In this document: piece after piece, positions 1 to 36,845 of the stretch | Layout: each line of letters begins with the position of its first letter | Numbering within the stretch: position 1 is the stretch's first letter | Source: Planktothrix tepida PCC 9214 | GTDB taxonomy: Bacteria > Cyanobacteriota > Cyanobacteriia > Cyanobacteriales > Microcoleaceae | Assembly (NCBI RefSeq): GCF_900009145.1 | Contig: NZ_LN889815.1 | Location: 63,566 to 100,410, forward strand | Direction of reading: 5' to 3' | DNA: 36,845 nucleotides | Position numbers and translations under genes: made by a program | Notes under the pieces: generated by a model | Seen by the model: the letters and a program-made list of their open reading frames with translations, nothing else | Databases searched by the model: none | What the model was told of the DNA's origin: nothing

Positions 1-51
1 CATCACCGTGCCAAAACGGGAAAATTGTACGCTAAGGTTGAAACCTTTATC
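1..51 (+). repeat. Left terminal inverted repeat of the Tn3 element
   Basis: Positions 1-51 match the reverse complement of 4680-4730 at 49 of 51 bases (differences at 13 and 38), and AAGCAT at about 56-61 also recurs. The block contains TACGCTAAG (28-36), which resembles the inner ACGCTAAG/ACGTTAAG edge of the usual 38-base Tn3 repeat. A 38-base repeat ending at 36 would start one to two bases before the window. The extra 15 matching bases inside that edge suggest a longer transposase-binding end or recent homogenisation. Confidence 0.9.
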
Positions 52-62
52 CCTCAAGCATT

Positions 63-3041
63 TCAGCGATACCTATTTTCTTTCACCCGCAAAGGGCGTA
101 AGTTGTCAAAACCGCTTGCCTGCTTTAGATTCCAAACATAATCACCTGTAAGATTAATATGCTCCCAACCCAACGGTGACAAATGTTGCAAATATTCTTC
201 AGGAATATCCACACCCTGTTGTTTCAAATAATCAACAGCTTTTTCTAAGTACACCGTATTCCATAAAACTATCGCCGCCACCACCAAATTTAACCCACTG
301 GCACGATAAAATTGATCTTCATAAGAGCGGTCGCGCACCTCACCCAGACGATTAAAAAATACCGCCCTTTTGAGAGTATGTTTTGCCTCACCCTTGTTTA
401 GCCCCGCAGTCGCCCTTCGTCGTAATTCAGGACTCTGCAACCATTCCAAAGTAAACAAAGTTCGCTCAATTCTCCCCAACTCCCGCAAAGCCAAAGCTAA
501 ACGATTCTGGCGAGGATAAGAAGCCAATTTCCGCAACATCAAAGAAGCCGTTACCGTCCCCGTGCGAATCGAACTAGCAAGCCGAAGAATCTCATCCCAA
601 GACTCAGAAATCAATTTCACATTAATCTTCCCGCCTAACAGAGGTGATAAAACCTCATCAGAAGAAGTAGACTCAAAAGTGTAAAGTTTCTTATCAGGTA
701 AATCGCGCATTCGTGGAGCAAATTTAAACCCCAACAGATGGCACATAGCAAACACCTGCTCAGTATAGCCGCTTGTATCTGTATAATGCTCCTGAATCTG
801 CAAATCACTTTCATGATAAAGCAAACCATCTAAAACATAAGTAGCATCCCTGACCGTTGCATTAATAACCTTGACATGAAAAGGCACATATTGGTCAGAA
901 ATATGCGTGTAAAAAACTACACTTCTATCCTTACCATACTTGGCATTAATTTCCTCATTCAAACTGCGATGTCCACCCGCTTTAAATCGCTGACCATCAG
1001 AAGAAGAAGTTGTCCCATCACCCCAATAAGCAGCAAAAGGTATTTGTGTGTGAAAATTTACAACTTCTGCTAAAGCCTTAGAATAAGTCTCATCTCGAAT
1101 ATACCAATCTGCCACCCAAGCTAAACGTTCAAAAGACATTCCTTGAATCGCATCTGCCATTCTCGTTAAACCCAGATTAATCCCATCAGCCAGTAGCGCA
1201 CTCAACAAAACAACCCGTTCTTCTACTTCTGCTCCTGAATGTAAATGCGTAAAATGCCTAGTAAAATGCGTCCAAGAATCAACTTCCACCAACAAATCAG
1301 TCAGCTTAATTCTAGGCAGTAAAGCATAAAGTTTTCTACTAAATTCATCAACCTGCTTCGGGACAGCATTAGTCAGGGGAGTAATAACTAACCGCTCGTT
1401 TTCTATTCTAACATCTACCAACTTATTTTCTGCCATCAAAGAAGAAACAATTGCTAATTGTGAGGTCAATTCCACTGAGCGTTGTTCAATATAAGTAGTG
1501 AAATCCGTCGTTACTGCCAGAGGTATTGTCTGAGAAGAACTCATTGACTGCCATGCACTATCCGTTAATAGATAATCTTCAAAATCTTGGAACTGTTTTG
1601 AGCCGACTACCCAAATATCCCCAGAACGTAAACCACTGCGTAACTCAGCCAAAGCACACATCTCATAGTAGTGACGGTCAATAGTATTGCCCTTAATGAC
1701 GTGCTTTGACCAACGCGGTTTTACAAAACTTATGTCCGCAGTTTCCGGCACATTCCTGCGACCCGAGCTATTTAATTCTTTAATCACTTCCAAAGCTTTT
1801 ATTACCGACAAACTAGCCGAAACAGCTTTAAATTCAAACGTCTCTAACAACTTAGGTGTATATCTTCGCAACTGTGAATAACGGTGAGTGAGCAGTTCAA
1901 GATAATCAAAATCTGCGGGTCTAGCTAACTTTTCAGCTTCGGCAACACTACTAATAAACTGTGACCAAGCTAATACCGATTCAATGGCTTGATAAGCATC
2001 ATCAGACTCTTCTCTAGCTGAGATTAACGCCTTGCCGATTTGAGCATATAATCTGACTTTTTCATTAATTGCTTTCCCATCCCGTTGAAACTTATCGCCA
2101 TGCTGATGCTCGCTTTTGTTAAACAATTTACCCATCATTTTATCGTGCATTTCTATGGCATAATCAACCAAGGATGCACTCCATTCAATTAGGAAAGCAA
2201 CTAAAATAGCATAGCGTCTCAATTCATCTAACCTAGATAAATGAGCAGGCGTAGACTTGGCACCAATTTTTGTAAATTGTAGTAGCCGATTTGGGTGTAC
2301 TCGTTTTAAACATCCAGAGTCGAGAGCAAGACGGCGAATAAATTCCAGGCGTTCCACAACTTTTAAAAAGTTTCTCGGATTAGCTTGACCTGGTGGTTGA
2401 CGTAGCCAAATTAATTCAGTCAGCTTTTGATCTGGGGCTACAACTAATAACTTATCCAGTGCTATCTTTTGTAATTGTGTCAAATTTTTAGTCAACTCAA
2501 CACATACTAATTTTTGAGCGCGATGCCTGACTTCCCAGGCTAAACGCTCTACCGTAGAAATAGCTGGAATAATGATTTTACGGAAGCGCATCTCATCAAT
2601 TAATGCTCCGACAAGTGCCATCCCTTGATCTGAAGATAGGGCAAAAGGTAATAACCATTTTGAGAGTTGTTTGTAGATAGAGGTATTAAAAGCCAGAAAT
2701 CCAAATTCCTGTTGAATATCTGCCAAATGTTCGCGTCGAGTTGTATCTCTTTGAGAATATTCTCTGATGATTGTTGGGTCAAGTTTTAATTGAGATGCGA
2801 TATAAAAAAGTACAGATTCCGGTACTATTTCTCCTAAACTCCAAACCCGCCCCGGGAAGCGTAGATAACACAATTGTACAGCGAAACCAAGCCGATTGTG
2901 TGGTCTACGTCGCTGCTTTATAACCCGGAGTTCGTCATTGCTAAAAGTATAGTAGCGAGCTAGATCTCTTGGGGTGATAAAATGGGGAATTTCCGTAAAT
3001 TGTAGCCGCTGTGCTGGAGATAAAAGTTCACGAGTTGCCAA
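63..3041 (-). CDS. tnpA: Tn3-family transposase TnpA
   Basis: This 992-residue protein is full length for the family (Tn3 TnpA is about 1000). The N-terminal part (about 1-170) has the DNA-binding layout that recognises the terminal repeats. A helical middle leads into the C-terminal RNase H-like DDE domain. The acidic triad is visible as Asp682 in SSDGQRF, Asp755 in YTDTSGY and Glu859 in GRIERTLF. The conserved end GWEHINLTGDY at about 958-968 is typical. The enzyme cuts at the transposon ends and joins them to a target, giving a 5-base duplication. It ends 62 bases from the left repeat and follows the HTH regulator gene by 42 bases, so the two are probably co-transcribed. No frameshift or missing catalytic residue is seen. 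Confidence 0.97.
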   Translation of the reverse strand: MATRELLSPAQRLQFTEIPHFITPRDLARYYTFSNDELRVIKQRRRPHNRLGFAVQLCYLRFPGRVWSLGEIVPESVLFYIASQLKLDPTIIREYSQRDTTRREHLADIQQEFGFLAFNTSIYKQLSKWLLPFALSSDQGMALVGALIDEMRFRKIIIPAISTVERLAWEVRHRAQKLVCVELTKNLTQLQKIALDKLLVVAPDQKLTELIWLRQPPGQANPRNFLKVVERLEFIRRLALDSGCLKRVHPNRLLQFTKIGAKSTPAHLSRLDELRRYAILVAFLIEWSASLVDYAIEMHDKMMGKLFNKSEHQHGDKFQRDGKAINEKVRLYAQIGKALISAREESDDAYQAIESVLAWSQFISSVAEAEKLARPADFDYLELLTHRYSQLRRYTPKLLETFEFKAVSASLSVIKALEVIKELNSSGRRNVPETADISFVKPRWSKHVIKGNTIDRHYYEMCALAELRSGLRSGDIWVVGSKQFQDFEDYLLTDSAWQSMSSSQTIPLAVTTDFTTYIEQRSVELTSQLAIVSSLMAENKLVDVRIENERLVITPLTNAVPKQVDEFSRKLYALLPRIKLTDLLVEVDSWTHFTRHFTHLHSGAEVEERVVLLSALLADGINLGLTRMADAIQGMSFERLAWVADWYIRDETYSKALAEVVNFHTQIPFAAYWGDGTTSSSDGQRFKAGGHRSLNEEINAKYGKDRSVVFYTHISDQYVPFHVKVINATVRDATYVLDGLLYHESDLQIQEHYTDTSGYTEQVFAMCHLLGFKFAPRMRDLPDKKLYTFESTSSDEVLSPLLGGKINVKLISESWDEILRLASSIRTGTVTASLMLRKLASYPRQNRLALALRELGRIERTLFTLEWLQSPELRRRATAGLNKGEAKHTLKRAVFFNRLGEVRDRSYEDQFYRASGLNLVVAAIVLWNTVYLEKAVDYLKQQGVDIPEEYLQHLSPLGWEHINLTGDYVWNLKQASGFDNLRPLRVKENRYR

Positions 3042-3083
3042 TTAGATTACCTGTATTTATTTGTAATTATTATTAATGACTAA

Positions 3084-3545
3084 TTAGTTGGGTGAAAATT
3101 TGTAGTTGACACCACAGTAAGGACAAAATTTGAATTTCAGCGACATAATTGGTTCGTCACAACTAATACAACGGTTTCGTAAGGCTGTACCACAAGCAAA
3201 GCAATATTTCGACCGTAAATCAGTCCACATTTGGTCAGGGGTAGTCCCGGCTGTCCAACATTTTGGGCAAAACTTAAATGTAGTTATTGTTTCTAGAGGG
3301 ACTTTCTTCGTGGCTGCATCCAAATATTCCGCTGGTATTCCCAACGCAGAGGCTAAACCGCTTTTAGCTTTTTGATTGACTCTTGAAGTTTGTCCACCTT
3401 CTATTTTGCGGATGGTCTGAATGTGTATTTGTGCTTTTAAGCTCAACTCTTTTTGGGTGAAGTTCTGCTTGATTCGCAATCGGCGGATGTAATCAGCTAA
3501 GGCTTCATCTCCCTTGGGAAGTAGATTTTCTTCTGTTACTACCAT
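3084..3545 (-). CDS. XRE-type HTH regulator with double zinc ribbon
   Basis: This is a 153-residue protein. Residues about 14-72 form an XRE/Cro-like helix-turn-helix (IRRLRIKQNFTQKELSLKA, then a recognition helix with TIRKIEGG). The C-terminal half has eight cysteines in four pairs (93/96, 115/118, 126/129, 141/144), which I read as two tandem zinc ribbons. It lies inside the Tn3 element between the transposase and the divergent recombinase, immediately beside an AT-rich intergenic region with inverted repeats. The likely role is repression or timing of tnpA and/or the recombinase gene; this is inferred from position. An HTH plus zinc-ribbon passenger is not part of classical Tn3 or Tn4430 elements. 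The ATG start is followed directly by the conserved fold and no better start is available. Confidence 0.85.
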   Translation of the reverse strand: MVVTEENLLPKGDEALADYIRRLRIKQNFTQKELSLKAQIHIQTIRKIEGGQTSRVNQKAKSGLASALGIPAEYLDAATKKVPLETITTFKFCPKCWTAGTTPDQMWTDLRSKYCFACGTALRNRCISCDEPIMSLKFKFCPYCGVNYKFSPN

Positions 3546-3641
3546 TAAATTATATCTAAAAGTATATTGATTAATTATATATTAAATCTACACTTTTAGT
3601 AAAAAGTTTTTTAAAATATCAGAAAAAGTAATGATTACTTT
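3546..3641. promoter_or_regulatory. Divergent control region with two palindromes (operator or resolution site)
   Basis: This very AT-rich interval separates the divergently transcribed regulator-tnpA pair and the recombinase gene. It contains a perfect 8-base inverted repeat, CTAAAAGT (3556-3563) with ACTTTTAG (3592-3599), 28 bases apart. It also has a perfect 17-base palindrome, AAAGTAAT-G-ATTACTTT (3625-3641), that spans the recombinase start codon. Either could be the operator for the HTH protein. The compact palindrome could also be the crossover core of the internal resolution site, since TnpI-type systems place that site next to the recombinase gene. Both promoters must lie here, but I cannot fix the -10 boxes because the whole stretch is A/T. 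Confidence 0.5.
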
Positions 3642-4524
3642 AGCGGATTTAGCTACAAGGTTTTTAGATCGACAGGGACTAGCTAAAAGCACTCTGCGTT
3701 CATATCAATCTACCTTAATCCCGTTGCTCAAAGAATACGGTAGATGGTCGATAGAAATCATCAATAGACAAGTTTTGTTGGAATATCTTAATCATTTAAC
3801 TAATATTTCCTATACTACGCACCACCGTCATCAAGCTGTAATCACGGCTTTGTTCAATTTTGCTGTTGATATGGGATATCTCAAATCTAATCCGATTGCT
3901 GGATTAACAAGACGTAAGCCGAACCGAGAGCAAGGAGAACACGCTACAAACGAGACTGTACGCTATCTTACGCCCAACCAATTAAGTATTCTGTATCATG
4001 TCATCAAAAAAGATGTGCGGTTGTCTGCGTTGGTGCGTTTGTTACATAGTAGTGGTGCTAGGATTGCTGAGATACTGGCTTTAAATTTAGAGCAAATAGA
4101 CTTCAAAGCTAGGAAATTTCAAGTTATTGGCAAAGGTAATAAGCAACGGTGGTGTTTTTATAGTGAATTTGTGCAACTAAGTCTGAATCACTACATCACA
4201 TATTACAGACATCTAACCCATCCAGCTTTGTTTACTGCTCAACAGCCCAAAACTGGGGTTGTCTCCCGTCTTTCTTACCGTATGGCGCATAAATCCTGGA
4301 CAAGTTTGATTGGGAATATTCCAGAGCTTCAGGGGGTGAGACTTCATGATTTAAGACACACTTTTGCTACAGAACGGGTGGGACTGATGGGAATTGAAGA
4401 ACTTAGGGCTTTGATGGGACATGACAGCATTCAGACAACGTTACGGTATCAAAAAGTAACGCCACAACGGGCTGAGAAAGTAGCACAAATGGCGTTTAGT
4501 AGTTTGCCAAATTTTTCCGAATAA
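3631..4524 (+). CDS. Tyrosine site-specific recombinase (TnpI/Xer-like)
   Basis: This 297-residue protein has the usual two-domain layout: a SAM-like N-terminal DNA-binding domain (about 1-90) and a C-terminal catalytic domain. Catalytic residues are all visible: Arg144 in SSGARIAE, Lys168 in GKGNKQR, His239-x-x-Arg242 in HDLRH, His264 in MGHDSIQTT and the nucleophile Tyr273 in LRYQK. By family knowledge it cuts and rejoins DNA through a 3'-phosphotyrosine. Inside a Tn3 element the expected job is cointegrate resolution at an internal site, as with TnpI of Tn4430. It is transcribed away from tnpA. The ATG at 3631 lies within a palindrome and lacks a good ribosome-binding site, which suggests weak or autoregulated translation. 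Confidence 0.93.
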   Translation: MITLADLATRFLDRQGLAKSTLRSYQSTLIPLLKEYGRWSIEIINRQVLLEYLNHLTNISYTTHHRHQAVITALFNFAVDMGYLKSNPIAGLTRRKPNREQGEHATNETVRYLTPNQLSILYHVIKKDVRLSALVRLLHSSGARIAEILALNLEQIDFKARKFQVIGKGNKQRWCFYSEFVQLSLNHYITYYRHLTHPALFTAQQPKTGVVSRLSYRMAHKSWTSLIGNIPELQGVRLHDLRHTFATERVGLMGIEELRALMGHDSIQTTLRYQKVTPQRAEKVAQMAFSSLPNFSE

Positions 4525-4679
4525 TTTTAATAATTACCTAAATTACACCGGAATAAACAATACTTCTGGCTGGAGTTAAATTTATGGGACAGAGAATACC
4601 TCCTACTGTGCACCAATAAATTGAGGTAAGCCGCCTCCTAGAGGGAATGTAGGAATATGAGTGGCTAAGATGCTTACTA

Positions 4680-4732
4680 GATAAAGGTTTCAGCCTTAGC
4701 GTACAATTTTCCCGTTTGGGCACGGTGATGCC
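4680..4732 (-). repeat. Right terminal inverted repeat of the Tn3 element
   Basis: This is the mirror copy of the left end, with CTTAGCGTA at its inner side (4695-4703) and CACGGTGATG near its outer side (4721-4730). A 38-base Tn3 repeat counted from 4695 ends at 4732, exactly where the interrupted transposase frame resumes (Arg-Phe-Gln-Leu-Leu-Pro). Bases 4733-4737 (GTTTT) are therefore the candidate 5-base target duplication. The other copy would lie just left of the window. Confidence 0.88.
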
Positions 4733-5376
4733 GTTTTCAGTTATTGCCTCGGTTGAAAAGAATTCATAAACAGAAATTGTATCGTCCGGTGGCGGGGCAA
4801 AGTAATGCTTATCCGAATTTACAGCCTGTTTTGACCCGACCAATTAATTGGGATTTGATTCGGAATCAGTATGACCAGATGATTAAATATGCGACGGCTT
4901 TGAGATTAGGAACGGCGGAGACTGAGGTAATTTTAAAACGGTTTAGTCGTTCTAATATTATTCATCCCACTTACCAAGCTTTAGCTGAATTGGGTAAGGT
5001 GGTGAAAACGATTTTTCTCTGTGATTATCTACGCCATGAATCCTTGCGCCAAGAAATCAATGAAGGCTTAAATGTAGTGGAGCAATGGAATAGTGCGAAT
5101 AGTTTTATTTTTTATGGCAAGAATAGCGAAATTGCAGCCAATCGATTAGAAGACCAAGAGACCGCGGTTTTGTCATTGCACTTGTTACAGGTTTGTTTGG
5201 TGTATATCAATACGTTGATGATGCAACAGATTTTGTCTGAAAAAGATTGGTTGAAATTGATGCAAAAAGAAGACTGGCGAGGGTTGACTCCATTAACTTG
5301 GGCCCATATCAACCCCTATGGAACTTTTCGGTTGGACTTGGATGAGCGGTTGTTGATTGACCCAGTAGCTTCTTGA
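4733..5376 (+). pseudogene. C-terminal remnant of a second Tn3-family transposase, cut by the Tn3 element
   Basis: From the outer edge of the right terminal repeat an open frame runs on as RFQLLPRLKRIHKQKLYRP and ends in the classic Tn3 transposase tail (GLTPLTWAHINPYGTF near the C-terminus). The glutamate-bearing part of the DDE domain falls in this stretch (LRHESLRQEINEGLNVVEQW). Everything upstream is missing because the 4.7-kb element inserted here; the other half should lie left of the window. The sequence is clearly different from the intact TnpA (for example NPYGTF versus NLTGDY), so it comes from another Tn3 lineage. A TTG at 4744 could technically start translation, but the product would be only about a fifth of a transposase. 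Confidence 0.9.
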
Positions 5377-5432
5377 TATAAAAATCAACCTGTCGCTCAA
5401 ACCCTTACACTGAAGGAGTTTGACTGGCTACT

Positions 5433-5936
5433 TTGCACTTGGTGTCAGCTTCGCTATTTCTAGGCCATATAGCCTCTCATGGCAATTTTAAAACAGATAC
5501 GCCAGATGATTCTTCTGCTATCATGTTAGACTATAACGAACATCTGACTTTAGATGATTTTCTCAATACAAAAATTGAAAGCCATATCCAAAAAACACGA
5601 CCTGCATTTGTCTTTAACTCTTGTCATAGTGGTCGCCAATCTTGGGCTTTAAGAGGATTAGGCGGATGGCCAAATCATTTAATTGGGATGGGTGCAGGTT
5701 TATTTTTAGCACCATTATGGCCTGTTAGTGATAGTTGTGCCTTACAATTCGCAAAACAGTTTTATCAGGAGTTATTGAGGGGTAAAACTGTTGCTGAGGC
5801 GATGTTATCTAGCCGTCTAGCGATTAAAGATGTCTCTCAAGGTGATTCGAGTTGGTTAGCGTATAGTGTTTATGCTCATCCTAATGCAAAAGTGAAGATT
5901 ATCCAAACTGGTTCTTCTGAAAAACCAGATTTCTGA
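5433..5936 (+). pseudogene. CHAT-family cysteine protease domain, 5'-truncated
   Basis: This frame encodes about the last 160 residues of a CHAT (caspase-like) peptidase domain. The catalytic histidine is seen in GHIASHG and the catalytic cysteine in FNSCHSGR, about 70 residues apart as the family requires. The usual end of the fold follows (APLWPVSD, then FYQELLRGKTVAEA and SWLAYSVYAHP). No ordinary start is present and the frame opens only at 5424. Normally CHAT follows TPRs or another sensor region, and nothing of that kind remains. It directly follows the Tn3 remnant, which most likely removed the N-terminal part. The catalytic dyad is still intact, so degradation is recent or the fragment could still be translated from an alternative start. 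Confidence 0.8.
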
Positions 5937-6037
5937 AGTTTATAGTTTTAACTCATTCCATCGAAAATTACTATAATTTTACCCAGAGTAAGAAATGCTT
6001 TCCTATGGGTGTGATCGCATCAATCTTTAACTTCCAC

Positions 6038-6142
6038 TCAAGAACGAGAACGACTTAAAGCAGCGCGAATATCACCTGCCTGTAACTCCTGCAATGGTAT
6101 TGTGCGCGGATCTGCAAAAGTCAGCACTCCTAACTTCCCCAT
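6038..6142 (-). CDS. Possible small protein, 34 residues
   Basis: An ATG at 6142 (minus strand) is preceded by a strong ribosome-binding sequence, AGGAGGGAG, four bases upstream, and the frame runs 34 codons to TGA at 6038. The peptide begins MGKLGVLTFADPRT and ends ALSRSRS. I do not recognise it. The good ribosome-binding site is the only positive sign; length and composition do not prove coding. The surrounding stretch 5937-6272 holds nothing else convincing, apart from a 12-base palindrome TGATCATGATCA (6195-6206) and a 7-base inverted repeat TTAATCT/AGATTAA (6227-6242) just past the end of the next kinase gene. Confidence 0.4.
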   Translation of the reverse strand: MGKLGVLTFADPRTIPLQELQAGDIRAALSRSRS

Positions 6143-6272
6143 TGCTCCCTCCTAGTTAGATTAGATGAAAAAAACATCTTACATCCCACATCTTTGATCA
6201 TGATCACAAAAAAATTATACAGTAGTTTAATCTCTAGATTAAGGTTGTTTATCTTTAACATAATTTAGATTA

Positions 6273-8351
6273 TTACATTTCAACATCAATTGCTTGGAAA
6301 ACCTGTTTAATCTTACCAGCAACAGAATAGTTTTGTTGTTGCCCGTAAAGTTCAACCGCTTTTCGATAAGCTGACCACATCTCCCGGGGATGTTCAACTT
6401 GAGAATCTGAGGTTTTAAGGTTGAGTAAAACCCAGCCGAGATTATGATAAGCCTCTGCATAATCAGGTTTTAATTGAATTGCTTTTTCTAACAATGAACG
6501 GGCTTGCCTCCACTGTCCTTGTTGCCCTAAAACTGTAGCGAGACGAAATAGAGTAAACGCATCAGGAGGTAATTTTTGGCTAGACGTTTCATAGGTTTGA
6601 ATTGCTTTTGATAAATCCTTGATCTGTTCAGAAGCAATCCCAAAATTCTGCACTGTCCAATGAGGGGCTGGTGACAGCCTGGAAGCCTTTTCAAAACTAG
6701 AAACTGCATCCGTCCATAGACCTTGTAAACCTTGTTTCCAACCTTTAAATCCCCAAGCAAAAGAACTATCTGGCACTTGAGTAATACACTCTTGTACACA
6801 TCGTTCTACATCCGTCGCCTGTTGAGTAACAACGGCTTTATCTAAAGCAACAATTAAACAAGGATAAACCCAGCGTTGAAGTTGCTGGCTTTGATTAGAT
6901 TGTTTAGACTTAAAAATAGCTTGTCTGCCATAACGAATTGCTGGTTTCCATTGTTGTTGATTAACAGAAATCCACGCTTGTAATCCTAATGTAAAGGCAG
7001 ATTCACTATCAAGTTGAATGGCTTGATTAATGCTTGTTTCTGCTTGTTGCCAATGGTTAGATTTTCCCAACGCCCAAGCTAAATTTGCTTGTATCCAAGC
7101 TTCGTAAGGAGAAAGATTAGCAGCCGTTTGTAAATAACGTAGGGCTTCTGACCAATTTGATTTCCGGCAATTAATTAATCCTAAAACTCCGTAACCTCTG
7201 CCGTCTTTAGGTTGTAATGAAATTGCTTTTTGAGCCACGATTTCAGCTTGGTGATCATCTAAATAACTCAACACCATTGCTAATTCAACGGCAGCTTCTC
7301 CATTATTGGGTTCATGAGTTAAACATTTCTGATAAGCATCAACGGCTTCTGATAATTTCTGTTCATTAGCAAATTGTCTAGCTCGTCGCAAGCTGGGAGA
7401 AACAAACTTTCCTTGTAGTGCATCAATTAATTCATCGGCAGTTTGAAAGCGTTCTTCTACCCGCATTCTTAACCCCATTAGAATGACTTTTTCGGTTGTC
7501 GGGTCAAGACTAGGGACAATTTGACGAGGGGGTTTTAAAGTATCTGTGTGAAGTCGATCAATCGCTTCAGGAGGAAGCTCTCCGGTTAATAATTCATACA
7601 TTGAAGCACACAAAGCATATAAATCGGTACTCGGCCCCCGTCTTCCTGTCTCACTATACTGTTCTATGGGTGCATAACCTCGTGTTAAAGTTTGGGTCAT
7701 TCTTTTGGTTTTGTTCGCAATAAACTCTCTGGCATTGCCAAAGTCAATGAGAACCGCTCTATCCTGCTGATCAATCATAATATTTTCGGGTTTAATATCT
7801 CGATGGAGCAATTGGTTTTCATGAATGACCTTTAAAGCCTGAGTTATTTCTATTAAATATTTTTTAACGCGAGCTTCTGGTAATCTTTTTTCAGTTTTTA
7901 AAATATCATATAAGGATTGACCCTTTAAAAACTCCATCACAATATAAGCTGTATTGTTTTCTGGAAAATAATCATAAACTTTAACAATATTAGGATGCTG
8001 GCATTTAGAGATGACTTGAGCTTCTGCAATAAACTTGGCAAGCTGCTCATTAATATCTTTAGGGGAAATCAAAGGAGACCAAACGACTGTTTTTCCGACT
8101 CGGCTAGATTTCTCTGGCCAGTTTTCTTTAATAGCAACTTCCCTAGAATTTTTTAAATCAATCCCTTTATAGGTAATACCAAATCCGCCTTCTCCCAATG
8201 TTTTTTCAATGCGATATTGGTTTTGTTTGAGTAAGGTATTTGGAGGTAAATGATGACTGGATTGTTCAGAACTTAGGGTATAACCACAGATTGTACACGC
8301 GATGCTCGTTTCTAAATTTTCCGTTAAACAGGCTGGACAAGTAACAGACAT
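6273..8351 (-). CDS. Zinc-ribbon Ser/Thr protein kinase with TPR repeats
   Basis: This 692-residue protein has three parts. Residues 1-25 form a small zinc ribbon (Cys5, Cys8, Cys19, Cys22). Residues about 46-312 are a Hanks-type kinase with all catalytic elements: glycine loop GEGGFG (53-58), Lys75 in VAIKEN, HRDIKPEN (183-190), DFG (203-205) and YAPIEQYS in place of the usual APE. From about 330 to 680 there are TPR-like helical repeats (for example LKPDYAEAYHNLGWVLLN). It should phosphorylate Ser/Thr on partner proteins, with TPRs as the docking surface. It is the last gene of the 17-gene minus-strand run, 26 bases after the kinase-FHA gene, whose kinase domain is closely similar. No transmembrane helix is seen, so it is probably cytoplasmic. 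Confidence 0.95.
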   Translation of the reverse strand: MSVTCPACLTENLETSIACTICGYTLSSEQSSHHLPPNTLLKQNQYRIEKTLGEGGFGITYKGIDLKNSREVAIKENWPEKSSRVGKTVVWSPLISPKDINEQLAKFIAEAQVISKCQHPNIVKVYDYFPENNTAYIVMEFLKGQSLYDILKTEKRLPEARVKKYLIEITQALKVIHENQLLHRDIKPENIMIDQQDRAVLIDFGNAREFIANKTKRMTQTLTRGYAPIEQYSETGRRGPSTDLYALCASMYELLTGELPPEAIDRLHTDTLKPPRQIVPSLDPTTEKVILMGLRMRVEERFQTADELIDALQGKFVSPSLRRARQFANEQKLSEAVDAYQKCLTHEPNNGEAAVELAMVLSYLDDHQAEIVAQKAISLQPKDGRGYGVLGLINCRKSNWSEALRYLQTAANLSPYEAWIQANLAWALGKSNHWQQAETSINQAIQLDSESAFTLGLQAWISVNQQQWKPAIRYGRQAIFKSKQSNQSQQLQRWVYPCLIVALDKAVVTQQATDVERCVQECITQVPDSSFAWGFKGWKQGLQGLWTDAVSSFEKASRLSPAPHWTVQNFGIASEQIKDLSKAIQTYETSSQKLPPDAFTLFRLATVLGQQGQWRQARSLLEKAIQLKPDYAEAYHNLGWVLLNLKTSDSQVEHPREMWSAYRKAVELYGQQQNYSVAGKIKQVFQAIDVEM

Positions 8352-8377
8352 TTGATTAACCCTCTATTATAAAAAGA

Positions 8378-9574
8378 TTAGAAAATTTGGAATAAGCAGC
8401 GCACTTTTCCAAAGGCTATTTCATCCCCGGAAAATAAGGGTTCAGGAGACGTAATTCTAGCCCCAAAGCGAGGCTGTCCTGAACGCTTGATAAAAATGCC
8501 ATTCTGAGAACCGAGATCTGAGATTTTCCATTGTTTTCCGTCTCGATAAATTTGTCCGTGCCGACGAGAAACAGTTTCATTTCCAACTAAAGGATTTAAG
8601 TCAATATGGACACTTCCTGTATTCAAATCTGAACGTCCAATAATGGTGCGATCGCTTGTTAAACTAAACTCAGCCAATAATTCACGATTGTGTATAAAGA
8701 CTAATTGAGCATTGTGGGTTTCTATAATTGAATTTAACGCTTGCATTAACGCTGTAACGCTTTGAAATCGATCCTCTAGTTTTCTTGCCATTCCTATTAA
8801 AAGAATTTGCTCAAAACGAGGATTAATCGAAGGAACAATTTGTCGAGGAGGGATGAGAGAATCAGCAGGATATCGTTCAGGAGGTTCAGGTGGCCACTGT
8901 CCGGTTAATAAATGATACATTGACGCACATAACGCATAAATATCCGTACCTGCGCCTCGCTTACTGGTAACGCTATATTGTTCTAAAGGAGCATACCCAG
9001 GTGTTAAAATCGCCGTCATTCTGCCCGTTTTTCCAGCGATAAATTCTCTCGTTGCCCCGAAATCAATTAAGATTGCTCTATCTTCTGCCGTGATAATAAT
9101 ATTCTCTGGTTTAATATCTCGATGGAGAAGATTTTTGGCATGAATGACCTGTAAAGCAGACGCGATTTGCATTAAATAGCGTTGAATGCGATTTTCAGGT
9201 AGTAGCCCTTCGGCTTCAAAAAGATCCGAAAGGAGCCTACCCTTAATAAATTCCATCACCGTATAAGCGGTGTTATTTTCCTCAAACCAATCATAAACTT
9301 TGACAATATTGGGATGAATACACTGAGATAAATATTGTGCCTCTCCTTTGAATTTTTGTAATTCTTCCTGCTGTTGTTTTCGAGTGGTATGGTGAGGCCA
9401 AATTACGGTTGTTCCTTGTCGCACTCCACTTTCTGGCCAGTTTTCTTTAATCGCAACAGTTCGAGAAGATTTTAAATCGATACCCCGATAAGTAATGCCA
9501 AACCCCCCTTTCCCTAGGGTGGTTTTAACTTGATATTGCTGTTGTTTAAGCAATGTACCAGGAGCTAATTCCAT
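8378..9574 (-). CDS. Ser/Thr protein kinase with C-terminal FHA domain
   Basis: This 398-residue protein has a kinase domain (about 14-280) with GKGGFG (21-26), Lys43, HRDIKPEN (151-158), DFG (171-173) and YAPLEQYS. A C-terminal FHA domain (about 300-398) shows the phosphothreonine-binding signature GRSD, then SRRHGQIY and LGSQNGIFI. FHA domains read phosphothreonine, so this protein can both write and dock on the same mark. The insert after the lysine (ENWPE...TTVIWP) is shared with the next kinase, pointing to duplication. The last 30 residues are almost the same as the end of the zinc-ribbon/FHA protein at 11418-11975. It sits 12 bases after the PP2C gene and 26 before the TPR kinase. No signal peptide or membrane segment is seen. 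Confidence 0.95.
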   Translation of the reverse strand: MELAPGTLLKQQQYQVKTTLGKGGFGITYRGIDLKSSRTVAIKENWPESGVRQGTTVIWPHHTTRKQQQEELQKFKGEAQYLSQCIHPNIVKVYDWFEENNTAYTVMEFIKGRLLSDLFEAEGLLPENRIQRYLMQIASALQVIHAKNLLHRDIKPENIIITAEDRAILIDFGATREFIAGKTGRMTAILTPGYAPLEQYSVTSKRGAGTDIYALCASMYHLLTGQWPPEPPERYPADSLIPPRQIVPSINPRFEQILLIGMARKLEDRFQSVTALMQALNSIIETHNAQLVFIHNRELLAEFSLTSDRTIIGRSDLNTGSVHIDLNPLVGNETVSRRHGQIYRDGKQWKISDLGSQNGIFIKRSGQPRFGARITSPEPLFSGDEIAFGKVRCLFQIF

Positions 9575-9586
9575 AAGTTCAAGATT

Positions 9587-11377
9587 TTAAAACAAGGCAG
9601 TTTCGATAGAACATTTCAACGCAACAAGGGTGGCATTATCACTGGCTCCCCTCTCCAAAACTTGCTCAATCGCTGTATTAACAGCCCCTTGTAAATTTTG
9701 CTGTTCATTAAAAATTGTAGCCAGTTCTTCATTAGAAACTAAATCCCAAACCCCATCAGAACAGAGGAGCAGAATATCACCATCCTCTAAAGTTAAAAAA
9801 CTTTCTCCTCCGAAACGGCTTAAGTCTTGGACATAACCTGGGCTTAATCTGCGTTTTGACCCTAAAGATTTTGTGAGAACATTGCGGTCAGGATGTTGTT
9901 GACTTTCTTGATATGAAATCTCACCACTAGCTAACAGCATTGCAACCATTGAATGATCTTCTGATAACTGGCAAATAATGCCTTTTCTTAAGAGAAGAAT
10001 GCGACTATCTCCAACATGGGCGATCGCCAATTCTCGCCCAACCGCAAACACAACACTAATAGTTGTCCCTCCATCCCTTACCGTATTAGATACCTGTTCA
10101 TTTGCAGCTTCGACTAGGGAAATTAACCACTCGCCTTGATGTAAAGCATGGTTTAAGTTTGCAGGAAATGCTGTTCCTAATACAGTTTCAACCGCTAATT
10201 GACTTGCCACTTCTCCTTGAGCTAAACCTCCCATGCCATCCGCAACAACCGCTAAAAGCCAAGGATCAGAATGACTAGCAGGCTGTTGACGAATACCGTA
10301 ATTATCTTCATTTTGAAGGCGACTTGTAGAAAGCCCTAGTGTTGAGCGGTTTGCCACTTCCCAGCGTACCTGAAAACTCCGTAAGGATTGTCGAGTTTCT
10401 ACTAAAAGACTGAGCAGTTGGGAGAGGGGAAAACGTTCTTCGGGGATAGAAGAAAGGGTGATGGTTAGAATTTGATAAATGCGGGGAATCTTGCTAATTT
10501 TTAAGTCAAGGCTATCAGCAGATTCCGGTATCCCTTCAAAGCGAGGAGGTAATTTTTGGTGCAAAGCCTGATAGAGTAAAACCCCCACAACATAGCTACT
10601 CATCGTCTCTGCAATTAAATGTCCTAATGCAATTTCAGGGGCGTAGTAATCTCCTATTAATCCACTATTAAGTTTTTCATTAACTGGATAAACCCCTGTT
10701 AAATCAAAAAACTGGATGGGTGTTCCCATTTCAATAAATTGGGGAAAAATGGAAATCACACACCAGCCTTTTTGATAAAGGGATTTGAAGAATTGGCAAA
10801 CTTGACTAGCCAACAATAAGCATTGTTCAGGAGAATTATTGTTTTGTAACCAAGCTTCTAAGGTGTTAGATTCACTCAAAAGTTCGCTCAGAACGATTAA
10901 TTTCTGGCTTGATATGTTTGCCCCAACTTCTTTTTCCTCATAATATACTTCTTCTAAGTATTCTGATTCATCTTCTAAGGGAGAGTGAGTATCGGGTTCT
11001 TCTAACAATTCTTTTGGAGAAGAAAATGCTTCTTCAGTTTGCAAAGGAGCTTTTTGCTCAGGAAGTTGTGAGCGAGAAGAAATAACAACTGACTCTTGTG
11101 TTTCCGAAGCTAATAACGCCGACACCATTTTATGGTAGCCCAGGATTTCTCGAAGTTGCAATTCTCGCTGTAGTCCTCCATCTGGAGAACCGACCCGCAG
11201 GAGTCCGAATTGGCTTTGGTTATCTTCAGGATCACGATTTAGAATGATGACTTTAAAGTAGTCTACATCCGTAAAGTGGCCTAAATAAGATTGAATTTCA
11301 ACTTGAAAATCCTTGATGGTGAAGATAAAATGTTCTTGAATAACTAGAGATTCAGAAGAGTCAGTTAGTGAGTTCAT
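9587..11377 (-). CDS. Pseudokinase-PP2C protein phosphatase fusion
   Basis: In this 596-residue protein, residues about 340-590 are a PP2C-type metal-dependent Ser/Thr phosphatase with the metal-binding motifs RLQNEDNY (353-360), VADGMGG (378-384), GDSR (456-459), CSDGVWD (539-545) and GASDNAT (577-583). The N-terminal 330 residues are unusual. After an acidic linker (about 100-150) comes a region with the shape of a kinase C-lobe: GWCVISIFPQFI where HRDIKPEN would be, FFDLTG at the DFG position, YYAPEIALG, and YVVGVLLYQALHQKLPP. It lacks the catalytic HRD aspartate and a glycine loop, so I read it as a pseudokinase that may target the phosphatase. It lies between the FHA protein and the kinase-FHA gene and is the obvious eraser for the two kinases. 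Confidence 0.9.
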   Translation of the reverse strand: MNSLTDSSESLVIQEHFIFTIKDFQVEIQSYLGHFTDVDYFKVIILNRDPEDNQSQFGLLRVGSPDGGLQRELQLREILGYHKMVSALLASETQESVVISSRSQLPEQKAPLQTEEAFSSPKELLEEPDTHSPLEDESEYLEEVYYEEKEVGANISSQKLIVLSELLSESNTLEAWLQNNNSPEQCLLLASQVCQFFKSLYQKGWCVISIFPQFIEMGTPIQFFDLTGVYPVNEKLNSGLIGDYYAPEIALGHLIAETMSSYVVGVLLYQALHQKLPPRFEGIPESADSLDLKISKIPRIYQILTITLSSIPEERFPLSQLLSLLVETRQSLRSFQVRWEVANRSTLGLSTSRLQNEDNYGIRQQPASHSDPWLLAVVADGMGGLAQGEVASQLAVETVLGTAFPANLNHALHQGEWLISLVEAANEQVSNTVRDGGTTISVVFAVGRELAIAHVGDSRILLLRKGIICQLSEDHSMVAMLLASGEISYQESQQHPDRNVLTKSLGSKRRLSPGYVQDLSRFGGESFLTLEDGDILLLCSDGVWDLVSNEELATIFNEQQNLQGAVNTAIEQVLERGASDNATLVALKCSIETALF

Positions 11378-11417
11378 AGAATTAGAGGAAAGCGAAGGAA
11401 GATGGATTAATTAAGTT

Positions 11418-11975
11418 TTAAGGGCTTTGAAACAGGAAACGAATTTTAGCGATCGCAATTTCATCTCCTGAATTTAAAGTTTCTGGTAAAGTAATTCTGG
11501 CTCCGAAACGACTTTGACCAACAGGTTTAATAAATACCCCATTGGTTGAACCTAAATCTTTAATTTTCCATTGACCCCCTTCATAATAAATTTCGGCATG
11601 GTTGCGAGAAATTGTATCTTCACCTGCCCATCCTTCTAAATCAACATCCACTGGCCCAGTATCAGGATCAAAACGTCCAATAATTGCACTGCCATCTAAG
11701 GTAAATTCAGAAGTAGGGCAACCAGATTGTTTAGCAATTAATCGGGCTGTTCCTGATACAAATGGCGAGGAAGGAATGCTGGGTTGAGGCGATGATGCCG
11801 GAGGAGTATAGGGAGGAGCAGGATTCATAAAATCAGGGATAGAAGGAGGCATTGAATAATCGGGGGTTGCTACTTCTGTCACCGTTACTGATGCTAGTAA
11901 TTCAGCACCACAGGCTTCACAAAATTCCGTTCCATCTAAATTTTCATAACCACAAGCAGAACAAGAAACAGACAT
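11418..11975 (-). CDS. Zinc-ribbon and FHA domain adaptor protein
   Basis: This 185-residue protein has an N-terminal zinc ribbon (CSACGYENLDGTEFCEACG, residues 5-23), a proline/serine-rich flexible linker (about 35-75) and a C-terminal FHA domain (about 80-183) with GRFD, SRNHAEIYY and LGSTNGVFI. It has no enzymatic domain, so it is a phosphothreonine-reading adaptor. Its FHA end (QSRFGARITLPETLNSGDEI) closely matches that of the kinase-FHA protein, and its zinc ribbon resembles that of the TPR kinase. The two therefore look like rearranged modules of one set. A TAGGAG ribbon-binding sequence sits ten bases before the ATG. The upstream 134-base gap contains degenerate TCTCCTG-type heptads (about 12080-12102), a common filler in cyanobacterial intergenic DNA. 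Confidence 0.9.
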   Translation of the reverse strand: MSVSCSACGYENLDGTEFCEACGAELLASVTVTEVATPDYSMPPSIPDFMNPAPPYTPPASSPQPSIPSSPFVSGTARLIAKQSGCPTSEFTLDGSAIIGRFDPDTGPVDVDLEGWAGEDTISRNHAEIYYEGGQWKIKDLGSTNGVFIKPVGQSRFGARITLPETLNSGDEIAIAKIRFLFQSP

Positions 11976-12109
11976 GATTTTAACTCCTAATTAAGTTGTT
12001 TAAGGATAGTGAAAAGGTGTTAGAGGTTAGCAGAAGGTAGACAGTTCGCAGTTAAAAAAAAGAAAATTTTCTATTCTCCTATCTCCTGTTTCCTGTCTCC
12101 TGACACCCT

Positions 12110-13492
12110 TTACGTTCCAGATGCTTTGCGAATTTGTTCATCGGTGATTTCTTGGTTAATATCATTATTGTTCATCCGAACAGTTTTTCCTTTAGAACCC
12201 ATCTTGACAGTTTTGCGAGTTCCTGAAGAAATCTTCTGAGTTTTTCGCAGTTCATTTTGAACTTCCGTCAGGGTTTCTGTCATGGCATTATTTCCAATTT
12301 TGACGGTCATTCGGCGGGCAGTTTCTAACAGGTGTTCGGCTTGTTGTGGATTGTGATCTGCAATTTGAGTAGCTTGTTTAACCAATTGAGCGATATTACA
12401 TTGTTGTAGATATCCCATCACTTCTTGATCAACTTGAGCGCCCATTTGTCCGGCGACAAACTGAACTACAACATTTTGTGGAGGCAGTTCGCCTCGTCGC
12501 TTTTGCCCTGGAATTTCATACGTTAAACCGAGTTGGGCAACACGCACACGAGCTTGAGGGCGACTTTCTAGGGTAAATTCTAGTATAAAAACCGTTTCAT
12601 CATTCGCAATTGCATTACCAATAGGGTGAGGATCAAGGGTTAAAGGAAATTCGGCTTGTTCAGGATAAGCCCGAACAATTCGAGTGAGTTTAGCCCCTTT
12701 TACAGTTTTCACGGTTAAGGCTAAATTTGTGATTACTTCTTGTTGGGCTAGACTAAATTCTTCAATAATTGTTGCAGGTAAATCTGCAATAGAAACAGCA
12801 TTTCCTGTGGCATTTTCAGGAACAATGGGAAACAGTTTTCCACCTGTAGTATCGCTCAAATGAATCAGCAAGTCTTCGGCATATTCACCTACACCTAATG
12901 CTGTAATCGGAATATTATTGAGCGCGAATTCTTGAGCCAGTTCACGACATTGATCTTCATCAAAGGTTTCACCATCAGTGAAAATTAAAGCTCGTTTAAT
13001 AGTCATATTTTGTGGTGCTAATAAATTCAGACCATGACGCATTCCTAAGCCCATACGAGTACCACCGGAATAGTTTCTTAAACAGGCGATCGCATCCTCT
13101 AATTGACTGACTTGAGTTGCTGGAGTTAAACCGATGAGAGTAGACGCAGAGTCATCAAATTGAATAATAGCAACCCGATCATCCGGCTTTAGCCTACCGG
13201 ATTTAACTAAGGCGAATAAAGAGTCAATGACAATATCAATTTTAGAGGTTACTCCTGTCACTTCTTGATAGCTATTCCCATCAACAAAAACGCTTCTCCC
13301 TGTCGGTTGAGGAACACCAATGATGCCTTCATACATTGAACCACTGGTATCAATCACAAAGGCAAAAGTTGTTGAAGGGCGAGTTTGAGCAACTTCCTGC
13401 GTGGGCCGCACTTTTAACATTAAAAACAATTTTTGGTCTGGAGAATTAGCAGGTAAAAACTCACGGTGAGGGGTAATTGAAACATTTAACAT
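12110..13492 (-). CDS. Soluble vWA-domain protein with threonine-rich C-terminal tail
   Basis: This 460-residue protein has a von Willebrand A domain (about 40-230) with an intact metal-binding site: DTSGSM (48-53), the threonine in GGTRMGLG and the aspartate in FTDGE. After it come a beta-rich region (about 240-345) and a helical segment. The C-terminal tail has two similar basic threonine motifs, RKTVKMG and GKTVRMN. There is no signal peptide. vWA domains mediate metal-dependent protein binding. With a kinase and PP2C alongside, this matches the vWA-phosphatase-kinase combination known from TerY-P type triads. The tail threonines are plausible kinase targets and FHA ligands, which is my inference. 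It lies 44 bases after the unrecognised 127-residue gene. Confidence 0.9.
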   Translation of the reverse strand: MLNVSITPHREFLPANSPDQKLFLMLKVRPTQEVAQTRPSTTFAFVIDTSGSMYEGIIGVPQPTGRSVFVDGNSYQEVTGVTSKIDIVIDSLFALVKSGRLKPDDRVAIIQFDDSASTLIGLTPATQVSQLEDAIACLRNYSGGTRMGLGMRHGLNLLAPQNMTIKRALIFTDGETFDEDQCRELAQEFALNNIPITALGVGEYAEDLLIHLSDTTGGKLFPIVPENATGNAVSIADLPATIIEEFSLAQQEVITNLALTVKTVKGAKLTRIVRAYPEQAEFPLTLDPHPIGNAIANDETVFILEFTLESRPQARVRVAQLGLTYEIPGQKRRGELPPQNVVVQFVAGQMGAQVDQEVMGYLQQCNIAQLVKQATQIADHNPQQAEHLLETARRMTVKIGNNAMTETLTEVQNELRKTQKISSGTRKTVKMGSKGKTVRMNNNDINQEITDEQIRKASGT

Positions 13493-13536
13493 AATGACAG
13501 TAAGCTCCTAACTTTCATATTGAAATGGTTTTTAAA

Positions 13537-13920
13537 TCAGAACCTCAAAGGAGGTAAAAACCCAATTGCAGGTTCAATGCCAGATAAATCTGGGGCCATT
13601 AAAGGTGGTATTTGTTGGTATCCTGATTCCTGCAATTGATTAAATTGTTCAGTAATCATTAAAGGTAAGTCAAGGGTTAAGATTGTTTCTCGATAGCCTT
13701 CTTGAATATCTTCTATCCAAGATTTGATCATCTGATTAAGATGACCATCGCTAATTTTACAAGCACTTTCTTTTTGTAGTTGGTTTCGCATTTGATGACG
13801 AACTTCTGGGGTAAAAACTAAGCTGGGATTATTTTCTTGGGCAGTTGTTAAATCCAGAGTGTAGCTAAACCCCTCCTGTTGGGCAGAATTTAATTTAAGC
13901 TTAAACAGATACTTAACCAT
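13537..13920 (-). CDS. Hypothetical protein, 127 residues
   Basis: I do not recognise this protein. It starts MVKYLFKLKLNSAQQEGF, then has a probable beta-strand/helix mix. It carries one phrase describing a possible regulatory fold, HQMRNQLQKESACKISDGHLN, and a proline-rich end (IPPLMAPDL, FLPPLRF). It has no membrane segment, signal peptide or metal-binding cysteines. It is kept as a gene because it fills the space between two vWA genes in the same direction (gaps of 44 and 55 bases), with codon use like its neighbours. A small accessory partner of the vWA proteins is the simplest reading, but nothing in the sequence shows its function. Confidence 0.7.
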   Translation of the reverse strand: MVKYLFKLKLNSAQQEGFSYTLDLTTAQENNPSLVFTPEVRHQMRNQLQKESACKISDGHLNQMIKSWIEDIQEGYRETILTLDLPLMITEQFNQLQESGYQQIPPLMAPDLSGIEPAIGFLPPLRF

Positions 13921-13975
13921 ACTGAATTTTAATGAATAGCCTTAAATTGAGATCGGGTTTCAACAGTGATGCTCC

Positions 13976-15526
13976 TTATTGTTTCGTTAAATTACTGTTA
14001 GCAGTTCTAACTTCTAAGGTGACATCTCCGAGTTTTCGTTTATCTCCATTTGAAAGTTCATGTCTAAGAATTTTCATTCCTTTATCTTTCATTGTTTCGT
14101 CAAACTCCATAATAATTTTTTCTCCTTCTGTGTAAATTTTGGCAGTCATTGGGGGATATCCTTGACTTTTTCTCAGGTAAACATGAGCATCTTCTGAACT
14201 TCCTAATAGAACTGGTTCTGCTCCTAAATTAATTTTGGTTTGTTCAGTCGGTGTCCATGAAACCACCAGCCAAGATTGACGGCTAAACTGTTCAATGAGA
14301 GCGATCATTAAACCAATGAAAAAGCCAATAATCGCAGCCCCAACTAATCGCCCGACTAAATCACCGGACACCGCAGAAACGATTAGAAATCCAATCGATC
14401 CTGTCGCACCGCCAATAGCCCCTCCCTGTAAGGCACGACGCCTTTGCAGGTTGGGAACAAAGAAGGACATTCCTCCTCCGACAAATGAGCCTAAAATTGT
14501 CCAGCCGAACAGTCTACCTGCATTAACTAAGATTGGAATACTGGCTACAGGTAAAAATAGTATTTGCCCAGCGACTCCAGCAATAAAACCCGCAATTAAG
14601 CTTCCGCCCGTTCCTTTCAACCCCTCTGATATCGTCAAAATACGTCGCCGTAAGTAGTAGTTTTGCCCAGCAATTAGTGCTAAAGCTACCCCAATTGTTA
14701 GAATACCTGTCCATACAGAAATAACAACAACAAGTCTTCCAAAGGATTTCGTAGAAAATTCTCTGTTGCTCTGCAATCCTTTGATAGTTGTCTCAGCAAT
14801 TCTTTCCCCAACAACAGGTAAAATTCGCTCAAAACCTTCCCGTCCAGAAGCTGCTTCACTGAGTAGAAAAACTTCACCAGGGGTACTTGCTTGTAAGCCT
14901 TCAAAGGCTGCTTGATCACTACTTTGTATGACCATGTGCAACTGATCAATCTTATAGTCACGCAATACATTTACTGCTTCAGGTACTGAAGGCGTTTCTT
15001 TATCAGGTATCTTTGGTAGTGCGTCTGTAATCAGAACAATGACTTTCGTAGCTTGAGGACGGAAAGGCTGCCGTGCTGCTAGTACCAGGGCATCAAGGCT
15101 ACTTTCTGGATCATCTCCACCCCCGTTTGCTAGGAGTCGGCTCACTTGCTGGCTAAACATCTCACTATTAGAAGTAAACACAGAACCATCAAAAGACAAA
15201 ATTTGGGGTTCTTCACCTTCCAAAAGATCACGAAAAGCAATCAATCCGACTTGTCCGTCGAGTTTTCGTAAACTAATTTCACGAGCAAAGCTTTGAATAC
15301 CTTGTTGTACTCCCTTAATTTCTCCTCCCATACTGCCTGTCACATCTAAAACAAACATGACATCGACTTGAGGTAAAGGTGGAAGGGGTTGTGCAGAAGG
15401 TGGCAGTGCTACAGCTAAGAGGATTTCTCCCACAATTGCCGCACCTAAACAACCCACTGCCCCACATAAGCCAAACAGTAAAGGCTTGCTGAGTTTTTGT
15501 CGGAGTTGACCAAAGAAGTTGTTCAT
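13976..15526 (-). CDS. Membrane vWA protein with FHA-like C-terminal domain
   Basis: From the ATG at 15526 this is a 516-residue protein; a TTG at 15568 would add 14 residues but is less likely. It has an N-terminal membrane helix (about 16-41), then a vWA domain with DVTGSM (61-66) and LITDALP. Next comes a block of about five glycine-rich membrane helices (264-287, 309-330, 339-357, 368-387, 392-412). A cytoplasmic beta-rich C-terminal domain (about 420-510) contains LLGSSEDAHVYL, resembling the start of an FHA fold. The vWA domain would face the periplasm and the FHA-like part the cytoplasm, which would couple envelope events to phosphorylation. The same three modules occur as two overlapping genes at 18699-21012. 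Confidence 0.85.
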   Translation of the reverse strand: MNNFFGQLRQKLSKPLLFGLCGAVGCLGAAIVGEILLAVALPPSAQPLPPLPQVDVMFVLDVTGSMGGEIKGVQQGIQSFAREISLRKLDGQVGLIAFRDLLEGEEPQILSFDGSVFTSNSEMFSQQVSRLLANGGGDDPESSLDALVLAARQPFRPQATKVIVLITDALPKIPDKETPSVPEAVNVLRDYKIDQLHMVIQSSDQAAFEGLQASTPGEVFLLSEAASGREGFERILPVVGERIAETTIKGLQSNREFSTKSFGRLVVVISVWTGILTIGVALALIAGQNYYLRRRILTISEGLKGTGGSLIAGFIAGVAGQILFLPVASIPILVNAGRLFGWTILGSFVGGGMSFFVPNLQRRRALQGGAIGGATGSIGFLIVSAVSGDLVGRLVGAAIIGFFIGLMIALIEQFSRQSWLVVSWTPTEQTKINLGAEPVLLGSSEDAHVYLRKSQGYPPMTAKIYTEGEKIIMEFDETMKDKGMKILRHELSNGDKRKLGDVTLEVRTANSNLTKQ

Positions 15527-15577
15527 GATTTTAGTTTTATATAGCTGTTTTATCAATTTATAATTCAAATGATAAAC

Positions 15578-16993
15578 TTATTGATTTTCAATCATGCGGT
15601 CATAAACCCTCCTTGAAATTTCAGGAAAAATCTTCCAATCATCCCCAAAGCTAGGATTGTCAGCTAAGATGACTAAAATGTAACGAGTTCTTCGATCAGG
15701 ACTCTCGATAATAGCTGCATCTTGACGACTTTCAAATGTCCATCCAACTTTTGAAAAAACGTAACTATCTTGAGGCAAAGATTCAGCAAAGAAACCCTCA
15801 ATAGAATTATATTCCTTGTGTTTCCAAACTTGCGGATTTAAGTCCCGTTTTAACAAATCTTTAATTTTTAAGCTGTATCCTTTAGAAATAGCTTGGTTAC
15901 TATCAATTTCATAAAGAAGTCGAGCAATATCATAACTGGTTAAATGATTTCTAATCGGTAACGTTCCTTTTCCGCGAATTTGTAAATCCCTACCTTTGTC
16001 TGGTCTGTCTAAATTGAGATAAGGAATGGGAAAGTTTTTCTGGCTAACATTAAGATTCCTATAACCAGCATTCTCAAAAAATCCATTAACCGATAGTCGC
16101 TTATCCGTCCAAATCTTGAGTTCTTCCGAATTCAATTCTCCGCCAGATTCTGTTCCTGTAATTGCATCAACAACACGGCTAGCGGGTTCATTATCAGAAT
16201 CTTGAATCATTTTATAAATATCTTGCTCTGAAATCGTCCCCTCTGGAAGAATACCAGCATCGTATTGTCCATATAAAGCAACTAACCAGAATAGCTTAGA
16301 AACACTAGCTGGAAAAATAGGTTGATCATCAGAATAGGAAGCATAACCACAACAGTTATTGGGATAACTTAAGTTAACTAAGCTAATGGATAAGTTATGG
16401 GTTGATAAACCTTTAGCTTGTATCAAGGCTAAAATCTCATCAACAATTTGTTGTAATTTTCGATCAGTTTTAAAGGGAGGAGGGTTTTTAAGGTTATAAC
16501 TGAGTTTTGAAGAATTAGAAGATGCGACAGATGTGGGAGGTAGAATAGGTGGCGATAACACACTATTGATTTCTCCCTGACCTTGTAACTCGATTGTAAA
16601 TGTTTGATCCTGTTTTGACTTAGGAGGATTAATCACTAGGATGTAACTCCCTTTTTGAGACAATTCTTGTTCCAGAAAACCCTGTAATTTCAGTGGACGA
16701 TTGTTAGGCTGAATTAATGTAGATTGAACACTGGTATCCATGACTAATTTTTGACCTACACCACCATAAAAACGATAGCAATTGGCAGATTCAATTAAGA
16801 TTTCTTGAGATTGGTTTGGCATAAGATTTAAGTCTTTAAATGTTTTACATTGGCTATTTGTATTACCCAAATTTTGAATCCAAAAATAGAGTCCGATAAT
16901 ACTCAAGATTCCAGTAGGAACTGAATAAAGAAATAAGTAAAACCTCAGCCTTTTAGGAGAATGGATTTTACGTTCAGGTATTTTTTTAGGCAT
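15578..16993 (-). CDS. Membrane-anchored serine hydrolase of beta-lactamase/PBP fold with N-terminal beta-sandwich
   Basis: This 471-residue protein has a membrane anchor at about 17-40, then a small beta-sandwich (about 50-137) like those in the two neighbouring lipoproteins, a proline/serine linker, and a beta-lactamase class A-like domain (about 175-470). The three active-site motifs are visible: SVSK (Ser230-Lys233), SDN (266-268) and KVG (415-417) in place of KTG. I do not see the ExxLN motif that supplies the deacylating glutamate of true class A beta-lactamases. A peptidoglycan peptidase, a penicillin-binding or a sensor role is therefore as likely as antibiotic hydrolysis. Its start codon overlaps the stop of the upstream lipoprotein gene (TAATG), which indicates translational coupling. 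Confidence 0.85.
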   Translation of the reverse strand: MPKKIPERKIHSPKRLRFYLFLYSVPTGILSIIGLYFWIQNLGNTNSQCKTFKDLNLMPNQSQEILIESANCYRFYGGVGQKLVMDTSVQSTLIQPNNRPLKLQGFLEQELSQKGSYILVINPPKSKQDQTFTIELQGQGEINSVLSPPILPPTSVASSNSSKLSYNLKNPPPFKTDRKLQQIVDEILALIQAKGLSTHNLSISLVNLSYPNNCCGYASYSDDQPIFPASVSKLFWLVALYGQYDAGILPEGTISEQDIYKMIQDSDNEPASRVVDAITGTESGGELNSEELKIWTDKRLSVNGFFENAGYRNLNVSQKNFPIPYLNLDRPDKGRDLQIRGKGTLPIRNHLTSYDIARLLYEIDSNQAISKGYSLKIKDLLKRDLNPQVWKHKEYNSIEGFFAESLPQDSYVFSKVGWTFESRQDAAIIESPDRRTRYILVILADNPSFGDDWKIFPEISRRVYDRMIENQ

Positions 16994-17874
16994 TATTCTG
17001 CTCTTTTATAGTCGTAAATTTTCCAATTTCCATTTTCTTGTGAGAAGAAATAAGTATAATTCCGGGTTGATGAACCTGATACGTTATAATCAATCCCATT
17101 AGGGCCATAAAGTGTTCGATCTTCATATATACGAACAGTGAGGGACGGTTGACTTCCTGAATCAGAAAAAGAGATAACTTCAGTAACACGAGCATCTTTG
17201 TAATCGTAACGAGAATTATTTTTTTCTAACCAATCAATTGAACCATCGGGTTTAGTAATATCTGTATAAAGTGGCCCTGTCGTGTATTGATTAACTAATT
17301 GCCGATTAAAGGGGGGAGCAAAGATTTTAGATTTAGAACCTAACCAATTTCCAACTAATTGAGCAGCTTGATTCTGACTTAATCCACTACTACTAGAACT
17401 TGATGAAACAGAAGGTTGAGGAACACTGGTCGGAGATGAAGTTGGGTTAACAGGAGAAGGAGTAGAGGCAGCTTGTAAGGCTCCTAAACTCATCTCTAAA
17501 TTAAATGTTGTAGCGCCTTTGAGTGCAGCAACTTGAATGGTATATTTTCCATTTTTGGGTAGTTCAACCCCCTCTAAAAGAGTTAAATCTTGTGTAAAAA
17601 TCCAAATACAAATATCATCTTTAGTTTGATAACTTAGTTTTTGACCTGCTTGACCTTCAAAAGTATATCCCAGAGATTTACCAGATTTGACTTGACCTGA
17701 TTCTTGGGTTGTTCCTGAAGTTGTTAATGTAATCGGTTTAACATCTTTTTCTTCTAAGGAAACAGAGGGTTGTTCAGGACAATCACCGGAGATAGAATTA
17801 GGAGTTTGAGAAATAGAAGGATTATTACATCCAACGATTGCAAATAATAAAACTGAGATAGGGAGTTTTTTCAT
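16993..17874 (-). CDS. Lipoprotein with PPC-like beta-sandwich and IMS/ARC6-like C-terminal domain
   Basis: This 293-residue protein has a lipoprotein signal sequence, with lipobox AIVGC placing Cys16 at the mature N-terminus. Residues about 40-130 form a beta-sandwich similar to bacterial pre-peptidase C-terminal domains (SGKSLGYTFEGQAGQKL, then GKYTIQVAALKG). A serine/proline-rich linker (about 131-165) leads to a C-terminal domain that begins AAQLVGNWLGSKSKIF and ends FFSQENGNWKIYDY. This resembles the IMS-type domain of cyanobacterial/plastid ARC6-like proteins, a match made from memory. It should sit at the inner leaflet of a membrane facing the periplasm. It is the upstream partner of the serine hydrolase with a one-base overlap, and it shares its beta-sandwich with both neighbours. 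Confidence 0.8.
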   Translation of the reverse strand: MKKLPISVLLFAIVGCNNPSISQTPNSISGDCPEQPSVSLEEKDVKPITLTTSGTTQESGQVKSGKSLGYTFEGQAGQKLSYQTKDDICIWIFTQDLTLLEGVELPKNGKYTIQVAALKGATTFNLEMSLGALQAASTPSPVNPTSSPTSVPQPSVSSSSSSSGLSQNQAAQLVGNWLGSKSKIFAPPFNRQLVNQYTTGPLYTDITKPDGSIDWLEKNNSRYDYKDARVTEVISFSDSGSQPSLTVRIYEDRTLYGPNGIDYNVSGSSTRNYTYFFSQENGNWKIYDYKRAE

Positions 17875-17921
17875 GGCTTTAAAACACTAAATAGAATAGA
17901 AGTAAAGAGTTCATCCTAAAA

Positions 17922-18689
17922 TTACTTAAGTTCTAATAAATTAGGTTCACCGACTATAGCTCCATTAATTTCTGTTCCTACAAATTTTGCGAAAGCTTTA
18001 GCTCGTTGTGAATCCGTAAAGGAAGCAACTTGAATCCAAGCAATGTTAGTTTTTTTATTGCTTCTTTTTAAAGCATCTGTGCAGAATAAAGCACGGGCTT
18101 TACTGAGATTTGCTTCACTATAGGGAATTTTTACAGGATAAAATCGAACTGGATAGGCATTCGGATCATTGGGTCGAGAATCACCACAGGACACTTGAGG
18201 AAAATCTGATTTAGAGAAAGAATAAGAGGAAGGAATTGGAGTTGACTGAACAGGTACAGGTTGAGGAGGCGGAACAGAAGCAGAAGCCGATTTAACATCT
18301 AAACCGATTTCTATATCAAAGGTTTTGGAACCTTGAAGCGTAGTAATTTGTACAGTATATTTACCATCTTGAGGTAAGCTTGTACTGGTAATTACTTCAT
18401 TGTCTGGGCTATAAATCCACATACAAATTCCTTCCGTTGTTTGATAACGAAGTTGTTGATTTTTTTTTCCGATAAAGCTATAGCCTACGGCTCGACCTGT
18501 TTGAACGATTCCCGATTCTTTTATCTGCTGACCCTCAATTGAAATGGTTTTCACATTTTCAGGAATTAATGTTTCATTTGGTGTTTGAGGACATTCCTTC
18601 ATAGTTGTTTGTGCCTGAATTTGGCTAAAGAGTGGAGAATCACAACTTGATAGAATTAAAGAGAATAAATAGAAAAATATTCTTTTCAT
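17922..18689 (-). CDS. Lipoprotein with PPC-like beta-sandwich and SPOR-like C-terminal region
   Basis: This 255-residue protein has a lipoprotein signal with lipobox LILSSC (Cys16). The beta-sandwich at about 45-140 is clearly related to that of the next lipoprotein (TGRAVGYSFIGKKNQQL, DGKYTVQITTLQGS). The C-terminal part (about 165-255) has two cysteines and the phrase IAWIQVASFTDSQRAKAFAKF. That phrase looks like the peptidoglycan-binding SPOR or a related cyanobacterial domain, which would bind the cell wall. A TAGGAG ribosome-binding sequence is well placed. It follows the vWA gene by nine bases and precedes the other lipoprotein by 47. No enzyme motif is visible. Confidence 0.8.
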   Translation of the reverse strand: MKRIFFYLFSLILSSCDSPLFSQIQAQTTMKECPQTPNETLIPENVKTISIEGQQIKESGIVQTGRAVGYSFIGKKNQQLRYQTTEGICMWIYSPDNEVITSTSLPQDGKYTVQITTLQGSKTFDIEIGLDVKSASASVPPPQPVPVQSTPIPSSYSFSKSDFPQVSCGDSRPNDPNAYPVRFYPVKIPYSEANLSKARALFCTDALKRSNKKTNIAWIQVASFTDSQRAKAFAKFVGTEINGAIVGEPNLLELK

Positions 18690-18698
18690 GAATTTCTC

Positions 18699-19988
18699 CT
18701 AACCTTCAAAGGCTTCTCGTTTTAAATGTTCAGCCCATAACCAAAACGGAACAACGCCACCTCCAATTAAAACTATAAAAATTACCAATAACATGATCAG
18801 GCGAGTCGGTAAGGGAAGCGATCGCCCAAATGCTGTGATAGTATAACCTTTAGGTTCAGATTCTACAGATTGAACCGTAACTTTTACATCATGTTTAGAA
18901 CCTCGTTCTGCATTGGGTTCACTGTAGGTAATTTGATATTCTCCTAGCAGAGCATTTAGAAATAACTTCAGTTTTTCTGCAACCGTTTGAGCATCGGCAG
19001 AAAACTCAGAAACGCCTCCAGTAATTTGAGCAATTTCTGCTAAACGGGCTTGATCAACAAATTCTTCTTCTGGAACTTTTTTATCTCCTTTTCCAATATC
19101 CCTACGAGTTGCAGCCCGTCCTAAGCCATATTTCTGACCCAGTTGTTCCGGTGTTAAACCATAACCCAAAGTATGAACAATAATCTGCTCATTCCGCTTT
19201 AATAAAGCTCTGAGATTTTCAAAGTCTTGTTCTTCATTGGCTTTGTTATGATAGCCATCAGATAAGAGAATAACAGATAGTCTAGGTTGAGGTTGATTAG
19301 GATCTTCAGGAATTGTAAAACGCGGATCGGCATCATTGGCTAAAAATCGAATGGCACGACTCAACGGTTCATAAATATTCGTCGAAGCGCAAGGTGTTTC
19401 ACTGGCTAAAAGATCCAGATAGTTACTGAGTTTGTAATCTCCGGCTGGAAAAAATTTATCTAGGTTTTTTTCTCTGACCGGATAACCTTTTTCACAAGCA
19501 GAGCCAGGATCGCCAAAGGGAACAATAGACACTTGTGGTTTGGGACAGACTTGATTTTTAGGACAGCGTTCTGCTAGAGCATTTGTAAATTCTCGAACCG
19601 CATTAATCGCTCCGTCAAGTCGAGTTGTTCCTCGACTATCTTGTTGGTTCATACTACCGCTATAGTCCAACAAAACAATAATCCAAGCCGGAGGCGGAAT
19701 CGTATCTTCGGGGCTTTTCCAATCTTTACTGCGAAATTCTAAGGGTTTATTATCAACCGTTAATTGAAAATTCGTATCTTGCAGAAAAACTTCCGGTTTG
19801 TCATTGGCATCTTTAACTTTAATCCGAACCGTAACCCGATCCTCATTAACAAGTGGGTTATCAATAATTTCAACGGTTTTAACCTGGGCTAAACTGGGAC
19901 TACTAAAGTAACCTGCTAGTAGAATAGATACACTAAGCCTGCGTATCCAGAAACCGATTGTAGTAGACAAATCGATAGATTTTTTCAT
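18699..19988 (-). CDS. Secreted/membrane vWA-domain protein
   Basis: This 429-residue protein has an N-terminal signal sequence (about 12-34, likely cut after PSLA) and a beta-sandwich region (about 38-95). A vWA domain follows (about 100-350) with an intact metal site, DYSGSM (108-113), and LLSDGYH. Near the C-terminus is a single membrane helix (about 395-420, LIMLLVIFIVLIGGG) followed by a short basic tail. The vWA domain therefore faces the periplasm and is tethered to the membrane. Its first 56 bases overlap the end of the upstream membrane FHA-like gene in another frame, so the two products are likely made together and may form one complex. Together they match the domain order of the fused protein at 13976-15526. 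Confidence 0.87.
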   Translation of the reverse strand: MKKSIDLSTTIGFWIRRLSVSILLAGYFSSPSLAQVKTVEIIDNPLVNEDRVTVRIKVKDANDKPEVFLQDTNFQLTVDNKPLEFRSKDWKSPEDTIPPPAWIIVLLDYSGSMNQQDSRGTTRLDGAINAVREFTNALAERCPKNQVCPKPQVSIVPFGDPGSACEKGYPVREKNLDKFFPAGDYKLSNYLDLLASETPCASTNIYEPLSRAIRFLANDADPRFTIPEDPNQPQPRLSVILLSDGYHNKANEEQDFENLRALLKRNEQIIVHTLGYGLTPEQLGQKYGLGRAATRRDIGKGDKKVPEEEFVDQARLAEIAQITGGVSEFSADAQTVAEKLKLFLNALLGEYQITYSEPNAERGSKHDVKVTVQSVESEPKGYTITAFGRSLPLPTRLIMLLVIFIVLIGGGVVPFWLWAEHLKREAFEG

Positions 19989-21012
19989 CGTTAGAGGTGT
20001 TCTGGTCTAGTGGATAAAAAGTCAGCAAATAGTTATGCCGTAAATGAATTTCACGACGAGATCCTAGACGATCTCCATTAACTTCGATGGTGTGATAAAA
20101 CTTGGGGTTAGGAACTAAAACCGCTTCACGGGTTTTAATTTCTAAATCGGCTGCGTGCAGAGGTAAACCAGGGATACGAATATTCGCTTTTTCAGATGAT
20201 CCGATTCTAATTTTACCCTGAGTGGGTAATTGAATCGATAACCCTTCTTCAATTTCATCGGCTTCGCTATCGCTGACAAATTTCAGTTGGGAAGTATCAA
20301 TCCCAGGATAGGATTTACTGTTAGTATTTGCGTTGGGATCAAAATCTTCATATTTTGGCCCGGTGTATTCAAATCCGGCTCCGGCTCTCAGGGCTGCCAT
20401 GTAGCTTGGAGAAGTGGAAATACTAAATACAAAACCAAGCAACATTCCCAGAATAGAAAACCCAACAGGATCTTCAATGCCTTTAAAAGCGGGGGGAAAA
20501 GCGCCAATTTGTCGCAAAATTTCAAAAATGAGTGCTGCGGATAAACTGGCAATGATACTACCCGTTAAACTGGTTAATAACCGTTTTCGGTAGCGTTTGC
20601 GATCGCCTGCTTCTATGCTATGCCATCGCCAAGTGATGCCCTCAGCTAGACCAATAGAACTGCCAATTAGCAGCCAACAAACGATTCTCAAAATTCGAGT
20701 ATCAAAGCGAATCTGAGGCAGTAGAACAATTTGAGAAATTCCGCCCGTAACTAAACCAGACAAGATTCCGAATCCCATAGCAATCATAACAGGAATCACG
20801 GCAATTTGCAAGCTTAATTTTGGTCGAGTGGGACTACTAATTAAAACTTCTGTTAAGACCATTCCAATAGCCAAAGAGGAGGCAATGCAAGGAAATAACA
20901 CAACTTCAGGAAACTGTTTCAGCACTCCTAAATCGGTTAAAAAGATTTGACCGATATTCCAGCCAATTAAGGCGGAGGTAATTCCAGCTAGGATGTAAAA
21001 GTAAGCTCTCAT
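19933..21012 (-). CDS. Polytopic membrane protein with FHA-like C-terminal domain
   Basis: This 359-residue protein has five or six membrane helices in residues 1-215 (for example YFYILAGITSALIGW and CWLLIGSSIGLAEGI). A linker rich in Asp/Ser/Asn leads to a soluble beta-rich domain (about 245-350) containing IRIGSSEKANIRIPG. This is the same GSSE signature as in the fused vWA protein at 13976-15526 and resembles an FHA start, although the canonical SRxH histidine is replaced (LHAADLEI). It may be a degenerate FHA domain. An AAAGGA ribosome-binding sequence precedes the ATG. It overlaps the following vWA gene by 56 bases and follows the large GTPase-associated-like gene by 32. Confidence 0.82.
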   Translation of the reverse strand: MRAYFYILAGITSALIGWNIGQIFLTDLGVLKQFPEVVLFPCIASSLAIGMVLTEVLISSPTRPKLSLQIAVIPVMIAMGFGILSGLVTGGISQIVLLPQIRFDTRILRIVCWLLIGSSIGLAEGITWRWHSIEAGDRKRYRKRLLTSLTGSIIASLSAALIFEILRQIGAFPPAFKGIEDPVGFSILGMLLGFVFSISTSPSYMAALRAGAGFEYTGPKYEDFDPNANTNSKSYPGIDTSQLKFVSDSEADEIEEGLSIQLPTQGKIRIGSSEKANIRIPGLPLHAADLEIKTREAVLVPNPKFYHTIEVNGDRLGSRREIHLRHNYLLTFYPLDQNTSNDEKIYRFVYYNRFLDTQA

Positions 21013-21044
21013 TGTCCTTTTATTTGTGATTTACTCTGCATTAA

Positions 21045-23162
21045 TTATTTTAATTGTGCTTTTATTTTATTCGCAGTGTCACCGTCTTTATCAATAATTC
21101 CATCGGCTAGTAAGCCATTGTTTTTTTGATATGTATATATAGCATTAACCCACGTTTTCTTTTTTTGAGGGTCAAGATTTGTTATAGAATCAGAATTTGT
21201 ATTTTTTAAACCTAGAATCTGCATAATTTTCTGTTCATCTTGCTTATTGACACTTCCATCAGCCTTTTTAATAAGGTCTTCAATTGCTAATTTTGTCCTC
21301 TGATCGAATACATTGACTGCCTTAGTCTCATCTAAACCTGCTGGAGGTTTATTAGATTGAGTAGCTGAAGGGCTAGGGGGATTAGGTGGATTTGTTGGGT
21401 TATCTTTTTTCTCTATGGGATTACTAGACGGAGGCGTAGGAGTAGGTGAAGGTTTAACACTTACTGTTTCTGGTTGTTTATCAGCCTTTGCTAGACCAAC
21501 CGTTAACCCTGCACGAAAACCCAATCCTGTAAATATAAATAAAATAACTAAAACCGACCAAACTGGTACTTGCATAGGAAATTCCCCACATTTAATGTTT
21601 ATAAGTAAAGTTTTTTTGAAAGCCAAAAACAATTTTTCTCTTTTAGTTACTTTCCTTTTTAATTGAATCCCATAAAAATTAGGATTACCTCCATTTTGTT
21701 TAGGCAAGTTAGAAATTATTTTTTTAGAAATTTTACCTTTTCCATAAGCAACATAAGAAAAAAATGCAGCTAATTCTGGTGGTTTTTCTAACTTTTGAAA
21801 TAAGTCAGCTAACGGTTTGTAGTATTCTATTTTAGGTGTATAATCATTTTTCCAGAAAATGCTTAACTGTTCTAAAATTGGTTTCCATCTAGGATGAATG
21901 TTATGTTCAAAAGATAAATTATTTTTTCCCTTTGTTCGGAGCATTAATTTCAAATCACGCTCTAGCTCAGGAATAAATTTTTCGTCATAATACTTCTTCC
22001 AAAGTCCATTCGGTAGTTGTAATAACCAGACAGCAACCTCGACTTGTTCAGGATGTTCAAGTAAGCTAGGAATTAGGATTTTGACCCCCTCAACTAGATT
22101 GTTAATTAATCTTGGAGTTTGATTAGAAACTTGTCTGAGAGCATTGATAATTTCAGTTTGGAAATTCTCAGAAGTTTGATAATGATCATCCTGTTTACCC
22201 CGCTTAGACATCCAAATTAAATAGTCCGATAACATCTCTGGAATTAAAATGGCTTGCAGGGTTAAAAGCCTCACCATTTGGGGACTATAAATTCCTTGAG
22301 ATCGCCCTTGAGCCGCCCCTTGACTGTCAAATAAAGATTTCCAGTAATTCTCATTAATTTGGGGATCATTCAAAGCATTCTCTAAAATGAGAATCTGCTC
22401 AATCTTGACCTGTTCTCGACTACTCAACCCTTTAATTGCAGACTTAATCGACTGTTCCCCAGAAACATTAACGGTATATTGGGGTGTAATAGCAGTGATT
22501 CGTTGTAACAGTTGTTCAGCTTTTTCACTGGCAGGTTGAATTACTTGAAACCGTGTCGGTTGTTCTAACGCTTCCACTTTAAACGCCCAAGAAATGGGTT
22601 GATTTCCTGCAATTTGTCTTGCCATTTCATTTAAAATTAGAGGCGCGCAGGGTTGCTGCCAAGGAATAATAATCGGTATAGGATTATCAAGTAACAATTT
22701 AAACTCATCCCGTAAATTGATAGGGGATGAACCTGTTTTTGGATAAACAGTTGGACTGTCAATCGTTTTAGCATCATAGGGATTAAAAACCGGAAAGGGG
22801 CGTTGATTAATAATCCAAGCTAAAATATTCCCCAGATTGCCAATTTCTTTACACAAAAAATAGCGATACATCGAAGCACCCCGTCCCCGATCATCTCGAC
22901 CTTTTGTAACAACAGCAATTACTGACCATTCCTCACCATTGTCCGATATTTCACGACCAATAACAGCAGGTTCATCACTAGAAGCTCCCTCTGCAACAGC
23001 AAATTCTCGGTTAGTAATCGCTCTTTGAACTGCCACAGGAATTTGAGCAAGGGTTCTATTCATATATTCCCCTGTAAACCCCCGCGAAACCCAACCCGTG
23101 CCAACTCTTTCAACTTGAATTCCGGTGCTAAATTCGTGAATTTCAATCACTGATGGATTCAT
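21045..23162 (-). CDS. Large membrane protein resembling GTPase-associated (GAP1-like) proteins
   Basis: In this 705-residue protein, residues 1-115 form a beta-rich N-terminal domain (SRGFTGEYMNRTLA, then a cysteine- and glycine-bearing stretch). A long, mainly helical region runs to about 530, followed by one membrane helix at about 532-552 (VWSVLVILFIFTGLGF), a Pro/Ser/Thr linker, and a C-terminal segment (about 610-705). That segment ends TYQKNNGLLADGIIDKDG, which resembles a peptidoglycan-binding-like helical module. It lies four bases after a GTPase gene. The layout recalls the GAP1 proteins reported beside paired GTPases, but that assignment is from memory of gene order and fold impression, not a clear motif. 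The likely topology is a cytoplasmic N-terminal part with an external wall-binding tail. Confidence 0.65.
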   Translation of the reverse strand: MNPSVIEIHEFSTGIQVERVGTGWVSRGFTGEYMNRTLAQIPVAVQRAITNREFAVAEGASSDEPAVIGREISDNGEEWSVIAVVTKGRDDRGRGASMYRYFLCKEIGNLGNILAWIINQRPFPVFNPYDAKTIDSPTVYPKTGSSPINLRDEFKLLLDNPIPIIIPWQQPCAPLILNEMARQIAGNQPISWAFKVEALEQPTRFQVIQPASEKAEQLLQRITAITPQYTVNVSGEQSIKSAIKGLSSREQVKIEQILILENALNDPQINENYWKSLFDSQGAAQGRSQGIYSPQMVRLLTLQAILIPEMLSDYLIWMSKRGKQDDHYQTSENFQTEIINALRQVSNQTPRLINNLVEGVKILIPSLLEHPEQVEVAVWLLQLPNGLWKKYYDEKFIPELERDLKLMLRTKGKNNLSFEHNIHPRWKPILEQLSIFWKNDYTPKIEYYKPLADLFQKLEKPPELAAFFSYVAYGKGKISKKIISNLPKQNGGNPNFYGIQLKRKVTKREKLFLAFKKTLLINIKCGEFPMQVPVWSVLVILFIFTGLGFRAGLTVGLAKADKQPETVSVKPSPTPTPPSSNPIEKKDNPTNPPNPPSPSATQSNKPPAGLDETKAVNVFDQRTKLAIEDLIKKADGSVNKQDEQKIMQILGLKNTNSDSITNLDPQKKKTWVNAIYTYQKNNGLLADGIIDKDGDTANKIKAQLK

Positions 23163-23166
23163 AATT

Positions 23167-24087
23167 TTAATCCTTATCTAAGTCTTTGTGACGATCGCCT
23201 GTGCAGAGCCAATAAATGGGAGCAACTAAACCGAAAGGTCGCCACCGTTTCGGATCTTTAATAATAGAAGTTGTGCCATCGCGATCGCGGGTTAACCGTT
23301 TAGAATTGGGTTCAGGAAATCGAGTTCCTAACATTCCAAAGGCAGAAGTTGTAAAATAATCGACTTGACCTCCTCCCATATTTTCCCAAGCTTGTAATTT
23401 TCGATGAACTTGCGGAAATCGCATAATTGCTAACTCTCTAGGTTTATGGCGATTTACCCACAATTCTGATTGTTCACATTTAGACATAACAAAGGCAATT
23501 CGTCGCTTACTCATGCCAATATCTGTCCGATCTAATGCCATCAAAAACTTATCTAAGCCATTGGCATATTCAACATCTTTCCGATGGGTTGTACCATCCA
23601 CCAGAAACATTATCCCTGATGCTTGTAAACAATCTTCTAGGTAATCTTCTAGTTGAGAATTTCCGGTTTTATACAGTAAATCGCTGAAAAATTCCCCCGC
23701 ATAATCTTTACAACTAATATTAAGCTTAACCAGTTGCGATCGCAAGGTTGCTTTCGCATCTTTCCACGAAAATTGACCTTTCAAAACAATACTTAATGTG
23801 TAGTCTTTTACCTCTTGCGCCATTGCATTTAAGTCAGTGGGTTCTAGTTCTAACCCCTGTTCTAAAATGTTTTGAGCTTTGGTAATCAGTTCATTTCCCG
23901 CCTCTCCAACCGGAATCACACTTTGTACTGGACTATTGGGATCAGCATTTGGCCAATAGGCTAAAGAAGCCATATAAGCTGTTTTGCCAGAACCGCGATC
24001 ACCTATCACCCGTAACACCGCATCTTTATCAATCGATTGGGGTTCCGTTGAACCTTTTTTCGGATTTGTTTTGAGCCAATCTAGCAT
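23167..24087 (-). CDS. P-loop GTPase-like protein, SKCE variant (third in the trio)
   Basis: This 306-residue protein has a Walker A loop GDRGSGKT (29-36), a switch II/Walker B equivalent KDYAGEFF with Asp128 and Gly131, and SKCE (202-205) where GTPases usually have NKxD. The C-terminal part (PNSKRLTRDRDG, then RWRPFGLVAPIYWL) is shared with the next protein upstream, so the two are paralogs. Because the base-specifying Asn is Ser, GTP specificity is uncertain; the family appears close to those called double-GTPase (DO-GTPase) in comparative studies. It has no membrane segment. It lies six bases after its paralog and four before the large membrane protein, a very tight coupling. Confidence 0.82.
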   Translation of the reverse strand: MLDWLKTNPKKGSTEPQSIDKDAVLRVIGDRGSGKTAYMASLAYWPNADPNSPVQSVIPVGEAGNELITKAQNILEQGLELEPTDLNAMAQEVKDYTLSIVLKGQFSWKDAKATLRSQLVKLNISCKDYAGEFFSDLLYKTGNSQLEDYLEDCLQASGIMFLVDGTTHRKDVEYANGLDKFLMALDRTDIGMSKRRIAFVMSKCEQSELWVNRHKPRELAIMRFPQVHRKLQAWENMGGGQVDYFTTSAFGMLGTRFPEPNSKRLTRDRDGTTSIIKDPKRWRPFGLVAPIYWLCTGDRHKDLDKD

Positions 24088-24093
24088 GATTTT

Positions 24094-24939
24094 CTATCCT
24101 TTTTTACTCAGCCAATACAGAGGGTCAATCATGTTATAAGGATGCCAATGGGAAGCCTCCCTTAAAACAGAAGCTTTGCCGTCTTTCCCCTGTTCATCAA
24201 CTCGGTTGGGGCGAGGATCAGTTCTTCGGAGAACTCCAAAGGTTGATATTGCATAAAACCTTAAATTTTTAGAATGAATTCTTTCTTTTAAAGTCGCTTT
24301 AGTATTCGGTAAATGAACTCCAAACAAATCAATTTCAGGTTCAATTCTTCCTGGCCAAAGCTCTCCTCGTTCACACTTACTCATGGCAATTGCTAATTTT
24401 AAATCGTTGAGCCGATCATTAACATCCATGAGGTCAATAAATCGATTCATTACCCGATTATAAAAATTATCAGTTCCCTTTTTCCATTCCGGTAATAAAA
24501 TTAAACAACCTACAATATCTTTCATCAAGCATTCCTTAATGAATTCTTCATGAATAGAATCCGATTGGTTAGGTTCAGCAATTTTTTCTTGTTTAGGTTC
24601 AGCAATTTTTTCAAACACTTCCCCTGGGTAATCTCGCACATTCAAGTGAAACGATTCTGTTTTACTGAAGATATTCTTTTTGATTTCAATATTAAAAGAA
24701 TAAATGGGCAAATTATAAACGGATTGAATTGCATCCCCAATCACGGTGGGTTCTACAGATTCTCCTTGACAGATAATATTTTCTGCTTTATCGGCAATTG
24801 CCCTAGAATCATCATTTAGAGGTTGCAGGTTAAAGTTTTTTGATTTACTACTCAGTCGCTTTTTATAAGCTAAAGCGGCTAAATAGGTTGTCTTTCCCGA
24901 AGCTCGTGGCCCAATAATGCAAATGTTGCCCATTTTCAC
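24094..24939 (-). CDS. P-loop GTPase-like protein, SKCE variant (second in the trio)
   Basis: This 281-residue protein has Walker A GPRASGKT (10-17), VRDYPGEVF with Asp103 and Gly106 as the switch II motif, and SKCE (187-190) as the base-recognition loop. It ends HWHPYNMIDPLYWLSKKG, like its downstream paralog. A short internal duplication, KIAEPKQ/KIAEPNQ (111-125), lies after switch II in a variable loop. An AAGGAGAG ribosome-binding sequence sits just upstream. By family knowledge such proteins are nucleotide-dependent switches. Pairing with the neighbouring GTPase suggests a heterodimer, as found for other paired P-loop GTPases; this is my inference. Confidence 0.82.
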   Translation of the reverse strand: MKMGNICIIGPRASGKTTYLAALAYKKRLSSKSKNFNLQPLNDDSRAIADKAENIICQGESVEPTVIGDAIQSVYNLPIYSFNIEIKKNIFSKTESFHLNVRDYPGEVFEKIAEPKQEKIAEPNQSDSIHEEFIKECLMKDIVGCLILLPEWKKGTDNFYNRVMNRFIDLMDVNDRLNDLKLAIAMSKCERGELWPGRIEPEIDLFGVHLPNTKATLKERIHSKNLRFYAISTFGVLRRTDPRPNRVDEQGKDGKASVLREASHWHPYNMIDPLYWLSKKG

Positions 24940-24946
24940 TCTCCTT

Positions 24947-25702
24947 TTATTTAGCTAAAAAGCTTCCAAAGTAAATCCAAGGAAGTTCTAATAAATCTCG
25001 ATTTTGAATGCTGGTAATAAAGCATCTGACCGCTAACCCCGAAACTTTTTTATTAATTTCTTTGATTTGGCTTTGAATCGGTTTAAAATATTTTTGAAAA
25101 ATATAATCATGTCGTTGCTGCCAGTTCATTCGAGAACGGTTAGGAATATAAGCCAGTTGGCTTGCTTCTTTTTGCAAATCACAAAACAAATCTGCTTTAT
25201 TTAAACAAAGAGCTAAATGGCGAATTTTGGGACAATCTTGATGGAAGAAATCAACCCATCGATTAAACCGATTACACCATTGTTCTTGGGTAATAAAGAG
25301 GTCAGGATCATAACCTGGTTTAATCAATTCTCGATAGGGAGGAACAATTAATAAAATCCCCTCACTTTGGCGCAAATTTTCTAAAAATGTCTTCCACTGA
25401 TCAGAATTTTTAGATTGCCAAGTTTTGCGCCAGATTTCACCCGGAGTATCGATCCAGTCCAAAGAAATTTGCTTAGAACCCGTTGGGAGAGTGACTTGTA
25501 TTTCTAAAGTCCTTTCATAACTGGCTTGTTCAGCATCAGTTGCCCTTGTTCGTTGATGTTCGTGATCAAATAGGAATCCTTTCAGATATTCATAGTCTGG
25601 ACTGATCACTTTGACATAATTGCCACTAGGATGAGCTAACTCCATTGCTAAGGATGTTTTGCCCGTTTCGCGATCGCCAATGTAAATAACTCCCACTAAC
25701 AT
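24947..25702 (-). CDS. Small P-loop GTPase-like protein (first in the trio)
   Basis: This 251-residue protein has Walker A GDRETGKT (9-16), the classical switch II WIDTPGE (Asp85-Thr-Pro-Gly88) and a canonical base-recognition motif NKAD (168-171). It is the most orthodox of the three and is most likely a true GTPase. It has no membrane segment. An AGAGG ribosome-binding sequence precedes the ATG. The gene follows a 137-base gap with a hairpin and is seven bases ahead of the second GTPase. Its role is unknown; the order small GTPase, two variant GTPases, GAP1-like protein suggests a regulated assembly in which this member may sense or gate the other two. Confidence 0.83.
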   Translation of the reverse strand: MLVGVIYIGDRETGKTSLAMELAHPSGNYVKVISPDYEYLKGFLFDHEHQRTRATDAEQASYERTLEIQVTLPTGSKQISLDWIDTPGEIWRKTWQSKNSDQWKTFLENLRQSEGILLIVPPYRELIKPGYDPDLFITQEQWCNRFNRWVDFFHQDCPKIRHLALCLNKADLFCDLQKEASQLAYIPNRSRMNWQQRHDYIFQKYFKPIQSQIKEINKKVSGLAVRCFITSIQNRDLLELPWIYFGSFLAK

Positions 25703-25839
25703 TACCTCTGGTTTTCAAGTCTGGACTACACTCTGGCTAATTAGGGCTTCTTGTTATCTATTAATTGAAGCCTTGGAATTTTACGCCAATCTTGAGATTT
25801 CGTTACAATAATTCACAACATTTTTTTATCCCTCCTCAT
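25703..25839 (-). promoter_or_regulatory. Intergenic region with hairpin between ATPase and GTPase genes
   Basis: This is the largest gap in the middle of the gene run. It contains an inverted repeat GGCTTC (25745-25750) with GAAGCC (25767-25772) around an AT-rich loop. Read on the minus strand it could be a weak attenuator after the VirD4-like gene, or mark a second promoter for the GTPase block. No U-tract clearly follows it. Confidence 0.3.
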
Positions 25840-27408
25840 TTATGTTGAATAATCAGTTAAAAACGGTTTATCACTAGGGGTTTGGGACGCACTCACTCGA
25901 ACTAAAGCACTACGTCCACTGGGTAACGCTGAATAGGGACGATTACTAATTTCCCGAACGCCTAAAACCGGAACTCGTTCATAACCGATGTTGCGTTGGT
26001 TCTTAGGACTGAACCCCAAAACTCCCTGTGTTGACATACTCATCACCTGCCTTTGATATTCACCGAGTTGTTGACTTAACCATTCAGCCGTTTTATAACT
26101 GACATTTTGTAAAAAAATTTGGGTGCGACAGTTATTCAGTGCGGCCATTGTTTTTTCATTAAATTGATCGATAGATTGACACATGATAAAAACTCCAGCT
26201 TTAGCATTTCGGCCAATAGCAGTCAATTCTTCATAATCAATATTTTTTAATCGTGGAGCTTCATCACAAATAATATAAGTCGGAGTCCAATTATGGTTGG
26301 GATTTCTCATCCGACGATACATCACATTCATTACATAACTAATCATTACACCTGCTAAGGAAGAACCAAACTTTCCATCAGCTAAGGATTGACCAATAAC
26401 CAGGGTATGTTTAGAGGTTCCATTTAAAGCAGGAAGTAAATAAATTCCAGTCTTTCCATCACAAATAGACTTAACATGGGGATCTTTAAAAGGACTCAAT
26501 TTATTTTGTAAAAAGCTAATATCTAACCCAAACCGATCATCAGGAAGGGTAAGATAGGAACAGAGATCAGAAGCCCATTGATTAGCTTGGGGGATATGAT
26601 TTAATAAAGCTTGTACCCCATCCCTATCCATGATTAATTCTGATAAATAACTGGGATCAAATTTAATCACATTTTGCCGTCTAGCTTCTACAACTAAACC
26701 GAGAAAAGCAGTAAGCCATAGAATATCTCGTTTCCAAAAAGCAGCATTGTGATCCGTTTCTCCAAAATTACCATAAATCGCTTCAGCGATCGCTCGAATT
26801 TCTCTTTCACTCCCAAATTTTTCTAGTTCCTCTAAAAAGTTCCAGACCACTCGTTTTCGAGCCGAACTTAAATCCCAACAGAGTAATTGTGATCCAGTTT
26901 TCGCAGCTAGAGTTGTTAACCGATCTGTTAAAAATCCAGCGGCATCAACACAAATCAAATTTCCATTTTGCATTAGATTCTCAGCCGATTTTAGTAATAA
27001 CTCGGTTTTACCTGAACCTGTTGGCCCTACAATTAAAACGTGCTGATGTAAAAAAGAGCTAGGAATCCAAACATCATTCCCTAAATTAGCTTTGTTACCT
27101 TTCCATCTCAGAGATCTCCCTAACCAAAAGTCGCCATTGCTGTGATGACTGTTCGCTAAACTGCTAATTTCTTTTGGGTAAGCTGTTTGTGAATAATCAA
27201 AAAGTTCCCGATATTGAATTAATGGCTTAAGAACTTCTCCAGGGCCAAGAATAACAATATTTTTACGGTTGATAGAAGTCCCTACAAACTTCAAGCTTTC
27301 CCCTGTTACCCAACCTAATCCTTTGAGTAAAAGTCCGAGCAGTTGTACCACAAGCCAGCCCAAAATTTGGAAGGTAGATGTGATGATCTCGAAAATAAAT
27401 CTTTCCAT
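25840..27408 (-). CDS. VirD4/FtsK-like membrane ATPase
   Basis: This 522-residue protein has a hydrophobic N-terminus (about 8-35) as a membrane anchor, then a RecA-like motor domain. Walker A is GPTGSGKT (128-135); a strand with CVDAAGFLTDRL, Walker B in IICDEAPRL (about 373-381) and a sensor-like strand FIMCQSIDQFNEK follow. The last 100 residues (AALNNCRTQIFLQNVSYKTAEWLSQQ) look like the end of TraG/TraD/VirD4 coupling proteins. Such ATPases recruit and pump DNA or protein through a membrane channel. There is no relaxase, type IV secretion gene or conjugation module nearby, so a conjugative role is unlikely. A housekeeping cell-division FtsK is also excluded by the short length and the missing gamma domain. 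Confidence 0.85.
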   Translation of the reverse strand: MERFIFEIITSTFQILGWLVVQLLGLLLKGLGWVTGESLKFVGTSINRKNIVILGPGEVLKPLIQYRELFDYSQTAYPKEISSLANSHHSNGDFWLGRSLRWKGNKANLGNDVWIPSSFLHQHVLIVGPTGSGKTELLLKSAENLMQNGNLICVDAAGFLTDRLTTLAAKTGSQLLCWDLSSARKRVVWNFLEELEKFGSEREIRAIAEAIYGNFGETDHNAAFWKRDILWLTAFLGLVVEARRQNVIKFDPSYLSELIMDRDGVQALLNHIPQANQWASDLCSYLTLPDDRFGLDISFLQNKLSPFKDPHVKSICDGKTGIYLLPALNGTSKHTLVIGQSLADGKFGSSLAGVMISYVMNVMYRRMRNPNHNWTPTYIICDEAPRLKNIDYEELTAIGRNAKAGVFIMCQSIDQFNEKTMAALNNCRTQIFLQNVSYKTAEWLSQQLGEYQRQVMSMSTQGVLGFSPKNQRNIGYERVPVLGVREISNRPYSALPSGRSALVRVSASQTPSDKPFLTDYST

Positions 27409-27446
27409 TGTTTTCTTTCATCCAAACCATCGGAAATATTAATCTT

Positions 27447-27818
27447 CTAATGGGCAGAAGGACTAGAGGATGAGGGGGAAGAGCCAGGTATGGTTCCTGA
27501 ATTTTGCTGAGTGGTAGACTGCTCTTTTAATTTCGCCAACCTTTTTCGGCCGTCATCCATAGAAGTTGAAGATATTGGCGTTTGTCCTGAAGCAGATTGA
27601 GAATTAGGCTTTGTTTTCAGAGCGTGGAGCAGTTGTTGAGCAGTTGTTGGAGATGAGGAAGGACTGGGTGTAGTTCCTGCTGTTTGTTGAGTAGACCGAC
27701 TTCCTCCTTTAACAAGCTCTGCATTGTCTTGTTCAATTTGCGATTGTCTTTTGTTATCAATGCTACTCTCTGAGTTTGGAATCTCAGTTTTTCGAGAATC
27801 TCTTCTTGGTTTTTCCAT
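27447..27818 (-). CDS. Short disordered Ser/Thr/Gln/Pro-rich protein
   Basis: This 123-residue protein is almost entirely low in complexity: Ser, Thr, Gln and Pro dominate (for example TTPSPSSSPTTAQQ). There is no predicted domain, membrane segment or signal, and the start is basic (MEKPRRDSRKTE). An AAGGAT ribosome-binding sequence and a reasonable ATG (27818) support translation. It is the first gene of the run and lies 38 bases before the VirD4-like ATPase. A disordered Thr-rich chain at the head of a kinase/FHA operon could be a phosphorylation target, but this is conjecture. The 212 bases upstream (27819-28030) are noncoding and probably hold the promoter of the run; I could not identify boxes. 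Confidence 0.6.
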   Translation of the reverse strand: MEKPRRDSRKTEIPNSESSIDNKRQSQIEQDNAELVKGGSRSTQQTAGTTPSPSSSPTTAQQLLHALKTKPNSQSASGQTPISSTSMDDGRKRLAKLKEQSTTQQNSGTIPGSSPSSSSPSAH

Positions 27819-28030
27819 AGCTTTCTATCCTTCAAGCAAGTTAGAACTTGATAAAAAAATGATATTTCTGATTCTCAGGCAATCTAAACTGATGTCTATA
27901 TTTTATTATCGGCTAAAAGCTGACAAAATCTTCAAAAAATTTCTCATTCAAAAGTCTCTGCTTAAACGGCAGAAAAATGGCATCCCTAGCTAATTTGAAA
28001 GGGTGGTGATTTTTCCAAGGATTCTGAACA

Positions 28031-29143
28031 CTACGCTCCAAACACCTGTGTCCAATAGTAGTTCCAATTTTCAACACCCGTGTCATTTGCTAAATAGAAA
28101 TAGCCAATGCCTATTTCGGTATAATCAGGGTTTAGCAAGTTAGCGCGGTGTCCTGGGCTATCAATCCATCCTTGTACAACTTCTTCAGGTGTCTGATAAC
28201 CAGCCCCAATATTTTCACCAACAAAGGAAGAGGGGTATCCTTGCTCTTGGGCGCGGGTTGAGGGAGTAGAACCATCTAACCCAGTGTGACTGAAAAAGTC
28301 TTCAAGTGCCATATCCTCACTGTGTTCCTGGGCTGCTGAGTTTAACTGAGTATTTAAAGTAAGAGGCTGTAAACCATTCTGGCTGCGGAAGTTATTGGTT
28401 AACTCTAAGACCTGTTGTGTAAAATCTGAACTGGGGAGACTAGGAGGATTAGGGGGATTAGGGGGATTAAGAGGATTATTATCAAGCTGCAATGTAAATC
28501 CCTGGCCAATAAAATCTCCTGAATTTAACTGGGATGGAGTAATACCATCAAGGAGTGCTAATTCTTCATTGCTTGCAGTCACCACAAGGCGAGTTTGAGT
28601 GCTACCCACAGCCTGCACTTGCACTTCCCCAACATTATTAGGCAACTGAATTAAATCAATGCCTGGTTCAAAATCAGTAATGAAGTCACGACCTTGACCT
28701 TGTTGTTGCAATAGAAACACATCTTTGCCACTACCTCCGGTGAGGGTATCCGCACCTAAATCTCCCGATAGGGTATCGTTTCCGCCCTCGCCATTGAGGA
28801 CATCATCGCTTTTACCGCCAAACACACTATCAAAGCCATCACCACCATTGATGGTATCGGCTTCAAGATTGCCAAATAGAATATCATTGCCATTTTCTCC
28901 GTTGAGGAGATCTCCATCTTTACCACCAAATAAGGTATCAGCACCCTCACGACCGGATAATTGATCAAAGCCTGTGTTGCCTAAAATTAAATCATCATCG
29001 CTGGAACCGAATACGGTATCATTGCCATCGAGGGCTAATACGCCTCCAGGATAGCCGGATAACTGCCCTGGAAATAGGGAAATCATTTCTGAGGAATCAT
29101 TTCCCACTAAAGCGCTAATGGAAAAATCTGGAATTAAGCTCAT
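28031..29143 (-). CDS. Secreted RTX-repeat protein with C-terminal CAP domain
   Basis: In this 370-residue protein, residues about 35-150 contain RTX nonapeptide repeats of the GGxGxDxLx type (for example GRDGADTLFGG-like units ending GGSGKDVFLL) that bind calcium. A linker with NPPNPPNPP (about 225-235) leads to a CAP/SCP-PR1 domain (about 240-370). Its signature residues are His in AAQEHSEDM, FSHTG, GENIG and SPGHRANLLNP. By family knowledge, bacterial CAP proteins are secreted and may bind lipid or act on peptidoglycan. RTX repeats usually mark type I secretion, but here they lie at the N-terminus while CAP is C-terminal, and no classical signal peptide is seen. Export is thus inferred. 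Confidence 0.9.
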   Translation of the reverse strand: MSLIPDFSISALVGNDSSEMISLFPGQLSGYPGGVLALDGNDTVFGSSDDDLILGNTGFDQLSGREGADTLFGGKDGDLLNGENGNDILFGNLEADTINGGDGFDSVFGGKSDDVLNGEGGNDTLSGDLGADTLTGGSGKDVFLLQQQGQGRDFITDFEPGIDLIQLPNNVGEVQVQAVGSTQTRLVVTASNEELALLDGITPSQLNSGDFIGQGFTLQLDNNPLNPPNPPNPPSLPSSDFTQQVLELTNNFRSQNGLQPLTLNTQLNSAAQEHSEDMALEDFFSHTGLDGSTPSTRAQEQGYPSSFVGENIGAGYQTPEEVVQGWIDSPGHRANLLNPDYTEIGIGYFYLANDTGVENWNYYWTQVFGA

Positions 29144-29197
29144 AGTTAGACTCTGGGGTTTAGTGTTTAAGATATTTAGAGAGTTTAAATTTTCCGT

Positions 29198-29401
29198 TCA
29201 GGATAAAGTTAACTCTAAGTTTTCCCGTGACTGTTGCCGCACTTGACCTTGCATGGCAGCGTGTTGTAACTGAGCAAAGGCATTAAGTTCAGATGCTCCA
29301 TATTTTGTATTTTGCAACAGTTGTCGCAATTCTTCTTCAGCGTCTTGGGTTAAGTAGCCCATTTTTAGACTGTGTTGAATGACTTCACAAATTTTGCTCA
29401 T
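29198..29401 (-). CDS. Small conserved-looking helical protein, 67 residues
   Basis: This is a soluble, mostly helical protein (LTQDAEEELRQLLQNTKYG, then LNAFAQLQHAAMQGQV). It looks like short proteins I have met in cyanobacteria that end in a QGQVRQ-type stretch, but I do not know their role. It is separated from the CAP gene by 54 bases and runs in the same direction. There is no obvious ribosome-binding site. Nothing in it suggests an enzyme. Confidence 0.6.
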   Translation of the reverse strand: MSKICEVIQHSLKMGYLTQDAEEELRQLLQNTKYGASELNAFAQLQHAAMQGQVRQQSRENLELTLS

Positions 29402-29521
29402 TTGTTGAATTTCTCGAACTTTTAAAACAATTCAATATTCGTCTAAGAATTAGGAGGCAGAATAGGAAAGCTTTTAACTCCGCACTCCTTTGGATGATAA
29501 TTTTGTCTGTTTTGGGTTGAT

Positions 29522-30217
29522 TTATTGCCAAGATGAACGTTGAGAAGTCATTCCCATTAAACTCAAAATTAATAAGCTAATTGCTAAATTAGGTTCAGGA
29601 ACTTCTTTCGGTGGGGTGGCTTGAGCGACTTTAATTTGGAAGGCTAATTGAGATTGAACGGGGGGAGTGCCTTGCCAAGTCATGGTAGATTCTCCTGTGA
29701 GTTTAAAACTATTCATAACATCAGAAATTCGCAGAATATCGAGTCCGCCTGTATCAGCAATAGCATGGGATTGAGCATTGAGAGAAATGCCATCAAGTTG
29801 CAGGTTACTCAGGAGCATCGAACTTCCGGGTTTTGTGGCGCGGGTGCGAAGAAAGAAGTCGGAAAAGGGATCGGTATAGACTTGGGTGAGGGTGCGATCG
29901 CCAACGGTAAAATGAACTAAGTGAGAAACGGCATCATAAAGGAGTTCAAAGGGTTGAGCAACTCCTGAGAGCCAGTTAAATTGGTCTGTGACTTGAGGAT
30001 GACCGGGATCGGATTCGTGTAAATTCAGTTCGTGGGTGGCAGTGGCACTGCGATCGCCAATTCTTCCTTCTGCAACAAAGGCAATATCTTGCATTAAAGC
30101 ATTCATTTCGCTATCGGAGGAGAGATGGTTTAGGGTAAAAGCTTCTACGGATGGGGTGCTGAATCCTAAACCGAAGGTGCTCAGGAGAAATGGAACCAGA
30201 AATTTTTGTATTTGCAT
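29522..30217 (-). CDS. PEP-CTERM surface protein, 231 residues
   Basis: The protein has an N-terminal signal peptide (about 1-26, cleavage likely after SVEA) and a short C-terminal sorting signal, VPEPNLAISLLILSLMGM followed by basic and polar residues. PEP-CTERM signals are recognised by exosortase, which processes the protein at the membrane. The mature part (about 27-200) is beta-rich with no catalytic motif. The tail has VPEPN where the most common form is VPEPS. It lies in the same direction as the neighbouring PEP-CTERM gene but is separated by a hairpin terminator, so it is probably transcribed separately. Function beyond surface location is unknown. Confidence 0.82.
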   Translation of the reverse strand: MQIQKFLVPFLLSTFGLGFSTPSVEAFTLNHLSSDSEMNALMQDIAFVAEGRIGDRSATATHELNLHESDPGHPQVTDQFNWLSGVAQPFELLYDAVSHLVHFTVGDRTLTQVYTDPFSDFFLRTRATKPGSSMLLSNLQLDGISLNAQSHAIADTGGLDILRISDVMNSFKLTGESTMTWQGTPPVQSQLAFQIKVAQATPPKEVPEPNLAISLLILSLMGMTSQRSSWQ

Positions 30218-30242
30218 GAAATGAACTCCAAAATTTCAAGCA

Positions 30243-30275
30243 CCTGACCTTGTTATTGTGAGTTTAAAGGTCAGG
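30243..30275 (-). terminator. Perfect hairpin downstream of the larger PEP-CTERM gene
   Basis: A 9-base perfect inverted repeat, CCTGACCTT (30243-30251) and AAGGTCAGG (30267-30275), with a 15-base loop, lies 12 bases after the stop of the gene at 30287. The position is that of a terminator. The bases after it on the minus strand are only moderately T-rich, so a purely intrinsic terminator is not certain. Confidence 0.55.
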
Positions 30276-30286
30276 CTAGGGCAGAT

Positions 30287-31189
30287 TTAACCGAGTTTGG
30301 GGGTGGGGCGATTTCCTCGTCGTAGTCGAGAGCCTCCGAAAACTAAGCCCAGAGCGAGGAGAGGTAAAACAGTCGAAGGTTCTGGGACGGGTTCGGGTTC
30401 AACGGCGTTGAGTTGACTGACTAAAGCGACTACATCGTTATCACATTCGGGGGCGAGGTGAGCCGTGAACAAACCATCGGGGAGTAAAGAACGGGCGACA
30501 CTGAAGGCGATAGTCTGAGTTCCTGTGGCTCCAAATTGAGCAAAGTTTAATCCTAAACTGCCAATATCGGTGATCAGATTGACATCACCAATTTTGTTTC
30601 CAGAGGCGATGACGTTTTGAATGTGGTGATTTTGGTTAAAATAGGGGTCTTCTGCCCCTAAGTCACCGATGGTGGGGTTGCCGCCATGACTTCTGATCCA
30701 GTTGTTGTAACCCCGTAAACTGGCATCCCACAACAGTAAACCGTTTTCTTGAGCAACGCTTTTGGCGGTGACGTTGTTATAGAGTCCGAGTTCAGGGACT
30801 CCTGAATCATTATTCGCCCAGCGAATTCCCACTAATTGAGCCGCATTACTGGCAGCGTCTAAAGCTTGTCCTGTAAAATTCAGAAGCAGATCACCCCATC
30901 CAATATGGTCATCCTGGGCATAGCCATCGGTTACACCTCCGGCAGGTAAGTGGGTATTAATGGCAAAAATCACTTCATCGGCGGTTTGCTTCATTGCCAT
31001 GCCGTACATTTCGTAGATGGTATTACCGACGTCATAGCCTGACATACTATCGTTAAAGGAATCAATGCTGTAGTTCCAATCTCCTGACAGCGTAGCAGCA
31101 CGAGCAGCTTGGGGAGACAGAAAGGGAATTAAACTAACGCTGGCGGAAATTAAACCCAAAGCCAGATTTTTCAAAGGTTTGTATGCCAT
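30287..31189 (-). CDS. PEP-CTERM (exosortase-dependent) surface protein, XDD-like
   Basis: From the ATG at 31189 this is a 300-residue protein: MAYKPLKNLALG and a signal peptide (cleavage near ARAATL). A longer start at 31279 would bury the signal peptide, so I prefer 31189. The mature domain has DDHIGWGDLLLNF and the phrase GNKIGDVNLITDIGSLG, close to families labelled XDD3 exosortase-dependent surface proteins (from memory). A repeated EPEPVPEPST precedes the membrane helix and a basic end (RLRRGNR). It should be displayed or shed at the cell surface. It contains a cysteine (PECDND) near the C-terminal side of the mature part. Regulation is not visible; a hairpin follows. Confidence 0.8.
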   Translation of the reverse strand: MAYKPLKNLALGLISASVSLIPFLSPQAARAATLSGDWNYSIDSFNDSMSGYDVGNTIYEMYGMAMKQTADEVIFAINTHLPAGGVTDGYAQDDHIGWGDLLLNFTGQALDAASNAAQLVGIRWANNDSGVPELGLYNNVTAKSVAQENGLLLWDASLRGYNNWIRSHGGNPTIGDLGAEDPYFNQNHHIQNVIASGNKIGDVNLITDIGSLGLNFAQFGATGTQTIAFSVARSLLPDGLFTAHLAPECDNDVVALVSQLNAVEPEPVPEPSTVLPLLALGLVFGGSRLRRGNRPTPKLG

Positions 31190-31415
31190 ATTAATCGTGA
31201 CCTCACGGCTGAAATAGAATAGGTTTTGAGTCTTGTCGTTTTTGAGGAATAAAGAAGCAATTGATTCCGACATTGGCAACTCAATTTCGAGACTCAGTTT
31301 GCCAAACAGACGGAAATATCAATACTTCACTGGTGCTGTGAGACTCACACCCATCAGCAGTCACAGAGGTTTGATTTGAAATTTATGGAGCCATCAAAAT
31401 GACGAGTTTTAGATG

Positions 31416-31452
31416 AAATCCTTGAATTTTAAAGCCCTAATTTCAAGGGTTT
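31416..31452 (-). terminator. Hairpin at the end of the 91-residue protein gene
   Basis: The arms AAATCCTTGAA (31416-31426) and TTCAAGGGTTT (31442-31452) pair at 10 of 11 positions with a 15-base loop. The right arm overlaps the last codons of the minus-strand gene ending at 31443, a usual place for a terminator. The T-tract after it is weak. Confidence 0.4.
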
Positions 31453-31718
31453 AAGGAATTAGCTTTCCAGGTTTTGACGTCTTGATCGCTCAACACAAAA
31501 CGATAATAAGTTGAACCTTTAACAATTACCCGAATTTTGTCGGACTTAATCCGTTCGCTTTCGATTTCTAGATGCCCAAAACCAGTTTCTGTCCAAGTTT
31601 CCAAGAGGATGTGGGCAATGCGATCAAAAACGTCTGGGATTTCAGAAGGTGATGGGGGGATGCTATGGGGATAGCCATTTCCATCTGGGAGAGGAATCGG
31701 CGGCTGGGTTTGGTGCAT
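31443..31718 (-). CDS. Small hypothetical protein, 91 residues
   Basis: I do not recognise a named function. The protein begins with a proline-rich stretch (PPIPLPDGNGYPHSIPPSPS). An alpha/beta part follows (VFDRIAHILLETWTETGFGHLEIESERI, quoted only to show its mixed character in pieces: TETGFGHLEIES then KIRVIVKGSTYYRFVL). It is charged and soluble. It resembles small conserved proteins of cyanobacteria in my memory. It stands alone on the minus strand, back to back with the STAND regulator gene. No ribosome-binding site is clear. Confidence 0.6.
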   Translation of the reverse strand: MHQTQPPIPLPDGNGYPHSIPPSPSEIPDVFDRIAHILLETWTETGFGHLEIESERIKSDKIRVIVKGSTYYRFVLSDQDVKTWKANSLNP

Positions 31719-31783
31719 GACCCTAGAAGGTTGGGTAATGGTTACGAGGTTGTGTTTCCGTGTTTTTAGGAAAACTGAACGGG

Positions 31784-31823
31784 TTTACAACTTATACATA
31801 AGTATATTATATTAATGTATAAT
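31784..31823 (+). promoter_or_regulatory. Candidate promoter of the STAND regulator gene
   Basis: TTTACA (31784-31789) is 18 bases from TATATT (31808-31813), and a second TATAAT lies at 31818-31823. A small palindrome, CTTAT-AC-ATAAG (31791-31802), sits between the boxes and could be an operator. The whole interval is AT-rich, so this is a weak call. Confidence 0.35.
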
Positions 31824-31904
31824 ACCTGTCAAGGGTATTGAAGTTGAATTTTTCTGATCCGATTTGAAGCCTTGAGTGTCTCTGGCTTCATTGATGTTCT
31901 TAGA

Positions 31905-34028
31905 ATGTTAAGAATAAACTCGTGTAAAGGTTGTATAACTCGATTGACTTCCCTAATTCCTTTTGATTTCTTAAAAGCAGTGGCAGCGGAACATGGTTTG
32001 TCCGATGCTGAATTTGAAGCGTTGTCTTTGGCATTGGAGGGTTACTCAACAACGGATATCGCCACTCAGCTTGACTTGAGTGCGATCGCCATTAGAAAGC
32101 GCTTGGGGGAGGTGTACAAAAAGTTTCAAATTTCCGGTTCTGGGCCGGGGAAGTTGGCGGACTTGAAACATCAACTGCTCTTAGAGTTTCAGTCCCATCC
32201 AACCACCCCAACTCTTGAAGCGAAGCATCCACGCCAGCACAGCCAAATTGACTGGGGTGAAGCACCGGATGTACCTGTGTTTTTCGGGCGCACGGAAGAA
32301 TTAACGCAATTGCAGCAGTGGATTACTCACAACCACACTCGTGTTGTCACAGTTGTGGGGATGGGGAAAGTTGGCAAAACAGCTTTAGCGGTGAAACTAA
32401 TTGAACAAATACACTCTGACTTTGAGCGGGTGATTTGGCGCAGTTTGCGTTATGCTCCACCTCTGGAGGAACTGTTAGGGGAGTTAATTGGAAGTTTGTC
32501 GGGTTCTTCTAAACTTCCCCCAGGAACAGGAAAACAAATTTTTCGCTTGGTTGAGTGTTTTCGTGGATCTCGCTGTTTAGTGGTGTTGGATGAACTGGAA
32601 AGTTTATTTCAGCCACAAGAACTGGCGGGAACTTATCGACCCGGTTATGAAAGTTATGGGGAATTGTTGCGACAAGTGGGGGAATTGGCGCACAGAAGCT
32701 GTTTGATGGTTTTGAGTCGAGAGGAACCTTTGGAGATTGCAGTTCAAGCGGGAACGACTCAACCGGTTAAAGTTTGGCGACTTGGCGGGTTATCTGAGGC
32801 TGAAGGACAACCCCTGCTCCATTCATTACTGGGAAAAGCCAGCGTAGAAAATGAGAAGGTGATAGAGTTAATTCGAGATTGTGGGGGTAATCCTTTGCTG
32901 TTGCGGTTAGTAACTCAGAAAATTCAGGAGTTATTTAATGGCAATCTTGATCGGTTTTTTGAACATCATCAGCTTTTCTATGGCAATTTTCAGAAGTTGG
33001 GTTGGATGGGGGAGTTACTCAATTTAGTATTTCGAGAACAGGTTGAGCGACTGTCTGCTGGGGAAATCCAAGTTTTGAATAGGTTGGTGCTGTCTGATGA
33101 AACGGTGTCGCTGACACAGTTACAATCCCATGTTCAAGTGTTTGGCGATCGCACGAAACTCTTAAATACCTTAGCGTCTTTGCATCGGCGATCGCTTCTA
33201 CAACAAATCTCGGAGTTGGAAGAAGTTAAATTCAGCCTCAACCCCATGATTCGTCAGTACATGAGACAGCATCTCATTGAAACAATTTGTACTTTGATTA
33301 CCCATAACCCTGACCAATCTTTAGAGGAACTGGGGTGTTTAGGAGTATTGGGTTTAGAAAAAATTCACACTCAGGAGGAAGAAAAAGACTTTAAAAAGAA
33401 TGCTTATGAGCGAGTGGGAAGATTTTTAAACCAAATTGGGTATCAACAGTATATGAAAGGAGAATTGATTAGTGCGAAACTTTACCTGAGTTGGGCGCTT
33501 CAGTTTCATCCGAATTTAGCTCCGGCTCATTTTAACTTGGGTTCAACTTATGAAAAGTTGCAGGATTTAGAATCAGCCCAAATTCATTATGAAAGGGCAA
33601 CGGAAACTGAAGTTAAAAAAGCAAAATATTCGGCTCTCAATAATTTAGCTCGATTACAAATCTTGGAAGGAAATTATCAAGCTGCAATTGAATTAATTGA
33701 GCCAATTTTACCGGAGGTTCAAGATAATGGAATTTTAACAAGCCTGTACAAAAATTTAGGGTGGGCTTATTTTCACAAAAATCTTTATACTCAAGCTGAA
33801 AAGTTTTTAGTTGAAGCTTTGGAGTTGAATGAAAGTTGTACAGCCGCTTATTTGTTATTGGCTCAAGTTAAGGTGGCTCAAGGCAAGAAGCGACAAGCAT
33901 TAGTTTATTGGGAAGAAGGATTGAATTCCCAAGTTGAAGAAGGTGGATTCAGTCATGAACCTTGGAAATGGCCGGAAATTGAAATTTGGAAAGGGGAAGC
34001 TCGTCGCTATTTACAGATGGGAAAATGA
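31905..34028 (+). CDS. STAND-type regulator: HTH, NB-ARC-like NTPase and TPRs
   Basis: From the ATG at 31905 this is a 707-residue protein; TTG starts at 31872 and 31944 are also possible, and none has a good ribosome-binding site. Near the N-terminus a LuxR-like HTH is seen (LSDAEFEALSLALEGYS, then SAIAIRKRLGEVYKKF). The NTPase core follows: the entry phrase PVFFGRTEEL, Walker A GMGKVGKT, Walker B CLVVLDELESL and the GGNPLLL motif. A winged-helix-like stretch comes next. From about residue 520 to the end there are TPR-like repeats (LAPAHFNLGSTYEKLQDLE). STAND proteins are NTP-driven switches that oligomerise on ligand binding. With an N-terminal HTH this one could be a transcription regulator like MalT in layout, or a defence-type sensor; the sequence cannot tell. 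Confidence 0.88.
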   Translation: MLRINSCKGCITRLTSLIPFDFLKAVAAEHGLSDAEFEALSLALEGYSTTDIATQLDLSAIAIRKRLGEVYKKFQISGSGPGKLADLKHQLLLEFQSHPTTPTLEAKHPRQHSQIDWGEAPDVPVFFGRTEELTQLQQWITHNHTRVVTVVGMGKVGKTALAVKLIEQIHSDFERVIWRSLRYAPPLEELLGELIGSLSGSSKLPPGTGKQIFRLVECFRGSRCLVVLDELESLFQPQELAGTYRPGYESYGELLRQVGELAHRSCLMVLSREEPLEIAVQAGTTQPVKVWRLGGLSEAEGQPLLHSLLGKASVENEKVIELIRDCGGNPLLLRLVTQKIQELFNGNLDRFFEHHQLFYGNFQKLGWMGELLNLVFREQVERLSAGEIQVLNRLVLSDETVSLTQLQSHVQVFGDRTKLLNTLASLHRRSLLQQISELEEVKFSLNPMIRQYMRQHLIETICTLITHNPDQSLEELGCLGVLGLEKIHTQEEEKDFKKNAYERVGRFLNQIGYQQYMKGELISAKLYLSWALQFHPNLAPAHFNLGSTYEKLQDLESAQIHYERATETEVKKAKYSALNNLARLQILEGNYQAAIELIEPILPEVQDNGILTSLYKNLGWAYFHKNLYTQAEKFLVEALELNESCTAAYLLLAQVKVAQGKKRQALVYWEEGLNSQVEEGGFSHEPWKWPEIEIWKGEARRYLQMGK

Positions 34029-34048
34029 TTCGATTTTGGATTAAATGT

Positions 34049-34082
34049 AGGTGTCGGGTGTCGGGTTTCAGGGGTAGGGGTT
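34049..34082 (+). repeat. Degenerate heptanucleotide tandem repeat
   Basis: After the STAND gene the sequence reads GTGTCGG, GTGTCGG, GTTTCAG, GGGTAGG, GG in seven-base steps. Short tandem heptads like this are common fillers in cyanobacterial intergenic DNA. There is no evidence of coding or binding. Confidence 0.5.
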
Positions 34083-34125
34083 AGAAATTATAGAATGAAG
34101 TTGAAAAAAACAAATTATAAAAAAT

Positions 34126-34156
34126 GGGCGACTTCTTGAATTCGTGAAGTCTACCC
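34126..34156. terminator. Hairpin between convergent genes
   Basis: GGG-C-GACTTC (34126-34135) pairs with GAAGTC-TA-CCC (34146-34156), with a ten-base loop containing GAATTC. It sits between the end of the STAND gene (34028) and the end of the minus-strand small gene (34188), so it may serve as a terminator for either. An A-rich stretch on its left gives a T-run in the minus-strand RNA (34107-34125), which fits termination of the small gene best. Confidence 0.45.
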
Positions 34157-34187
34157 AAAGCGTATAAGAACTTAAAAATTAACAATA

Positions 34188-34400
34188 TTAAGGGGTAGGA
34201 ACTGTGTCACAATCATCATCATTTTCCCCGGATAAAACATTAAAAATTGGCTCTGAACGAGTGGGTTCTGGGTCAGATTCAATCAGCTTAGTGGTGCATT
34301 TTTTTGATGTGATTTCACTTGATTTAGGGCTTGATTCAAGTTGAGCGAAGATGGGATTGAAAAGCAATGCAGCGACGAAGAGTGTTAAAGCAGTTTTCAT
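34188..34400 (-). CDS. Small secreted protein, 70 residues
   Basis: The start at 34400 is chosen because GGAGG lies eight bases upstream and the residues that follow form a clear signal peptide (MKTALTLFVAALLF, cut near IFAQ). An in-frame ATG five codons upstream lies before the ribosome-binding site and is less likely. The mature part is about 50 residues, acidic and hydrophilic, with two cysteines (KKCTTK and DDDCDT) that could form a disulfide. I do not recognise it. It lies between two plus-strand genes in the opposite direction and has its own hairpin downstream. Confidence 0.65.
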   Translation of the reverse strand: MKTALTLFVAALLFNPIFAQLESSPKSSEITSKKCTTKLIESDPEPTRSEPIFNVLSGENDDDCDTVPTP

Positions 34401-34558
34401 TGACAGTTCCTCCAAGTTGTGGATAAGTTTTTTGTTTGTTCTGCTTTTTCTTCGTCAACAACTCAAAACTTTATGCAAACTGGAGGAATCTAAAAAAAGG
34501 GTAAAAATTTAAAACCATTAGATCTACAGTAATCTGTGTAGATTGGTGAAAAATCCTA

Positions 34559-34617
34559 TAGGGGTGATGTCCCTCCCAACCCAGATTCCTAGAGGGTTTG
34601 GAAGGACACCACCCCTA
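34559..34617. repeat. Long imperfect inverted repeat, dispersed-element type
   Basis: TAGGGGTGATGTCCCTCC at 34559-34576 and its near mirror GGAAGGACACCACCCCTA (34600-34617) form a stem of about 23 base pairs with three to four mismatches and a short loop. Hairpin elements starting TAGGGG and ending CCCCTA are frequent dispersed repeats in cyanobacterial genomes. It lies in the 406-base gap between the small secreted protein and the TPR gene. The rest of that gap holds only the promoter of the TPR gene, which I cannot place exactly. Confidence 0.6.
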
Positions 34618-34780
34618 CAATAAAATATGACCATCAATTTAGAATTGTTATATCGGGAGAAATGTTGAATTTTATGCGTTTGGAAGTGTAAATTTTGTTA
34701 AACTCTCAACAGCTTCAGCAAGAAGCGTTCAGCACCCAAGTGAAGCCAGATCCCTTAATCATCAAAGCAATAGAGTTCTA

Positions 34781-34810
34781 ATGAGTGACTTTGAGGAGAC
34801 TAACCGATGA
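34781..34810 (+). promoter_or_regulatory. Possible nine-codon leader overlapping the TPR gene start, with ribosome-binding site
   Basis: The sequence ATG...TGA from 34781 encodes MSDFEETNR, and its TGA (34808-34810) overlaps the ATG of the TPR gene (34807) as ATGA. The GAGGAG at 34793-34798, eight bases ahead of 34807, is a good ribosome-binding site for the TPR protein and lies within the leader. The overlap would allow translational coupling, but the leader has no strong ribosome-binding site of its own. Confidence 0.35.
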
Positions 34811-36845
34811 AATTATTGCAACTCAGTTCTATCGCCGTTGTGTCATTTTTCTTAACCTTTTTCAACGACATTCAAGCTTTGTTTTCTCTCAACTCCCTTT
34901 CAGAAAATCCTAAATCCTTAATTCATGTCTCCCCTGTATTGGCTCAAACTGCAACAGATAAAAAAGCAGAAGCTGAACGAGTGTTTAAGCAAGCTATTGA
35001 ACAGTTTAATAATCGTCGATTTCAAGCAGCTATTCAATTTTGGGAACAATCGCTGAAGCTGTATCAAGAAATTGGTGATCGCAACGGTGTAGCGAGTTCC
35101 CTTAATAATTTGGGAAATGCTTATTGGAGTCTAGGACAATATCAAAAAGTCATCGAGTTTAATCAGCAGTCTCTTTCAATTCAACAAGAAATTGGCGATC
35201 GCAAGGGTGTCGCTATTTCCCTCAATAATCTAGGAAATGCTTATTGGAGTCTGGGAGAATATCAAAAAGCGATAGAGTTCTATCAGCAATCTCTTTCTAT
35301 TTTTCAAGAAATAGGTGATCACAACGGTATAGCGAGTTCCCTGACCAATCTAGGAATTGCTTATTTGAGTCTGGGACAATATCAAAAAGCGATAGAGTTT
35401 TATCAACAGTCTCTTTCAATTCAACAAGAAATTGGCGATCGCAATGGTGTTGCGAGTTCTCTCATGGGTCTAGGAAATGCTTATTTGAGTCTGAGAGAAT
35501 ATCAAAAAGCGATAGAGTTTTATCAACAGTCTCTTTCAATTCAACAAGAAATTGGTGATCGCAATGGTGTAGCGAATTCCATCAATAATTTGGGAAATGC
35601 TTATTTAAGTCTGAGAGAATATCAAAAAGCGATAGAGTTTTATCAACAGTCTCTTTCAATTCAACAAGAAATAGGTGATCGCAACGGTGTAACAAAATCC
35701 CTCAATAATCTAGGAAGTGCTTATTGGAGTCTAGGACAATATCAAAAAGCGATAGAGTTTTATCAACAGTCTCTTTCAATTCAACAAGAAATTGGTGATC
35801 GCAATGGTGTTGCGAGTTCTCTCATGGGTCTAGGAAATGCTTATGAGAGCCTGGGAGAATACCAAAAAGCGATAGAGTTCTATCAGCAGTCTGTTTCCAT
35901 TTTTCAAGAAATAGGTGATCGTAATGGTGTCGCAAAATCCCTCAATAATCTGGGAAATGCTTATGAGAGCCTGGGAGAATACCAAAAAGCGATAGAGTTC
36001 TATCAGCAGTCTGTTTCTATTTTTCAAGAAATAGGTGATCGCAATGGTGTAGCGGGTTCTTTCAATAATCTGGGAAATACTTATAACCGTCTGGGAGAAT
36101 ATCAAAAAGCGATAGAGTTCTTTCAGCAGTCTCTTTCTATTTTTCAAGAAATAGGTGATCGCAATGGTGTAGCAGGTTCTTTCATGGGTCTAGGAAATGC
36201 TTATGAGAGTCTGGGAGAATACCAAAAAGCGATAGAGTTCTATCAGCAGTCTGTTTCTATTTTTCAAGAAATAGGTGATCGCAATGGTGTAGCAGGTTCC
36301 CTCAATCGTTTGGGAATTGCTTATGAGAGTTTGGGAGAATATCAAAAAGCGATAGAGTTTTATCAGCAGTCTGTTTCTATTTTTCAAGAAATAGGCGATC
36401 GCAATGGTGTAGCAGATTCCCTCAATAATCTGGGAAATAATTATAACCGTCTGGGAGAATATCAAAAAGCGATAGACTTCTATCAGCAGTCTCTTTCTAT
36501 TTTTCAAGAAATTGGCGATCGCAATGGTGTAGCGGGTTCTTTCAATAATCTGGGAAATACTTATAACCGTCTGGGAGAATATCAAAAAGCGATAGACTTC
36601 TATCAGCAGTCTCTTTCTATTTTTCAAGAAATAGGTGATCGTAACGGTGTAGCGAGTTCCTTGGGTAATCTAGGAAATGCTTATTGGAGTCAAGGACAAT
36701 ATCAAAAAGCGATAGAGTTCTTTCAGCAGTCTCTTTCTATTTTTCAAGAAATAGGCAATCGCAACGGTGTAGCGAATTCCCTTAATAATCTGGGACTTGC
36801 TTATAGGAGTTTGGGACAATATCAAAAAACGATAGAGTTCAATCA
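34807..36845 (+). CDS. Secreted TPR-repeat protein (partial, runs off the window)
   Basis: The frame from ATG 34807 stays open for 679 codons to the window end. Residues 1-55 contain a hydrophobic N-terminal signal (SIAVVSFFLTFFN) and a likely cleavage site near VLAQT. From residue about 59 there is one divergent TPR, then at least 14.5 almost identical 40-residue units of the form NNLGNAYWSLGQYQKAI, EFYQQSLSI, QEIGDRNGVASS. This is the Kinesin-light-chain-like/TPR_12 type. Proteins of this layout in cyanobacteria often end in a CHAT protease domain; the end is outside the window, so this is only an expectation. The expected role is protein docking in the periplasm or outside the cell. GAGGAG eight bases upstream fixes the start. 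Confidence 0.9.
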   Translation, partial: MKLLQLSSIAVVSFFLTFFNDIQALFSLNSLSENPKSLIHVSPVLAQTATDKKAEAERVFKQAIEQFNNRRFQAAIQFWEQSLKLYQEIGDRNGVASSLNNLGNAYWSLGQYQKVIEFNQQSLSIQQEIGDRKGVAISLNNLGNAYWSLGEYQKAIEFYQQSLSIFQEIGDHNGIASSLTNLGIAYLSLGQYQKAIEFYQQSLSIQQEIGDRNGVASSLMGLGNAYLSLREYQKAIEFYQQSLSIQQEIGDRNGVANSINNLGNAYLSLREYQKAIEFYQQSLSIQQEIGDRNGVTKSLNNLGSAYWSLGQYQKAIEFYQQSLSIQQEIGDRNGVASSLMGLGNAYESLGEYQKAIEFYQQSVSIFQEIGDRNGVAKSLNNLGNAYESLGEYQKAIEFYQQSVSIFQEIGDRNGVAGSFNNLGNTYNRLGEYQKAIEFFQQSLSIFQEIGDRNGVAGSFMGLGNAYESLGEYQKAIEFYQQSVSIFQEIGDRNGVAGSLNRLGIAYESLGEYQKAIEFYQQSVSIFQEIGDRNGVADSLNNLGNNYNRLGEYQKAIDFYQQSLSIFQEIGDRNGVAGSFNNLGNTYNRLGEYQKAIDFYQQSLSIFQEIGDRNGVASSLGNLGNAYWSQGQYQKAIEFFQQSLSIFQEIGNRNGVANSLNNLGLAYRSLGQYQKTIEFN
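34981..36845 (+). repeat. Tandem 120-base coding repeat array
   Basis: After one divergent unit (34981-35100), an exact 120-base period runs from 35101 to the window end, giving 14.5 copies. Units differ at few positions. The block form changes along the array: CAACAAGAA (QQE) dominates up to about 35790 and TTTTCAAGAA (FQE) after about 35880. Variants ATGGGTCTAGG recur at 35464, 35824 and 36184, 360 bases apart, so three-unit blocks have been copied. Four copies carry a HIP1 octamer (GCGATCGC) in the GDR codons. Confidence 0.95.

Follow-up and report, generated by a model that had tools for sequence, protein, structure and literature searches.

A conserved cyanobacterial cassette of DO-GTPases, envelope-facing proteins and phospho-signalling enzymes in Planktothrix tepida PCC 9214

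The locus and its genes

The DNA considered in this work, hereafter the window, is a stretch of 36,845 nucleotides from Planktothrix tepida PCC 9214, and the ORF calls on it place 18 ORFs, all on the minus strand, between positions 6273 and 27818. This number includes a low-complexity ORF of 123 aa (27447-27818) and excludes two short nested ORFs. A preliminary description of the same DNA had counted 17 minus-strand genes; the single-strand run stands, with 18 ORFs as counted here. The compact packing reported there is also seen here: the only gaps above 60 nt measure 134 (g14/g13) and 137 nt (g02/g01), two gene pairs overlap (g10/g09 by 1 nt, g07/g06 by 56 nt), and there is no opposing gene, the plus-strand ORFs (at least 80 aa) inside the run reaching at most 120 aa. 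From g00 to g17, the features are:

27447..27818, minus strand: g00, short low-complexity ORF of 123 aa before g01, probably not core
25840..27408, minus strand: g01, VirD4/TraG-like membrane ATPase, accessory (T4SS-DNA_transf, E 1.8e-18)
24947..25702, minus strand: g02, DO-GTPase1-like, NKAD motif (DO-GTPase1, 27.8 bits, cut-off 27)
24094..24939, minus strand: g03, DO-GTPase1 (31.5 bits, cut-off 27)
23167..24087, minus strand: g04, DO-GTPase2 (29.4 bits, cut-off 27)
21045..23162, minus strand: g05, partner protein encoded downstream of the GTPases, with a conserved cytosolic part, one TM and a variable C-terminus
19933..21012, minus strand: g06, polytopic membrane protein (4 hydrophobic segments), weak C-terminal FHA-like region
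18699..19988, minus strand: g07, vWA (VWA_2, E 1.5e-6) with an N-terminal signal read from sequence and a C-terminal TM by hydropathy
17922..18689, minus strand: g08, lipoprotein related to g09 (lipobox read in the N-terminus; no Pfam match)
16993..17874, minus strand: g09, lipoprotein with ARC6-like IMS domain (PF13355, E 1.2e-21; lipobox read in the N-terminus)
15578..16993, minus strand: g10, membrane-anchored serine hydrolase of beta-lactamase/PBP fold (Beta-lactamase2, E 3e-10)
13976..15568, minus strand: g11, vWA (VWA_4, E 1.8e-12) with N-terminal TM and a C-terminal TM block related to g06 (hydropathy)
13537..13920, minus strand: g12, conserved 127-aa protein next to g13, no family match
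12110..13492, minus strand: g13, cytosolic vWA (E 5.9e-15) with a conserved threonine tail (residues 411-440)
11418..11975, minus strand: g14, zinc-ribbon FHA adaptor (FHA, E 1.5e-12)
9587..11377, minus strand: g15, PP2C phosphatase (E 2.7e-15), N-terminal region interpreted as a degenerate kinase
8378..9574, minus strand: g16, Ser/Thr kinase plus FHA, accessory (Pkinase, E 1.6e-39; FHA, E 3.1e-12)
6273..8351, minus strand: g17, Ser/Thr kinase with zinc ribbon and TPR repeats, as a rule the last cassette gene (Pkinase, E 2.5e-46; TPR)

Pfam matches above cut-off recover the two Ser/Thr kinases, the PP2C, the two true FHA domains, the three vWA proteins, the Beta-lactamase2 serine hydrolase and the VirD4-like ATPase (T4SS-DNA_transf) named in the preliminary description, together with an ARC6-like IMS domain on one lipoprotein. 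None of the 18 proteins passes the cut-off of an NCBIfam equivalog, PADLOC matched 10 of the 18 scanned proteins, always with generic kinase, PP2C or ATPase models, and no recognisable effector (nuclease, TIR, protease, pore) was found in the cassette.

The three proteins earlier called GTPase-like all belong to DO-GTPase1 or DO-GTPase2 by Pfam, at 0.8 to 4.5 bits over the cut-off, and are encoded by paralogous genes in tandem whose GTP-binding motifs are intact by sequence. The DO-GTPase2 model is matched at E<=0.01 by 19/19 g04 members and 18/19 g03 members; DxxGE, with the conserved Glu of Walker B/G3, is invariant in 19/19 rows each for g02, g03 and g04, as is GxxxxGKT in the aligned rows of g04. 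None of the three has a zinc-ribbon match. A kinase-GTPase fusion protein was also found, its kinase part recognised by Pfam and its g04-like part by profile.

The GAP1-like identity proposed for the membrane protein g05 was not upheld: the GAP1 profile matches 0/20 members, and no GAP1 model occurs among the best 25 of 47 families at E<=1 for these 20 members, nor for the window member. GAP1 (PF20013) has no match at E<=1 in the genome itself and passes its cut-off in 0/194 genomes, with one weak match below it; the control, Corynebacterium glutamicum, exceeds the cut-off, the comparison being at HMM level only. The C-terminus of g05 is PG_binding_1-like in 5/20 members at E<=1, the window copy scoring 17.1 bits, below the 23-bit cut-off.

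Among the envelope-facing genes g06 to g11, the g06 profile found in PDB sequences, as its two best matches, the FHA domain of Ki-67 (E 0.07 and 0.085), and profile-profile comparison of the region with true FHA domains gave nothing; its FHA-like nature is weakly suggested. Homologues of g06 match the g11 profile (E about 1e-6), and those of g09 match the g08 profile; a lipobox pattern occurs in 36 of 53 g08/g09 rows, whose starts are unrefined and which count four G328 rows twice. The hydrolase g10 is present in 9 of 38 compared stretches.

The VirD4-like ATPase, which had been taken for a core component, turns out to be accessory: g01 occurs in 3/38 stretches and 2/194 genomes, the other copy being just 29% identical, and among the 29 window proteins scanned no further T4SS component was detected. 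G. verrucosa carries, some 5 kb from the cassette and on the other strand, a T4SS gene with a distant match of 28 bits. The kinase g16 is likewise found in 3/38 stretches, and an ORF related to g00 was seen only in USR001 among the stretches read.

At the other end of the cassette, g12 has one PDB match, at E 0.95 only, and no Pfam or NCBIfam family. The tail of g13 is the best-conserved 27-residue stretch among 25 aligned proteins. Its Thr425, 428 and 437 are invariant in 29/29 proteins, Deinococcus relatives and a second-locus paralogue among them, and the same 29 share just one invariant Lys/Arg. Because the threonines are invariant and Lys/Arg mostly are not, phosphorylation is favoured over mere charge, and the tail is a candidate phospho-switch. 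The FHA residues SRxH and NG are invariant in 10/10 rows (nine g14, one g16). The Arg after Gly of the FHA 'GR' motif, kept in the window, is found in other stretches in just 3/22 g14 homologues and replaced by Ile or Val in 18/22; phosphothreonine binding may therefore be altered or lost in most g14 proteins. Among the best 40 of 158 matches, g15 is covered over at least two thirds only in 8 cyanobacterial and 3 Deinococcus plasmid records, and g17 is matched at 330 bits or more in 24/38 stretches.

Distribution, gene order and mobility

Four markers (g04, g05, g06 and g12) were each searched in 386 cyanobacterial genomes and gave 19-28 matches each. They co-occur almost perfectly (Fisher p about 1e-25 to 3e-30, relatedness ignored), the genomes with g12 being a subset of those with g06 and g04 (19/19). 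The cassette is patchy, with about 20/386 genomes carrying it (g06 in 21/386, one a weak match).

Gene order hardly varies among the 38 stretches, which come from 30 genomes or plasmids: three GTPases, then g05, g06, g07, lipoproteins, g11, g12, vWA, FHA, PP2C, kinase. Adjacency is kept on the GTPase side (g02-g03 32/32, g03-g04 33/33, g04-g05 33/33), in the middle (g05-g06 30/31; g06-g07 32/32, overlapping in 27/32 by longest ORF) and on the side of the quartet g13, g14, g15 and g17 (g12-g13 25/25, g13-g14 23/23, g14-g15 22/22, g15-g17 21/23). Complete or near-complete cassettes are found on plasmids of several genera, including plasmid B of Trichormus variabilis ATCC 29413, and Tolypothrix PCC 7601 and 7712 also carry the cassette. 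Searches of phage records with g04 gave no match, and no viral contig was confirmed.

Order and co-occurrence are thus kept across the sample and the plasmids, as expected from the earlier suggestion of one system. One genome, G233, has the modules at three separate loci, which shows that the co-inheritance is more than linkage. We are nearly certain that the cassette, about 15 neighbouring genes, is one co-inherited system.

Related loci and proposed function

Elsewhere on this contig, a second locus (C59:11309-32625) resembles the cassette in its DO-GTPases, with four such domains, and in a similar quartet whose tail is of the same kind; its PP2C, related to g15, has a Pkinase match in the corresponding N-terminal region. 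It differs in a CHAT-DO-GTPase fusion, an STK-TPR protein with a CHAT-like end (one CHAT domain is assigned by Pfam, another read from sequence), ThiF/JAB, and partner proteins with no detectable relation to g05 by profile. On plasmids, genes annotated as anti-phage dCTP deaminase, HigB and BrnT toxins, CHAT, Hsp70 or dynamin occur close to loci of this second GTPase family. A further relative is the vWA-STK-FHA-PP2C group of Deinococcus, which matches DRA0331-DRA0334 by order and annotation. It shares a vWA (43% identical, same kind of tail), a zinc-ribbon FHA, a zinc-ribbon kinase and a PP2C with an extra N-terminal part, but GTPases, g05-g07, lipoproteins and g12 are not annotated within about 10 kb.

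Envelope-trouble sensing or invader defence is a likely, though unproven, function. Our tentative proposal, to which we give somewhat less than an even chance as a full mechanism including a role in conflict, is that g02-g15 plus g17 form a mobile, envelope-anchored, phosphorylation-gated DO-GTPase switch. Periplasmic parts (the g07 vWA, the lipoproteins, g10 and the g05 C-terminus) would read envelope or peptidoglycan disturbance; the kinase would phosphorylate Thr425/428/437 of the g13 tail and the PP2C reverse this, setting a threshold. Phosphorylation would alter how the FHA adaptor binds the tail and would load the vWA and g12 on the membrane complex, and the GTPases on the cytosolic face of g05 would switch, leading to complex assembly or opening. 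The outcome would most likely be that an invader (phage or competing plasmid) is limited, or the envelope protected. In favour of this proposal are the co-occurrence and gene order, the separate loci of G233, plasmid carriage, DO-GTPase membership, the invariant tail threonines, the second locus with its CHAT link, the toxin and anti-phage neighbours of that GTPase family on plasmids, and the kinase-GTPase fusion. Weighing against it are the lack of a recognisable effector, the replaced FHA Arg in most g14 homologues, a g05 related neither to GAP1 nor to the second-locus partner, the negative phage and viral searches, the generic nature of the PADLOC models, and the Deinococcus quartet, which stands apart from the other cassette genes.

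An envelope-maintenance or stress module, whose phospho-circuit tunes a peptidoglycan or outer-membrane complex under oxidative or osmotic stress rather than serving defence, is possible but on balance unlikely. It would suit the envelope-facing make-up (PBP-fold hydrolase, lipoproteins, PG-binding-like C-terminus) and the prediction, worded in a passage of PMC11237479, that DO-GTPases of some psp operons act in membrane-related stress. According to results given in PMC2225504, the Deinococcus genes for vWA, ZnF-FHA and PP2C go up 3.7-4.3 fold when oxyR is disrupted, and PMC10572868 mentions the quartet kinase where it treats irradiation-sensitive kinases; with this tie to oxidative and radiation response, stress fits as well as defence. 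Patchiness and plasmid carriage are, however, unlike housekeeping, and a CHAT-DO-GTPase protein is encoded at the second locus of this genome. Improbable in our view is a plasmid-biology module for surface exclusion, stabilisation or DNA-transfer control, of which the VirD4-like g01 would be a remnant. The cassette does take up over half of plasmid B (35.8 kb), and its plasmid records are typed conjugative in 2/8 and mobilizable in 4/8 cases. In at least six genomes (G002, G121, G284, G145, G233, G051), however, the contig with the cassette measures 3.7 Mb or more, no relative of g01 on plasmids emerges at 1e-10, g01 is absent beside the cassette on the five plasmids read, and the cassette holds neither a relaxase nor a mating-pair gene.

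Two or three independent operons (GTPase/g05; g06-g07; phospho-quartet) travelling together by chance would account for the separable modules: besides the three loci of G233, G051 has GTPases and g05 only, with g06 and g12 absent from the genome, G235 has g02-g07 with g12 absent from the genome, a shorter cassette type in the stretches read has no quartet, and the Deinococcus quartet stands alone. Such chance is very improbable against the nesting of the g12 genomes, the persistence of the separated modules within one genome, and an order fixed across distant plasmids and chromosomes.

The gated switch may be extended to a plasmid-borne trans-envelope immune machine, a version we hold to be rather doubtful, in which three heteromeric GTPases on a wall-anchored partner would be armed by vWA-tail phosphorylation and envelope damage by phage or conjugation would lead to GTP-driven containment. 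The tail-quartet would then serve as a portable 'arming' module, combined with other effectors at the CHAT locus and standing alone in Deinococcus. The invariant threonine tail offers a precise site for mutation, and connects cyanobacteria, Deinococcus and the CHAT-linked locus via one phospho-signalling module.

Comparison with known systems

The kinship to TerY-P triads pointed out at the outset is real in that vWA, PP2C and a zinc-ribbon kinase, the make-up of these triads, form one gene group here; the cassette differs by an FHA between vWA and PP2C and by the threonine tail. TerY-P triads associate with tellurite-resistance-type (TerB/C/D) genes, and Pfam finds no TerB, TerC or TerD domain within the cassette proteins. 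The MoxR AAA+ ATPase of MoxR-vWA ternary systems (VMAP etc.) is likewise absent from the cassette by Pfam. One plasmid has a MoxR gene in the vicinity of the cassette.

Comparative work has led to the prediction that DO-GTPase systems serve multicellular bacteria as immunity-like devices, and our literature search found no experimental test of them. Conserved and compact in T. variabilis plasmid B and the two Tolypothrix strains, the cassette makes this prediction directly testable.

The likeness to GTPase-centred conflict systems also holds, the GTPases being of the DO-GTPase family and their link to kinase, PP2C and vWA already published: in sections of Kaur et al. 2020 (PMC7159879), an active kinase, PP2C and a stand-alone vWA make up the third theme of GAP1-N2-type DO-GTPase systems. 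Common to that theme, as presented there, and the cassette are DO-GTPases followed by a partner protein, an active-type kinase, PP2C, vWA, membrane proximity and peptidoglycan-binding-like parts. The theme was described in those sections as restricted to actinobacteria, whereas the cassette is cyanobacterial; its partner has no match to the GAP1 domains (N/M/C) of those systems, its three GTPases have no zinc-ribbon match, the FNIII-repeat protein of such operons has no counterpart (fn3 is absent from the 18 proteins at Pfam E<=0.1, for g17 among the best 25 of 35 families), and it has in addition an FHA adaptor, g06-g07, lipoproteins, a PBP-fold hydrolase and g12.

Composition of the gene cluster

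ORF calling on the window, which occupies C59:63566–100410 in a genome of 6.78 Mb, places 18 ORFs on the minus strand between positions 6273 and 27818. The preliminary description had correctly recognized a one-strand cluster here, though with 17 genes rather than 18.

ORFs of the cluster (window 6273–27818), in 5′ to 3′ order
g00, minus strand: ORF of 123 aa, first of the cluster
g01, minus strand: VirD4-like ATPase, second of the cluster
g02, g03, g04, minus strand: GTPases
g05, g06, g07, minus strand: g05 (see text), then a membrane protein, then a secreted vWA protein
g08, g09, minus strand: lipoproteins
g10, minus strand: serine hydrolase
g11, minus strand: membrane vWA protein
g12, minus strand: ORF of 127 aa, between g11 and g13
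g13, g14, g15, minus strand: cytosolic vWA protein, zinc-ribbon FHA protein, PP2C
g16, g17, minus strand: kinase-FHA protein, then kinase-TPR protein, end of the cluster

The enzymatic labels first given to these proteins are backed by Pfam. The label FHA-like, which had been attached to g06 and g11, finds weak support or none; for the end of g06 there is a weak PDB hint, and profile–profile comparison gave no support. Counts of internal promoters and terminators in the cluster equal those of shuffled sequences.

Regarding the GTPases, g02, g03, and g04 exceed the cutoff of Pfam DO-GTPase models by a small margin, which is not a fluke because the DO-GTPase2 model is matched at E ≤ 0.01 by 19 of 19 g04 and 18 of 19 g03 members. 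The P-loop and a DxxGE motif are invariant in all three, g03 and g04 are clear relatives, and a conserved Glu in Walker B is described as the mark of DO-GTPases in the paper that founded the family (PMC7159879). The next protein, g05, had been likened to GAP1, the partner-protein family of DO-GTPases in predicted conflict systems. This identity is unsupported at the HMM level: no GAP1 model is among the best 25 of 47 families for g05 members, and the GAP1-N2 model, which finds a Corynebacterium control, has no match in the window genome and none above its cutoff in 194 genomes. What g05 shares with GAP1 is only its position, directly after the last GTPase. Its first ∼500 residues are conserved; beyond them, the window member has one predicted TM segment and a variable end. 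At E ≤ 1, PG_binding_1 similarity appears in 5 of 20 members (best 2.6e-6), the window member staying under the cutoff.

A conserved and mobile cassette

The core of the cluster, g02–g15 plus g17, is a real, conserved, and mobile cassette. Four of its parts, g05, g12, g06, and g04, were searched in a phylum sample of 386 genomes and are present in 21, 19, 21 (including one weak match, in genome G242), and 28 of them (including three weak matches, in G090, G187, and G367), respectively. All 19 genomes with g12 also contain g06 and g04, and 18 contain g05; pairwise Fisher tests among the four give p values of ∼1e-25 to 3e-30, in which kinship is ignored and the four weak matches are included.

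Neighborhoods were then compared around the genome matches, on the named contigs USR001, PMM_0036, and Okeania, and on five of eight plasmids. Three or more cassette families are present in 38 of the 44 stretches, and these 38 come from 30 genomes or plasmids, the omitted ones being those of G109, G157, G019:C26, G143, G357, and the place in G233 that holds g06–g07 alone; ORFs below 45 bits and kinases below 330 bits are excluded from the counts. Adjacency is nearly fixed for g02–g03 (32/32), g03–g04 (33/33), g04–g05 (33/33), g05–g06 (30/31), and g06–g07 (32/32), and likewise for g12–g13 (25/25), g13–g14 (23/23), g14–g15 (22/22), and g15–g17 (21/23), although adjacency among g04, g05, g06, and g12 is partly selected, because stretches were picked for holding one of them; the co-occurrence counts in 386 genomes are free of that selection. 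The sole g05–g06 exception comes from G145, whose cassette is divided between two divergent groups. As for g15–g17, one exception is a stretch covered up to g15 only, with an unrelated-looking kinase elsewhere, and the other is a circular plasmid in which the kinase lies across the record start. Since each non-cassette ORF family recurs in at most 4 of 25 compared stretches, the cassette ends are fairly clear. Copy numbers vary from one to three for g05 and from none to four for the lipoproteins g08/g09.

Near-fixed gene order and genome-wide co-occurrence thus bear out the earlier proposal of one system, with the exception of the VirD4-like ATPase, which had been included in it. Both g01 and g16 are accessories, because each is found in only 3 of the 38 stretches, and g01 in 2 of 194 genomes; on these counts g01 was rejected as a core component, and, with no plasmid match at 1e-10, it was rejected as a plasmid transfer gene too.

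The cassette can also come apart. In G233, the GTPase/g05 group, the g06–g07 pair, and the lipoprotein-to-kinase group occupy three separate places, and the fact that separated modules stay within one genome argues for a functional tie beyond linkage. G051 has the GTPases and g05, with no match to g06 or g12 genome-wide, and G235 has g02–g07, with no genome-wide match to g12; contigs end ∼1 kb past g07 at the G235 locus and at one locus of G320. A shorter type (G087:C1, G048:C499, and G245) consists of three GTPases, a g05-like protein, g06, g07, and a g12-like protein, with an adjoining ORF of 544–555 aa in all three (an AAA ATPase in G087) and an upstream ORF of 195–196 aa (a radical-SAM protein in G087); the phospho-quartet, i.e., g13, g14, g15, and g17, was not seen in the stretches examined. 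Locus L156:5085–18943 is of this type, having the radical-SAM gene upstream, the AAA ATPase downstream, and no quartet.

By tblastn, g04 and g06 match the same 8 of 72,556 plasmid records, from Nostoc linckia NIES-25, Tolypothrix PCC 7712 and 7601, Microchaete diplosiphon NIES-3275, two Trichormus variabilis strains, Gloeothece verrucosa PCC 7822, and Nostoc ATCC 53789. Among the five plasmids examined, those of T. variabilis, Tolypothrix, and G. verrucosa contain the g02 to g17 set, the N. linckia copy is without g10 and g11, and the Nostoc ATCC 53789 copy crosses the record end. On plasmid B of T. variabilis ATCC 29413, the cassette (AVA_RS27770 to AVA_RS27835 plus kinase AVA_RS27920) makes up ∼20 of 35.8 kb. 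Cassette genes also lie on contigs of at least 3.7 Mb in at least six genomes. Phage carriage was found neither in the phage collection nor, as a confirmed case, in viral contigs.

In three congeneric genomes, none of g05, g06, and g12 has a match. An insertion or empty site was looked for in sister genomes and none was demonstrated: within the surrounding 40 kb, the only part of the window region matched by G255 is a CAP-domain gene, its short tblastx matches elsewhere being noise, and the G262 match falls at a contig end. Beside the cassette, window 63–5936 holds a Tn3-family transposase, an HTH/zinc-ribbon gene, a tyrosine integrase, a partial second Tn3 transposase, and a partial CHAT gene. 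On the other side, a short repeat at 34525–34653, matched dozens of times and on either strand in the congeneric genomes G157 and G262, is probably a MITE-like element, and 34807–36843 encodes a TPR protein of near-identical 40-residue repeats, truncated by the window end. Upstream of the cassette on a Tolypothrix plasmid (L179:1607–14065) are CHAT, HigB, caspase, SUMF1-type, GUN4, and MoxR genes, a set resembling other predicted conflict systems.

The phospho-quartet and neighboring DO-GTPases

The C-terminal tail of g13, with the consensus RKTxKISxGTRKTVKMGAKGKTVKM, is the best-conserved 27-residue stretch of the protein among 25 aligned sequences. All 26 g13 ORFs contain its KT motif at least twice; the other cassette families never do, and among 1879 other ORFs a single one does. 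A vWA protein 43% identical to g13 is encoded in three Deinococcus records (L182:10001–15973, L183, and L184). Its tail reads, for example, SSKTISLGTAKTLKIGAK, and after its gene come those for a kinase, a zinc-ribbon FHA protein, and PP2C; the D. radiodurans annotation divides the zinc ribbon and FHA between two ORFs. When cassette g13 proteins, the Deinococcus proteins, and a same-genome paralogue are aligned, Thr425, Thr428, and Thr437, but only one Lys/Arg of the tail, are the same in all 29 proteins; the position of Thr418 is Ser in Deinococcus. Judged from this conservation, the tail is a strong candidate phospho-site. FHA domains follow a pThr+3 reading rule, and the KTx[KR][hydrophobic] spacing at Thr428 and Thr437 of cassette g13 fits such a reader, the spacing being kept only partly in the paralogue and in Deinococcus. 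The reader is uncertain, because the Arg of the GR motif in the g14 FHA domain, the phosphate-contacting residue, is replaced by Ile or Val in 18 of 22 g14 domains; the window g14 has Arg.

The g13 paralogue lies on the same contig (C59:16031–17434), 46 kb left of the window, in a second, very different DO-GTPase locus (C59:11309–32625; L190, L192). The locus comprises ThiF/JAB, zinc-ribbon FHA, a PP2C with a kinase-like N-terminus, and the tail-bearing vWA protein itself, together with a Clp_N-kinase, a CHAT-DO-GTPase fusion, a kinase, three further DO-GTPases, two partner proteins, and an STK-TPR protein with a CHAT-like C-terminus; for this CHAT-like end and for the second kinase, the label comes from sequence or the g17 profile rather than Pfam. 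No relation between g05 and the partner protein of this locus was found. One genome therefore couples the quartet to DO-GTPases at two loci that differ greatly, a link strengthened by two proteins from related genomes, namely a Ser/Thr kinase joined to a g04-like GTPase (L163:8729–10411, 560 aa) and a GUN4-DO-GTPase protein (L162:10048–13722, 1224 aa). Relatives of the second-locus GTPase occur on three cyanobacterial plasmids, with these annotated genes nearby: an anti-phage dCTP deaminase and the HigB and BrnT toxins in Geminocystis, CHAT, Hsp70, and dynamin in Anabaena 90, and Hsp70 in Calothrix.

Likely role and known relatives

In the open-access literature searched, no paper was recognized as describing the cassette. 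Individual components do appear: Ava_B0009, probably the plasmid B kinase of the cassette, is listed as a TPR kinase in a 2007 survey (PMC2176072). In addition, oxyR disruption raised DRA0331 (VWFA), DRA0333 (Zn-finger plus FHA), and DRA0334 (PP2C) 3.7–4.3 fold (PMC2225504), and DR_A0332 is named in a section on irradiation-sensitive kinases (PMC10572868); these genes were matched to those of L182 by order and annotation.

The mobility of the cassette, its patchiness, and the company of GTPases and quartet make conflict at the envelope its likeliest role. This reading is qualified because envelope stress is a live rival, DO-GTPases being mentioned in connection with membrane stress in a PSP paper (PMC11237479), and because no effector is visible in the cassette. 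Among the nearest known relatives are the DO-GTPase-GAP1 systems, defined as predicted conflict systems (Kaur et al. 2020, PMC7159879), whose kinase/PP2C/vWA theme is described there as "restricted to actinobacteria". DO-GTPases are common to both, whereas the cassette lacks a recognizable GAP1; since its GTPases belong to that family and g05 matches no GAP1 model, the cassette is best regarded as a variant DO-GTPase system.
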